From NCBI GenBank assembly GCA_030710605.1, contig CP092874.1, forward strand, positions 19,501,205-19,565,204: a DNA stretch of 64,000 bases, read 5' to 3'. Made by a program: the position numbers and the translations under genes. The notes under the pieces are model-generated. The model was not told where the DNA came from, searched no databases, and worked only from the letters and a program-made list of their open reading frames with translations. This document shows positions 1 through 64,000 of this stretch, piece by piece. Numbering within the stretch: position 1 is the first letter of the stretch; every line of letters begins with the position of its first letter. The stretch comes from Cordylochernes scorpioides. Lineage: Eukaryota; Arthropoda; Arachnida; Pseudoscorpiones; Chernetidae.

Positions 1-1335
1 AGATCCGTTATAGAGAGTTTTGTGTTATATAAGATCCGTTATTGAGAGTTTTGTATTTTAAAATATCCGCTATAGAGAGTTTTGTGTTATAAAAGATCCT
101 TTATAGAGAGTTTTGTGTTATAAAAGATCCGTTATAGAGAGTTTTGTGTTATAAAAGATCCGTTATAGAGAGTTTTGTGTTATAAAAGATCCGTTATAGA
201 GAGTTTTGTGTTATAAAAGATCCATTATAGAGAGTTTTGTGTTATAGAAGATTCGTTATAGAGAGTTTTGTGTTATATAAGATCCTTTATAGAGAGTTTT
301 GTGTTATAAAATATCCGTTATAGAGAGTTTTGTGTTATAAAAGATCCGTTATAGAGAGTTTTGTGTTATAAAAGATCCGTTATAGAGAGTTTTGTGTTAT
401 AAAAGATCCGTTATAGAGAGTTTTGTGTTATAAAAGATCCATTATAGAGAGTTTTGTGTTATAGAAGATTCGTTATAGAGAGTTTTGTGTTATATAAGAT
501 CCTTTATAGAGAGTTTTGTGTTATAAAATATCCGTTATAGAGAGTTTTGTGTTATAAAAGATCCGTTATAGAGAGTTTTGTGTTATATAAGATCCTTTAT
601 AGAGAGTTTTGTGTTATAAAGGATCCATTATAGAGAGTTTTGAGTTATAAAAGATCCGTTATAGAGTTTTGTGTTATAAAAGATCCGTTATAGAGAGTTT
701 TGTGTTATAAAATATCCGTTATAGAGAGTTTTGTGGTATAAAAGATCCGTTATATAGAGTTTTGAGCTACGAAAGATCCGTTATAGAGAGTTTTGTGTTA
801 TAAAAGATCCGTTATAGAGAGTTTTGTGGTATAAAAGATCCGTTATAGAGAGTTTTGAGCTACGAAAGATCCGTTATAGAGAGTTTTGTGTTATAAAAGA
901 TCCGTTATAGAGAGTTTTGTGTTCTAGAAGATCCGTTATAGAGAGTTTTGAGCTATGAAAGTTCCGTTATAGAGAGTTTTGTGTTATGAAAGATCCGTTA
1001 TTGAGAGTTTTATGTTATATAAGATCCGTTATAGAGAGTTTTGTGTTATAAAAGATCCTTTATAGAGAGTTTTGTGTTATAAAATATCCGTTATAGAGAG
1101 TTGTGTGTTATATAAGATCCGTTATAGAGAGTTTTGTGTTATATAAGATCCTTTATAGAGAGTTTTGTGTTATAAAAGATCCGTTATAGAGAGTTGTGTG
1201 TTATAGAAGATCAGTTATAGAGAGTTTTGTGTTATATAAGATCCGTTATAGAGAGTTTTGTGTTATAAAAGATCCGTTATAGAGAGTTTTGTGTTATATA
1301 ATAGATTCGTTATAGAGAGTTTTGTGTTATAAAAA
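1..1335. repeat. 31-bp minisatellite array, about 43 copies
   Basis: Head-to-tail copies of a 31-bp unit that begins GATCCGTTATAGAGAG and continues TTTTGTGTTATAAAA. The array runs into the left window edge, so it is longer than seen. Variants recur as blocks (CATTATAG, CTTTATAG, AGCTACGAA), so multi-unit segments were copied. The last clean unit ends near 1335 and a decayed copy follows to about 1375. No reading frame stays open through it. Confidence 0.97.
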
Positions 1336-1618
1336 AAAATATTTGTAATAGAGAAATTTGTTACACAAAAAAACCGTTTTAGATGTTTATCTCCTTGATC
1401 TAATTTTACCGCTAGGTACTAAGGTAATTGTAATTTTTAAACCTAAATATTACAGTATTCTAACTGTTTATTAGTTCGAATTTGAAGCAAACGCTTTTGT
1501 AAGAATCTGCGTGGAAATATAGAGGGCATCATGTTTGTGAGTTATTCGGGATTAAATATTCTGAAGCTGAGAGAGTACGAATAATAAAAAAAACTCTAAT
1601 AGCAGGATATATATAATT
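1336..1618. other. AT-rich spacer
   Basis: After the decayed last minisatellite unit I see no gene, RNA or terminal repeat here. Confidence 0.5.
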
Positions 1619-1740
1619 CACCACTGATGAGCCAGGCCCTCCCTTTAATTTTTCCATTGCAGTAAGGGCAGTAGAAATTGCTTTATTTAAAAAAAATAAT
1701 AATATTATTACGCGTCTAAAATAGTTTCGTAATTTGATAT
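1619..1740. mobile_element. Half of a foldback element, family FB1
   Basis: Contains the FB1 core CACTGATGAGCCAGGCCCTC followed by the arm CATTGCAGTAAGGGCAGTAG and an outer GTCTAAAATAGTTTCG. Complete members elsewhere (for example 30383-30575) have these sequences as long inverted arms, so this copy keeps only one arm. Confidence 0.7.
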
Positions 1741-1787
1741 ATGTAAGTATATATGCATGTAAAGAAGGTTGAAATCCTCTGAAGAAT

Positions 1788-2245
1788 GTAAGTAATAGAT
1801 TTAAAGCGACCGAGGATGCGTGTCTTTTAGGTTCTAATAAGGACGAGCTTTCGGGCCAATAACCCTTCTACAGGACATCATACCTAAATAAATGTGCATC
1901 TTATATACGTATCAAAAACTAGGAAAATTAGCATATATACAAGAAAAATAAACGTATTAGCATATATGTAAGAAAAGTAATAGTAAGAAATATCTGCAAG
2001 TTTTGAGTATGCTAAGTAGGGAAATCAAAAGGATCTTCACGATTATGATACAATTCAATTAAGGCTGCATGAGTGAAACAATCCAAAATAAAACAAACCG
2101 GCAAAGGTCAACTAAGGTACACTATGGTAATATTGCTTTGTATGCGTCAGGGATGTCTATGTGTCTATTAATACTATTGTGTTTTAAAGAGAGCAACGCC
2201 TCGACGACACGCATCCTCGGTCGCTTTAAATCTATTACTTACTTA
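1788..2245. mobile_element. Inverted-terminus element with Penelope-like hairpin
   Basis: About 39 bp at 1788-1828 (AAAGCGACCGAGGATGCGTG) recur inverted at 2199-2240. Next to the left arm, on the minus strand, is a hairpin of the form GAAGGG-loop-CCCGAAAGCTCG. The same hairpin lies next to the GIY-YIG Penelope fragment at 32472-32930, so I read this as a decayed pair of Penelope-like termini. The interior has no recognisable coding sequence. Confidence 0.4.
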
Positions 2246-2856
2246 TATATGCATGTATGGATGGAAATATAAACTTTGTAAGGCGATTCTCTGTTCACAA
2301 CATAAAATAATTCTTCACACAAATATTATTATATTTTTTTAATTGCTCTAAATAGTTTGTAAATATACCAACAGATGGCACTATCTACCAACAATTTCGT
2401 CAAATTTTACTCTCGATAATATTAGGAGAAAAGCTTTCGGAAAATGCTCTTACCTCTACTCATATACATATTGTGATGGATTGAACTAGTAATTACTGAT
2501 AAATATTTATTTAATCAAAGTGTGTATTTGAGTTGAGAAAGGATGGTTTTTCCGAAAGCCTCTTGTTTTTATCAAAATGAGAAAAATAAATAGCGCATAT
2601 GCATTTTTAAATAATATTTATTTTTATATCTTTAAAATATATTTAATACGCCAATGAAAATATTGTGGTTTATTCATTAATCAAATTTCACTAAAAATAG
2701 AAAAAAAAGTAAGATTATAACATATTTACATCAAAATATTTTTTACAAAAATATATTTGATTGTAAAAAAAATGGAGAAAGCTATTTTCAATTGTATATT
2801 TCCAATGTTGCATATTTTCACTAATATAGTTTTACAAGTAAAGCGCGTAAACAAAC

Positions 2857-3137
2857 TACACCCATACCTCGCTTTGCGTCGGGGTTACGTTCCAAAAAAA
2901 AACATGACGCAAATTGAAACGACACAAAGTGAAAATATGTGAAGGCGCAATCAAAAACAAAGGTGTTGCCATATTTTAGGGGGAAAAAATTCAAAAAAAA
3001 AAAATTAAAGACTCGAATACAAAACAACGCAACTTCGAAAATCTAACGACGCACAGTGAAAATCAGTAAAAATTAAGCAGCGACGCAACTTCGAAAAAAA
3101 CGCAAAACCAAACGACGCAAAACGAGGTATTGGTGTA
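2857..3137. mobile_element. MITE with CGACGCAAA-rich inverted ends
   Basis: About 25-bp imperfect terminal inverted repeats: left TACACCCATACCTCGCTTTG, right the complement of TACACCAATACCTCGTTTTG. The inside is rich in CGACGCAA repeats and has no coding capacity. TA is plausible as the target, but I cannot assign a superfamily. Confidence 0.6.
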
Positions 3138-3239
3138 TATCAAAATAAAGAATATGTGAATTTTTAATTATTTATATACAATCTATTAAATAGATGAAAA
3201 ATTGTGATATAATTTTATAAAAAGATCAATAACCTTTTC

Positions 3240-3965
3240 GCAATAAGTTTGTTCATTACAAAAACCCCGAGCTTTCGAGTTATCGCTTTCCAACAGTCAA
3301 AATGATATCTGAGAGTGAGCATGGGACTTTTGTCCGTTGAACAGCGAAAGCTCTTGGTTTTTGTAATAAACAAACTTATTGTGCTAAAGATTTTTTAAAT
3401 CTTTTATAAAACATATTATCTACCTTAAATCAATAGATATTTTATGCTGTCATAGAAGGTATATGTAAACACAGAAATCTACAGTTGCTTCTAAATTTGC
3501 ACGGATGTGTGGCAGACGAACTTACCGGTAGCGTTTCAGCGGCCGTCTAAGTGGACTCTGGAGCACCCTGACCAATCAGGTGCTACTTCCGTCGGGTCAT
3601 CCAGCCAATCCGGTGTCGCCATTCTCAGGAACGGTAGAGTCGGTCAAATTAGTTCAATTTACATCTTCTAATTACATATGTGAGGTAATTAATGTGTAAC
3701 ATGTCCTGAAGGGATTTTGGTTTTTTGTGTGTGTGTGTGTGTGATTCTCGCGCTGTTTTGTTGATATGATTATATAATTGGGTCGGCTGTTTTTTATGTG
3801 TGTGGGGCATCGTTTGGCATATATACATATATCCGCCATGTTTTCACACTTTAAATGCATAACTTTTGACACAAAAGTCCCGTGCTCACTCTCAGATATA
3901 ATTCATCCGTTGAAGAGCGAGAATTCGAAAGCTCGCTGTTATGTAATAAAAAAAACTTATTGCGA
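3240..3965. mobile_element. Penelope-like inverted termini flanking unknown DNA
   Basis: 3248-3370 is itself an inverted repeat (ATAAGTTTGTTCATTACAAA against its complement near 3370). An inverted relative at 3830-3965 shares TCTGAGAGTGAGCA and the hairpin-GAAAGCTCG motif. The interior 3420-3830 has a GC-richer palindromic patch near 3550-3630 that I do not recognise. Confidence 0.4.
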
Positions 3966-4089
3966 TTTTTTTTTGTCTTTTTATAAATATTTTTAAAAAA
4001 TATATATCGCAATTTTATTATATTTGATAGATAATATGTAAATAAGTAATTAAAAATTTCCCACTTCGTTATTTTTCAATATAGTTTTA

Positions 4090-4396
4090 TATACCTTTTA
4101 TAATATAGATGGAAAAATTGCCGGGAGGAAATTGATCCATAGAAGCATAGGGCGCTTCTATGGACCTTTTATAATGTATATTTACATATTTATAGATAAT
4201 AAAAAGACATATACATTGAATAAAAGCTTATCAAAAGAGGCAGCTCTCCCTTTAAATTTGCATCAGAACTATGCATTGTTCCAGTAAAAATAAACTTTGC
4301 TAGTAATAATAAGGAATAAGCCACAACACCAGTTTATGCAAATTCAGACAAAAATCCAACCTAAATTTGCCAAAACTGCTGTTGTGGTCGCATTTT
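4090..4396. mobile_element. Decayed FB2 foldback pieces
   Basis: 4108-4170 has the FB2 terminus ATAGATGGAAAAATTGCCGG followed by GGAGGAAATTGATCCATAGA. 4245-4400 has the interior found in FB2 members (CTCTCCCTTTAAAT, CCACAACACCAG). No coding sequence. Confidence 0.5.
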
Positions 4397-4410
4397 TTTA
4401 TAACCACTAG

Positions 4411-4776
4411 TCTTCTTCTTCTTTCTTATCTCCATTCAATCATATTAGGGTATCAAGTTGTGACCCTTGATTGTGTCTGTTTGACAACCATCATGACTGG
4501 GTGAAGTAGAATGCATCTGCCTTTGTCATTAAGACTGGGAGCACTACTCAGTGGCAGACCGACTTAGCTCCAAAAGAAATGGCCGCCTCTAACATGAGGA
4601 ACAGACACCATGTGCAGCCGCTCCTAACATGGAGTACAAACGCTGCTCATCCTGTATCCCTGGAGCCCTTACAGGGTACTATCAGCCGGGCCAGCTGAAC
4701 CCAGGTTTTTTAGTGAGCTTGTTACTGCTCCCCCTCCTCCTTTTTCATCCGGGATTGGGACCGGCAAAGGTGGAGT
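4411..4776 (-). mobile_element. Short retroposon, family RP, with target-site duplication
   Basis: On the minus strand this starts ACTCCACCTTTGCCGGTCCC and ends in a GAAGAAG-type tail, after a GATTGAATGGAGATAAGAAA motif. A 14-bp direct repeat TTTATAACCACTAG flanks it (4397-4410 and 4777-4790). Copies at 8225, 16178 and 38474 share both ends, so this is a short full-length retroposon or a fixed-length LINE 3' end. The CCGGTCCC-AA-CCCGGAT start resembles sequences seen near RTE-type LINE ends, but that placement is inference. Confidence 0.75.
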
Positions 4777-4984
4777 TTTATAACCACTAGTAAAGTGTTT
4801 TACTAGGGTGACGCACAGTGCATCGTTATGATTCATAATTAAAGGGAGAGATGCTTCTTTTGGTACATAAATATACATATATATAACGAATGAAGACGTT
4901 AATACATATATATATATACCTGATTAGTTGTTTTATATATATACTATTACTTAATACTAAGCAATAACGCGCCATCTATACATA

Positions 4985-5300
4985 TAAAATGAAAGGATTT
5001 AAAAGCACGAATGTTTCTTTCATACATAATACAAACTATAAGCTTATGTACATAGTTTTCTTGAAAACCATTTCTGAGATTCCATCCTTCAGTGCTGCGT
5101 ATATAAGCAGAATCGTCCAATACAGTATTAGAGCTCTGAGAAGCGGTCTGGTGGATTAAATTGGCGAAACCGCTGGGAGGGTTCACCACTGATGAGCCAA
5201 GCCCTCCCAATATATTTTTTCATCGCAGTAAGGACAGCAGAAGTTTGTATTATGTATAAAAGAAACATTCGTGCTTTTAAATCCTTTCATTTTATATATA
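4985..5300. mobile_element. FB1 foldback element
   Basis: Inverted arms at 4985-5036 and 5240-5297 carry GGATTTAAAAGCACGAATGT. The centre holds GGCGAAACCGCTGGGAGGGT and CACTGATGAGCCAAGCCCTC. No transposase; non-autonomous. Confidence 0.7.
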
Positions 5301-5429
5301 CTATAACTCCCATAATTAATACTGAAAGTGTATTAGAAACCTTGCTTACTTTTATTTTTTTATACTTTTACTTGTACTATTGGTATATTGATGCTTCCTT
5401 TCCAGTGATTCATCCCAGCTACTACTAAG

Positions 5430-5745
5430 GGGATCGGTGGAAGGATGGTCTAAACCGTTGGTTTTCTACCGCTACAACCCGGGATCAAATCCCTCGCATT
5501 GGGCACTTTTTTCTTATAAAACAAATTCTCAAATGGCCCCCGATTCTTAAAAAAATCCAACCCCACCAACGAGTGCAAGTAACCAAACGGGACTCTGGCA
5601 CACTTGTAAATGCAAAAAATCGAAACTGCTTTTACATGTGTAGACATGTGGTTCACTTACAGTAAATGTAGTCGTCAACTTCTACCCATCATGATTATCA
5701 TGGCCTGTTCAACGCGTACTAGGGATCATAATAATAAAAAAAAAC
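5430..5745 (+). mobile_element. tRNA-derived SINE, older copy
   Basis: The head (5430-5505) has a tRNA-like layout with a degenerate B box (GGGATCAAATCCC). The body reads CCCCGATTCTTAAAAAAATC and AAGTAACCAAACGGGACTCT. The tail (5630-5725) contains ACATGTGTAGACATGTGGTT, TTACAGTA and CATGATTATCATGGCC, which match the 79-bp satellite unit at 24495-29825. It ends in an AATAATAAAA run. A cleaner copy lies at 22608-22915. Confidence 0.75.
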
Positions 5746-6060
5746 TTCTGCAAACCTATCTGCGATGAAATAACAATTAACATAATGAAAACACATGAAA
5801 ACAAATTTTTCATTTGTCAAAAACAATTATTGATAATAATACATTTAAAAAATAATAATAATAAAATAATAATACAATAAAAATATTATGAAAATTAAAG
5901 GCTTTTTAGAATGCAGTATTTTATAAAAATAAATTGATAAAGAGGGAACAATCTCTCGAAATATTTTGAGAAAAAATTGTTTTTTTTTTTCTTTACAGAT
6001 CCAGGTACGCCCTTCATATAAACTTAATTAATGGATCGCCTTTTGACTCTAACATAAGAT
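5746..6060. other. AT-rich insertion absent from the paralogous copy
   Basis: The flank CTTCTGCAAACCTATCTGCG continues straight into the next block in the copy at 33085. Here about 280 bp of AT-rich DNA intervenes. No gene seen. Confidence 0.5.
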
Positions 6061-6830
6061 GGTAATAATCCTATTCATTAATAGAATAGAAATAACAAGA
6101 CGCGGGCAGGAAGAGAAGCATTTTTTTATGTATAAACGGTTGTACAAGTTTTCAGACAAGTGACCCTCTCTTCTACGGGTATGATGTATCATCAATTGTA
6201 ACCATAGAAGGGCACTTGCCTGAAAGCTTGTACAACCGTTTATACATGAAATAAACGCTTCTCTGCGTCTTGTGACTTTGACAAAAATTACTTTTGCGGG
6301 TTAACACACAAATTTGCAATATATTAGGACCTACAGTAAGAGTAACTTAAACACAGAAAAAGGTACACTCAAGAGTACAACACCAATAACAAAAAGGGGG
6401 TAAAAAAAACACGATTTGTTAAATAAAATAAAAACAGTACTTATCTTTTATTTGCAGCGTTGATAAGGAGCGGACCGGGGTTACACAGGTATGCGAGGAG
6501 ATCACCAGACAAGCACACAGAGAACGCTTTAAGCGTCTCCACTCGAACACCATTCCACGACCCCTCGCATTCCGTTTCAACCCTCTTTTATATACAAACA
6601 TGGCCACATTCGTCCAATGACGTGGGAGATCAGTTCACTTAACAAATAAACAACATTCTTCCCGCATAACTGCGAAGATTAAAACTGATATGTTTGTCAA
6701 ATTATTTGACAACTTCCCTTCTATTAAAGAATAATTAGATGAGAGGGCTTAGCTCATCAGTGTTGAACCCTCCAGCGTTTTCCCCACATTAACCACCAGA
6801 CCATTCTACTATTGTATTAGAAACTTAAGT
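6061..6830. repeat. Duplicated block: Penelope-like termini plus an unrecognised conserved segment
   Basis: 6120-6265 is an inverted repeat around AAACGGTTGTACAAG, with the hairpin GGGCACTTGCC followed by TGAAAGCTTG. 6350-6660 is a GC-richer block with a TTTATATACAAA TATA-like box and CCAATGACGTG. The whole block recurs at 33130-33860 with high identity. 6735-6810 is an FB1 fragment. No convincing protein in either copy. Confidence 0.55.
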
Positions 6831-6837
6831 AAACTTA

Positions 6838-7935
6838 TAGATGGAAATTATGCCGGGAGAGAATATTGATCTAAAGAGACAAAGGCGAAATGGCGTCTAG
6901 TTTTTGTTAGGTATATTAATTCAAAGAATTTTTCTCTATGTAAATAAATTATATAGATATATGAATAAATATAAATTAATGATGATAACATTAGCTAGCA
7001 TATGATGATTAACAATTGGCAACTGAGTTAGTGACCTCTTGATTCTTTTTTGTATTTTTTGTTTCTTCTTAATTCTTAAATTTTACTTTTGTAGTTTCTA
7101 TGCATAAAGATAACATTAAAAATATATTTAAGTAACATTTTCTCTTTTTTACCCCCAAAAACACCAACAGTTTTGACGTCTATTTTGACGGAAGAGGCGA
7201 CCTTTTGTTTCTTTAAAGTAAACTTATTACTATAAACAATACTTAGAAAATTGCACTAAAACTTCACTTCCTACTATCCCAAGATTCACAATCTCCAGTT
7301 TTACTCTCTCCACTCATAGACTTAGTTTTCATTTTAGAGATGGGTTCCCCCATTACGCTTGTTTTTTTTACCAATTATATTTTTAGCTCTAGAATTTTAT
7401 AGCGTGGTTTTCAATTGTATTTCCATTTAGTAATATAATAAATAGAATTGGGATAGTGGGAAGTGAAGTTTTAGTAATTTTCTAAGTATTGTTTATAGAA
7501 ATAAGTTTACTTTAAAGAGACAAAGGTCGCCTCATAATAGACGTCAAAACTAGACGCCATTTCGCCTTTGTCTCTTTAGATCAGTGATTCTCAACCACTG
7601 TGCCGCGGTAATTTTGTGTGCCGCGAAATTCTAAAAATGTGCCGCCGAATTTTAGTCATATGATTATGTTCACGTTTGTATTGGTTTTTCTTTTTTTCTT
7701 TTTCATTTTTTTACTTTTTAAAATAACGAAATTAGCAAATTGAATGTTAGAGATGTATATTACTTATATTTTGCATAGAAATATTGATACATAATTTGAA
7801 TTTTCTTGCATTCAAGTTAGCAAAAGTGTGCCGCGAAATTCTAAAATTGTGCCGCCAAATTTTCAAATCTTTAAAATAGTGCCGCAACAAAAAAAAGGTT
7901 GAGAATCACTGCTTTAGATCAATATTCTCCCGGCA
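6838..7935. mobile_element. Nested FB2 foldback
   Basis: The outer arms ATAGATGGAAATTATGCCGG (6838) and the complement ending CTCCCGGCAAAATA (7925) enclose a second inverted pair at 7165-7260 and 7440-7545. The inner arms share AAACTTCACTTCCTA and its complement, and also TTTGACGTCTATTTTGACGG. A hAT MITE has inserted into the right arm. No coding sequence. Confidence 0.65.
7582..7911. mobile_element. hAT-type MITE
   Basis: 330 bp with inverted ends CAGTGATTCTCAACC and GGTTGAGAATCACTG and an exact 8-bp duplication CTTTAGAT on both sides (7574-7581, 7912-7919). An 8-bp duplication plus CAGTG ends is the hAT signature. The interior repeats GTGCCGCGAAATTCTAAAA; no transposase. Confidence 0.88.
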
Positions 7936-7974
7936 AAATACCCGGGTAGTTGGCGATTTACGCTCAAGGAGCCC

Positions 7975-8190
7975 GGGTTACCTAAACACGAATGTATCTT
8001 TTACAAATAAAACCAACTTTCTACTGTCCTTATTTCGATGAAAAATAGAGGGAGGGCTTGGTTCATCTGTGATGAATCCTTCCCAGCGGATCACCAGTGA
8101 TTAACCAAGCCCTCCCATTATTTTTTCATCGCAAGTTAGGATAGTATAAAGTTTGTTTTATTTGTATTAAAAACATTCGTGTTCAGCTGT
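7975..8190. mobile_element. FB1 foldback element
   Basis: Inverted arms (TACTGTCCTTATTTCGATGA against TTTTTCATCGCAAGTTAGGA) surround the FB1 centre, which has GGGAGGGCTTGGTTCATC and its inverted counterpart. Immediately to its left is a hairpin-like CCCGGGTAGTTGGCG / GAGCCCGGGTTACC motif, shared with 23525-23575 and 24170-24225. Confidence 0.6.
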
Positions 8191-8224
8191 TGTATTTCTT
8201 ATATCTCTATGACACGTTATTATC

Positions 8225-8612
8225 TCCTTCTTCTTCTTTCTTATCTCCACTCAATCATATTAGGATGTCAATCTTGTTAAGCTTGAGACTTGAAAAAGAG
8301 ATTTGACAACCATCATGATTGGGTGAAGTAGAATGCGTCTGCCTTTGTCATTAAGACTAGAAGCACTACTCAGTAGCAAGCCGACTTAGTTCCAAAAGAA
8401 ATGGCCGCCTTTGACATGAGGAACAGACACCATGTGCAGCCGCTCCTAACATGGAGTACAAACGCTGCTAATCCTGTATCCCTGGATCAGGAGCCCTTAC
8501 AGGGTACTATCAGCCGGGCCAGCTGAGCCCAGGTTTTTTTAACGAGCTTGTTACTGCTCCCCCTCTCCTCCTTTTTCATCCGGGATTGGGACCGGCAAAG
8601 GCGGAGTTATGT
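8225..8612 (-). mobile_element. Short retroposon, family RP
   Basis: Same ends as the 4411-4776 copy: minus-strand start ACTCCGCCTTTGCCGGTCCC and GAAGAAGGA tail. It carries a small internal duplication (CTGGATCAGGAGCCC). No clear target duplication is left. Confidence 0.7.
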
Positions 8613-8790
8613 ATAAAGTAATAGTATTATGTATTATTATGTATTCGCCGTATAATAATATTATTCGCCAAATAATATGAAAAACAACGTTTTAAGAAAA
8701 AGATGAAATTTTGGGATAACCTTTTACAAACATTTGTAAATACATTTTTTATAGCGCACACATATTGTCGTTGTTCGTTATTGTCTTATA

Positions 8791-10209
8791 CACTGCGTGA
8801 CATTGAAAATGGAACACCAAGAAATAGTGGCCAGAAAATTATGCAAATTTCAGGGTAGACGCGCCTAACCGAGTTATGCAAATGATGTAAAATGCGCAGC
8901 TCTCGTGCGCACATGGAGTAAGATATAAGGGAAGGAACTTGCAGAAAGGACAGTATTCGTGTCGTTATTTCTTCAAGGAAAATCATTGTAGAAATTTTGT
9001 TCTTGTGTCAAAAGACACGTGTAATAACAGAGAATGCCAGGTCATCGTAAACGGAGGCAGTTCAAGCAGACAGACGCTTTTACGAGGGGCATGGTGATCG
9101 GACTGAAAAGGGCAGGTTGGTCCATACGTCAAATCGCAGCTGATACACACCTTGGTGCGTCCACGGTGCACCGACTGTGGAGAAGATGGTTGGAACAAGG
9201 AAATGTGGCAATTTATAGGAATCTCGGTGCAACCAGAGTGACGTCAGCACGTGTGGATCGGCGTATCCTTCGACAAGCAGTGGCGGCCCCACAAGCCACT
9301 TGTACCGCCATCCTGCAACATGTGCAAGACACCCTAGATCATTCCATCTCGACCAGAACCATTTCCCGTCGATTGGTTGCTAATGGCTTGCACTCATGCC
9401 GTCCGCTAAGAAGACTGCCATTGACCCCACCGAAAAGGCGCCAACGTTTAGAATGGTGCCGGGCTAGATCGACGTGGATGACGGAATGGCACAGGGTCGT
9501 GTTCTCAGATGAGTCGCGTTTCTGCTTGTCCAGTGATAGTCGCCGTGTACGCGTGTGGCGTCGACGTGGAGAAAGGTCCAATCCGGCAGCAATTGTGGAA
9601 CGCCCCACCGTGCGACAACGTGGAATCATGGTTTGGGGCGCAATCGCGTATGATTCCAGGTCACCTTTACTTCGTATTCAGGGCACTATGACGGCCCAAC
9701 GATACGTTGATGATGTGCTGCGACCGGTGACACTCCCCTACCTTCAGGGGGTACCCAATGCCCTTTATCAGCAGGATAACGCCCGACCGCACACTGCTCG
9801 CATTAGCCAACAAGCTCTGCAAGATGTACAGATGCCTTCCTGGCCACCGTACTCTCCTGATCTCTCACCAATCGAGCACGTCTGGGACATCATTGGACGC
9901 CGTTTGCATGCCTTGCCACAGCCGCGTTCAGAAGACGAACTGTGGCAAATGGTTGAGAGGGAATGGAGAGCCATCCCTCAGGACGCCATCCGTACTCTGA
10001 TTGACTCTCTACCTAGACGTGTTGCTGAGTGCATCGCCGTCCGCGGTGGTCCTACTTGCTACTAAGCCGACGCCGTTCTCGCTCTGTATTATGACTATCA
10101 TTTTGAAATAAAGATCACTTATTGTTCGTCCCTGTCTCTCTCTGTCTGCCGAGTTTCATCACTTTCTGGCCACTATTTCTTGATGTTCCATTTTCAATGT
10201 CACGCAGTG
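8791..10209 (+). mobile_element. Complete Tc1-type DNA transposon
   Basis: 1419 bp bounded by 47-bp terminal inverted repeats (8791-8837 and 10163-10209), starting CACTGCGTGACATTGAAAAT, with one mismatch between the ends. TA dinucleotides flank it (8789-8790, 10210-10211), the Tc1/mariner target duplication. One intact transposase frame lies inside and an AATAAA follows it near 10106. Nearly identical ends plus an open frame suggest recent arrival, perhaps an active copy. It is clearly GC-richer than its surroundings. Confidence 0.96.
9034..10065 (+). CDS. Tc1-like transposase, 343 aa, apparently intact
   Basis: Cut-and-paste transposase that binds the element's inverted ends and moves it into TA sites. 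Residues 10-55 form a helix-turn-helix (LKRAGWSIRQIAADTHLGAS). A second DNA-binding helix set lies around 80-125, with RTISRRLVANGL. Catalytic residues in the RNase H-fold core are D159 (VVFSDESRF), D248 (LYQQDNARPHTA) and E281 (PDLSPIEHVW). The D248-E281 gap is 32 residues, two fewer than the usual DD34E. Length matches the family (about 340 aa). The ATG at 9034 is the first in frame and gives the complete N-terminal domain. The stop at 10065 is about 100 bp before the right inverted repeat. Only experiment could show activity. Confidence 0.95.
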   Translation: MPGHRKRRQFKQTDAFTRGMVIGLKRAGWSIRQIAADTHLGASTVHRLWRRWLEQGNVAIYRNLGATRVTSARVDRRILRQAVAAPQATCTAILQHVQDTLDHSISTRTISRRLVANGLHSCRPLRRLPLTPPKRRQRLEWCRARSTWMTEWHRVVFSDESRFCLSSDSRRVRVWRRRGERSNPAAIVERPTVRQRGIMVWGAIAYDSRSPLLRIQGTMTAQRYVDDVLRPVTLPYLQGVPNALYQQDNARPHTARISQQALQDVQMPSWPPYSPDLSPIEHVWDIIGRRLHALPQPRSEDELWQMVEREWRAIPQDAIRTLIDSLPRRVAECIAVRGGPTCY

Positions 10210-10519
10210 TATTTAAGAATAGGTCTATGGAAGAAGAGTAGCTGTGGTTTGTTGAAGGACTTGTCCTGAGATGTCACTTCTCTCCAGGACAACGGACTTT
10301 GAGAAAAGTCAGTTAACTAAGCTATAGGAAAACACAAGTCGGTGAGAAGATCGTCTTTATATAAGATCGTACAAGCTTTCTGACAAGATGACCTTTCTAT
10401 GGGTACAAAATGACACGAGTGGAAATGGTTTATATATATATATTACACACCTTAACGAATTTTAAAAATGTTCTAAACTATATTGTACGTGGAAAATTAG
10501 GAAATACAAACTTCAAGAT

Positions 10520-10974
10520 TATTTATTTATTTAACAGTTGGGAGAGACACGCCATATCCACAATTTGGATAATTGCGTGTATATTTTAAATTATATACAA
10601 TTAACACAATTGAACATTAGGAATCATGAAAATTATACGTTCGATGTCAAATTTTGCATATAGTAATTAGAAATAGTAGCTTGAAATATGTACAGTCAAC
10701 ACTTTCGCCTCAAAATATACATCCTGCAGAATCTATTAAACTTTATGTATTGGTTTTTATTGCAAGCAACTTGTTTTGTATTAGTCAGGTAAAGTTGGTT
10801 TTCTTCCCTTAGATCAGAAGTTAATGGACAGTTTATCAGAAAGTGTTCAGGGGTTTGTCTTTCGTTTCCACAAGTGCATGCAGGTGAATCAATTTTGCCA
10901 ATTCTAAACAAATATGTGTTGAAGTCACCATGTCCCCAGTAAAAAAAATGAACGTTATAGAAGTTGGGTTGAAC
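10520..10974 (-). mobile_element. 5'-truncated LINE with 16-bp target-site duplication
   Basis: Flanked by the exact direct repeat ATACAAACTTCAAGAT at 10504-10519 and 10975-10990. On the minus strand it ends in an AAATAAATAAATA tail. It keeps only the end of ORF2 plus the 3' UTR, the usual result of incomplete reverse transcription. Confidence 0.88.
10696..10974 (-). pseudogene. LINE ORF2 C-terminal fragment (jockey/R1/I-like)
   Basis: The translated end reads GHGDFNTYLFRIG, then CTCGNERQTPEHFLINCP. This is the C-x-C...H-x4-C zinc-binding motif that ends ORF2 in jockey, R1 and I-type LINEs, beyond the reverse transcriptase domain. Endonuclease and reverse transcriptase are missing because the insertion is 5'-truncated; the first residues of the open frame come from host DNA. 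The protein end (RRKC) is intact but nothing here could move on its own. The exact clade is not resolved by 90 residues. Confidence 0.8.
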
Positions 10975-11649
10975 ATACAAACTTCAAGATGACACAGAAA
11001 TTTATTTAAGGCAAATACAAATTATGAATGATAAAAAAAGAGGGAAGTTCACAGAGTAGCAAAATATAAACATAAAAAATGATACTATGTTAATGAAATA
11101 ACAAATACTCTGCTACAATAAAAATATATTATTGGTGTTGGAAGTATCCAACAAACTTCACAGCATCAATAGAAAGATATGACTATAACCAAATTTTGTA
11201 TTAATCCTGGCCACCTATTTTAAATTTCTTGTTTCTTTTATACTTGTTTCCTTCCTTTCATAGTATATAATTGGATTTGCATATATTTGTACTACATGTT
11301 TTCTGTCAATCTTTTCACACTTTGTAAAATAAAGCAAGAAAAAAAAAAAATAGAACCAAAAAAAGTAAAAAATAAAAAAAATATCGTGAATTTGTTTATA
11401 TACAAACCATTGTGCCACTCATGTCATTTTGTACCAGTAGAAGGGTGTCTCTCTCCTGAAAGCTTGTACGACCGTCCTCTTATAAAAGAATCTCTTCTCC
11501 CTGATTTGTGTTTCTTCTTCTATAGTCAGAATAGAGAGATTATCCTAACTAAGGTACACTTTGACCGTTCGATCCAGGCTGGATTGAGATTGAAACTGAT
11601 TTATTACAATGTTCATATAAGATTATATATGGCTAAATACAGAATTGAA

Positions 11650-11850
11650 TAAATACGAATAAATAAGATTATATTGTGACGGTGTTTTGACCCACCGCCA
11701 ATTTTGAACAGCCCTTTCAACCGCCACCACCTCGGCCGGCCGGGTACGCTGGGTCGGCGCATGCGCGGCGGTGGTGACGTGGTAAGCACGGGGGAGGAAA
11801 CCATTGTTTTGACGCCTCCACCAGCCAACGGTCATTTTCATCCTCCCATT
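11650..11850. promoter_or_regulatory. CpG-rich island with NRF1-like motif
   Basis: A sharply GC-rich stretch in AT-rich DNA, with CCGCCACCACCTCGGCCGGC and GGCGCATGCGCGGCGG. GCGCATGCGC matches the core bound by NRF1-type factors in animal promoters. It could be a promoter or a fragment of a GC-rich element. No start codon with a believable gene follows on either strand. Confidence 0.3.
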
Positions 11851-12145
11851 TTCATCAAACCTTTTAAAACTCTTCTTTACTATATTTTAATTTGTAACAA
11901 TAATAATTAACATTGATATTTATTTTTATATTATATCTGTAATAATTAAAATATCTTGGAATGAATAATTGAATCATTTCTTTAAAACCAGACGAACCAC
12001 CACAATATAATGATAAATATATAAATAAATAGATATAAATAGATAAAAATAATTGATAAATATACATATATATAAAAATATATACAAGGTCTTCATTGGC
12101 AGGCTGGATTATGTGGCGATCAGACCGACCTCGGTGGTAAGGGAT

Positions 12146-12336
12146 GAAAGAGGAAAATAAGAAATACAGTTTGATGTTTCCACTTACCTATTTTGTCCAT
12201 AATTTCAAACATTTTAAAGACTCTTGGATTTATACCCAAGTACCATATAGCCAGAGTTTTTAAAATGTTTTAAATTATTGACAAAAATAGGGAAGCGAAA
12301 ACATCAAACTGAATTTCTCATTTTCCTCTTTTGTTG
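12146..12336. mobile_element. Small foldback element
   Basis: Inverted arms of roughly 77 bp (AAGAGGAAAATAAGAAATAC ... ACATTTTAAAGACTC against the complementary arm at 12255-12336) around a centre near 12225-12245. No coding capacity and no clear target duplication. Confidence 0.6.
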
Positions 12337-12495
12337 GGGGTCATTCTCTACATGTCCTTCTACAGACTCCATTCGTTCTATCCCCAGTTCTTCTTTCATC
12401 TGTCTCTTGTTGGTAAAATAATGACACTGCGGAATATTCATTCAACACTCGCCGATACCTCAAAACTGAGATTCTTGTTCCATTTTTATATACCA

Positions 12496-12878
12496 CTAGC
12501 CGAATGACCCGGGCAACGCCCGTGTTTTACCCGATTGAATGTTTTGATTCAAATAATATTTGTTACAATTATAAATTGGCGCCTTAAATAAATGCATATT
12601 TTAGTTAATAACTATAGCCTATGTGCTTTATCTGTCTATGTACTGTTGGCTTCCGTAGGCGTCTCTTACTGGGAAAAAGAAAGAGAGGATTCCATTTGGT
12701 TATTAACTAATATATGCATTTATTTAAGGAGCGACCCGCTCCAACACAATAGTTACAGAAATGGGGGGGGGGGCAAAGGTGGCGTGATCGTAGCCGACCA
12801 ATGGGAGGGCGCCATTCCAAAAAAAAAAAAAGCAAACCGTGACAGAGGCCACGCATGACGCTCGTAACTGTATATAGA
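12496..12878 (-). mobile_element. Short non-autonomous Helitron
   Basis: On the minus strand it starts TCTATATACAGTTACGAGCG (12878) and ends in CTAG followed by T (12499-12495). Next to the 3' end is the hairpin CACGGGCGTTGCCCGGG, one mismatch from the perfect stem seen in the sister copies. TC start, subterminal hairpin and CTAG end are the Helitron hallmarks; no target duplication is expected. The interior resembles the 45501-45833 copy (CCGTGACAGAGGCCA, GGTGGCGTGATCGTAGCCGA) but lacks the tRNA piece. The base before the 5' TC is T instead of the expected A. Confidence 0.8.
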
Positions 12879-12989
12879 ATTCTTTTGAGATAAAAAAAAT
12901 CTCTGTAGCCTGTGTCCCCTGTAATCTTTTGTCACAATGAACATTGTCTCAGCCGTACCATATAAAGATATAGTGGTCCTACCTGTTGA

Positions 12990-13370
12990 AAGTTGTTGCA
13001 TGTCTTGGAACTATTCTTTGTAAGTTGTTGAATGCCTTGGATTTCCTTTTTTGGAAGTTGTTGAATGCCTTGGATTTCCTTTTTGGGAAATTGTTGAATG
13101 CCTTGGATTTCCTTTTTGGGAAGTTGTTGAATGCCTTGGATTTCCTTTTTGGGAAGTTGTTGAATGCCTTGGATTTCCTTTTTGAGAAGTTACTGAATAT
13201 CTTTGAAATCTTTTTGGGAAATTATTGAATGTCTTTGAAATATTTTTGAGAAATTATTGAATATATCGGAAATATATTTTGGGAAGTCTGAGATTTAAAT
13301 GCTTTGGATTTCTTTTTGGAAAGTTGTTAAAATCCGTCTTGAAATTTGAAAGTATCTTGAGCGATCTTTA
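12990..13370 (+). repeat. 33-bp minisatellite
   Basis: Repeats of a 33-bp unit with GTTGTTGAATGCCTTGG and ATTTCCTTTTTGGGAA, decaying rightward. Because 33 is divisible by 3, one frame stays open (KLLNALDFLFG repeated), but this is probably a by-product. A longer relative is at 33961-34400. Confidence 0.9.
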
Positions 13371-13379
13371 CATCTCCCA

Positions 13380-13700
13380 GTTGCGATGATCCATTCTTCC
13401 AGGTCACCAATAAGCTGCAGAATTCATCAGTCGCCCTTGATGTCATGTTTGATAAAACATTGGGGGATCAGGTTTTGGTTTCGGTCTTCCTCCAAACTGG
13501 CTGACCGATGGCACAGACAGTTCTATAACATAGTATTCAGGATAGCAATGAAGGAATGGCTGCTACTCGGAGTGAGAACCTATCAACAATGGAATCTAAT
13601 TTCAACGTCGATTCTCTCTTCGAACGACCCTGTCGGCAATGCGATGCCAAAACTTTCCCTAAAAGGATCATCACAATCTTGTTTTATTATTTGAGGTTGT
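13380..13700. other. Unrecognised segment conserved in two copies
   Basis: The plus strand has an open frame of 102 codons from 13386; the copy at 34422-34799 is open for 125 codons. The two are close in DNA sequence, but the end of the frame differs through an indel near 13640. The minus strand also shows protein-like patches broken by stops. I do not recognise a domain. It may be a decayed element or simply duplicated non-coding DNA. Confidence 0.3.
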
Positions 13701-14109
13701 TTGAAAAAGTGAAAGTTATATAAGCTTATGATTTTGCTTTGTTTTAAAAATGAATCGATGTTGGTTCCATATGTTTGAATTGAATATTACACCTTAGTTC
13801 TATATATTTTATTGCTTAAAAAGGAACACAACAAATTAAAAAGGAAACTACAATTACAAAATGATTTGATAACTAACAAAGGAAAAAAAACAATAAATAT
13901 AAAACTGATGATGATAAAAAAAAATTGAATATATCTGCTAGAAAAATGCTTCTATGAATTAAAAAATAAGAATAATTACAAAATTAACATATAAACTTCA
14001 AACAGAGGGGAACCACTCACTCCTCGTTGTACCTCCTCAATCAGGTTCCTTCAAAACATTCGATCAATGTTTATGGTATTCAACTGATGCTAAGACTGAT
14101 AGTAAGAGA
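13701..14109. other. AT-rich spacer, duplicated at 34800-35185
   Basis: Colinear with the second copy; contains A-runs and no gene or terminal repeat that I can see. Confidence 0.5.
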
Positions 14110-14330
14110 TAAAGGAATTGCTCCAATGGACCCCGATTCTTGCAAAAGTCCAAATCCGCCAGTGAGTTTAAGTCACCAAACGGGGATCTCTTACACACTT
14201 TTAAGTGCAATATTCGGATTGTTTCCCACATGTATGGATATGTGGTATGTTTACAGTAAAAGCAGTCGCTAATTACTATCCACCATAATTATCATGGCCT
14301 CTGTACTACGTGTACATTATTTAGAGATGG
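14110..14330 (+). mobile_element. SINE body and tail without the tRNA head
   Basis: Matches the SINE body (CCCCGATTCTTGCAAAAGTC, CCAAACGGGGATCTC) and tail (TGTATGGATATGTGG, TTTACAGTAAAAGCAGTCGC, ATTATCATGGCC). The head with the B box is missing. Confidence 0.75.
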
Positions 14331-14417
14331 CTGTTCACTTCGGTTATCTCACCTCACAATATTTCCATCAGATTTAGTGTCCAAAGTAGTTACAGAGTTT
14401 AGATAATATTTAATGAA

Positions 14418-15465
14418 AGATCTGTACCCATGGACAAATGGAAGTTTTACGATGTATATCGCGATTCAGACAATAACTCTGAAAGATATTACAGTGACCT
14501 TTATTGAAGACACACGAGATAACCAAGTGTATATACACTCATGGACAAAACTTAAGGAAGTTTTACCTTTTACCATGTATATCTGGATTGAGACAATAAC
14601 TCTGAAAGATATTACAGTGACCTTTATTGAAGACACACGAGATAACCAAGTGTATATACACTCATGGACAAAACTTAAGGAAGTTTTACCTTTTACCATG
14701 TATATCGGGATTCAGACAATAACTCTGAAAGATATTAAAGTGACCTTTATTGAAAACACACGAGATAACCAAGTGTATATACACTCATGGACAAAACTTA
14801 AGGAAGTTGTACCTTTTACCATGTTTATCTGGATTCAGACAATAACTCTGAAAGATATTACAGTGACCTTTATTGAAGACATACGAGATAACCAAGTGTA
14901 TATACACTCATGGACAAAACTTAAGGAAGTTGTACCTTTTACCATGTTTATCTTTATTCAGACAATAACTCTGAAAGATATTACAGTGACCTTTATTGAA
15001 GACACACGAGATAACCAAGTGTATATACACTCATGGACAAAACTTAAGGAAGTTGTACCTTTTAGCAGGTATATTGGGATTCAAACAATAACTCTTAAAG
15101 ATATCACAGTGACCTTTATTGAAGACACACGAGATAACCAACTGGACAAAACCCAAGGGACTTGTACCTTTTAGCAGGTATATCGGGATTCAGACAATAA
15201 CTCTGAAAGATATCACAGTGACCTTTATTGAAGACACGAGAAAACCAAGTGTATATACACTCATGGACAAAACTTAAGGAAGTTGTATCTTTTAACATGT
15301 ATATCGGGACAATAACTCTGAAAGATATTACAGTGACCTTTATTGAAGACACACGAGATAACCAAGTGTGAACAACCCCTATCTCCTTCGAAAGAAAAAA
15401 AAACAGACGACTGGCGACATAAAAGACTTTCCACTTCTATAAGTTTTATCCATAAGTGTATTCAG
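14418..15465 (+). repeat. 123-bp tandem array inside a MITE, about 8 copies
   Basis: The repeat unit holds CACTCATGGACAAAACTTAA, TATCGGGATTCAGACAATAA and GACCTTTATTGAAGACACAC. The left edge has a degenerate MITE end (CCATGGACAAATGGAAG). After the last unit come the MITE's right half (ACTGGCGACATAAAAGAC) and its inverted end (AAGTTTTATCCATAAGTGTA). The single-copy version is at 50317-50528. So the left half of the MITE was tandemly amplified. The unit is mostly 123 bp, a multiple of 3, so frames stay open on both strands; I do not regard the 253-codon frame as a gene. Confidence 0.88.
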
Positions 15466-15599
15466 TCTGACTGTCAATTTTTTTTTTTTAGCCAAATAAA
15501 ATTTCTCTGTGAACTTATTTATATTTTCAGTGTAACATTAAATTCTTGTTTTAGGTACGGGTTGAATCTTTCAATTTGAAGGATTTTGGATTGAATTAA

Positions 15600-16075
15600 C
15601 ACGGCCATGTTTGTAAATATAAAGGGACTTATATACATACTTTATTTACATAAATTAGTTATCAATGGTAAATGGACGAATTGCATTATGTTTCGTTTAT
15701 TAAAATACGGCAGGCGCTTTCGTGTGTTACCTCTTTCTCAGGCCTACCAGAAAGCCCCTACATGCTTTTTTCAACCCTTTCTAAAAGTAAAACGAAGAAT
15801 TGCAACCCATTTCGTTTCTTAGAATATAGCAGACTTTCGATAGCAATATGCCTGAGAAATAGATAACACACGAAAGCTTGTCGCATTTTATTAAAAGAAA
15901 TACGTTGCAATTCTTTGGTTTACTTTTAAAAAGGGGTTTAAAAAGCATGCGATCAGGGGCTTTTCCAAGGTTTGGTAGTAGTGGTCTTCTTTTACTTCCT
16001 GCCCCTCCAGTTTGGGGAGATAATAAAGATAGGTCTTTATATTTCCATTCTATTCAATTATAGAGAATGTCTTTT
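15600..16075. mobile_element. Penelope-like inverted termini, duplicated at 37900-38360
   Basis: Inverted repeats: CGGCAGGCGCTTTCGTGTGT with CTCTTTCTCAGGC (15707-15745), and the complement CCTGAGAAATAGATAACACACGAAAGCTTG-like strand at 15850-15882. Arms around AAAGTAAAACGAAGAATTGC repeat inverted near 15905. The ACACGAAAGCTTG ending matches other Penelope-like hairpins here. No coding region. Confidence 0.45.
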
Positions 16076-16177
16076 TTATTAATTTTATCTTTATTACGCT
16101 TTGTTTTTTGATAATCTTTTTTGTGTTTTAATGTACACGGGTAGTAAAGGCCATCTTCATTTTATTTATCCTACAAC

Positions 16178-16681
16178 ACCGCCTTTACCGGTCCCAAGCC
16201 CGGATGAAAAAAGGAGGAGGGGGAGCAATAACAAGCTCACTAAAAAACCTGGGCTCAGCTGGCCCGGCTGATAGTACCCTGTAAGGTTCCAGGGATACAG
16301 GATGAGCAGCGTTTGTACTCCATGTTAGGAGCAGCTGCACATGGAGTCTGTTCCTCATGTCAGAGGCGGTCATTTCTTTCAGAGCTAAGTCAGCCTGCCA
16401 CTGAGTAGTGCTCCCAGTCTTAATGACACAGGCAGACGCATTCTACTTCACATAGTCATGATGGTTGTCAAACACATTATTGACTGCATTGATTCATCCA
16501 TTGATGAGCTCTACTCATCCCCGGCAGACACCATCAACAAGCTTTACAAACTTGATACCCTAATATGATTGAGTGGAGATAAGAAAGAAGAAGACACATC
16601 CCCGGCAGACACCATCAACAAGCTTTACAAGCTTGATACCCTAATTTGATTGAGTGGAGCTAAGAAAAAAGAAGAAGAAGA
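16178..16681 (+). mobile_element. Short retroposon RP with duplicated tail
   Basis: Starts ACCGCCTTTACCGGTCCCAA and ends GATAAGAAAGAAGAAGAC. About 84 bp of its 3' end (CCCCGGCAGACACCATCAAC to the GAAGAAG tail) is present twice in tandem at 16514-16594 and 16597-16681; the paralogue at 38474 has it once. A short open stretch before the tail (VKHIIDCIDSSIDELYSS, ending TLI-stop) might be the end of an ORF, but I cannot assign it. Confidence 0.7.
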
Positions 16682-17940
16682 CTTATCATACAGTTCCAAG
16701 AAATTAGGAAACTTAAGAAATATGGACTTTATGGGTAAAGTACGTCTGCCGTTGTGTTTCAAATTATCTGAACAAAGAATCCTAGCTTCAGATGAAGTCA
16801 TTTCTAACATAGGGAACAGACACCTTGTCTGCTGACCCTAACATAGATTCAGAGACACCTGTTGGTTGGTAGTTTTCAATTTTAATGCCGGAACATCAGT
16901 TTGCCATTCAAGCAATATCGTTATTGATATTTTGTGTGTTTTTTTTTTTATATAATTCTAGCCACACCACAGTCTCATCATACTCTGTGTCTTTAATACC
17001 GTCCTGAAAGAGGAGTGGTCTTGTTTAGCTGTCAGTATTGAGCCTGGAAATACAGGTTTCTGCCTGTCGGTGTATCCCACATTCTAGAATAAATCCAGGC
17101 TTTTGGTTCAGATAAATAAATAGATAAAATAGAATAGAGAAAAAATTCTAGAGAAACTTCGGCCGTTACGCGTCATATGCTGGGTAGAAAAAAAAGGAAT
17201 AAGCGAAGAGATAGGTTTGTATAAAAGAGAAAAGACAGAACCATGATAATAATTTTCTAAAAATAAATAAATATAATCTAAAGTGAAGAATTCGAGAGGT
17301 AAGCGTGAGCTTATTTTCATTCATATTTACATATATATCAGAAATGCATTTAAAGTTAAAACTTTGTAGGAAGTAATATGGCAAGTTCTCCTCCAGAATG
17401 TATTTTGTTGAAGAAGTTTTTGATCGAAGCAGACGACTATTTCAGACCAGACGATATGGTTTATCGCATCGCTGACCATGTTTGGCTATGAGATAGGAAT
17501 TTATCACAAACTTGACCTACAAAACTTAATATATCTTTTTATTTAAATGTTTATGTGTTTATATATAGATACTGATAAAAAAAACACAGGAAGTACGTGT
17601 TTTATTTTTCATTTTGGGTTTTAAAAAAAAGGGAATCCATGGATATGTTCCGTATTTAAGACATATTCTTCTGGTGAGAGAGAGTTGTAAGTATTTCTTA
17701 TGGATAATATGCAAATAAGATGTTCAAATTCGCGCTCGGCCCGAAATATTCTTTCATTGTTAACTTTAGGATTCAATTCGAACAAATCTCACATACATCA
17801 GGATGCATTTTTCGAACAGGAAGTGTTTTTAACGCGTTAGACAAGCAGTTCCTAATGTTGAAGATCTTTGTAAATAAAAGAGAGAATTGTCCGAAATTTA
17901 TTTACTTTTGTAAATATATTTATCATTTTTGAAAATAGAG
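16682..17940. other. Duplicated non-coding block
   Basis: 16682-16860 (TATGGACTTTATGGGTAAAG, CTTCAGATGAAGTCATTTC) recurs at 38905-39080 and, inverted, as an insertion at 35426-35690, so it is itself a mobile or dispersed repeat. 17100-17330 recurs at 40250-40450 and 17340-17830 at 44640-45130. No gene seen. Confidence 0.55.
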
Positions 17941-17959
17941 CAATCCATAAATAAATCTT

Positions 17960-18140
17960 TAAATAAAAAGACATATATTGGATCAAAATATCATTTATTT
18001 TACCAATATTTCAGTTGGCTGAACGCCAACCTTTATCAAGGTATTATAAAAGGCATTAATATGTTATTATACCTTGATAAAGGTTGGCATTCAGCCAACT
18101 GAAATATTGGTAAAATAAATGATATTTTTGATCCAATATA
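17960..18140. mobile_element. Near-perfect inverted repeat, Penelope-like termini type B
   Basis: Arms of about 75 bp carry ATTTTACCAATATTTCAGTT and GGCTGAACGCCAACC with their complements. The hairpin GTTGGC-loop-GCCAAC followed by TGAAA imitates a hammerhead layout, but the core is degenerate (TTGATAA instead of CTGANGA). Relatives lie at 48720-48960, 51235-51375, 54085-54190 and 54400-54440. Confidence 0.5.
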
Positions 18141-18199
18141 TGACTTTTTCTACTCCATTGCCCATTTCTACAGGAAAAGAGACTGGAAATTCACGTAAT

Positions 18200-18299
18200 N
18201 NNNNNNNNNNNNNNNNNNNNNNNNNNNNNNNNNNNNNNNNNNNNNNNNNNNNNNNNNNNNNNNNNNNNNNNNNNNNNNNNNNNNNNNNNNNNNNNNNNN
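18200..18299. other. Assembly gap, 100 N
   Basis: A run of exactly 100 N. The paralogue at 54445-54610 suggests what may be missing. Confidence 1.
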
Positions 18300-18723
18300 C
18301 TAATGGCGCCATTTTTTACCTTGTTGCCGGAGGCGATTTAGTTTGTTCGTCTGCAAACGTTCTATCGAGTTATTAAAAACTTTTTTATTACAATGACCCC
18401 CTCCTCTTAGTCTTTTATTAGGTTAATATATAATAGAATAAGGCCATTAATCAAATTATTTTTGTTAATTTAAAATGCAGACGAATGTGTTTAATATGAT
18501 GAAAATTCATTTTTAACGTATATCTCGTTTATATTTTTATTTAAAAATGACCATTATCTATATATTAATCGATACATTTATAGGCTGCTGTGTGCTTAAT
18601 GTTATTTTATGAAATTAAGAATATGTAAACCATGTTTAGGCTGTTTAAATTATTTGTTATCTGATGACTAAGGAGGAAAAATTGGAGAGTTCAGAGGACA
18701 ACTTGACAACGAACTGCCGAGAA
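18300..18723. other. Left flank of the 59-bp array, duplicated at 54620-55075
   Basis: Begins CTAATGGCGCCATTTTTTAC and reaches GACTAAGGAGGAAAAATTGG before the array. Nearly identical in both copies. In the 54.6 kb copy an ATG opens an 81-codon frame into the array (MTKEEKLGESRGQLDNEL); here a one-base difference breaks it. No known domain. Confidence 0.5.
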
Positions 18724-20127
18724 AGGCATCATCAGAAAATAGCAGAACGGCAAAGAATAGAAGAATGGAGGAACTACTGTCGACAATAGACCTGATGTTA
18801 GCAGAACACCAAAGAAGAATGGAGGAACTACTGTCGACAATAGACCTGATGTTCGCAGAACGCCAAAGAAGAGAAGAATGGAGGAACTACCGTCGACAAT
18901 GGACCTGATGTTAGCAGAACACCAAAGAAGAGAAGAATGGAGGAACTACTGTCGACAATGGACCTGATGTTAGCAGAACACCAAAGAAGAATAGAGGAAC
19001 CACTATCGACAATGAACCTGATGTTAGTAGAACACCAAAGAAGAGAAGAATGGAGGAACTACTGTCGACAATGGACCTGATGTTAGTAGAACACCAAAGA
19101 AGAGAAGAATGGAGGAACTACTGTCGACAATGGACCTGATGTTAGCAGAACACCAAAGAAGAGAAGAATGGAGGAACTACTGTCGACAATGGACCTGATG
19201 TTATCAGAACACCAAAGAAGAGAAGAATGGAGGAACTACTGTCGACAATGGACCTGATGTTAGCAGAACACCAAAGAAGAGAAGAATGGAGGAACTACTG
19301 TCGACAATGGACCTGGTGTTAGCAGAACGCCAAAGAAGAGAATAATGGAAGAACTACCGTCGACAATGGACCTGATGTTAGCAGAACACCAAAGAAGAAT
19401 AGAGGAACCACTATCGACAATGAACCTGATGTTAGTAGAACACCAAAGAAGAGAAGAATGGAGGAACTACTGTCGACAATGGACCTGATGTTTGCAGAAC
19501 ACCAAAGAAGAGAAGAATGGAGGAACTACTGTCGACAATGGACCTGATATTAGCAGAACACCAAAGAAGAGAAGAATGGAGGAACTACTGTCGACAATGG
19601 ACCTGATGTTAGGAGAACACCAAAGAAGAGAAGAATGGAGTAACTACTGTCGACAATAGACCTGATGTTGGCAGAACACCAAAGAAGAGAAGAATGGAGG
19701 AATTACTGTCGACAATGGACCTGATGTTAGCAGAACACCAAAGAAGAGAAGAATGGAGGAACTACTGTCGACAATAGACCTGATGTTAGCAGAACACCAA
19801 AGAAGAGAAGAATGGAGGAACTACTGTCGACAATGGACCTGATGTTAGCAGAACGCCAAAGAAGAGAAGAATGGAGGAACTACCGTCGACAATGGACCTG
19901 ATGTTAGCAGAACACCAAAGAAGAATAGAGGAACCACTATCGACAATGAACCTGATGTTAGTAGAACACCAAAGAAGAGAAGAATGGAGGAACTACTGTC
20001 GACAATGGACCTGATGTTAGCAGAACACCAAAGAAGAATGGAGGAACTACTGTCGATAATGGACCTGATGTTAGCAGAACACCAAAGAAGAGAAGAATGG
20101 AGGAAACACTGTCGACAATGGACCTGA
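18724..20127 (+). repeat. 59-bp satellite array, about 24 copies
   Basis: Unit of 59 bp with GGAGGAACTACTGTCGACAA, TGGACCTGATGTTAGCAGAA and CACCAAAGAAGAGAAGAAT; many units hold a GTCGAC site. A 53-bp form lacks GAGAAG. A block with AATAGAGGAACCACTATCGA recurs near 18990, 19395 and 19925, so several units were duplicated together. The last unit is cut by a MITE. Confidence 0.97.
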
Positions 20128-20128
20128 A

Positions 20129-20345
20129 ATTACACTCATAGAGACAAAACTTAAGAAGGTTGTACCTTTTAGCATGTATATCGAGGTTCAGACAATATCT
20201 CTAAAAGATATTAAAGTGGCCTTTATTAAAAACACACGAGATAACCAAGTGGGAACAGATTTAACTCTGTATCCTTAAAAAAAAAAAAGACGACCGGCGA
20301 CATCAAAAACCTTCTATTTCCTTAAGTTTTGTCAATGAGTTTAGC
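20129..20345 (+). mobile_element. Tc1/mariner-type MITE, single copy
   Basis: Inverted ends CACTCATAGAGACAAAACTT and AAGTTTTGTCAATGAG enclose the same body that is amplified at 14418-15465 (ATATCTCTAAAAGATATTAA, ACACGAGATAACCAAGTG). It interrupts the last 59-bp unit, whose remainder (TTTAGCAGAAC) continues on the right. Paralogue at 60290-60510. Confidence 0.75.
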
Positions 20346-21000
20346 AGAACGTCCAAATATCTACCGAAATAAACAACTTGATAAAACCAGACTTGTCCAT
20401 GCGACACCTATACACGAATCCAAGGATGGCCAGATTTGACCCGTGGAAGAATCTCTATTTCCGCCATTCCTAATTAGGCCTAACAAGCCCGACAGACGAA
20501 CTTCCCTATTTGCCACCGGTCTGTTTGTTTACCTAGACGCCAATCTCACACAAGGCTTTACATTTTTTTTTTTACCTAAACCTTTTATCTTTTTTATCTC
20601 CAAAAAATTCCCAGCGTGTCCTAATTCTTAAAATACCTTTGTACTTTAGAGATTGCTAATTGGAGATAAGTCGTTTTCTTATTTTAATTATTTATGTTTG
20701 ATTATTTTACCGATAGATGGCACCAAGTCATCAGCAATTTTAATTTGCATAATCAGGAGATACTCTTTGATTATTTTACTTCTCCTCTAATCTTTTTCTT
20801 TTTTACTTCATTTTAAGGATATCTCTCTTTGTCCGACTTCAGGTGTCGTGGCATCATACCAGTACCCGTGACCCTCAGTGGTATTCCTCTGATGAAAATA
20901 ATATTTAATTTTACTTTTTTACTCCTATTAACCCAATATAATCTTATATCAAAATTCAAAACTATTTTAAAGGTGTAAGATTTTGCGGAAGAGCGATTGC
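20346..21000. other. Non-coding block duplicated at 60511-61330
   Basis: Contains CCATTCCTAATTAGGCCTAA, a poly-T tract, and GATAGATGGCACCAAGTCAT. Open frames here are short and not conserved in a coding pattern. Confidence 0.5.
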
Positions 21001-21139
21001 TCGAAGCATATTATATATTTATAAATGTATGTAATTCTACTGTCCTCAAAGCTTATGTCCATAGTTCATCTAAAATACCCATTCAAAGAGTCTATCAACA
21101 GTATCACTATAAAAGGAAGTTCCAAAAAAATGCAATATA

Positions 21140-21660
21140 ACAGCGGTATGGTAGATTAAACTGGCGAAACCGCTGAGAGGGTTCACCACTGATGAGCCAG
21201 GCCCTCTCATTAATTTTTCCATTGCAGTAAGGGCAGTAGAAATTGTTTAATATCAAAAAGAATCTTACGCCTTTAAATAGTTTTGAATTTTGATAACAGA
21301 TGGGGCGCTAGTGCATCATAATCTTATATGTAAGATTAATAAAAGTATATTCAATCTCTTTCTCAGTTTAATATGGTGCATCTGTTATCATAAATTGAAA
21401 CTCTTTTAGACGCCTATGTTTCTTTTCAAAAAAAAAAATTTTCTACTGCCCTTACTTCATTGATAAAATAAATGGAAATGCCTTGATCATATGTGTTGAA
21501 TTAAAATGGCGAAACCGCTGGGAGGATTATCCACTGATGAACCAGGCCCTCCCATTATTTTATCAAAGCAGTAAGAGCAGTAGTAAATTGTTTTATTTCG
21601 AAAAAAAAAAAAACATAGGCGTCTAAAAGAGTTTCAATTTATTATTTTAGATTAAAGTAA
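21140..21660. mobile_element. Two FB1 foldback fragments
   Basis: 21150-21300 and 21400-21650 each carry CACTGATGA(G/A)CCAGGCCCTC, CAGTAAGGGCAGTAGAAATT-type arms and the GTCTAAAA(G/T)AGTTTC outer motif. The second has both arms. Confidence 0.65.
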
Positions 21661-22607
21661 GAATATTACCTCGTGGAAAATTAGGGAAGACAAAAACTTC
21701 AGGATGAGACAGCAATTTATTTAAGGCAAGAACAAACTATGAATGGGAAACAAAAGATAAGCCACGATGGAAATTTACAGAGTAGCAAAATATAAACATA
21801 AAAATGACCACTCTGTTAATAAAAAAATAATAAAATTAATAAATACTTTATTACAATATTATAATCCTTTTTTTGTGGCAAAGGTCAATTTTGCTTTTGT
21901 GTGTATGCTTTATTTTTTCTTCAAATATATATGTAAATACACTTAATGGAGTTGTACATTTTAGAAGCGATCAGTATATACCTCTTTTATTTCATATATA
22001 TTCTGGAATTAAAAAAAAAAAAAAACAATTTTAATTGATATTTAATCAGCAACGTTTAGTTGTCACGATCAGAAGATGTCAATCTCTTAATTTTTCCATT
22101 TGATATCTGGTACTTTCTTCCATTTGTTCAATTTTTCCAATAGATGGAACGATTTGTGTTTACGTTGTTTACAAAAACCACTCTTATATCATTGCAAAGA
22201 TAACAAATAGTTCATCACAAACAACAGCTGGGATTCTAGGCCTTTTTTTCAAAGAGGACCAAACACTACGTGTCCTAGTTATGCCTACGTATTTAGGAAC
22301 TTAATGAGGCACAATGATACCTAATCATTAACACCAGACATCTGATCGATATGTAAAAATCGATTCATCTTCTTTTATTGAAGATATTAAATACGTCGTT
22401 GTTTGATTGTTCCGATACTCTTTTTTTTTTTTTTTAATACTAGGACTCCTTGTTCTTAATATCACTCTGGGAGAATGTTTTTTATATGGGGCGATGGAAC
22501 AAAAAAGTTTTGATAACATTGTAATGAGGTTGATACCTTTTTAAATGTTTTTCTAACATGTGTGTGTATCTCGGGGCGATGTTACTCTAGAATGGTTTAC
22601 TCTACCT
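21661..22607. other. Non-coding repeats
   Basis: 21673-21830 is related to 10486-11110 (GTGGAAAATTAGG, GCAATTTATTTAAGGCAA, AGAGTAGCAAAATATAAACA). 22000-22600 is duplicated at 62090-63300, with AGCTGGGATTCTAGGCC and CATTAACACCAGACATCTGA. No gene found. Confidence 0.5.
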
Positions 22608-22915
22608 CCAGGGGTTCAGTGGAAGGATGGTCTAAACCGTTGGTTTTCGACCGCCACGACCCGGGTTCGATTCCCGCATTGAGCACCTTTTTTCTGATTA
22701 AAAAAAAAAAACACTCCAATGGCCCCCGATTCTTGCAAAAGTTTAACTCCACCAGCGAATGCAAGTAACCAAACGGAGCTCTGGCAGATTTGTAAGTGCA
22801 AAGTCGAACTGATTTTCAACATGTATAGATATGTAAGTACACTTACAGTAAAAAGCAGTCGTCTACTTCTACCCACCATGATTATCATGGCCTGTACCAC
22901 GTGTACTAGGGATAA
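22608..22915 (+). mobile_element. tRNA-derived SINE, best copy
   Basis: The head has an A-box-like GGTTCAGTGG and a perfect B box GGGTTCGATTCCC (22667-22679). The body reads CCCCGATTCTTGCAAAAG and AACCAAACGGAGCTCTGGCA. The tail (22815-22905) matches the 79-bp satellite (TTACAGTAAAAAGCAGTCG, ACCCACCATGATTATCATGG). TACCTCCA occurs at both edges as a short target duplication; the paralogous site at 63297 has the uninterrupted TACCTCCATCATG. It would have been transcribed by RNA polymerase III and moved with a LINE's machinery. Confidence 0.85.
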
Positions 22916-23027
22916 GCAAAAAAAACTATACCTCCATCATGTTAGAGGGATTTGAGAAGTTTAGTTGGTTGTATGTGATACGTTTCTATTATAAAGTGAA
23001 GATTAATAGTGAAAGTTAATACGTCCT

Positions 23028-23212
23028 GGAACCACTACCATCTTTACTGATCACGTTCTGGCATATCTCTGGCATAGAGATCCAACATGTCCTCATTGCC
23101 GGGAAGAGTCACAGACTGTGGATCACCTCCTCTTCTCCTGTCCAACTTCTGTACTACCCAGGCTACAGACACTGCTTGGAGTACAAGACTTCAGCTCTGC
23201 CCCTACTTCCTG
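23028..23212 (+). pseudogene. LINE ORF2 C-terminal fragment
   Basis: One frame reads TDHVLAYLWHRDPTCPHC, then REESQTVDHLLFSCP. The C-x2-C ... H-x4-C motif is the zinc-binding tail of jockey/R1/I-like LINE ORF2. The frame ends at a stop at 23212 shortly after. No reverse transcriptase remains. It is a different family from the fragments at 10696 and 45858, judging by the motif spacing and sequence. Confidence 0.65.
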
Positions 23213-23688
23213 ACTCAATCTGTAACTACCTGGTTCACCACAGCAATCTGTACCTTTTAAAAGCCATCAGTACATAACTCTTTTGTTTTTATATATATGT
23301 TCTGGAATTTAAAAAAAAAATCAATTTTAATTGATATTTATTCCGATAAATGGTACAAACAATCAGCAACGTTAATTTGTCACGATCAGGAAATGCCCCC
23401 TTTTCTTAATTTTTCCATCTGATATCTGGTACTTTCTTCCATTTGTTTAAGTTTTCCTATAGATGGAACGATTTGTGTTTACGTGGTTTACAACGTACTA
23501 GACTAGACTTATAGACTGTAGCTGTATAGCCCGGGTAGTTGGTGATTTATGCTCCAGATGCCCGAGTTACCTCTATTTTCTCTCTAGTGAAAGTTATATC
23601 CCTATATATAGTCACGACCGTCTTTCCTCATCGGCCTCTGTCACGGATGCGCGCGCACAGGGAGGTCACGTGCTCGCCGGCAGCCAAT

Positions 23689-23698
23689 AAAAAAAAAA
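23689..23698 (-). terminator. RNA polymerase III terminator of tRNA-Tyr
   Basis: Ten consecutive T on the minus strand, starting two bases past the tRNA discriminator base. Confidence 0.7.
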
Positions 23699-23699
23699 C

Positions 23700-23786
23700 T
23701 CCCTTGAGCCGGATTTGAACCAGCGACCTAAGGATCACCGTTGTAACATCTACAGTCCTCCGCTCTGCCAACTGAGCTATCGAGGG
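23700..23786 (-). tRNA. tRNA-Tyr (GTA) with intron
   Basis: 87 nt. Acceptor CCCTCGA pairs with TCAAGGG with one C-A mismatch; the D arm is GCTCAGTTGGCAGAGC. The anticodon loop CTGTAGA has GTA and is split by a 14-nt intron after the base next to the anticodon, where eukaryotic tRNA-Tyr introns lie. The T arm is GCTGGTTCAAATCCGGC. A- and B-box promoters are internal. Ten T residues follow directly (23698-23689), a strong RNA polymerase III stop. The truncated neighbour has the base that would restore the mismatch (TCGAGGG). It may be a working gene or a slightly decayed copy carried by a Helitron. Confidence 0.85.
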
Positions 23787-23956
23787 ATACAAACTGTATG
23801 AATAAGTTTACCTTATAAAGTCAACTAATCCTATTTCTACACAAAATGTACTCATACATATATTATATTATATTATATATATATAGTCACGACCGTCTTT
23901 CCTCATCGGCCTCTGTCACGGATGCGCGCGCACAGGGAGGTCACGTGCTCGCCGGC

Positions 23957-24014
23957 TCCCTCGAGCCGGATTTGAACCAGCGACCTAAGGATCACCGTTG
24001 TAACATCTACAGTC
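23957..24014 (-). pseudogene. Truncated tRNA-Tyr with intron
   Basis: Keeps the 3' acceptor TCGAGGG, T arm, anticodon loop and intron, but stops inside the anticodon stem, where it joins the Helitron 3' end. The 5' half with the A box is gone, so it cannot be processed as a tRNA. Confidence 0.85.
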
Positions 24015-24225
24015 GGGTAAAACACGGGCGTTGCCCGGGTCATTTGGCTAGTTTTATAAGAAATGCCACTTTATATTTAGATATCTTTAAAAGAAAAAAT
24101 AGAAGATGAAAAATTTCATGCTACTATAATTATTTTATTATTTTACAAAATTTGCATACATAGAGAGAGAATAGAGGTAACCCGGACTCCTGGAGCGTAA
24201 AACGCCAACTACCCGGACCCTATTT

Positions 24226-24494
24226 AAATACATACATACATACACATTATAAACCAAAGTTTTTTCATATATTTACATACCTTCGGTTATCTCAAATCAA
24301 AACAGAGTAATAATATATCACTGATATCTTTAAACAAAGCAAACAGATCAGTATGTTCTGTCTATATCTTCCTTCTTCTTTGTTGCTATTTATGTGAACC
24401 CGGAGTTTTACCTGTTTGGTTGACACTTTTTGTATGGAATTATCTCCATGGCCCCTACTTAATTTTTACATATCCAACCCGTTACTTACATTAT
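24226..24494. other. Leader of the 79-bp satellite
   Basis: 24345-24494 (TTCCTTCTTCTTTGTTG, GAACCCGGAGTTTTACCTGT, TGGAATTATCTCCATGGCCC) matches 63353-63460 just before the second satellite array, so it is the conserved left border of this satellite locus. Confidence 0.6.
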
Positions 24495-27138
24495 AGGCTG
24501 TCACAACCCTCTACCCACCATGGTTATCATGGCCTGGTACTACATGTGTAGACATGTGGTGTACTTACAGTACAAGCTGTCACAACCCTCTACCCACCAT
24601 GTTATCATGGCCTGGTACTACATGTGTAGACATGTGGTGTACTTACAGTACAAGCTGTCCCTCTACCCACCATGTTATCATAGTCTGGTACTACATGTGT
24701 AGACATGTGGTGTACTTACAGTACAAGCTGTCACAACCCTCTACCCACCATGGTTATCATGGCCTGGTACTACATGTGTAGACATGTGGTGTACTTACAG
24801 TACAAGCTGTCACAACCCTCTACCCACCATGTTATCATGGCCTGGTACTACATATGTAGACATGTGGTGTACTTACAGTACAAGCTGTCCCTCTACCCAC
24901 CATGTTATCATAGTCTGGTACTACATGTGTAGACATGTGGTGTACTTACAGTACAAGCTGTCACAACCCTCTACCCACCATGGTTATCATGGCCTGGTAC
25001 TACATGTGTAGACATGTGGTGTACTTACAGTACAAGCTGTCACAACCCTCTACCCACCATGTTATCATGGCCTGGTACTACATGTGTAGACATGTGGTGT
25101 ACTTACAGTACAAGCTGTCACAACCCTCTACCCACCATGGTTATCATGGCCTGGTACTACATATGTAGACATGTGGTGTACTTACAGTACAAGCTGTCAC
25201 AACCCTCTACCCACCATGTTATCATGGCCTGGTACTACATGTGTAGACATGTGGTGTACTTACAGTACAAGCTGTCCCTCTACCCACCATGTTATCATAG
25301 TCTGGTACTACATGTGTAGACATGTGGTGTACTTACAGTACAAGCTGTCACAACCCTCTACCCACCATGGTTATCATGGCCTGGTACTACATGTGTAGAC
25401 ATGTGGTGTACTTACAGTACAAGCTGTCACAACCCTCTACCCACCATGTTATCATGGCCTGGTACTACATGTGTAGACATGTGGTGTACTTACAGTACAA
25501 GCTGTCACAACCCTCTACCTAACATGTTTATCATGGCCTGGTACTACATGTGTAGACATGTGGTGTACTTACAGTACAAGCTGTCACAACCCTCTACCTA
25601 ACATGTTTATCATGGCCTGGTACTACATGTGTAGACATGTGGTGTACTTACAGTACAAGCTGTCACAACCCTCTACCCACCATGTTATCATGGCCTGGTA
25701 CTACATGTGTAGACATGTGGTGTACTTACAGTACAAGCTGTCACAACCCTCTACCCACCATGGTTATCATGGCCTGGTACTACATGTGTAGACATGTGGT
25801 GTACTTACAGTACAAGCTGTCACAACCCTCTACCTAACATGTTTATCATGGCCTGGTACTACATGTGTAGACATGTGGTGTACTTACAGTACAAGCTGTC
25901 ACAACCCTCTACCCACCATGTTATCATGGCCTGGTACTACATGTGTAGACATGTGGTGTACTTACAGTACAAGCTGTCACAGCCCTCTACCCACCATGGT
26001 TATCATGGCCTGGTACTACATGTGTAGACATGTGGTGTACTTACAGTACAAGCTGTCACAACCCTCTACACACCATAATTATCATGGCATGGTACTACAT
26101 GTGTAGACATGTGGTGTACTTACAGTACAAGCTGCCACAACCCTCTATCCACCATGATTATCATGGCCTGGTACTACATGTGTAGACATGTGGTGTACTT
26201 ACAGTACAAGCTGTCACAACCCTCTACCCACCATGTTATCATGGCATGGTACTACATGTGTAGACATGTGGTGTACTTACAGTACAAGCTGTCACAACCC
26301 TCTACCCACCATGATTATCATGTCTTGGTACTACATGTGTAGACATGTGGTGTACTTACAGTACAAGCTGTCACAACCCTCTACCCACCATGATTATCAT
26401 GGCCTGGTACTACATGTGTAGACATGTGGTGTACTTACAGTACAAGCTGTCACAACCCTCTACCCACCATGATTATCATGGCCTGGTACTACATGTGTAG
26501 ACATGTGGTGTACTTACAGTACAAGCTGTCACAACCCTCTACCCACCATGTTATCATGGCATGGTACTACATGTGTAGACATGTGGTGTACTTACAGTAC
26601 AAGCTGTCACAACCCTCTACCCACCATGATTATCATGGCCTGGTACTACATGTGTAGACATGTGGTGTACTTACAGTACAAGCTGCCACAACCCTCTATC
26701 CACCATGATTATCATGGCCTGGTACTACATGTGTAGACATGTGGTGTACTTACAGTACAAGCTGCCACAACCCTCTATCCACCATGATTATCATGGCCTG
26801 GTACTACATGTGTAGACATGTGGTGTACTTACAGTACAAGCTGTCACAACCCTCTACACACCATGATTATCATGGCCTGGTACTACATGTGTAGACATGT
26901 GGTGTACTTACAGTACAAGCTGTCACAACCCTCTACCCACCATGGTTATCATGGCCTGGTACTACATGTGTAGACATGTGGTGTACTTACAGTACAAGCT
27001 GTCACAACCCTCTACCTACCATGATTATCATGGCCTGGTACTACATGTGTAGACATGTGGTGTACTTACAGTACAAGCTGTCACAACCCTCTACCCACCA
27101 TGGTTATCATGGCCTGGTACTACATGTGTAGACATGTG
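24495..27138 (+). repeat. 79-bp satellite array, left part
   Basis: About 33 units of TGTAGACATGTGGTGTACTT, ACAGTACAAGCTGTCACAAC and CCTCTACCCACCATGGTTAT, CATGGCCTGGTACTACA. Length variants of 72, 78 and 79 bp occur, and groups of variants repeat together (the short CTGTCCCTCTACC form recurs near 24650, 24890 and 25270). The unit resembles the 3' tail of the SINE at 22608. Interrupted at 27139 by a retrotransposon. Confidence 0.97.
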
Positions 27139-27160
27139 ACAATTGACAATTAAAACATAC

Positions 27161-27166
27161 TTTATT
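27161..27166 (-). promoter_or_regulatory. Polyadenylation signal of the ORF1 element
   Basis: AATAAA on the minus strand, 33 bases downstream of the ORF1 stop and about 22 bases before the element's 3' end. The relative at 63.78 kb has the same signal at the same distance. Confidence 0.7.
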
Positions 27167-27198
27167 GACACTCGTCAATAGTTACATTCAATCAAGAA

Positions 27199-29277
27199 TT
27201 AATGGGATTTACAGATTAGGGGGGGGGGGAGCATTTCGCTGAGTATGCGCAGGCCCTCACGCACAAAGGGATCCGAGCTCCGAGCGCGCTCAGATGCAGC
27301 GCTGACGATCCCGGCAAGAGTGGTTCTCTTCTGAGTGGAGAGGCGCCTGAGGAGAGGTTCCCTATCGTCGGGGAAAATAATTGCCTCTACGATGTCACCC
27401 TCAGTGACTCCGATATCGGATAAAGTCTCCAAGTAGCGCTCATCGCTTAATTCATAAATTATGTCATTTGCCTGGTCGTAGCAGGCATCAATGAACTCGG
27501 TAGACAGTGGAGGTGGAGGTGTCGCGATGTCCGGCGACGTCTTTTCCCCGTGGAGAGCGGGTGGTGTTGGCTTAGCAGGCCAAGGCGCAGGCAGTGTGGG
27601 TGTTGGAGGCACTGCTGGTGTTGTCCTGAGCTCGGCCTTGACTTGTCCGAGGACCTTATATAAATTAGAGGTGTGTCCGGGCTTCAGGTCCAGAATTTGA
27701 CCGATCAGGCCGACGAGGGCGTCGCACTGCGGAGGCGACAGGAGGGGTCCCTTCCTCTGCGCCTTGGTCCTCGAGGAGAGGAGGTCCAGGACCTCCTCCC
27801 GCCCAAGACCAAGGGCGTCCGTCTTAGCGAATGACACGCTGGGGAGCCCCTCGATGAAAGCATCGAGGTCGACTCTCGTAGCGTTTTTTGCCGATGACGT
27901 GGAGGACGCAAAGGTCTCCTCCACGATGGACATCTCCACGTCCGGAGTTGGGGCCGCAGGCTCGCGACTCCCAGGTGTTTGCAGGGACGGAGCAGGGGTC
28001 ACTGGTGGAGGGGCAGGAGGCGTCTCCTCCATAGGAAAGGCTGGGGCCGCTGGTGGAGATGGCCGAGGTGCGGATGAGTGGAGCGCAGCTCGGGCCACGG
28101 GAGGAGCGCTGCAAACCTCCATGGCTGGATTGGAGGGTGTCGGCGCAGGAGGCTGGGCTGCTGACCGCTGAGGCGGTGCAGGGGTGGTCGGTGGTGGGAC
28201 GCCAGCAGGAGTGGTCGGTGGGGCCGTTCTGGTGTTGTTGGCCAGCCCTGCAAGCAGGGGGCAGATGGCCCTCCGATGCCCTTGTCCGTGGCACCTGGAA
28301 CATCTGATGCCCGAGGACAGGTACGCAGGCCAGGCTTGGCCTTTGATGTTGATGTCAAGGCGGGTTGGAAGCCTCTCGATGGTGATCCCCTCATGTAGGG
28401 TGATGAAGACGTCACGCCGGCCATCGACGTAGACGTAGGGGCCCGCCTTCATCTGCTTAGGGGCGATGGACGTAACCCGCCCATATGGAGAGAGGGCGGT
28501 GATGACAGCAGAGTCCGCCACAAAGAAGGGGAGGTTACCCACTGTAATCCTTTCCGCTCTTTTGCGGAAAGGGAATGCTCTGAGGAGTGTTCCCTCAACC
28601 TCGAGGCCCTCACTTATGAGGCGCTCGGCCAGGCCTCTGTTGGTCAGTCCCAGGAGCTGGTGGCCGTTCACCTTGGTGATCTGGATGACTCCGGCAGTTC
28701 CTCCGAGCATCCTGTCCAGTGCCCTAAGGTAGTGGAAGGGCTCCAGTTCGGGGCTGTGTTCGATGTACACACAGTGTTCCTCGGAGGAGGACGCCTGCCG
28801 CGCCCTGGCTTCCGCGATGTGTGTTCTGGTGACCCTGATCTCTTGGGCCCGCGGCACCGAACCCGCCGATGGTTGAGGTCGGCGAATGGTCCTAGAGCCT
28901 CCGGGATTGGAGGATGGTGCAGCCGCCGTAGGCGAGTTTGCCGAGCCACGGCGCCTCTTCCTACCCTGGACGAGGGTAAATCCTTCCTCAGCTCCAGGAT
29001 TCACCTCTTCTGTGATGTCAGCCCAGTTTCTCCGGACTTGAGCAGCGGCGTCAGAAGTTGGAATAGCCGCAAGGTCGACCGGCGCGGCAGAATTTGCATC
29101 CTGGCTGCCGGCGGAGGGATTTACATAGTTTTGATTTTTAGTCAAAGCTATTGGATTTTTGTTCTGCAAAACATCTTTTGCTGTTATTTCCGCACTGGGC
29201 TGTGCTTTAGAGCCGAGCCTTACAGGCTTGTCTTCGGCTTTTGACGGGCTTTCAGCCCGTGCCAAATTCGTCGCCAT
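27199..29277 (-). CDS. Retrotransposon ORF1 (Gag-like) protein, 692 aa
   Basis: Nucleic-acid-binding ORF1 protein that would package the element RNA. From the N terminus: a polar region ending in the basic stretch GFTLVQGRKRRRG (about 100-112); a fold around 170-235; an RRM-like segment at 243-314 (RITVGNLPFFVADSAVITAL); a CCHC zinc knuckle CSRCHGQGHRRAIC at 326-339; a long proline-rich linker; and a C-terminal domain ending near SERARSSDPFVREGLRILSE. The frame opens upstream to 29385, but its first residues (MTACTVSTPHVYT) are translated satellite. I therefore place the start at the ATG 29277, inside the element. The closest neighbour is the partial relative at 63856. The clade is uncertain because no reverse transcriptase is present. 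Confidence 0.85.
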   Translation of the reverse strand: MATNLARAESPSKAEDKPVRLGSKAQPSAEITAKDVLQNKNPIALTKNQNYVNPSAGSQDANSAAPVDLAAIPTSDAAAQVRRNWADITEEVNPGAEEGFTLVQGRKRRRGSANSPTAAAPSSNPGGSRTIRRPQPSAGSVPRAQEIRVTRTHIAEARARQASSSEEHCVYIEHSPELEPFHYLRALDRMLGGTAGVIQITKVNGHQLLGLTNRGLAERLISEGLEVEGTLLRAFPFRKRAERITVGNLPFFVADSAVITALSPYGRVTSIAPKQMKAGPYVYVDGRRDVFITLHEGITIERLPTRLDINIKGQAWPAYLSSGIRCSRCHGQGHRRAICPLLAGLANNTRTAPPTTPAGVPPPTTPAPPQRSAAQPPAPTPSNPAMEVCSAPPVARAALHSSAPRPSPPAAPAFPMEETPPAPPPVTPAPSLQTPGSREPAAPTPDVEMSIVEETFASSTSSAKNATRVDLDAFIEGLPSVSFAKTDALGLGREEVLDLLSSRTKAQRKGPLLSPPQCDALVGLIGQILDLKPGHTSNLYKVLGQVKAELRTTPAVPPTPTLPAPWPAKPTPPALHGEKTSPDIATPPPPLSTEFIDACYDQANDIIYELSDERYLETLSDIGVTEGDIVEAIIFPDDREPLLRRLSTQKRTTLAGIVSAASERARSSDPFVREGLRILSEMLPPPLICKSH

Positions 29278-29347
29278 CCGCGACGTTATTCCGCTCGCCA
29301 GAGGCGAAAAACTCGGGAGCTCGCGCGACGCGTGGCCGCACGGCCGA

Positions 29348-29825
29348 GTGTAGACATGTGGTGTACTTACAGTACAAGCTGTCACAACCCTCTACCCACC
29401 ATGGTTATCATGGCCTGGTACTACATGTGTAGACATGTGGTGTACTTACAGTACAAGCTGTCACAACCCTCTACACACCATGATTATCATGTCTTGGTAC
29501 TACATGTGTAGACATGTGGTGTACTTACAGTACAAGCTGTCACAACCCTCTACACACCATGATTATCATGTCTTGGTACTACATGTGTAGACATGTGGTG
29601 TACTTACAGTACAAGCTGCCACAACCCTCTACACACCATGATTATCATGGCCTGGTACTACATGTGTAGACATGTGGTGTACTTACAGTACAAGCTGTCA
29701 CAACCCTCTATCCACCATGATTATCATGGCCTGGTACTACATGTGTAGACATGTGGTGTACTTACAGTACAAGCTGCCACAACCCTCTATCCACCATGAT
29801 TATCATGGTCTTTTACTACATATTT
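29348..29825 (+). repeat. 79-bp satellite array, right part
   Basis: About six more units, continuing in phase after the retrotransposon. Units here mostly carry ACACACCATGATTATCATG. The array ends at CATGGTCTTTTACTACATAT. Confidence 0.95.
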
Positions 29826-30239
29826 AGCGTGCAATACAACTCTAGTATAACAGAACACCCAGTGTAGTTATATCCTCATAAAACAAACTATATCCCGGGG
29901 ATCTGAGCCAAACCAAGGACACGGAGATAAGACCCGAGTGGCACCAGACAACAGGAATGAGAACAACTTCCCTCGGGCCGTCATCAACGATGTAACCAAT
30001 CAATCAAACCTCAATAACACAACATTATACAGTACCTGCCATTGTACGGCCTGCTACATATGTGCATATATCTCTCACCATGTGGTCCTTACATTGACAT
30101 TACACCTTTTTTTATATAACTCAAATTACACACGCACATAAAAACAGAAATAATGTAATATATTTTCCTCAATATATAATAAGTATTTTAAAAATATGTA
30201 TATAATAATGTGTATATAAAAATTGTATTTATTATTAAG
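29826..30239. other. Unassigned segment
   Basis: 29880-30060 is GC-richer and its plus frame has NFPRAVINDV, faintly like the end of some LINE ORF2 proteins, but too short to call. The rest is AT-rich. No clear element borders. Confidence 0.3.
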
Positions 30240-30350
30240 TTGTTAACGTGATAATCCTGTTGAAGGACTGACAAGTCCGAAAGCTTGAAAATGAAAAGTT
30301 GCATAAGAAACTTAACCCTGGAAGCTTCATTTATTTTATAATAATATAAA
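30240..30350 (+). mobile_element. Penelope-like terminus, type GGACTGACAAGTCC
   Basis: TGATAATCCTGTTGAAGGAC, then TGACAAGTCCGAAAGCTTG, then CTTAACCCTGGAAGCTTCA. An almost identical copy is at 37206-37303. The hairpin GGACT-GACA-AGTCC plus GAAAGCTTG follows the pattern near the GIY-YIG fragment. Confidence 0.45.
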
Positions 30351-30382
30351 ACTTGTAATATGATACACTAGCGCGCCATCTG

Positions 30383-30575
30383 TTATCGAAATTCGAAACT
30401 ATTTTAAAGGCGTTAGATTCTTTTTGAAATTAAACAATTTCTACTGCCCTTACTGCAATGGAAAAATTAATAGGAGGGCCTGGCTTATTAATGTTTCCAT
30501 TGCAGTAAGGGCAGTAGAAATTGTTTAATTTCAAAAAGAATCTAATGCCTTTAAAATAGTTTCGAATTTTGATAA
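30383..30575. mobile_element. FB1 foldback element, well preserved
   Basis: Arms 30383-30466 and 30494-30575 are nearly perfect complements over about 83 bp (ATCGAAATTCGAAACTATTT ... ACTGCCCTTACTGCAATGGA). The loop holds AGGAGGGCCTGGCTTATT. No coding sequence. Confidence 0.85.
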
Positions 30576-30851
30576 AAACTTGTCATAAACAAACTCTGTC
30601 TAGAGCTAAATCTGTTTTTAAGAAACTTAAACCATTCTGGCTACTTATAGCACAGGTATTTATATCAAACCGTAGTACAGTAATATGTGCCAAAAGAGGC
30701 ACCTCTCCCTTTGAAATTACATAAAAAACAATGTATTCTGTTTTCACCCCAGTATAGAACGTTATGGTGGTATTGAAGAATGTGTCATAACATCAGTTTG
30801 TCCGAATTTACCAAAACTGATGTTTTAGCATTTTATTCATCACCATTTTAA

Positions 30852-31297
30852 TGTATAGATGGAAATTTTGCCGGGAGGAAATTGATCTAAAGAGACAAGG
30901 GTCGCCTCTCCCGTCAAAAAAGACGTCTTAAAACCAGACGCCATCTATTGACCGTCGCTGCAAACTAGCGGCCTCGGGTCGGTGACAAAGCCACAACACC
31001 ATCTATATTTTAGTCATAGGTATGGCCCAGCCACTTTGCCAGCTAAACACCTCTTTGGCAGATTGTCAAGATTCCATGAGACCCCGTGTGGATCTCATGG
31101 AATAAAATCCAGCCTAGACTGACGAGGGCCATTAGCCCGAAACCATGGTCTCTAGGTGGACGCTTTTCAGTTTGCCAAAGCTGGTGTTGTGGCTTTGTCA
31201 CCGACCCGAGGCCGCTAGTTTGTGGCGACGGTCAATAGATGTCGTCTGGTTTTAGACGTCTATTTTGACGGGAGAGGCGACCCTTGTCTCTTCAGTT
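30852..31297. mobile_element. FB2 foldback element, nearly complete
   Basis: Outer arms with GATCTAAAGAGACAAGGGTC, GCCTCTCCCGTCAAAA, and ACGCCATCTATTGACCGTCG against their complements at 31180-31295. The centre contains CATGAGACCCCGTGTGGATC and its inverted counterpart. About 445 bp; non-autonomous. Other copies: 42955-43300, 50540-50755, 52800-53290. Confidence 0.8.
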
Positions 31298-31382
31298 ACA
31301 TTTTAGGTGTGTTGACAAAAATGTTATTTCATTCAAATATGTACTTTTTCTCTAACATATTAGCATATCGAAAATATATTTA

Positions 31383-31577
31383 TTAAGAGCTCATTATGGA
31401 CGTAACAACGGCTCTGTAGCCATGGCAGAGATCTCCTACGTCATCCAGGGACATGACGTTGGTCTCCTGCAGAAAGCAGATGTCGATCTCATACTCCTTG
31501 AGAAAACAGCAGAGCTGAATTCTCCGGCGAAGAGCGGCGATGCCGCGCGTGTTCAGGGTCGCAATTCGGAAAGCCAT
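31383..31577 (-). pseudogene. LINE ORF2 N-terminal endonuclease fragment
   Basis: MAFRIATLNTRGIAA followed by LKEYEIDICFLQETNV is the start of an APE-type endonuclease domain: the N in LNTRG and the E in LQET are its first metal-binding residues. The frame then runs 18 residues and ends at a stop, with the rest of the endonuclease and all of the reverse transcriptase missing. No target duplication found. It could belong to the same family as the ORF1 element at 27139, since both lie on the minus strand and are GC-rich, but nothing proves this. Confidence 0.75.
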
Positions 31578-32056
31578 CACCGTTGGGGCAGGAGCGCGCA
31601 CCTGTGCATCTTCGCTGATCGAGAGAGAGAGAGGCCATTGTAGATAAATAGTTTTGTGTAGAAATTTCTGTGTATATTTTCTACGCTAATTTGGACGATA
31701 GACGTTTTAACTATTAAGTTAAATTTTTCAATATTTTGACGAGAATAATAGTGATTCCCGAAAATTTGATCCATTTTTAGAATTTATAGAACTGTGCTCT
31801 TTTGAGCTTTAATGGTTTTATTTCATTTCATTTGTAATTGAATCTGTGTTTAAACAGACAACCTGTTATAGAAGATGGACGTTCCGAATTTCCTAAAACT
31901 GATGTTGCGGCTTTATCTAATGACTCTCAATTAGAGTGAGATTTAATATAAACATGATGCATTAGTGCGCCATCTGTTATCATAAATTTAAACTATTTAT
32001 GACGACGTTTATGTTTCTTTTATAATAAAACAATTTCAACTGCCCTTACTTTAACG

Positions 32057-32381
32057 CAGTGTTGGGCATTAAAAAATTATTTTTCAATTAAATTGAAGTG
32101 CAATTAACAATTAATTAATTGTTAATTAGAAAAGTGCAATTAACAATTAATTAATTGTTAATTAGAAAAGTGCAATTAACAATTAATTAATTGTTAATTA
32201 GAAAAGTGCAATTAACAATTAATTAATTGTTAATTAGAAAAGTGCAATTAACGATTAATTAATTGTTAATTAGAAAAGTGCAATTAACAATTAATTAATT
32301 GTTAATTAGAAAAGTGCAATTAACAATTAATCAATTGTTAATCTTTAATAAATCATTTTAATTAATATTTGCCCAACACTG
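32057..32381. mobile_element. hAT-type MITE with internal tandem repeat
   Basis: 325 bp, ends CAGTGTTGGGCAT and ATTTGCCCAACACTG, flanked by an exact 8-bp duplication CTTTAACG (32049-32056, 32382-32389). The inside is almost entirely a 36-bp palindromic repeat. Confidence 0.9.
32098..32342. repeat. 36-bp palindromic tandem repeat, about 7 copies
   Basis: Units GTGCAATTAACAATTAATTA + ATTGTTAATTAGAAAA; each contains the perfect palindrome ATTAACAATTAATTAATTGT(TAAT). Copies are nearly identical, so the expansion is young. Confidence 0.95.
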
Positions 32382-32471
32382 CTTTAACGATAAAATAATG
32401 GGCGGGCCTGGCTCATCAGTGGTAAACCCTTCCAGCGGTTTCGTCAGTTTAACTTAGCATACCACTCTAAC

Positions 32472-32777
32472 TCCGTCTCATGTGAACAGTGTCCTGCCAC
32501 TTACGTTGGTGAGACGGGTAGATCTGTGGCCATCAGGATGACTGAACATTCCCGTAATATTTCCAGGCAAGATACCAAATCCCTCATTTTTCAACATATG
32601 CAGAGCACAGGCCACACTTTCAACATCAAAAACCCCACCATACATTACAAGCACATACATATCTTACACCAAAGACTTATCCTAGAATCCATAGTATCCC
32701 ACAAACTGAACAGCATCAATAGAAAAATAGAGCTTCCAGAAGCTTATCATCCTCTCTTCTGTCCTTTATTTGATTAA
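32472..32777 (+). pseudogene. Penelope-like element GIY-YIG endonuclease fragment
   Basis: The frame reads CEQCPATYVGETGRSVAIRM, then TEHSRN, followed by LIFQHMQSTGHTFN, and ends LFCPLFD-stop. The paired cysteines, YVGETGRS, R-x3-EH and the later H are the GIY-YIG nuclease signature that ends Penelope-type retroelement proteins. The reverse transcriptase is missing; the frame starts abruptly at 32472 in an FB1 remnant. Downstream (32895-32925) is a hairpin GGGTTTTTACCC + GAAAGCTTG, then an assembly gap. It is the best evidence here that the many similar hairpins are Penelope-derived. Confidence 0.85.
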
Positions 32778-32947
32778 GATTAATACATTTAATTAAGATT
32801 AACATATATAAATAGTTTAAAAACTTTCCTTTTTGTATATATATATTCATTCCTACCATTTGTACCATAGTTCTTATAAGTCGCGCTCGCCTATTGAAGG
32901 GTTTTTACCCGAAAGCTTGCACCTATTCATCAATAAAAGAAACTCGT

Positions 32948-33047
32948 NNNNNNNNNNNNNNNNNNNNNNNNNNNNNNNNNNNNNNNNNNNNNNNNNNNNN
33001 NNNNNNNNNNNNNNNNNNNNNNNNNNNNNNNNNNNNNNNNNNNNNNN
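32948..33047. other. Assembly gap, 100 N
   Basis: A run of 100 N. By comparison with 5430-5720 the missing part may include SINE sequence, because CATGTGTACTAGGGATCATA follows directly. Confidence 1.
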
Positions 33048-33960
33048 CATGTGTACTAGGGATCATAATAATAATAATAAAAACTTCTGCAAACCTATCT
33101 GCGATGTAATAACAATTAACATACGATGATAATAATCATATTCATTAATAGAATAGAAATAACAAGACGCGGGTAGGAAGAGAAGCGTTTTTTCATGTAT
33201 AAACGGTTGTACAAGTTTTCAGACAAGTCGCCCTCTCTTCTACGGGTATGATGTATCATCAATTGTAACCATAGAAGGCCGTCTTGCCTGAAAGCTTGTA
33301 CAACCGTTTATAGATGAAATAAACGCTTCTCTGCGTCTTGTGACTTTGACAAAAATTACTTTTGCGGGTTAACACACAAATTTGCAATATATTAGGGCCT
33401 ACAGTAACTTAAACACAGAAAAAACGTACACTCAAGAGTACAACACCAACAACAAAAAGAGGGTAAAAAAAACACGATTTGTTAAATAAAATAAAAACAC
33501 TACTTATCTTTTATTTACAGTGTTGATAAGGAGCGGGTTACACAGGTATGCGAGGAGATCACCAGACAAGCACACAGAGAACGCTTTAAGCGTCTCCACT
33601 CGAACACCACTCCACGACCCCTCGCATTCCGTTTCAACCCTCTTTTATGTACAAACATGGCCACATTCGTCCAATGAGAAGGCGTGGGAGATCAGTTCAC
33701 TTAACAAATAGAAGATTAAAACTGATATGTTTGTCAAATTATTTGACAACTTCCCTTCTATTAAAGAATAATTAGAGGAGAGGGCTTAGCTCATCAGTGT
33801 TGAACCCTCCCAGCGGTTTCCCCACATTAACCACCAGACCACTCTACTATTGTTTTAGAAACTTACAAGTAAACTTATAGATGGAAATTTTGCCGGGGGA
33901 GAATATTGATCTAAAGAGACAAAGGCGAGATGGCGTCTAGTTTTGACGTCTATTTTGACG
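33048..33960. repeat. Second copy of the 5.7-6.9 kb block
   Basis: Colinear with 5720-6900 (SINE end, Penelope-like inverted termini 33190-33320, the conserved segment 33410-33700, FB1 piece, FB2 arm) except for a missing 280 bp near 33128. It then joins the 33-bp minisatellite directly, without the 6 kb that intervenes in the first copy. Confidence 0.85.
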
Positions 33961-34400
33961 GAAGTTGTTGAATGTCTTTGAAATATTTTTGGGAAATAAT
34001 TGTATATCTCGGAAATATATTTTGGGAAGTCTGAGAAGTTGAATGCCTTGGAACTATTCTTTGGAAGTTGTTGAATGTCTTGGATTTCTTTTTGAGAAGT
34101 TGTTGAATATCTTTGAAATCTTTTTGGGAAATTATTGAATGTCTTTGAAATATTTTTGAGAAATAATTGAATATCTCGGAAATATATTTTGGGAAGTCTG
34201 AGATTTGAATGCTTTGGAACTATTCTTTGGAAGTTGTTGAATGTCTTGGATTTCCTCTTTGGGAAGTTGTTGAATGCCTTGGATTTCCTTTTTGGGAAAT
34301 TGTTGAATGTCTTTGAAATATTTTTGGGAAATAATTGAATATCTCGGAAATATATTTTGGGAAGTCTGAAATTTGAATGATTTGAATTTCCTTTTGGAAA
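33961..34400 (+). repeat. 33-bp minisatellite, second copy
   Basis: Same unit family as 12990-13370, with more decayed and rearranged units (GTTGTTGAATGTCTTTGAAA, ATATTTTTGGGAAATA). Confidence 0.85.
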
Positions 34401-34419
34401 GTTGTTAAAATCCGTCTTT

Positions 34420-34800
34420 AAATGCGAAAGTATCTTGAGCGATCTTTACATCTCCCAGTTGCGACGATCCATTCTTCCAGGTCACATATAAGCTGCAGAC
34501 TTCATCAGTCGTCCCTGATGTCATGTTTGATCAAACATTGGGTGATCAGGTTTTGGTTTCGGTCTTCCTCCAAACTGGCTAACCGATGTCACAGAAAGTT
34601 GTATAGCATAGCTTTCAGGATCGCAATGAAGGAACGGCTGCTACTCGGAGTGAGAACCTATCAACAATGGAATCTAATTTCAACGTCGATTCTCTCTTCG
34701 AACGACCCTGTCGGCATGCGATGCCAAAACTTCCCTAAAAGGATCATCACAATCTTATTTTATTATTTAAGGTTGTATGAAAAAGTGAAAGTTATATAAG
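34420..34800. other. Unrecognised segment, second copy
   Basis: Matches 13360-13730. The plus frame is open for 125 codons here. Shared stretches such as AATGGAATCTAATTTCAACG are nearly identical in DNA. No recognised domain. Confidence 0.3.
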
Positions 34801-35184
34801 CTTACGATTTATGCTTTGTTTTAAAAATGAATCGATGTTGGTTCCATATGCTTGAATTGAATATTACACCTTACTTCTATATATATTTTATTGCTTAAAA
34901 AGGAACACAACAAAATAAAAAAGAAACTACAATTACAAAATGATTTGATAACTAACAAAGGAAAAAAAACAATAAATATAAAACTGATGATGATAAAAAA
35001 AATTGAATATACTGCTAGAAAAATGCTTCTATGAATTAAAAAAAAAAATAAGAATAATTACAAAATTAACATATAAACTTCAAACAGAGGTGAATCACTC
35101 ACTCCTCGTATATTTTCTCAACCAGATTCCTTCAAAACATTCGATCAATGTTTATGGTATTCAACTGATGCTAAGACTGATAGT

Positions 35185-35337
35185 AAGAGTGGGTATTTGG
35201 CCAATTCTGGAATAATTAAAAATCAACGAGAATAGTTGATATTTATTCCGATAGATATGGCGCAAGCCATCAGCAACTTTCAGTTGCATGATAAGGAGAT
35301 GCCTTTTTCTTAATAAATGATAGTAAGAGATTAAAAA
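35185..35337. mobile_element. Small insertion with target duplication
   Basis: About 150 bp inserted relative to 14097; TGATAGTAAGAG stands at both sides. It contains TTCCGATAGATATGGCGCAA, a motif shared with 20715, 23340 and 62140. Confidence 0.6.
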
Positions 35338-35820
35338 TAAATTGCTCCAATGGACCCCGATTCCTGCAAAAGTCCAAATCCGCTAGTGAATACAAGTAAC
35401 CAAACGGGGATCTCTGCGTGAGGATACTGCGTGAAAGGCAAACTTGTATTCCGTCATTAAAAGCTAAGCACTACCAACCAACAGGTGTCTATTAATCCAT
35501 GTTAGGGTCAGCATACAAAATGTCTGTTCCCTATGTTATAAATGACTTCATCTGAAGCTACGATTCTTTGTTCAGATTCTTTGAAACAACGGCAGACGTT
35601 TTTTACCCATAATTTTACTCATCATCCATAAAGTTCATCTTTCTGAAGTTGCCTAATTTCCTGGAACTGTAGGATAAAGAAATACACGTATTACACTTGT
35701 AAATAAAATATTCGGATTGTTTCCCCACATGTGTGGACATGTGGTATGTTTACAGTAAAAGCAGTCGCTAATTACTATCTACCATGATTATCATGGCCTC
35801 TGTACTACGTGTACTAGAGA
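35338..35820 (+). mobile_element. SINE body and tail split by an insertion
   Basis: 35345-35425 and 35695-35812 are the two halves of the SINE body and tail seen at 14110. The 35426-35690 insert is an inverted copy of the 16682-16860 / 38905-39080 repeat (GCATACAAAATGTCTGTTCC, ACTTCATCTGAAGCTACG). Confidence 0.75.
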
Positions 35821-35959
35821 TAATAATTTAAAATTTGAGACTTGATTGATCTAAGATATTATTTAGAGATGGCTGTTCACTTCGGCTTTCCTACCTCACA
35901 ATATTTCCATCAGATTTAGTGGACAAAGTAGTTACAGTGTTTAAATAGAGAAAGAGAAT

Positions 35960-37350
35960 ATAGCTTAAAAAGAAGTTGTACCTTTTTAGCATATACATCG
36001 GAACAATAACTCTGAAATATATTATTACAGTGACCTTTATTGAAGACACACGAGATAACCAAGTGTATATACACTCATGGACAAAACTTAAGGAAGTTGT
36101 ACCTTTTAGCATGTATATCGGGACAATAACTCTGAAAGATATTACAGTGACCTTTATTGAAGACACACGAGATAACCAAGTGTATATACACTCATGGACA
36201 AAACTTAAGGAAGTTGTACCTTTTACCATGTATATCGGGACAATAACTCTGAAATATATTATTACAGTGACCTTTATTGAAGACACACGAGATAACCAAG
36301 TGTATATACACTCATGGACAAAACTTAAGGAAGTTGTACCTTTTAGCATGTATATCGGGACAATAACTCTGAAAGATATTACAGTGACCTTTATTGAAGA
36401 CACACGAGATAACCAAGTGTATATACACTCATGGACAAAACTTAAGGAAGTTGTACCTTTCAGCATGTATATCGGGACAATAACTCTGAAAGATATTACA
36501 GTGACCTTTATTGAAGACACACGAGATAACCAAGTGTATATACACTCATGGACAAAACTTAAGGAAGTTGTACCTTTTAGCATGTATATCGGGATTGAGA
36601 CAATAACTCTGAAAGATATTACAGTGACCTTTATTGACGACACACGAGATAACCAAGTGTATATACACTCAAGGACATAACTTAAGGAAGTTGTACCTTT
36701 GAGCATGTATATCGGGATTGAGACAATAACTCTGAAATATATTACAGTGATCTTTATTGAAGACATACGAGATAACCAAGTGTATATACACTCATGGACA
36801 AAACTTAAGGAAGTTGTACCTTTTAGCATGTATATCGGAACAATAACTCTGAAAGATATTACAGTGAAATTTATTGAAGACACACGAGATAACCAAGTGT
36901 ATATACGCTCATGGACAAAACTTAAGGAAGTTGTACCTTTTACCATGTATATCGGAACAATAACTCTGAAAGATATTACAGTGAAATTTATTGAAGACAC
37001 ACGAGATAACCAAGTGTATATACACTCATGGACAAAACTTAAGGAAGTTGTACCTTTCAGCATGTATATCGGAACAATAACTCTGAAATATATTATTACA
37101 GTGACCTTTATTGAAGACACACGAGATAACCAAGTATGAACAACCTCCGTCTCCTTCAAAAAAAAAAAAAAAAAAACAGGCGTCCGGCGACATAAAAGAC
37201 TTTAAAGTGATAATCCTGTTGAAGGACTGACAAGTCCGAAAGCTTGAAAATAAAAAGTTGTACAAAAAACTTAACCCTGGAAGCTTCATTTATTTTATAA
37301 TAAAAGACTTTCCTCTTGCTTAAGTTTTCTCCATGAGCGTATTTAGCCTG
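35960..37350 (+). repeat. 117-123-bp tandem array inside a MITE, second copy
   Basis: About ten units of the same repeat as 14418-15465. Shorter units lack ATTCAG and some carry an extra ATT (TATATTATTACAGTG). The right side keeps the MITE's right half (GTCCGGCGACATAAAAGACT), and the inverted end (TTAAGTTTTCTCCATGAG) comes after a 97-bp Penelope-like piece at 37206-37303. Frames are open on both strands (422 codons on the minus strand) only because units are multiples of 3. Confidence 0.88.
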
Positions 37351-37384
37351 GTTGTCAATTTTTTTGCCCAAGTAAAATTTCTTA

Positions 37385-37780
37385 CAAGAAGTTTGTATTA
37401 TGTATAAAAGAAAAATTCGTGCTTTTAAATACTTTCATTTTATATGTATAGATGGCGCGTTATTGCTTTGTGTTCATTTATGCCTAACTGTCCTTGTCTT
37501 TATTGTTTGCGGAAGAGCATTGCTCGATGCAAATATTTGAATGTAATTCTACTGTCCTATAAGCTTATGTCCATAGACTTCTTGAAAACCATTTCTGAGA
37601 TTCCATCCTTCAGTGCTGCGTATATAAGCAGAATCGTCTAATACAGTATTGGAGCTCTGAGAAGCGGTCTGGTGGATTAAATTGGCGAAACCGCTGGGAG
37701 GGTTCACCACTGATGAGCCAAGCCCTCCCAATATATTTTTTCATCGCAGTAAGGGCAGTAGAAGTTTGTATTATGTATAA
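37385..37780. mobile_element. FB1 foldback element, second copy of 4985-5300
   Basis: Contains TTTGTATTATGTATAAAAGA arms, TCCATCCTTCAGTGCTGCGT and TTGGCGAAACCGCTGGGAGG, as in the first. Arms are only partly complementary here. Confidence 0.6.
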
Positions 37781-37899
37781 AATATTGTGTTATTGATTTG
37801 TGTTAAAATTTCTCTGGAAACTCATTTGTATTCTTAGTGTGACATTAAATTCTTGTTTTAGGTACTGGTTGAATGTTCCAAGCCATGGGATTGAAGGAA

Positions 37900-38360
37900 C
37901 ACGGCCATGTTTGTAAATATAAAGGGGCTTATTTACATACCTTATTTACATAAATTAGTTATCAATGGTAAATGGACGAATTGCATTATGTTTCGTTTAT
38001 TAAAATGCGGCAGGCGCTTTCGTGTCTTAGCTCTTTCTCAGGCCTACTAGCAAGCCCCTATATGCTTCTTGAAACCCTTTCTAAAAGTAAAGCGAAGAAT
38101 TGAAGCCCATTTCGTTTATTAAAATACAGTAGGCTTTCGATAGCAATATTCCTGAGAAAGAGATAACACACGAAAGCTTGTCGCATTTTATTAAACGAAA
38201 TATGTTGCAATTCTTCGCTTTACTTTTAGAAAGGGGTTTAAAAAGCATGCGAGCAGGGTTTTTTCCGAGGTTTCGTAGTACAGGTCTTCCTTTACTTCCT
38301 GCCTCTCCAGTTAAGGGAGCTAATAAATATAGGTCTTTATATTGCCATTCTATTCAATTA
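37900..38360. mobile_element. Penelope-like inverted termini, second copy of 15600-16075
   Basis: Same layout: CGGCAGGCGCTTTCGTGTCT, CCTGAGAAAGAGATAACACA, CGAAAGCTTGTCGCATTTTA. No coding sequence. Confidence 0.45.
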
Positions 38361-38473
38361 TAGGGAATGTCTTTTTTATTAATTTTATCTTTATTACGCT
38401 TTGTATTTTGGTAATCTTTATTATGTTTTTTATGTACACGGGTAGTAAACGTCATCTTCATTTTACTTATCCT

Positions 38474-38905
38474 ACAACTCCGCCTTTGCCGGTCCTAAGT
38501 CCGGATAAAAAAAGGAGGGGGAGCAGTAACAAGCTCACTAAAAAACCTGGACTCAGCTGGCCTGGCTGATAGTACCCTGTAAGAGCTCCTAATCCAGGGA
38601 TACAGGATGAGCAGTGTTTGTACTCCATGTTAGGAGCAGCTGTACTTGGCGTCTGTTCCTCATGTCAGAGGCGGCCATTATTTTTAGAGCTAAGTCGGCC
38701 TGCCACTGAGTAGTGCTCCCAGTCTTAATGAAAAAGGGAGACGCATTTTACTTCACACAGTCATGATGGTTGTCAAACACATTATTGACTGCATTGATTC
38801 ATCCATTGATGTGCTCTACTCATCCCCGACAGACACCATTAACAAGCTTTACAAGCTTGATACCCTAATTTGATTGAGTGGAGCTAAGAAAAAAGAAGAA
38901 GAAGA
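38474..38905 (+). mobile_element. Short retroposon RP, second copy
   Basis: Starts ACTCCGCCTTTGCCGGTCCT and ends in GAAGAAGAAGAC. It lacks the duplicated tail seen at 16514-16681. Confidence 0.7.
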
Positions 38906-39670
38906 CTTATCATACAGTTCCAAGAAATTAGGAAACTTTAGAAATATGGACTTTATGGGTAAAGTACGTCTGCCGTTGTGTTTCAAATTATCTGAACAAA
39001 GAATCCTAGCTTCAGATGAAGTCATTTCTAACATGGGGAACATATACCTTGTCTGATGACCCTAACATGGATTCAGAGATACCTGTTGGTTGGTAGTTTT
39101 CAATTTTAATGGCGGAATACAAGTTTGCCATTCGCGCATTATCGGTATTGATATTTTGTGGGTTTTTATTATATGTTTCTAGCCTCACCACAGTTTCATC
39201 ATACTCTGTTTATGACTGGAGCTGTTGAACTGTTTATTCCCAACTGATCATCATATCTGATGGCTGTTCCCCTATCCACACTACCTAGGGAAACCTGCCT
39301 GGTAAGATTCACCTCTCCTCCAGATCAGAATTTGTTAAACCTCGTACACATTATATTTTGTCATGGTATGTTCCTCCGATTTTACCAATATTTGATTATG
39401 TGTTAGTTTCAAATACATTGTGAAAGCAATTTACGTGAAGACGCACAACAAAGTTTCCAGTTTTTACGTATAGAGGACGTTAACAACACATATAGTTGAC
39501 ATTCCTGTCTAACATTGTGTTTTTGTCAAAGATTGGACAGCTGTCAGCAATAACCTGTCCTTAATACCAACACATACCTCAAAGAAAAAATAGTTTTTAT
39601 AACAAAGAAGATTGCCTCGAATTTGGTACCAAATAAACAGCGTTTACGGGAACCTTTGTTTTCCTATTTC
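38906..39670. other. Non-coding block
   Basis: 38906-39190 matches 16682-16990; the remainder has no counterpart in the window and no gene that I recognise. Confidence 0.5.
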
Positions 39671-39678
39671 AACTTGAA

Positions 39679-39948
39679 ATGTAGCTGAAGCATTTCGTTT
39701 GCTTGAAGAAGCTTACGGTCAACATGCATCATCTAAAACACTACCTATAAGTATTGGTTTAAATGCTTCAGAAGTGGCGATATCAAACATTGAAGACAAG
39801 GAAAATTCTGGAAGACCAAAAATCACAATTGAGGACGCCGATCTACAATGTGATTGGGTGAAGATGATAAGGAAGATCAAATTGCAAATGCATTAAACAT
39901 AACTGGACAAATTATTGTCATACGTTTACATACCGTGTGGTAAGGTTT
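39679..39948 (+). pseudogene. Mariner transposase N-terminal fragment
   Basis: Pieces of a mariner DNA-binding domain in shifting frames: AEAFRLLEEAYGQHASSKT, then YKYWFKCFRSGDIKH one frame over, then IEDKENSGRPK, then EDQIANALNITGQIIVIRL. These match the two helix-turn-helix halves and the GRPK hinge of irritans/cecropia-type mariners. At least two frameshifts occur, the catalytic domain is absent and no inverted end is visible. It is unrelated to the maT-type copies at 41648 and 47399. Confidence 0.8.
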
Positions 39949-39954
39949 CAATAT

Positions 39955-40130
39955 ATATATATGGAAATCATGCCGGGAGGATATTGATTTATAAAAGAAT
40001 AGGTGCCTCTCCCGTCAAAATAGACGTCAAACCTAGACACCATCTATTGACCGTCGCCACAAACTAGTGGACTCAGGTCCAAAGCCACAACACCAGCTTT
40101 GGTAAACTGAGAAGCGTCCACCTAAAATCA
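39955..40130. mobile_element. FB2 foldback, one arm
   Basis: GAAATCATGCCGGGAGGATA, GCCTCTCCCGTCAAAATAGA and CACCATCTATTGACCGTCGC, then CAACACCAGCTTTGGTAAAC. The second arm is missing. Confidence 0.65.
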
Positions 40131-40504
40131 GAAAAGCAAGCTAATTCTGTATTAAAAAATATCATTAAAATATATGTTCAAAATATAAATATTTTTAAAC
40201 AAATTTAAAACATAAGAGGTTTATTTTCAATATATATTTAATAAATAAATAAATCGCGATAGAATAAAGAAAAAATTCTATCGGAGCTTCGGCCATTACG
40301 CGTCATATGCTGGGTAGAAAAAAAAGGAATAAGCAAAGAGATAAGTTTGTAGAAAAGAGCAAAAACAGAACTATGATAATAATTTTCTAAAAATAAATAA
40401 ATATAATCTAAAGTGTGAAGAATTCGAGAGGTAAGCGTAAAGCTTTTTTTAAATTCATATTTACATATCGTTTTGAAAATAGAGCAAATTTAAATATTTA
40501 CATA
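40131..40504. other. Non-coding, partly duplicated from 17100-17330
   Basis: 40255-40450 matches 17120-17320 (TTCGGCCATTACGCGTCATA, AAATATAATCTAAAGTG). No gene. Confidence 0.5.
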
Positions 40505-41010
40505 TCTATATATATAAAAATGAATGTTTGTATGTTTGTTTGTATGTCCGGTATACAAATTCGCAGTAGTTCACTAATTCAAACCAAAATTTCCATACAT
40601 AGGTAAAAAAAATACGGGGAAGACGATAGGCTATTTAAAAATATATAAATCAATTATTAAAACTATATATTTTTAGTCAGAAAATGATGATGACGATATT
40701 GCTGTATCATGTTTGATTATTAGATACATAATTATATCGGGAAAAATTCCAAAAAGCAGAGACCACGGGTGAAACCAGTTCATCATTTTGTACGCAGGAA
40801 CAAAATTCTAACAGAAAAACATTCATTCGAGCAGAAAACAAAAGCCAGATCATCTTTCTATAAAAATATCGCTTCTCAGACACAAAGTTTGGAGCGGGAC
40901 GTTGCACAAAAGTGACATCCACGGTGCCAATTTATAATTGTAACGAATATTATTTGAATAAAAACATTTAATCGGGTAAAACCCGGGCGTTGCCCGGGTC
41001 ATTCGGCTAG
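40505..41010 (+). mobile_element. Short non-autonomous Helitron, clean ends
   Basis: Starts A|TCTATATATATAAAAATGAA followed by TGTTTGTATGTTTGTTTG and ends with hairpin CCCGGGCGTTGCCCGGG, TCATTCGG and CTAG|T. Inserted between A (40504) and T (41011), the Helitron target. 506 bp, no Rep/helicase. The GCCAATTTATAATTGTAACG segment before the hairpin is shared with the 12.5, 43.3 and 45.5 kb copies. Confidence 0.88.
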
Positions 41011-41368
41011 TATGTTATAAACAAAGATGAATGAGATTTCTGTTGTATTTTGATATTAATTACTTGTAGATGAATTATTGGTCATTTGCTTGATTTTGGT
41101 ATGCAGTCGTGGAAGAGATTATAATGAAATTAGTTATCAAAATAGATTTAATTGATCTTATGGAATATATAAAAAAACATGGTTTGATAAAAGTAATGCC
41201 TGGCTTAAGGCGAGTAGAATAAGGAAAACAAAAGATTATTTACATAATGTACAAAAGTTTTGAGCCGGCCATTGGGATAGAGAAAATATCTTTATTTTAC
41301 GGGGCTGCTAACCAAAATAAATGATTTTTGAGCCCCGGAACAGCCATTGGGATAAAACAACAACAATG

Positions 41369-41650
41369 AGTTTTTATAGGGGAAGAATGACCTCTGGCGG
41401 TCGATTTATCAGAATATTTGAATCTATGAAATTATAATTTAAAATAAAAGGATATTTTTATATAACATATATATATATATATATATAGATGGAAAATTTG
41501 CCGGGAGGAAATTAATCCATGGAAGCAATGGACGCCTCTCCCTTTTTATAGGGGAAGAATGACCTCTGGCGGTCGATTTATCAGAATATTTGAATCTATG
41601 AAATTATAATTTAAAATAAAAGGATATTTTTATATAACATATATATACAG
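41369..41650. repeat. About 105-bp direct repeat flanking an FB2 end
   Basis: TTTTTATAGGGGAAGAATGA ... ATTTTTATATAACATATATA occurs at 41372-41478 and again at 41541-41648. Between them is an FB2 terminus (ATAGATGGAAAATTTGCCGG). Confidence 0.75.
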
Positions 41651-42948
41651 GGTGTACCAGGTAAATTGGGACTAACTTTGACAGTCCATAAAACAAAAAC
41701 TACTTGATATTAAAAACTTGTTTTTTTTTCATTACGTAGCCATATTCATGTAAAATGCAACAGTACATGTGTGCGCAGTGTAGTGATGAACAGTAACCGA
41801 GAATTTGAAAATCGAGCTGCCATCATCGTTGCTCTGCGCGCCGGAAGGAGCCCCAAAGAGATAGTGGATTTTCTTAAGTTGCCCAAAACCACTATTTATC
41901 GTGTCAAGAAGCAGTTTGATGAGGCCGACAGTAACAAAGAGGGGATAGCTACAAGGAAAAAGCACTCGCGTCGATCGGACAGGGTAAGAGGCGAAGAATT
42001 TGTCAAAAATGTCAAGGAGAAGATTGATGGAAACCCTGGGAAGAGCATGAGGGCCATAGCCAAGGAAATGGACGTTGGCTCTATGACAATTGTCAGAACT
42101 ATCCATGAGGACCTTGGTCTCAAGTCTTATGCCCTTCGGAAAGGTCAGTTACTGACTGAGAATATGAAGAATAACAGAAAAGGAAAGGCTGCTGCCCTCC
42201 TCAACAACCTGAAACACGACTCTTTTGGCATGCTAAGGTTCTTCTCTGACGAAAAGAACTTTGACGTGGACCAAAAGGTAAATTCCAGGAATGATCGCTG
42301 GATCTGTAAAGACCCCTCAGAGATACCTGTCGTGATGCACACGAAATTTCCTGCCTCCGTAATGGTCCTTGGCGTTATCAGCAGTGAAGGTGATGTCATG
42401 CCTCCCCATTTCTTTGAGAAGGGCCTTAGGATGACGCTGACACCTACATCAATGTTCTGGAGACCGTTGTGAAGCCTTGGATGGACATGGTGGCCGCAGG
42501 AAGAAAGTATGTCTTCCAACAGGACTCAGCTCCAGCCCATAAGGCAAAAAAGACACAATCGTGGCTGACACTTAACGTCCCTAGTCACTGGGGTCCTGAT
42601 ATTTGGCCCCCTAATTCTCCAGATTGCAATCCCCTCGACTACTATGTATGGGGCGTTGTTGAGAGAGATGTCAACAAAGCTCCTCATACCACCATCCAGT
42701 CTGTCAAGAAAGCAGTTCACACGGTGATGACCCAAATGGACAAGGTCATCGTCGTCAAGGCCTGTGCTTCATTCCGCACTCGCCTCGAGACTGTTGTAGC
42801 TAATAATGGAAACTTCATTTAATAAATAAAACTATATCCTTTTATCTACTACTGTGTCAAATTTCATTCGGATATTTTAATTTTTACTTGCAAAAAATTT
42901 CAGTTAAAATACCATTGTTGAAATTCCCAATTAACCTGGTACACCCTG
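41648..42948 (+). mobile_element. maT-type mariner element, copy 1 (frameshifted)
   Basis: 1301 bp, inverted ends starting CAGGGTGTACCAGGTAAATT and ending with the near-perfect complement (TTAACCTGGTACACCCTG), flanked by TA. It is nearly identical to the copy at 47399-48702, which is on the opposite strand, so both are young. Confidence 0.93.
41786..42822 (+). pseudogene. maT-type mariner transposase with one frameshift
   Basis: Same protein as the intact copy, with DNA-binding N-terminus (ALRAGRSPKEIVDFLKLPKT) and the first catalytic D in RFFSDEKNFD. One A is missing near 42432-42434 (GGATGACGCTG against GGATGAACGCTG), which shifts the frame before the second catalytic D. The first frame stops at 42472; the second part (VFQQDSAPAHKAKKTQ, NPLDYYVWGV) continues in another frame to 42822. 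Inactive as it stands. Confidence 0.92.
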
Positions 42949-42954
42949 TATATA

Positions 42955-43300
42955 TATATAGATGGAAAATTTACCGGGAGGAAATTAATCCATGGAAGCA
43001 ATGGACGCCTCTCCCGTCAAAATAAACGTCAGAATCTGACGCCATCTATTGACCGTCGTCGCAACTAGCGGCATCGGGTCGGTGACAAAGCCACAACACC
43101 AACTTTGGCAAACTGATAAGCGTCCACATAGAGACCATGGTTTCGGGCTAATGGCCCTCGTCAGTCTAGGGCGGACTTTATTCCATGAGATCCACACGGG
43201 ATCTAATGGAATCCTCACAATCTACCAAATCGACCATAGATGGCGTCAGATTCTGACGTTTATTTTGACGGGAGAGGCGACCATTGCTTCCATAGATATA
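42955..43300. mobile_element. FB2 foldback element
   Basis: Left arm ACCGGGAGGAAATTAATCCA, GCCTCTCCCGTCAAAATAAA, CGTCAGAATCTGACGCCATC; right arm the complement at 43238-43297. Centre with GATAAGCGTCCACATAGAGA and ATGGCCCTCGTCAGTCTAG. Only the TA duplication separates it from the mariner. Confidence 0.8.
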
Positions 43301-43507
43301 TACTAGACGAATGGCCCGGGCAATGCCCGGGTTTTACCCGAGTGCGAATATATTTTAAAAACGTTTTAATTCAAATACTATTCGTTACAATTATAAATTG
43401 GCGCCATGGATGTCACTCTTGTGAAACGTCCCGTTCCAAACTGTGTGTTTTTAAAATGTTTTAACTATATATAATATAACGGTATAATAACGGTATAAAG
43501 AAATAAT

Positions 43508-43580
43508 GAGCCTATAGCCTAGTGGTCATGGCATCTGCCCGGTAAGCGGAAGGTCGTGGGTTCGATTCCCATCCCTTGAC
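43508..43580 (+). pseudogene. tRNA-Thr (GGT)-like sequence without acceptor pairing
   Basis: A box TAGCCTAGTGG and B box GGTTCGATTCC. The anticodon arm TCTGC-CCGGTAA-GCGGA pairs well and shows GGT; the T arm GTGGG-TTCGATT-CCCAT pairs. The acceptor strands (GAGCCTA, CCCTTGA) do not pair, so this is a tRNA-derived relic or SINE head. Confidence 0.7.
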
Positions 43581-43604
43581 CTTGTATACATCTTGCTTCC
43601 TAGG

Positions 43605-44515
43605 GTTGCCTAGAGTGGCCGCTATAGACAGGGTGGTCTGTATAGACAGGTGGATGTATCACACAGCTGATAACAGGGTTGCCTAGAGTGGCCGCTATAG
43701 ACAGGGTGGTCTGTATAGACAGGTGGATGTATCACACAGCTGATAACAGGGTTGTCTAGAGTGGTCGCTATAGACAGGGTGGTCTGTATAGACAGGTGTA
43801 TGTATCACACTGCTGATAACAGGGTTGCCTAAAGTGACCGCTATAGACAGGGTGGTCTGTATAGACAGGTGGATGTAGCACACTGATGATAACAGGGTTG
43901 CCTAAAGTGACCGCTATAGACAGGGTGGTCTGTATAGACAGGTGGATGTATCACACAGCTGATAACAGGGTTGTCTAGAGTGGCCGCTATAGACAGGTGT
44001 ATGTATCACACAGCTGATAACAGGGTTATCTAGAATGGCCGCTATATACAGGGTGGTCTGTATAGACAGGTGAATGTAACACACTGCTGATAACAGGGTT
44101 GTCTAGAGTGGTCGCTATAGACAGGGTGGTCTGTATAGACAGGTGTATGTATCACACTGCTGATAACAGGGTTGCCTAAAGTGACCGCTATAGACAGGGT
44201 GGTCTGTATAGACAGGTGAATGTAACACACTGATGATAACAGGGTTGCCTAAAGTGACCGCTATAGACAGGGTGGTCTGTATAGACAGGTGGATGTAGCA
44301 CACTGCTGATAACAGGGGTGTCTAGAGTGGCCGCTATAGACAGGGTGGTCTGTATAGACAGGTGGATGTAACACACTGCTGATAACAGGGTTGTCTAGAA
44401 TGGCCGCTATAGAGAGGTGTATGTAACACACTGCTGATAACAGGGTTGTCTAGAATGGCCGCTATAGACAGGTGTATGTATCACACAGCTGATAACAGGG
44501 TTGTCTAGAGGGGGG
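43605..44515 (+). repeat. 73-bp minisatellite, about 13 copies
   Basis: Unit AGGGTTGCCTAGAGTGGCCG, CTATAGACAGGGTGGTCTGT, ATAGACAGGTGGATGTATCA, CACAGCTGATAAC. Shorter units lack GGGTGGTCTGTATAGACA. Confidence 0.96.
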
Positions 44516-44639
44516 CAGGGAGGCCACGTGTTCGCCGGCAGCCAATGGGCGCGCATTCTATCTGTGAACTTCAGACAGTGAGCTTCAGACAGTGAACTTC
44601 AGACAGACAGAATAAGGCAATTATATAAGTAGATATTAG

Positions 44640-45200
44640 GAATGCATTTAAAACTAATTCTTTGTAAGAAGGAATATGGTAAGTTCTCCTCCAGAATGTA
44701 TTTTGTTGAATAAGTTGTTTTTAATCGAGGCAGACGACTATTTCAGACCAGACGATATGGTTTACCGCATCGCTGACCATGTTTGGCTATGAGATAGGAA
44801 TTTATCACAAACTTGACCTACAAATCTTAATATATTTATTTAAATCTTTGTTTGTTTGTTTATATATAGATACTGGTAAAAAAACACAGGAAGTATGTGT
44901 TTTATTTTTCATTTTGGGTTTAAAAAAAAGGGAATCCATGGATAAGTTCCGTATTTAAGACATCTTCTTCTAGTGAGAGAGTTTTAAGAATATCTTATGG
45001 ATAATATGCAAATAAAACGTTCAAATTTAGTCAGTGATATATTATTTCATTGTAAACTTTAAGGATTCAATTCGAAAAATTCCTTGTCTCATATGTATTA
45101 GGATTCATTTTTCGAATAGGAAGTGTTTTTATTGCACATAATTGAAGTAATTTTTATCTCTCTCATTTAATTTTAATCAAAAGATTTACTAAATTTTATT
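44640..45200. other. Second copy of 17340-17830
   Basis: Matches CTCCTCCAGAATGTATTTTG, CAGACGACTATTTCAGACCA and GGAATTTATCACAAACTTGA of the first copy. No gene seen. Confidence 0.6.
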
Positions 45201-45360
45201 GTCCTTTGACATTTCGGCCCTTTTTTAAAAAGTAGAAAGTATATTAGTGTTATGAGTTCACTAATAAACTTTCTACCTTTTTTAAGGGCGACAGTTGGTC
45301 GCCGAAACATCAAAAGAACAATAAACGTTTGTAAAAAGGTTGATGAAGTCTCAACTTGAA
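45201..45360. mobile_element. Penelope-like inverted termini, type GGCGAC
   Basis: CATTTCGGCCCTTTTTTAAA and AAGTAGAAAGT, with its inverted partner CTTTCTACCTTTTTTAAGGG, then hairpin GGCGAC-AGTTG-GTCGCC followed by GAAACATC. A decayed relative is at 48995-49110. Confidence 0.5.
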
Positions 45361-45500
45361 TTAATCAGAACCCAACTCTCCCTTCCCTATAGTTGTATAA
45401 GGTATTCTCTCTCCTTCATTTAATCCTGTCCACACTCAAGGCGACTTGTGGCACCTGATCCCGAAGTCCCTTCAGAGAAGTCAGTTGTAAATATTTTATA

Positions 45501-45833
45501 CTAGTCGAATGACCCGGGCAACGCCCGGGGTTTACCCGATTAAATGCTTTTATTCAAATACTATTCGTTACAATTATAAATTGGCGCCGTAGATGTCACT
45601 CTTGTGAAACGTCCCGCCCCAAACCATCGGCCGGGAATCGAACCCGGGGCGCCCGCGTGGCAGGCGATCATTCTACCACTGAACCAAAGGCAAACGGTGA
45701 CAGAAGTGTCTCGCGCATTGGCGGCACCAAATGATGGGGGGGGGGGGGGCAAAGGTGGCGTGATCGTAGCCGACCAATAGGAGGGCGCCGGCAAACCGTG
45801 ACAGAGGCCATGACGCTCGTAACTGTATATAGA
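45501..45833 (-). mobile_element. Short Helitron carrying tRNA-Gly sequence
   Basis: Minus-strand start A|TCTATATACAGTTACGAGCG; end with a CCCGGGCGTTGCCCGGG hairpin, TCATTCGA, CTAG|T. 333 bp; same ends and shared segments as 12496-12878, but with a tRNA-Gly-like sequence in the middle, bordered by a repeated CTGTCACGGTTTGCC / CTGTCACCGTTTGCC motif. Confidence 0.85.
45623..45691 (-). pseudogene. tRNA-Gly (GCC)-like sequence
   Basis: TTGGTTCAGTGGTAGAAT, the anticodon arm with CTGCCAC (GCC), and CCCGGGTTCGATTCCCGG match eukaryotic tRNA-Gly. The acceptor strands (GCCTTTGG, CCGATGG) do not pair and two bases before the D arm are missing, so it is a pseudogene. Both internal promoter boxes are intact. 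Confidence 0.85.
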
Positions 45834-45854
45834 TTTTTTTATTACAATACTGTA

Positions 45855-46497
45855 ACTAGAATGAGGCAATTATCCTGTGCTACAGGTGCGCCCATCGGTT
45901 TTATAAAACAATTAAGCAATTTACTTAATAATAACGGATCCTCGTGGCTTACTTATTGTAATGATCCTGACTCACTAAGGAATGCTATCCCTGGAATATT
46001 AAGAACTGCGATAGAGCAAACAATACAAAACGACCTAACAAGAATAACCCAATCAAAGTTATATTCCCACTATAGAGACATATATACAACCTTTACCACC
46101 GAAGAATACTTCTTAATTGAACTCCCTTTTCCTATCATCAGATTAATTGCACAATTTAGAACCCTTTCAATTTTTTTCAGAGAACACCATTTGATTTTAT
46201 TGAGGCGTGAAGACCTGAAATGCACTTTCTGTGGATCAGGAATAACAACGGAGATGTTGCATTACATATTTGACTGTGCTGCTCTGTCTGAGGAAAGACG
46301 AAAACTAAATGATAAAACGGGGCAACTTTGTCCTTCATTTCCGGCACTGATTAATGAAATATCAAAGAATAGGTATATAGCGATGGCGATATTTGGATTC
46401 CACAAGACTATATCCCGGAAAAAGGCCACACAGTGTTCTCCCCATCCCTTGTGAACTGGCGAATCCTGTATAGGGCGAGTGGCCCTAAATAAAGGCT
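45855..46497 (+). mobile_element. 5'-truncated LINE with 14-bp target-site duplication
   Basis: Exact direct repeat ATTACAATACTGTA at 45841-45854 and 46498-46511. It ends CCCTAAATAAAGGCT without a long A tail. It carries only the end of ORF2. Confidence 0.9.
45858..46454 (+). pseudogene. LINE ORF2 C-terminal fragment, about 199 residues
   Basis: Open from MRQLSCATGAPIGF to the stop at 46454. It contains FRTLSIFFREHHLILLRR, then CTFCGSGITTEMLHYIFDC, the zinc-binding tail of jockey/I-like LINE ORF2. Residues before the element start are host sequence. There are no stops in about 200 codons, so the insertion is fairly young. Reverse transcriptase and endonuclease are absent. Confidence 0.8.
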
Positions 46498-46511
46498 ATT
46501 ACAATACTGTA

Positions 46512-46937
46512 TTTTAATTTTTCTCTAAATTTATTTTTTTGCTATTGACTAGGAGTCAATAAAGTTGTTAATTGTAAATTCTCTCCTTCATTTTAAGGTT
46601 TTAAAATTATATTTTAAGTAAATAGTTTTGTTTCAATATGTTAAAATTTTACTTTTTTAAATGATACGTTTAATCTTTCGTTGTGTGAATTCAATTAATT
46701 AATTCCAAAGAGAGAACGCTTCACACACACACACAATATAGACAGACAGACATGACAGAACAAACATGGTTATTCCCGGTCTCTCGTGGAAGGGGTCTCT
46801 TATTGGAAGCTATGTTTGATTCAAGTTCATCAAACTTTTTTAAAACGTTTATTTTCCTTTGAGGTTTCAGTGACTCAATACCGCCCTTTAAAAAAGGTGT
46901 AAAGCTTATTAGAGTGAAATATTGTCTTTTGTCCTTA

Positions 46938-46988
<51 letters not shown>

Positions 46989-47062
46989 TAGAAACTATAT
47001 AACAAAATTATAACAGTGATTCTAATTTTAAAACTTAAGGAGCAAACTGATAATAATGATAA

Positions 47063-47103
<41 letters not shown>

Positions 47104-47398
47104 TAATATATGCTCTTACAGGAATAATAAAGTAAATCTGCAGTCGACCAGAGAGAGAGAGAGACGTAGTCGATAGAAGACAACTAACTTACGACCATTT
47201 TGACCACATTCCAAAGGGGGGGGGGGGGAAGGGACCCGCCCGTGAACACCTGGAGTAGTCGGGGGGTGACCACACAAGCAGTCATTCAGGGATAACCTCT
47301 CGCTCGCTCTCTCTCGGCTGGCTGCCTGGGATTGCTCTACCAACTCGTCGTGTGATTATTTCTCACCACATTATTACCACTAAATTGTCACATATATA
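46512..47398. repeat. Spacer with TA microsatellites
   Basis: 46943-46985 and 47066-47102 are TA dinucleotide runs. 47150-47330 is GC-richer with a G run at 47217-47228. No gene seen. Confidence 0.7.
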
Positions 47399-48702
47399 CA
47401 GGGTGTACCAGGTAAATTGGGAATTTCAACAATAGTATTTTAACTGAAATTTTTTGCAAGTAAAAATTAAAATATCCGAATGAAATTTGACATAGTAGTA
47501 GCTAAAAGGATATAGTTTTTATTTATTCAATGTAGTTTCCATTATTAGCTACAACAGTCTCGAGGCGAGTGCGGAATGAAGCACAGGCCTTGGCGACGAT
47601 GACCTTGTCCATTTGGGTCATCACCGTGTGAACTGCTTTCTTGACAGACTGGATGGTGGTATGAGGAGCTTTGTTGACATCTCTCTCAACAACGCCCCAT
47701 ACATAGTAGTCGAGGGGATTGCAATCTGGAGAATTAGGGGGCCAAATATCAGGACCCCAGTGACTAGGGACGTTAAGTGTCAGCCACGATTGTGTCTTTT
47801 TTGCCTTATGGGCTGGAGCTGAGTCCTGTTGGAAGACATACTTCCTTCCTGCGGCCACCATGTCCATCCAAGGCTTCACAACGGTCTCCAGAACATTGAT
47901 GTAGGTGTCAGCGTTCATCCTAAGGCCCTTCTCAAAGAAATGGGGAGGCATGACATCACCTTCACTGCTGATAACGCCAAGGACCATTACGGAGGCAGGA
48001 AATTTCGTGTGCATCACGACAGGTATCTCTGAGGGGTCTTTACAGATCCAGCGATCATTCCTGGGATTTACCTTTTGGTCCACGTCAAAGTTCTTTTCGT
48101 CAGAGAAGAACCTTAGCATGCCAAAAGAGTCGTGTTTCAGGTTGTTGAGGAGGGCAGCAGCCTTTCCTTTTCTGTTATTCTTCATATTCTCAGTCAGCAA
48201 CTGACCTTTCCGAAGGGCATAAGACTTGAGACCAAGGTCCTCATGGATAGTTCTGACAATTGTCATAGAGCCAACGTCCATTTCCTTGGCTATGGCCCTC
48301 ATGCTCTTCCCAGGGTTTCCATCAATCTTCTCCTTGACATTTTTGACAAATTCTTCGCCTCTTACCCTGTCCGATCGACGCGAGTGCTTTTTCCTTGTAG
48401 CTATCCCCTCTTTGTTACTGTCGGCCTCATCAAACTGCTTCTTGACACGATAAATAGTGGTTTTGGGCAACTTAAGAAAATCCACTATCTCTTTGGGGCT
48501 CCTTCCGGCGCGCAGAGCAACGATGATGGCAGCTCGATTTTCAAATTCTCGGTTACTCTTCATCACTACACTGCGCACACATGTACTGTTGCATTTTACA
48601 TGAATATGGCTACGTAATGAAAAAAAAAACAAGTTTTTAATCTCAAGTAGTTTTTGTTTTATGGACTGTCAAAGTTAGTCCCAATTTACCTGGTACACCC
48701 TG
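47399..48702 (-). mobile_element. maT-type mariner element, copy 2 (intact)
   Basis: 1304 bp with inverted ends CAGGGTGTACCAGGTAAATT and flanking TA. One full-length transposase frame on the minus strand. Confidence 0.96.
47523..48563 (-). CDS. maT-type mariner transposase, 346 aa, apparently intact
   Basis: Transposase for its own inverted ends. N-terminal helix-turn-helix (residues 8-45, ALRAGRSPKEIVDFLKLPKT) and a second at about 85-125 (KSMRAIAKEMDVGSMTIVRT). Catalytic triad D155 (RFFSDEKNFD), D247 (VFQQDSAPAH), D285 (CNPLDYYVWG); the last gap of 37 residues gives DD37D, the maT class. I chose the ATG at 48563 (MKSNREFENR) because it gives the usual length and lies well inside the element. 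An upstream in-frame start at 48632 would add 23 residues. The close copy at 41648 differs by few bases. Similar transposases are known from many arthropods, including sea lice, which is the weak basis for my guess about the organism. Confidence 0.95.
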   Translation of the reverse strand: MKSNREFENRAAIIVALRAGRSPKEIVDFLKLPKTTIYRVKKQFDEADSNKEGIATRKKHSRRSDRVRGEEFVKNVKEKIDGNPGKSMRAIAKEMDVGSMTIVRTIHEDLGLKSYALRKGQLLTENMKNNRKGKAAALLNNLKHDSFGMLRFFSDEKNFDVDQKVNPRNDRWICKDPSEIPVVMHTKFPASVMVLGVISSEGDVMPPHFFEKGLRMNADTYINVLETVVKPWMDMVAAGRKYVFQQDSAPAHKAKKTQSWLTLNVPSHWGPDIWPPNSPDCNPLDYYVWGVVERDVNKAPHTTIQSVKKAVHTVMTQMDKVIVAKACASFRTRLETVVANNGNYIE

Positions 48703-48719
48703 TATATATATTTGAAAAT

Positions 48720-48960
48720 AGAGCAATCCATAAATAAATCTTTAGTTAAAAAGGCATATATTAGATCAAAATATCATTTATTTTTATACAAAATAAAATT
48801 GAAACTAGCATTAAAAATATACACACACTGGAAACTACTTAAATTTCAATTCTTTCGGCTCAGTCCATCATAAAATTTCAGTAGTAAATACTCTCTCCAA
48901 AAGATTAACAAAGCACATAATAAATGATATTTTGATCCAATATATGCCTTTTTAATTAAA
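48720..48960. mobile_element. Penelope-like termini type B, decayed pair
   Basis: TTGAAAATAGAGCAATCCAT, AGATCAAAATATCATTTATT at the left, and ATGATATTTTGATCCAATAT inverted at the right. The hairpin part is lost between. Confidence 0.5.
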
Positions 48961-49690
48961 CATATGTATAATTAATAGAGAATAGATCGACAAAAGACAC
49001 AATACTTCACTAGCTTTCTACCTTTTTTAAAAAAGGCGACAGTGGCTCTCACAGAAACGTCAAAAGGACAAAAAACGTTTATAAAAAAAAGGTTGACGAA
49101 GTCTTCAACTTGAGCTAATCACACACACACACACACAAAAACCTTTATTAAGACACACAGGTCTTACAGAGGATTCTCCTTGGGGTTACAAGACGGAGAA
49201 ACCTATGAAAGTGGGGAATATACAAAGGGGTAAAAATGGAGAAAGATTATATACATATGGTAAATATATACAGATTATAAGAAAAAATGAAAAAAAAATA
49301 AGAAAGAAAAAAAAATGGAAATATGGATGGGAGAAGTGGAGAGCGAAAAGAGGAAAGAAAAATCTTGAGCTAATCAAAATCCCCAACCTACAAATATAGG
49401 ATTCTTTATATGTTATTTTTGGTCAAGTTTTCTCTCATTTTACAACCGTTGTCTCTCATTAGGAAGTTTTCCTGTGTTAACGTGACACTCAATCAGTTAA
49501 TTAATATATTTCCATAAATGTAAAAAGCCCCCATATAATGTATTTTATTATAAAAATAACACATCTCCTGACTATGCAACTAAACGGTGTGCTGATGGAA
49601 TATCGCCATCTATGCATTAAATATAAACTGAGCGTTGTTTTATCATTGTCATTATTTATATTTAAAAAATAGACACTTCGGCCAGTTGGA
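48961..49690. other. Non-coding, with a short TG-tailed retroposon
   Basis: 49118-49215 on the minus strand ends CTTAATAAAGGTTTTTGTGT with a TG-repeat tail. The same piece is at 61435-61530 inside an FB1, so it is a mobile 3' end. 49220-49360 is purine-rich. No gene. Confidence 0.5.
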
Positions 49691-49700
49691 GTTTTTTATT

Positions 49701-49743
49701 TTCTCAACGTTTCGACAAAAATCTTTTGTCTTCGTCAGGAGAA
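49701..49743 (-). ncRNA. Hammerhead-like ribozyme motif (Penelope-type)
   Basis: Minus strand: TTCTC, core CTGACGA, one extra A, stem GACAAAA-GAT-TTTTGTC, core GAAA, short ACGT, U, GAGAA. TTCTC pairs with GAGAA as stem I. Core bases are intact; the extra A before stem II and the very short stem III make self-cleavage doubtful. The layout is that of type I hammerheads in Penelope-like elements. Confidence 0.6.
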
Positions 49744-49759
49744 GTAAATAAAAATAAAG

Positions 49760-50310
49760 CATTTGGCGTTAAAAATTGTTCTGAGGTTTGCAAGAGCGTT
49801 CTCACGTGATTTTTCGAATTTAGTACAACATCTAAAGCGCGAGTCAAAAACAAATATTAAACTCGTCAAAGACTATGATCTTGGAAATAAATAAATATAT
49901 AATAATAAAATTATAATAAATTAAGTAAAAATTATTGTTTCCGAAAATTTTGTCCTATTCTCCTTTCCTTGAATTATTAAGATAAAGTCAATCAATAGGT
50001 ACGTGTTTCGGTGCTGTTGGTCCTCCTGTTGAATCCATCACCAAGAATGGGGGAAATGACAATTTAAGCTGTGTTGTACAGTTAGCCCTCTTCGGTGTCA
50101 TGTCAGAGAAGTTAGGGTTGATTGACTGAGAGAGAAATTATGTGTATTTGCATCAAGAACGCATTTGCATAGGTTCTTTTTTTCTGTAAATAAATGTGTA
50201 AACACAACTATTCTAAAATTCTAATATCCTTTTAGAGAAGCAGGATATAAGGTTCAGCGTTTCTCTCCCTACCTGCATCGTACTAATTCTGCTTTTGTTT
50301 GTTTATTTTT
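49760..50310. other. Non-coding spacer
   Basis: AT-rich, with no terminal repeats or genes that I can see. Confidence 0.4.
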
Positions 50311-50316
50311 ATAATA

Positions 50317-50528
50317 CACTCATGGACCAAAACTTATGGAAGTGGAAAGTCTTTGATGTCACCGGTCGTCTCTTTTTTTTTTTTTTTTCAAGGAGACAGA
50401 GGTCGTTCACACTTGGTTATCTCGTGTGTCTTCACAATAAAGGTCACTGTAATATCTTTTAGAGTTATTGTCTGAATCCCGATATATATGCTAAAAGGTA
50501 CAACTTCCTTAAGTTTTGTCCATGAGTG
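50317..50528 (-). mobile_element. Tc1/mariner-type MITE, single copy, founder form of the 123-bp array
   Basis: Inverted ends CACTCATGGACCAAAACTTA and TTAAGTTTTGTCCATGAGTG, TA on both sides (50315-50316, 50529-50530). The right half on this strand is the one-copy form of the 123-bp unit; the left half has GATGTCACCGGTCGTCTC and a T run. Confidence 0.85.
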
Positions 50529-50539
50529 TATATAAAGGG

Positions 50540-50755
50540 GGGAAATCACTTCTCCCGTTAAAAAATAGACGCAGAAATTTTGCGTCATCTATTAACTGTC
50601 TCTGCAAATCGGCGGACTCGGGTCGGTGACAAAGCCATCAACTCTGGCAAATTCAGAACATCGATCTGGAGAGAACATATTTTCTAGCTACGGCCCTTCG
50701 CTATTCGAGGGTGGGATTTGATTTCATGAGATCATTAAGGGATTCGTGACCATTT
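50540..50755. mobile_element. FB2 foldback, one arm
   Basis: TGCGTCATCTATTAACTGTC, GACTCGGGTCGGTGACAAAG, and ATTTCATGAGATCATTAAGG. Confidence 0.6.
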
Positions 50756-50779
50756 TATAATTTAACACAAAGCAATAAC

Positions 50780-51085
50780 CCGCCATCTATACATATAAAA
50801 TAAAGGATTTAAAAGCACGAATGTTTCTTTTATACATAATACAAACTTCCACTGTTCTTACTGCGATGAAAAAATATATTGGGAGGGCTTGGTTCATCAG
50901 TGGTGAACCCTCCCAGCGGTTTCGCCAATTTAATCCACCAGACCGCTTCTCAGAGCTCTAAGAGGGTTCACCACTGATGAGCCAAGCCCTCCCAATATAT
51001 TTTTTCATCGCAGTAAGGACAGTAGAAGTTTGTATCATTTATAAAAGAAACATCCGTGCTTTTATATCCTTTCGTTTTATTTTAT
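50780..51085. mobile_element. FB1 foldback element
   Basis: Arms with GGATTTAAAAGCACGAATGT at 50808 and ACATCCGTGCTTTTATATCC at 51048 surround GGGAGGGCTTGGTTCATCAG, CCAGCGGTTTCGCCAATTTA and a second, inverted centre. Confidence 0.75.
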
Positions 51086-51234
51086 AATTTGTCAAAAAAA
51101 AAGTTGTTTGGCTTTGTTTGTTTACTTGTTGGTCAAATTTGAATTAAACAAGCGGCTCTCTTTATATATTTATAGAATACGCGATCTAAAGGATAATTTA
51201 CATATTTACATTAGATAATAAAAATATATATATT

Positions 51235-51380
51235 GGATTGAGAATAAAAGATTTATTTGCCAATATTTCGGTTGGCTGAACGCTAACCCGTTATCAAACC
51301 ATTACATTTTTGTATAAATAAACTCAGCGCTGCATAGTGTTATACCTTTTTATTATCAATCCAATATATACCTTTTATTA
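51235..51380. mobile_element. Penelope-like terminus type B
   Basis: GCCAATATTTCGGTTGGCTG, AACGCTAACCCGTTATCAAA, then ATAAACTCAGCGCTGCATAG; related to 54085-54190. Confidence 0.5.
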
Positions 51381-51399
51381 TCTAATGATTTAAGTATGG

Positions 51400-51720
51400 A
51401 TTTCTGTATTTTCAGAACGATATATACATTACTAAACATTTCCGAATACCCATTTCTTGGTTTCTCAAGAAGCCACTGGAACCAAATAGATTTTTTGGTC
51501 GCAGTAGTACAGCCTACTCCACGCTGACGAGCACCAAAAGCGCGAAACGCGTTCGTGGATGGCTTTTCTTGATTTATCAAGAAATTGGGTTGGCCAAATA
51601 TCAGGGAACAGGCTAAATCAATGATTAGTTGATTTCTTTTAAACCAGATTGCGCTCTGCCTTCTGTAAAGCATATGTGTTCCTGGTCAGGATATGCCCTT
51701 TTTATTTTTAATATCAACAC
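51400..51720 (+). mobile_element. Penelope-like terminus with hammerhead motif
   Basis: Runs from the GGTCGCAGTAGTACAGCCTA region through the ribozyme motif into GGCTTTTCTTGATTTATCAA, TTGGCCAAATATCAGGGAAC and CCTGGTCAGGATATGCCC. The same sequence occurs as an inverted pair at 53295-53690. Confidence 0.6.
51518..51559 (+). ncRNA. Type I hammerhead ribozyme motif, stem II weakened
   Basis: TCCACG, CTGACGA, GCACCAAAAGCGC, GAAA, CGCGTT, CGTGGA. Stem I TCCACG/CGTGGA is six perfect pairs and both core blocks are intact. Stem II keeps only the two pairs next to the core. The predicted cut lies after GUU. Confidence 0.72.
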
Positions 51721-52799
51721 CTGACCTTTTTATTTTTTTTTTCTATTGTTTTTTTTTCATTACTAAACATAAATATTAAGTTAAAGATAATAAAACATTA
51801 TATACAAACAAAGTCATAAAATAAAAGACTTCCTCAACAACAAGGAAATTAATATTGATCATATTCACGTCTGCTATTTAAAAGGTGAGGGAAACAGACG
51901 ATGATGATTTTTTTCTCCCGGAGAACAAAGATCAAACAGCTTTCGGGCTATGCAAATCAAATAGCGATAATAATAAAAGACCAATATGCAAATACGGTAG
52001 ATAAACTATTAGTAAAACTAAGGAATGCTATTTTAAAGGTGAGGAGAAGGAGAAACAGACGATGATGATTTTTTTTCACCCAGAGTACAAAGATCAAACA
52101 GCTTTCAGACTATGCAAATCAAATAGCGATAATAATAATAAGAAGAAGAACAAAAGACCAATGTGCAAATACGGTATATAAACTGTTAGTAAAAATAAGG
52201 AAGTAACTACAATCACAGATTCACACCAGGATCCATTACAAATGGTTACGAGGAAGTAAACAGCCTGTTTAACTATCAGATGGAATGGACGTTTGCGTGG
52301 CTAACTTCTTTCATTACATCCCTTTGATAAAAAGAGGCAGAAGATAATAGAAAAAGAACAAAAGCTATTCTAAAAATGGCCGACAAACGTTTACCAAGAA
52401 CCTCTAAGGAAATTTTTCTTCAAAGGTGCAACTCCATACAATTTGAAAATTGGGGTTGTGTGTGTTGTTTTATTTTATTTTTTTATTTGCACATTCCCTC
52501 TCCCTTGAAATGAGGTCACCCATCGCTGAGATTATAAAAAAATGACCCACTGAAATGACGACCTCTTAATATCACCTCAGGCAGAAGACAAAAAAAATTT
52601 TTTTTTTTCAAGCAGACGATAATTTTAATAGCGCAGAAGAAAAAGCATACGACGGTGATTATGAAGAAATTAGATACTGAAATATTTGTCATAAGGTCTA
52701 AAAAACGGTCTTTTTGATTAGTAACAACAAAAAACTGTTGTTGTTGCTGTTTAATAAACCTTTTTAAAATAAATTTCTTTTAATATGCATATAGGAAGT
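51721..52799. other. Non-coding region with a 170-bp direct repeat
   Basis: 51880-52010 (GGTGAGGGAAACAGACGATG, CAAAGATCAAACAGCTTTCG, AAGACCAATATGCAAATACG) is repeated at 52035-52200 with small changes. No gene seen. Confidence 0.6.
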
Positions 52800-53294
52800 T
52801 ATATGCAACTTAAAGTTGCGGGAGGATGAAATTCAGGTATCTAAAGAGACACCTCTCCCTTTAATTATCGGCCTTTGGCACTTTAACCAGCGTAAACACC
52901 TTGTTGGCAAATTTCGACCGATTTCATAACCATTCTCATAGCATGTTATGAATCGAAGCCGTCCCTGTACTGATGAGGGACATAGCCAGAAACCATGGTA
53001 TACAGGTTGTTGGCTTTCTATCTGAATCTTCTAAATTGGCAGAGCGCCATCTAGTGGAACAGAAATCAACTAATCATTGATTTAACCTGTTCCCTGATAT
53101 TTGGCCAACCCAATTTCTTAATAAATCAAGGAAAGACAAGTTGTGGATCTTATGGAATAAAGTCCGCCCTAGACTGACGAGGGCTATTAGCCCGAAACCA
53201 TGGTCTCTAGGTGGACGCTTCTCAATTTGCCAAAACTTGTGGCTTTGTCACCGACCCGAACCCGCTAGTTTGCGGCGACGGTCATTAGATGCGC
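52800..53294. mobile_element. FB2 foldback fragments mixed with a Penelope-like piece
   Basis: 52808-52990 and 53140-53285 hold FB2 interior (CAGCGTAAACACCTTGTTGG, ATGGTCTCTAGGTGGACGCT). 53040-53138 is an inverted piece of the 53295-53690 element (ATCTAGTGGAACAGAAATCA). Confidence 0.6.
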
Positions 53295-53385
53295 CATCTG
53301 GTGGAACAGAAATCAACTAAACATTGATTTAGCCTGTTCCCTGATATTTGGCCAACACAATTTCTTGATAAATCAAGAAAAGCCA

Positions 53386-53427
53386 TCCACGAACGCGTTT
53401 CGCGCTGTTAGCGCTCGTCAGCGTGGA
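53386..53427 (-). ncRNA. Type I hammerhead ribozyme motif, complete
   Basis: Minus strand: TCCACG, CTGACGA, GCGCT-AAC-AGCGC, GAAA, CGCGTT, CGTGGA. Stem I has six pairs and stem II five; the conserved core is fully intact. Stem III would be the self-complementary ACGCGU, too short to fold alone, so the active form would be a dimer. The cut site GUU is permitted but weaker than GUC. Confidence 0.8.
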
Positions 53428-53453
53428 GTAGGCTGTAACACTGCGACCAAAAA

Positions 53454-53490
53454 GTGACAAGCGCCAACAGCGCGAAACGCGTTCGTGCAT
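53454..53490 (+). ncRNA. Decayed hammerhead motif
   Basis: GTGACAA replaces CTGACGA and stem I no longer pairs, while GCGCCAACAGCGC and GAAACGCGTTCGTG remain. Probably inactive. Confidence 0.6.
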
Positions 53491-53699
53491 GGCTTTTCTT
53501 GATTTATCAAGAAATTGGGTTGGCCAAATATCAGGGAACAGGCTAAATCAATGTTTAGTTGATTTATGTTCCACAAGATGGCGCTCTGCCATCTGTAAAG
53601 CACATGTGCTCCTGGTCAGGATATGCCTTTTTTATTTTTAATATCAACACCTGACCCTTTTATTTTATTTTTTTCTATTGTTTTTTCATAGATATATAT

Positions 53700-54060
53700 A
53701 GATATAGATGTAAATTTTGCAGGGAGGAAATTGACCTATAAAAATAAAAGTTGCCTCTCCTGGCAAAATAGACGCTAAAACTAAACATCTATTGACGCTC
53801 AGTTTTAGCGTCTATTTTGGCGGGAGAGGTACATTTATATATATTTAAAAACATAAGGGGTAAATGTGTCATTTATTTATTTTGTGTCAACACAATATTT
53901 TGTAGAAGAACATTTTTAAATGACGCTTATATTAATATATAATAAAGGACATACATGTATATATGTGGCATTTAGTTTTAGCATCTATTTTGACGGGAGA
54001 GGCGACCTTTATTTTTATATATATCAATTTCCTCCCGGCAAATTTTCCATCTATATATAT
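53700..54060. mobile_element. FB2-type foldbacks, nested
   Basis: 53705-53830 is a short foldback (GCAGGGAGGAAATTGACCTA, GTCTATTTTGGCGGGAGAGG). 53965-54050 holds a further arm ending GGCAAATTTTCCATCTATAT. Confidence 0.65.
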
Positions 54061-54084
54061 ATATATATATATATATAGGCATAT

Positions 54085-54190
54085 ATTGGATTTAATAAAA
54101 TATTTATTTTGCCAATATTTCGGCTGGCTGAACGCCAAACCTTATCAAGGCATTACATTTTTGTATACACAAACTCAGCGCCGCATAGTG
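54085..54190. mobile_element. Penelope-like terminus type B
   Basis: GCCAATATTTCGGCTGGCTG, AACGCCAAACCTTATCAAGG, ACTCAGCGCCGCATAGTGTT. Confidence 0.5.
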
Positions 54191-54344
54191 TTATAATATC
54201 ACAGTTGAAATCATTTGTATATATATATATATATGAGTGTATGCATATATGCAAATGAAGAAAATTACCTTGAAAAAAAATTCGTTTGTAATAGAAATTA
54301 TTTTAGTATATCGATTTCTAGGAAATATTTTTCATACTATTTAT

Positions 54345-55074
54345 TTTGAAAATAGAGCAATCCATAAATAAATCTGTAATTAAAAAGGCATATGTTGGAT
54401 CAAAATATCATTTATTTTACCAATATTTCAGTTGACTGAACGCCTGAAAACTATTTATATTTTGATTTTTTTTTTTCGATTCATAGATATCCAGCGTGAC
54501 CAAGTAGTCATTTATCTTTGTGACCCTATATAACAAGAGAAAAATATTTTTTTTATATAAAAGTCGCTCCAGATTTTTTACTTGGTCGTGAAATTCCCAT
54601 TTACCATCAGACGATGCCGCTAATGGCGCCATTTTTTACCTTGTTGCCGGAGGCGATTTAGTTTGTTCGTCTGCAAACGTTCTATCGAGTTATTAAAAAC
54701 TTTTTTATACAATGACCCCTCCTCCTCTTCCTCTTTTATTAGGTTAATATCTAATAGGGCCATTTATCAACTTATTTTTGTTAATTTAAAATACAGACGA
54801 ATGTTTTAATATGATGAAAATTCATTTTTAACGTATATCTCGTTTATATTTTAATTAAAAAATGACCATTATCTATATATTAATCGATACATTTTTAGGC
54901 TGCTGTGTGCTTAATGTTATTTTATAAAATTAAGAATATGTGAACCATGCTTAGGCTGTTTAAATTATTTGTTATCTGATGACTAAGGAGGAAAAATTGG
55001 GAGAGTCCAGAGGACAACTTGACAACGAACTGCCGAGAAAGGCATCATCAGAAAATAGCAGAACGGCAAAGAAT
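54345..55074. other. Left flank of the large 59-bp array
   Basis: 54345-54440 is a type B Penelope-like end. 54445-54620 corresponds to the gap at 18200. 54620-55074 matches 18300-18723. The ATGGCGCCATT stretch at 54620 begins a minus-strand frame MAPLAASSDGKWEFHDQV that runs 71 codons; it might be a first exon, but nothing supports it further. Confidence 0.4.
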
Positions 55075-58000
55075 AGAAGAATGGAGGAACTACTGTCGAC
55101 AATAGACCTGATGTTAGCAGAACACCAAAGAAAAATGGAGGAACTACTGTCGACAATAGACCTGATGTTAGCAGAACACCAAAGAAGAGAAGAATGGAGG
55201 AACTACTGTCGACAATGGACCTGATATTAGCAGATCACCAAAGAAGAGAAGAATGGAGGAACTACTGTCGACAATGGACCTGATGTTAGCAGAACACCAA
55301 AGAAGAGAAGATTGAAGGAACTACTGTTGACAATGGACCTGATGTTAGCAGAACACAAAAGAAGAGAAGAATAGAGGAACTACTGTCGACAATGGATCTG
55401 ATGTTAGCAGATCACCAAAGAAGAGAAGAATGGAGGAACTACTGTCGACAATGGACCTGATGTTAGCAGAACACCAAAGAAGAGAAGAATGGAGGAACTA
55501 CTGTCGACAATGGACCTGATGTTAGCAGAACACCAAAGAAGAGAAGAATGGAGGAACTACTGTCGACAATGGACCTAATGTTAGCAGAACACCAAGAAGA
55601 GAAGAATGGAGGAACTACTGTCGACAATGGACCTAATGTTAGCAGAACACCAAAGAAGAGAAGAATGGAGGAACTACTGTCGACAATGGACCTAATGTTA
55701 GCAGAACACCAAGAAGAGAAGAATGGAGGAACTACTGTCGACAATGGACCTGATGTTAGCAGAACACCAAAGAAGAGAAGAATGGAGGAACTGCTGTCGA
55801 CAATGGACCTGATGTTAGCAGAACACCAAAGAAGAGAAGAATGGAGGAACTACTGTCGACAATGGACCTGGTGTTAGCAGAACACCAAAGAAGAGAAGAA
55901 TGGAGGAACTACTGTCGACAATGGACCTGATGTTAGCAGAACACCAAAGAAGAGAAGAATGGAGGAACTACTGTCGACAATGGACCTGATGTTAGCAGAA
56001 CACCAAAGAAGAGAAGAATGGAGGAACTACTGTCGACAATGGACCTGATGTTATCAGAACACCAAAGAAGAGAAGAATGGAGGAACTACTGTCGACAATG
56101 GACCTGATGTTAGCAGAACACCAAAGAAGAGAAGAATGGAGGAACTACTGTCGCCAATGGACCTAATGTTAGCAGAACACCAAGAAGAGAAGAATGGAGG
56201 AACTACTGTCGACAATGGACCTGATGTTAGCAGAACACCAAAGAAGAGAAGAATGGAGGAACTACTGTCGACAATGGACCTAATGTTAGCAGAACACCAA
56301 GAAGAGAAGAATGGAGGAACTACTGTCGACAATGGACCTGATGTTAGCAGAACACCAAAGAAGAGAAGAATGGAGGAACTGCTGTCGACAATGGACCTGA
56401 TGTTAGCAGAACACCAAAGAAGAGAAGAATGGAGGAACTACTGTCGACAATGGACCTGGTGTTAGCAGAACACCAAAGAAGAGAAGAATGGAGGAACTAC
56501 TGTCGACAATGGACCTGATGTTAGCAGAACACCAAAGAAGAGAAGAATGGAGGAACTACTGTCGACAATGGACCTGATGTTAGCAGAACACCAAAGAAGA
56601 GAAGAATGGAGGAACTACTGTCGACAATGGACCTGATGTTATCAGAACACCAAAGAAGAGAAGAATGGAGGAACTACTGTCGACAATGGACCTGATGTTA
56701 GCAGAACACCAAAGAAGAGAAGAATGGAGGAACTACTGTCGCCAATGGACCTGGTGTTAGCAGAACACCAAAGAAGAGAAGAATGGAGGAACTACTGTCG
56801 ACAATGGACCTGGTGTTAGCAGAACACCAAAGAAGAGAAGAATGGAGGAACTACTGTCGACAATGGACCTGATGTTAGCAGAACACCAAAGAAGAGAGGT
56901 ATGGAGGAACTACTGTCGACAATAGACCTGATGTTAGCAGAACACCAAAGAAGAGAAGAATGGAGGAACTACTGTCGACAATGGACCTGATGTTAGCAGA
57001 ACACCAAAGAAGAGAAGAATGGAGGAACTACTGTCGACAATGGACCTGATGTTAGCAGAACACCAAAGAAGAGAGGTATGGAGGAACTACTGTCGACAAT
57101 AGACCTGATGTTAGCAGAACACCAAAGAAGAGAAGAATGGAGGAACTACTGTCGACAATGGACCTGATGTTAGCAGAACACCAAAGAAGAGAAGAATGGA
57201 GGAACTACTGTCGACAATGGACCTGATGTTAGCAGAACACCAAAGAAGAGAGGTATGGAGGAACTACTGTCGACAATAGACCTGATGTTAGCAGAACACC
57301 AAAGAAGAGAAGAATGGAGGAACTACTGTCGACAATGGACCTGATGTTAGCAGAACACCAAAGAAGAGAAGAATGGAGGAACTACTGTCGACAATGGACC
57401 TGATGTTAGCAGAACACCAAAGAAGAGAAGAATGGAGGAACTACTGTCGACAATGGACCTGATGTTAGCAGAACACCAAAGAAGACAAGAATGAAGGAAC
57501 TACTGTCGACAATGGACCTGATGTTAACAGAACACCAAAGAAGAGAAGAATGGAGGAACTGCTGTCGCCAATGGACCTGATGTTAGCAGAACACCAAAGA
57601 AGAGAAGAATGGAGGAACTACTGTCGACAATGGACCTGGTGTTAGCAGAACACCAAAGAAGAGAAGAATGGAGGAACTACTGTGGACAATGGACCTGATG
57701 TTAGCAGAACACCAAAGAAGACAAGAATGGAGGAACTACTGTCGACAATGGACCTGATGTTAGCAGAACACCAAAGAAGAGAAGAATGGAGGAATTACTG
57801 TCGACAATGGACCTGATGTTAGCAGAACACCAAAGAAGAAAAGAATGGAGCAACTACTGTCGACAATAGACCTGATGTTAGCAGAACACAAAGAAGAGAA
57901 GAATGGAGGAACTACTGTGGACAATGGACCTGATGTTAGCAGAACACAAAAGAAGAGAAGAATGGAGGAACTACTGTCGACAATAGACCTGATGTTAGCA

Positions 58001-60285
58001 GAACACAAAGAAGACAAGAATGGAGGAACTACTGTGGACAATGGACCTGATGTTAGCAGAACACCAAAGAAGACAAGAATGGAGGAACTACTGTCGACAA
58101 TGGACCTGATGTTAGCAGAACACCAAAGAAGACAAGAATGGAGGAACTACTGTCGACAATAGACCTGGTGTTAGCAGAACACCAAAGAAGAGAAGAATGG
58201 AGCAACTACCGTCGACAATGGACCTGATGTTAGCAGAACACCAAAGAAGACAAGAATGGAGGAACTACTGTGGACAATGGACCTGATGTTAGCAGAACAC
58301 AAAAGAAGAGAAGAATGGAGGAACTACTGTTGACAATAGACCTGATGTTAGCAGAACACCAAAGAAGACAAGAATGGAGGAACTACTGTGGACAATGGAC
58401 CTGATGTTAGCAGAACACCAAAGAAGACAAGAATGGAGCAACTACCGTCGACAATGGACCTGATGTTAGCAGAACACCAAAGAAGAGAAGAATGGAGGAA
58501 CTACCGTCGACAATGGACCTGATGTTGGCAGAACACAAAAGAAGAGAAGAACAGAGGAACTACTGTCCTCAATGGACCTGATGTTATCAGAACACAAAAG
58601 AAGAGAAGAATAGAGGAACTAATGTCGACATTGGACCTGATGTTAGCAGAACACAAAAGAAGAGAAGAATGGAGGAACTACTGTGGACAATGGACCTGAT
58701 GTTAGCAGGACACCAAAGAAGAGAAGAATGGAGCAACTACCGTCGACAATGGACCTGATGTTAGCAGAACACAAAAGAAGAGAAGAACAGAGGAACTACT
58801 GTCCACAATGGACCTGATGTTATCAGAACACAAAAGAAGAGAAGAATAGAGGAACTAATGTCGACATTGGACCTGATGTTAGCAGAACACCAAAGAAGAC
58901 AAGAATGGAGGAACTACTGTCGACAATGGACCTGATGTTAGCAGAACACAAAAGAAGAGAAGAATAGAGGAACTCCTGTGGACAATGGACCAGATGTTAG
59001 CAGAACACCAAAGAAGAGAAGAACGGAGGAACTACTGTCGACAATGGACCTGATGTTAGCAGAACACCAAATAGGAGAAGAATGGAGGAACTACTGTCGA
59101 CAATGGACCTGATGTTAGCAGAACACAAAGAAGAGAAGAATGGAGCAACTACTGTCGACAATGGACCTGATGTTAGCAGAACACCAAAGAAGACAAGAAT
59201 GGAGGAACTACTGTGGACAATGGACCTGATGTTAGCAGAACACAAAAGAAGAGAAGAATGGAGGAACTACTGTCGACAATAGACCTGATGTTAGCAGAAC
59301 ACCAAAGAAGAGAAGAATGGAGGAACTACTGTCGACAATGGACCTGATGTTAGCAGAACACCAAAGAAGACAAGAATGGAGGAACTACTGTGGACAATGG
59401 ACCTGATGTTAGCAGAACACAAAAGAAGAGAAGAATGGAGGAACTACTGTCGACAATAGACCTGATGTTAGCAGAACACCAAAGAAGACAAGAATGGAGG
59501 AACTACTGTGGACAATGGACCTGATGTTAGCAGAACACAAAAGAAGAGAAGAATGGAGGAACTACTGTCAACAATGGACCTGATATTAGCAGAACACCAA
59601 AGAAGAGAAGAATGGAGTAACTACTGTCGACAATGGACCTAATGTTAGTAGAACACCAAAGAAGAGAAGAACAGAGGAACTACTGTCGACAATGGACCTG
59701 ATGTTAGCAGAACACCAAAGAAGACAAGAATGGAGGAACTACTGTGGACAATGGACCTGATGTTAGCAGAACACCAAAGAAGACAAGAATGGAGGAACTA
59801 CTGTCGACAATGGACCTGATGTTAGCAGAACACCAAAGAAGAGAAGAATGGAGGAATTACTGTCGACAATGGACCTGATGTTAGCAGAACACCAAAGAAG
59901 AGAAGAATGGAGCAACTACTGTCGACAATAGACCTGATGTTAGCAGAACACAAAGAAGAGAAGAATGGAGGAACTACTGTGGACAATGGACCTGATGTTA
60001 GCAGAACACAAAAGAAGAGAAGAATGGAGGAACTACTGTCGACAATAGACCTGATGTTAGCAGAACACAAAGAAGAGAAGAATGGAGGAACTACTGTGGA
60101 CAATGGACCTGATGTTAGCAGAACACCAAAGAAGACAAGAATGGAGGAACTACTGTCGACAATGGACCTGATGTTAGCAGAACACCAAAGAAGACAAGAA
60201 TGGAGGAACTACTGTCGACAATAGACCTGGTGTTAGCAGAACACCAAAGAAGAGAAGAATGGAGGAAACACTGTCGACAATGGAC
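55075..60285 (+). repeat. 59-bp satellite array, about 88 copies
   Basis: Same unit as 18724-20127, grown to about 5.2 kb. Higher-order structure is visible. A GAGGTATGGAGG variant recurs every 177 bp (three units) at 56896, 57073 and 57250. Two 330-bp segments at 55548 and 56136 repeat at an offset of 588 bp. Segments at 57845 and 59907 repeat 2062 bp apart. A GACAAGAATGG / CTGTGGACAA subtype dominates from 57.7 kb on. Open frames of about 105 codons are by-products. Confidence 0.97.
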
Positions 60286-60289
60286 CTGA

Positions 60290-60510
60290 AATTACACTCA
60301 TAGAGACAAAACTTAAGAAGGTTGTACCTTTTAGCATGTATATCGAGGTTCAGACAATATCTCTAAAAGATATTAAAGTGGCCTTTATTAAAAACACACG
60401 AGATAACCAAGTGGGAACAGATTTAACTCTGTATCCTTCAAAAAAAAAAAGATACCGGCGACATCAAAAACCTTCTATTTCCTTAAGTTTTGTCCATGAG
60501 TTTAGCAGAA
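60290..60510 (+). mobile_element. Tc1/mariner-type MITE ending the array, second copy
   Basis: Same insertion in the last 59-bp unit as at 20129-20345 (CACTCATAGAGACAAAACTT ... CTTAAGTTTTGTCCATGAG). The shared position shows that the MITE arrived before the duplication. Confidence 0.78.
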
Positions 60511-61339
60511 TGCCCAAATATCTACCGAAATAAAGAACTTGATAAAACCAGACTTGTCCATGCGACACCTATACACGAGTCCAAGGATGGCCAGATTTGA
60601 CCCGTGGAAGAATCTCTATTTCCGCCATTCCTAATTAGGCCTAACAAGCCCGACAGACGAACTTCCCTATTTGCCACCGGTCTGTTTGTTTACCTAGACG
60701 CCAATCTCACACAAGGCTTTACATTTTTTTTTTACCTAAACCTTTTATCTTTTTTATCTCCAAAAAATTCCCAGCGTGTCCTAATTCTTAAAATACCTTC
60801 GTACTTTAAAGATTGCTAATTGGAGATAAGTGGATTTCTTATTTTAATTATTTGATTATTTTACCGATAGATGGCACTAAGTCATCAGCAATTTAATTTG
60901 CATAATATGGAAGTATTCTTCCATTATTTTAATTCTCCTTGTTTTATCCTAGAAGGTTGGGAGGTAGCCTAGAGTGAGGTGTCGCTTAACTGAGGTAAAC
61001 GGACTCCAGTAATCTCTTTTATTACATAAATTGACTGACTGCTGGTAGCTAAAAACTGTCGCTATTTATATACAAAATTCTATGAAAAGCATTATGCAAA
61101 ACAGAATATTTGCATATCCATAATTCAATATGCAAGTACACTACACTCCTCTAATCTTTTTCTTTTTTTTTTTACTTCTTTTTAAGCATATCTTTCTTTG
61201 TCCGACTTCAGGGCGTGACATCATACCAGACGACCCTCAGTGGAATTCGTCTGATGAAAATAATATTTAATTTTACATATTTTCTTTATATTATAATCCT
61301 ATATAATCTTATATGTACAGTTAATATTCAATCTCAATC
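60511..61339. other. Second copy of 20346-20950, with an insertion
   Basis: CCATTCCTAATTAGGCCTAA and CCACCGGTCTGTTTGTTTAC match. 60950-61140 (GGTAGCCTAGAGTGAGGTGT) is absent from the first copy. No gene. Confidence 0.55.
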
Positions 61340-61735
61340 TCTTTCTCAATTTAATATGGTGCATCTGTTATAATAAATGGAAATTATTTTAGACGTCTAT
61401 GTTTCTTTTTAAAATAAAACAATTTTCTACTGCCCTTACACACACACAAAAACCTTTATTAAGACACACAGGTCTTACAGAGGATTCTCCTTAGGGTTAC
61501 AAGACGGAGAAACCTATGAAAGTGGGAAATATTACTGTCCTTACTGCATTGATAAAAATAAATGGGAGGGCCTGGCTCATCTGTGTTGAATTAAAATTGT
61601 GAAACCGCTGGAAGGGTTCTCCACTGATGAGCCAGGCCCTCCCATTATTTTATCAAAGCAGTAATGGCAGTAGAAAATTGTTTTATTTCGAAAAAAAACA
61701 TAGGCGTCTTAAATAGTTTCAATTTATTGTTTTAG
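61340..61735. mobile_element. FB1 foldback with a retroposon inserted
   Basis: FB1 arms (ATGGTGCATCTGTTATAATA; TAGGCGTCTTAAATAGTTTC) and centre CACTGATGAGCCAGGCCCTC. The left arm is interrupted at 61435-61530 by the TG-tailed piece also seen at 49118. Confidence 0.65.
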
Positions 61736-62142
61736 TAACTACCTTGTGATTTCTTCTATCTGCTTATGTTGTTGCTTATTTGTTTAATGGACATGTTCAT
61801 TTAATGTTCTTTTTCTTAATTGTTTATTTTCTGTTTGATAATTCTGTTACCTACTCTACTACAATTATTGTAAATAGTTTCACGCGCAATTATCCAGATC
61901 GGATATAGCGTGTCTTGTTTGCAACTGGTAATAAATAAAATTTTAGTTTAAAGTAAAAAAATATATAATCATTTTTATGTGGAAATTTGTTTTTGTGTTT
62001 TTTTTTCTTCAAATATATACGTAAAGACACTCATGAACTACACTTAAAGGACTTGTACTTTTTATAAGCGATCAGTATATGCCTCTTTTGTTTTTATATA
62101 TATATTCTGGAATTTAAAAATAAATTTTAATTAATATTTATT
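61736..62142. other. AT-rich spacer
   Basis: No gene or clear repeat border. The last 100 bases match 23250-23345. Confidence 0.4.
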
Positions 62143-62153
62143 CCGATAGATGG

Positions 62154-62452
62154 ATTATCACTGGTACAAACCATTGAAACAATTAGAAGAACTTCAAAAA
62201 CTCATTAGAAATCAACAAACAGCTTTAGCAAGACTAAGAAGTGGCCATATAAAAACCTTAAAATTTCAAAATGGACAAAAAAACCTTCAATAACTGATTG
62301 AAATACAATAGTGTGGAAGCTTCTCCGGAACATATCATGCTCAGAACTAACAATAAAGGACCTATTTTCCAGGCCTATAACTACCATCGCAAAATTGGAG
62401 AGGAGTGGACTTCAGGAATTGGTTTAACCATGGAGATAAGCATCTGACACCA
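62154..62452 (+). mobile_element. Truncated LINE fragment with 11-bp target duplication
   Basis: CCGATAGATGG stands at 62143-62153 and 62453-62463. Translation gives QQTALARLRSGHIKTL, then, in another frame, VEASPEHIM. This is the RNase H-to-zinc-tail region known from arthropod jockey-like elements. At least one frameshift; nothing else of the element remains. Confidence 0.75.
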
Positions 62453-62642
62453 CCGATAGATGGCACAAACCATCAATAACATTAATTTCTCTCGATCAGG
62501 AAATGCTCCTTTCTTAATTTTTCCATCTGATATTTGGTACTTTCTTCCATTTGTTCAAGTTTTCCAATAGATGGAACGATTTGTGTTTACGTTGTTTACA
62601 AAAAAACACTCGTATATCATTGTGGCAAAGATACAAATAGAT

Positions 62643-62892
62643 TAGTAAATTAAATTTAATTGCCATCTATCGTTAAAATTTTACACAAATAAATTTACTG
62701 GCAATGCGTTTCTTTTAAATATCATCAAATATTATCTCTACAGACCTTACTGCAATGATATGAGTTATTGAATGAGAGGGCTTGGCTTATTCAATAACTC
62801 ATATCATTGCGCAGTAAGGTATGTAGAGATAATATTTGATGATATTTAAAAGAAACGCATTGCCAGTAAATTTATTTGTGTAAAAAGAAAAT
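62643..62892. mobile_element. Nearly perfect foldback element with 11-bp target duplication
   Basis: Arms of about 100 bp (AAATTTACTGGCAATGCGTT ... TCATCAAATATTATCTCTAC) pair almost perfectly around GAGAGGGCTTGGC. TACAAATAGAT flanks it on both sides. The first copy of the locus (22205) lacks it, so it arrived after the duplication. A long foldback with a 9-11 bp duplication suggests a Mutator-type origin. Confidence 0.85.
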
Positions 62893-62903
62893 TACAAATA
62901 GAT

Positions 62904-63459
62904 CATCAGAAAAACACCAGCTGGGATTCTAGGCCTTTTTTTTCAAAGAGGACCAAACACTACGTGTCCTAGTTATGCCTACGTATTTAGGACTTAATGA
63001 GGCACAATGATACCTGATCATTAACACCAGACATCTGATCGGTATGTAAAAAATCGATTCATCTTGTTTTATTGAAGATATTAAATATCATTTGTCGTTG
63101 TTTGATGGTTCCTATGCTCTTTTTTTTTAATATTAGGACTCCTTGTTCTTAATATTACTCTGGGAGAATGTTTTTTATATGAGGCGATGGGACAAAAAAA
63201 GTTTTGATAACATTGTAATGAGGTTGATACCTTTTTAAATGTTTTTATAAAATATGTGTATCTCGGGGCGATGTTTCTATAGAGAATGGTTTACTATACC
63301 TCCATCATGTTAGAGGGTTTTGAGAAGTTTAGTTAGTTTTATGTTCGGTGAATATCTTCCTTCTTTGTTGGTATTTGAACCCGGAGTTGTACCTGTTTAG
63401 TTGACACTTTTTGTATGGAATTATCTCCATGGCCCCAATCTAATTTTTGCATATCCAAC
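62904..63459. other. Second copy of 22225-22600 and of the satellite leader
   Basis: AGCTGGGATTCTAGGCC, then TACCTCCATCATGTTAGAGG without the SINE, then TTGAACCCGGAGTTGTACCT as at 24390. Confidence 0.65.
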
Positions 63460-63756
63460 CCGTGTAGACATGTGGTGCACTTACAGTACAAACTGTCACA
63501 ACCCTCTACCCACCATGATGGCCTGGTACTACATGTGGTGTACTTACAGTACAAGCTGTCACAACCCTCTACCCACCATGATGGCCTGGTACTACATGTG
63601 TAGACATGTGGTGTACTTACAGTACAAGCTGCCACAACCCTCTACCCACCATGATGGCCTGGTACTACATGTGTAGACATGTGGTGTACTTACAGTACAA
63701 GCTGCCACAACCCTCTACCCACCATGATGGCCTGGTGCTACATATGTAGACATGAG
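63460..63756 (+). repeat. 79-bp satellite family, second array
   Basis: About four units, shorter (around 75 bp) because ATTATC is missing in CCACCATGATGGCCTGG; one unit is shorter still. Interrupted at 63757 by a second ORF1-type element. Confidence 0.95.
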
Positions 63757-64000
63757 ACAATTGACAATTAAAAACACATTTATTGACAACTCAGTCAATT
63801 GTTACACTCAAGTCAGTGGGGGGGGGAAAAATTACAATTATTTACAATAGTTTCATCAGCGGCACAACATTGACCTAAAGTCCGACAATTGGTCGAGAGC
63901 AGATTGATCATCGCCTCGAGCACGCTCGATGACAGAGCCCAAGAAGTTCGCAAGTATGCTCCTTTGGTTTGGATGTGCGCCGAGAATATCATTCCGTTCT
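63757..64000 (-). mobile_element. Second ORF1-type retrotransposon at the same satellite position
   Basis: Starts after TGTAGACATGAG with ACAATTGACAATTAAAAACA, the same 3' end as the 27139 element. AATAAA lies at the same distance. Interior DNA is clearly different (poly-G, then unrelated bases), so it is a diverged family member, not a copy made by the duplication. It continues beyond the window. Confidence 0.82.
63856..64000 (-). CDS. ORF1 protein C-terminus, partial
   Basis: 47 residues up to the stop. SILANFLGSVIERARGDDQ, then LSDFRSMLC, aligns with TLAGIVSAASERARSSDP and LRILSEML at the end of the ORF1 at 27199. Both keep ERAR, a following D and the L-x(3-4)-S-x-ML ending. The frame runs off the window, so the rest, including the zinc knuckle, cannot be seen. 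Confidence 0.75.
   Translation of the reverse strand, partial: ERNDILGAHPNQRSILANFLGSVIERARGDDQSALDQLSDFRSMLCR

Follow-up and report, generated by a model that had tools for sequence, protein, structure and literature searches.

LINE derivatives that carry only ORF1, LINEs that are specific for a repeat, and satellite targets derived from other repeats have each been described separately. HeT-A, a telomeric non-LTR element of Drosophila, is presented in PMC5537684 as encoding a Gag without a reverse transcriptase (RT) and as using the Pol of another element, and HAL1 (half-L1) of mammals is presented in PMC5322556 as an ORF1-only LINE derivative that has a poly(A) tail and target duplications and depends on a full LINE. 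The site-specific LINEs of the R1 clade named in PMC3124438 include Mino, which resides in AC repeats, and the target duplication given for R1 in PMC2718515 is 14 bp long. For YURE of Ciona, PMC4640811 reports a location at times in a U2-derived satellite, weak specificity, and a place among RLE-type relatives. As far as these accounts go, the combination of an ORF1-only element with a repeat-derived satellite as its specific target appears to be new, and a literature search that lay largely outside subscription journals found no satellite-targeting ORF1-only family. Here we describe a family in which these features are found together.

The window, the whole stretch of 64,000 nucleotides from Cordylochernes scorpioides that was analyzed, contains a full-length ORF1-only retroelement of 2209 bp on the minus strand (element A, 27139..29347), with the 5′ end TCGGCCGTGCGG and the 3′ end TTTTAATTGTCAATTGT. 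Element A lies between 34 plus-strand units of a 79-bp satellite on its left (24483..27138) and 6 units on its right (29348..29821). An exact 13-bp duplication, GTGTAGACATGTG, brackets the element (27126..27138 at its 3′ end and 29348..29360 at its 5′ end), and rejoining the flanks restores an intact satellite unit. The one long open reading frame of A (ORF1, minus strand, 27199..29277 including the stop, 692 amino acids) starts at 29277, stays open for 692 codons, and stops at 27199-27201, 60 bp from the 3′ end of the element; there is no ORF2, and the surroundings of A showed no RT motif. The 3′ end of a second minus-strand element, B, occupies 63757..64000 beside another plus-strand satellite array composed of a 73-bp variant (63462..63756). 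When completed from locus L009 (L009:757-2980, or 63757-65980 in continued window numbering), B is 2224 bp long and likewise ORF1-only, and its duplication, for which the other end of B was taken from L009, has mismatches at 2 of 13 positions. The preliminary description had placed both elements at one base of the satellite unit in the same orientation, and both junctions proved to be exactly there: GACATGTG is followed directly by ACAATTG at 27138/27139, and GACATGAG by ACAATTG at 63756/63757. The junction 17-mer has two exact copies in the window, those of A and B, and a third place matches with three mismatches. A and B also have in common the tail TTTTAATTGTCAATTGT and a terminal hairpin, ATTGAC-N-GTCAAT, that overlaps AATAAA (ATTGAC-N4-GTCAAT at 27164..27179 in A and ATTGAC-N6-GTCAAT at 63782..63799 in B, both on the minus strand). 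Three such hairpins occur in the window, in A, B, and an element C discussed below, where 0.04 would be expected.

The protein encoded by A has a first RRM-like domain within 28537-28785, assigned with moderate confidence from a structural model and fold matches; the fold of the whole region from the RRM to the knuckle was too poor (pLDDT of 35), so the first RRM alone was used. A single CCHC knuckle with the motif CSRCHGQGHRRAIC lies at 28261-28302. On this moderate evidence, ORF1 of A and B is probably an RNA-binding, Gag-like protein with RRM-like regions, one CCHC knuckle, and a variable C-terminal module. In the type I ORF1 proteins of PMC4120745 an RRM precedes the CCHC, and the subtypes for which a number is stated there have three knuckles; A likewise has an RRM-like fold and then a CCHC but differs in its single knuckle. 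Among copies of the family, the median dN/dS of the N-terminal half of ORF1 is 0.29, and ORF1 is under purifying selection. An intron-less frame flanked by a target duplication, with no Pfam family above the cut-off, could also stem, as a processed copy, from a cellular gene for an RNA-binding protein. A ends in ..AATTGTCAATTGT without poly(A), however, its fixed 5′ and 3′ ends recur in hundreds of copies, and its ORF1 is homologous to the ORF1 of a LINE, so that we give a processed-gene origin next to no weight.

Parts of the window resemble each other. The halves 5716-24786 and 33053-63754 share 19 collinear blocks that amount to 9365 bp at a mean identity of 88.9%, and much of the window is thus two diverged copies from an old duplication of tens of kilobases, with large unmatched stretches between the blocks. 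Both halves carry a 59-bp tandem repeat (24 copies at 18740-20127 and 89 copies at 55056-60289). Separately, a transposase-like open reading frame region, mariner-like by eye, is present at 41639-42955 and, inverted and 98.9% identical, at 47392-48711; of the two frames, one has 381 open codons and the other is split. The two satellite arrays are paralogous and lie at matching places of the duplication (63462..63756 against 24352-24786), which raised the possibility that A and B go back to a single insertion in the array before it was duplicated and reached their present places with the duplication.

A and B were compared along their length, with the full B taken from L009. Identity is 83 to 98% per 200-bp block over the first 1800 bp of A and falls to 56 to 67% over the last ~400 bp, so that the earlier view of two divergent elements holds for the last ~400 bp but not for four-fifths of the length. 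The protein ends are distantly alike, as had been claimed: the last 47 amino acids of B align with the C terminus of A ORF1 over 34 amino acids with a score of 42, a score reached in 0 of 2000 shuffles against the last 80 amino acids of A and in 6 of 2000 when the whole of A was used. Further C-terminal modules are present among other junction loci, and A and B are thus members of one family, mosaics with different C-terminal modules. An argument for independence from a divergence of A and B far beyond that of their flanks was dropped once the full B had been compared, and over the first 1800 bp A and B are about as similar as the duplicated flanks, if not more similar, which together with the corresponding places of the arrays would fit a single insertion. 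Against it, A and B differ in their last ~400 bp, and each is closer to a copy on another contig than to the other: among the 30 loci retrieved with 1.5 kb upstream, A comes closest to L018 (99.5% over the last 1514 bp of A) and B to L016 (98.8%, in a comparison of 244 bp). L018 and L016 are both on contig C1, and the window belongs to C12. Because of these closer relatives, A and B are best read as separate insertions, and descent from one ancestral insertion is very improbable for the pair. For the family as a whole it is refuted, the listed satellite-site 3′ junctions being spread over C1-C4, C6-C8, and C12, the contig of the window.

A dispersed repeat of the window contains a part that matches the satellite unit, at 5633-5707, 14228-14313, 22819-22904, and 35727-35812. 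The copy at 22600..22930 (plus strand), of which 22819-22904 is the part that matches the unit, has a tRNA-type B box by eye only, and Rfam scored no tRNA in it. We therefore call the repeat SINE-like with caution, on moderate evidence, and the satellite unit seems to be derived from it. Of 50 junction flanks, 31 match a SINE-like copy, and the flank of L031 continues into the body of the repeat at 86% over 122 bp. Three further loci (L048, L058, and L062) were placed in SINE-like repeat bodies by eye, a call that a check supports only for L062, further along. The proposal of a SINE-derived satellite as the target thus agrees with the unit match, the flanks, and L031, but the Rfam result leaves the SINE label itself provisional.

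The 2.62-Gb assembly (24 contigs) was searched for the ends of the elements. The 3′ tail has 4623 exact copies genome-wide (1 for the reversed control), and the 3′ end is thus common to A and B, as had been noted, but not specific to them. Joined to the satellite site, the tail has 167 exact copies (control, 0), a pattern that itself selects for the site; the count of 5′ ends is the fairer figure. The A-type 5′ end of 24 bases has 1105 exact copies, variant 5′ ends being left out of this count; 805 (73%) are directly preceded by CATGTCTACAC, which is the satellite site, 156 (14%) by (CA)n, and the other 144 by neither. These counts support the predicted site-specific insertion at one position of the unit. 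Among the first 100 tails listed, all on contig C1 and none with a flank whose last listed base is G, the flanks begin with CA in 55 cases, CT in 38, CC in 3, and others in 4; 14 tails lie in (CA)n of at least 4 units and 4 at the satellite site. In the same 100, CTA follows the tail 32 times. A single tail (G000:C1:67660763-67660797, minus strand) meets the satellite at a position displaced by 13 bp from the usual one, beside the 5′ end of another element.

Satellite-site junctions were retrieved for 50 of the 167 loci, 30 with 1.5 kb and 20 with 4.5 kb upstream, and L009 was added. ORF1 sequence lies upstream of 49 of the 50 junctions, and the remaining one (L049) is a 5′-truncated LINE with ORF2. 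Among the 30 shorter loci, ORF1 precedes the tail in 30, some with broken frames; the 20 longer loci comprise 17 full-length copies, 2 5′-truncated ORF1 copies, and L049. A tblastn search of the 50 loci and L009 with the LINE ORF2 matched L049 alone, and a first reading by which ORF2 was missing from every satellite-site locus was accordingly rejected. In L009, the same site and orientation recur in two more full-length copies and in an incomplete one. Head-to-tail copies separated by nothing but the 13-bp target occur in L021, L025, L026, L063, and L009 (near 9252), and each insertion re-creates the target site. Element A had been described as an ORF1 without ORF2 that may be mobilized in trans, and the sampled copies bear out the ORF1-only state. 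Given the missing ORF2, the fixed ends, and the target duplications, the family is presumably mobilized in trans.

Satellites do amplify, and a family with head-to-tail copies (L021, L025, and L026) and copy clusters (49-68 Mb on C3 and 65-70 Mb on C1) might have spread by unequal exchange or amplification of satellite units that already bore an insertion, with no choice of site. Clustered copies may indeed owe part of their number to satellite amplification, so that the number of copies is not the number of independent events. Several C-terminal types and unit types share the junction, however, which is also found in a copy of the SINE-like repeat, and insertions in (CA)n have the same ends; some copies may still have been amplified, but as the account of the family this reading is improbable.

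A full-length element with ORF2 and the same 3′ end had been proposed as a target of search, and one with related ends was found, but it sits in (CA)n. At L065 on contig C1, a stretch bounded by a 5′ end and, 7.3 kb away, a tail resolves into an ORF1-only element followed by a LINE of 5298 bp, both in (CA)n. The LINE ORF1 (546 amino acids) is 37% identical to A ORF1 over 554 aligned positions (E of 1e-93), and its ORF2 (1157 amino acids from MNYRV) contains Pfam PF03372 (APE endonuclease) and PF00078 (RT); against PDB sequences, ORF2 matches mainly L1 and R2. Element A and the LINE share about 56 bp at each end at 80% identity. The LINE-type 5′ end is preceded by (CA)n in 306 cases and by the satellite site in 0, as counted with a 14-mer from one LINE copy against the 24 bases of the ORF1-only pattern. 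The split of targets, 0/306 against 805/156, gives a Fisher P of about 2e-176 when the relatedness of copies is ignored; 306 and 805 count matches to the 5′-end patterns, so that some of the 306 may not be LINEs and some of the 805 may carry ORF2. L049, the truncated LINE at the satellite site, matches the (CA)n LINE at 98.0% identity over 801 bp, which shows that RNA of this LINE family has entered the satellite site on at least one occasion.

Other carriers of the tail were also seen. L078, in (TC)n, is a second LINE whose tail is nearly identical, and five of six non-satellite tail loci that were compared share 170 to 270 bp of SINE-like sequence before the tail. This SINE-like family with the same tail (L001, L003, L004, L005, and L008) is probably a third passenger class of the same machinery. 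Two candidate partners within the window were rejected. Element C (45408..46593, plus strand) is LINE-like and fragmentary, lies outside the satellite, and has a duplication of 14 bp, TCTCTCCTTCATTT (45408-45421 and 46580-46593). It was considered for its hairpin (46544..46560, plus strand), which lies 90 bp after an open reading frame with an ORF2-like Cys/His end recognized by eye. By blastp this end shows no similarity to the LINE ORF2 (E above 1); no Pfam family matched it, and it weakly matches the non-satellite loci L005-L007 (36% over 33 amino acids). The APE-type endonuclease fragment at 31383..31580 (minus strand, ORF2 N terminus) belongs to a LINE family that is abundant and whose end is (TC) rich, and it was set aside when 11 of 11 copies read from that family ended (TC) rich without TTAATTGT. 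That family gave 5404 first-look candidates, and 24 of 150 scored had open frames of 1141 or 1154 codons. A search of viral contigs and plasmids found nothing related.

We propose, with a probability of roughly 0.75, that the ORF1-only family is copied in trans by an APE-type LINE in the manner of HeT-A and HAL1 and has a strongly preferred target of its own. Confidence stops there because 50 of the 167 junction loci were covered and because the evidence is moderate both for calling the repeat a SINE and for the RRM fold. Under this proposal, ORF1-only RNA carries the short 5′ and 3′ ends common to a full-length LINE with ORF1 and ORF2, and we infer that the LINE ORF2 would recognize the common 3′ tail. 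ORF2 would nick a TG-rich site on the plus strand of the window, ATGTG^GTGTAC, reverse transcription would start from the TG-ending primer, and a staggered second cut 13 bp away would yield the 13-bp duplication. The site is provided by the SINE-like repeat and the related satellite arrays, where copies pile up, sometimes head to tail.

Which enzyme would make the cut can be read in two ways. The preliminary description had pointed to a sequence-specific endonuclease; the site-specific insertion stands (805 of 1105 5′ ends and 167 3′ junctions), but an enzyme dedicated to the satellite is not supported, because the sole full-length ORF2 element found lies in (CA)n and because 156 A-type 5′ ends are in (CA)n and L049 is at the satellite. 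As read from the junction, a cut before GTGTAC leaves a primer ending in TGTG, and (CA)n targets leave a primer of the same kind; therefore, one APE enzyme with a TG-type preference may serve both. The satellite bias would then be carried by the ORF1-only elements, most simply through ORF1. In its fullest form, a shared ORF2 would serve several RNAs and cis-bound ORF1 would set the landing, the LINE ORF1 leading to (CA)n and the ORF1 of the ORF1-only elements to one base of the SINE-like repeat and satellites, a scheme that is possible but doubtful. Alternatively, the family would be mobilized by another autonomous LINE that has the same ends and an endonuclease specific for the satellite, and the (CA)n LINE would be a cousin. 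Lineages of the R1 clade differ in target according to PMC3124438, and the LINE that was found, with its 5′ end 0 times at the satellite against 306 times in (CA)n, was not seen at full length there. Nevertheless, ORF2 matched just L049 among the 50 junction loci and L009, and L049 is nearly identical to the (CA)n LINE. We consider such a dedicated LINE a real possibility that falls short of an even chance, and for the cutting step an unsampled satellite-specific LINE is about as likely as the shared enzyme.

To our knowledge, the shares of Gag/ORF1 and of the endonuclease in setting the target of a LINE are not settled. Related ends with different ORF1s that go to two target classes make the question of targeting by ORF1 testable here, and hundreds of natural insertions are available for it. 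If ORF1 does steer, Gag would be a swappable targeting module that is under selection and reshuffled at its C terminus. The system also links a dispersed repeat to a satellite, and the satellite to a landing site for new insertions, and beside HeT-A and HAL1 it offers another natural Gag-only element, with a high copy number and many intact frames.

Features of the HAL1/HeT-A type were found here, namely, full-length copies that are ORF1 only and an ORF1 and ends homologous to those of a LINE in the same genome. Like HeT-A, the family has a Gag/ORF1 without RT, a defined landing place, and the potential for head-to-tail copies; HeT-A is telomeric, whereas the A family occupies an internal repeat site, as placed by contig coordinates only, with a 13-bp target duplication and, in A, a 3′ untranslated region of 60 bp. 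Like HAL1, it is an ORF1-only LINE derivative with target duplications but has a fixed 3′ end other than poly(A) and a sequence-specific target. YURE is likewise a non-LTR element found in a satellite derived from another repeat, but its specificity is weak and its relatives are RLE type, whereas the A family lacks ORF2 and has a strong preference. With the R1 clade the family shares repeat targets, a duplication of 13 to 14 bp, and, in the (CA)n partner, an ORF2 with APE and RT; placement of the partner in that clade, by features rather than by an RT tree, is a lead, and the satellite target and the ORF1-only members are additional features of the system described here.
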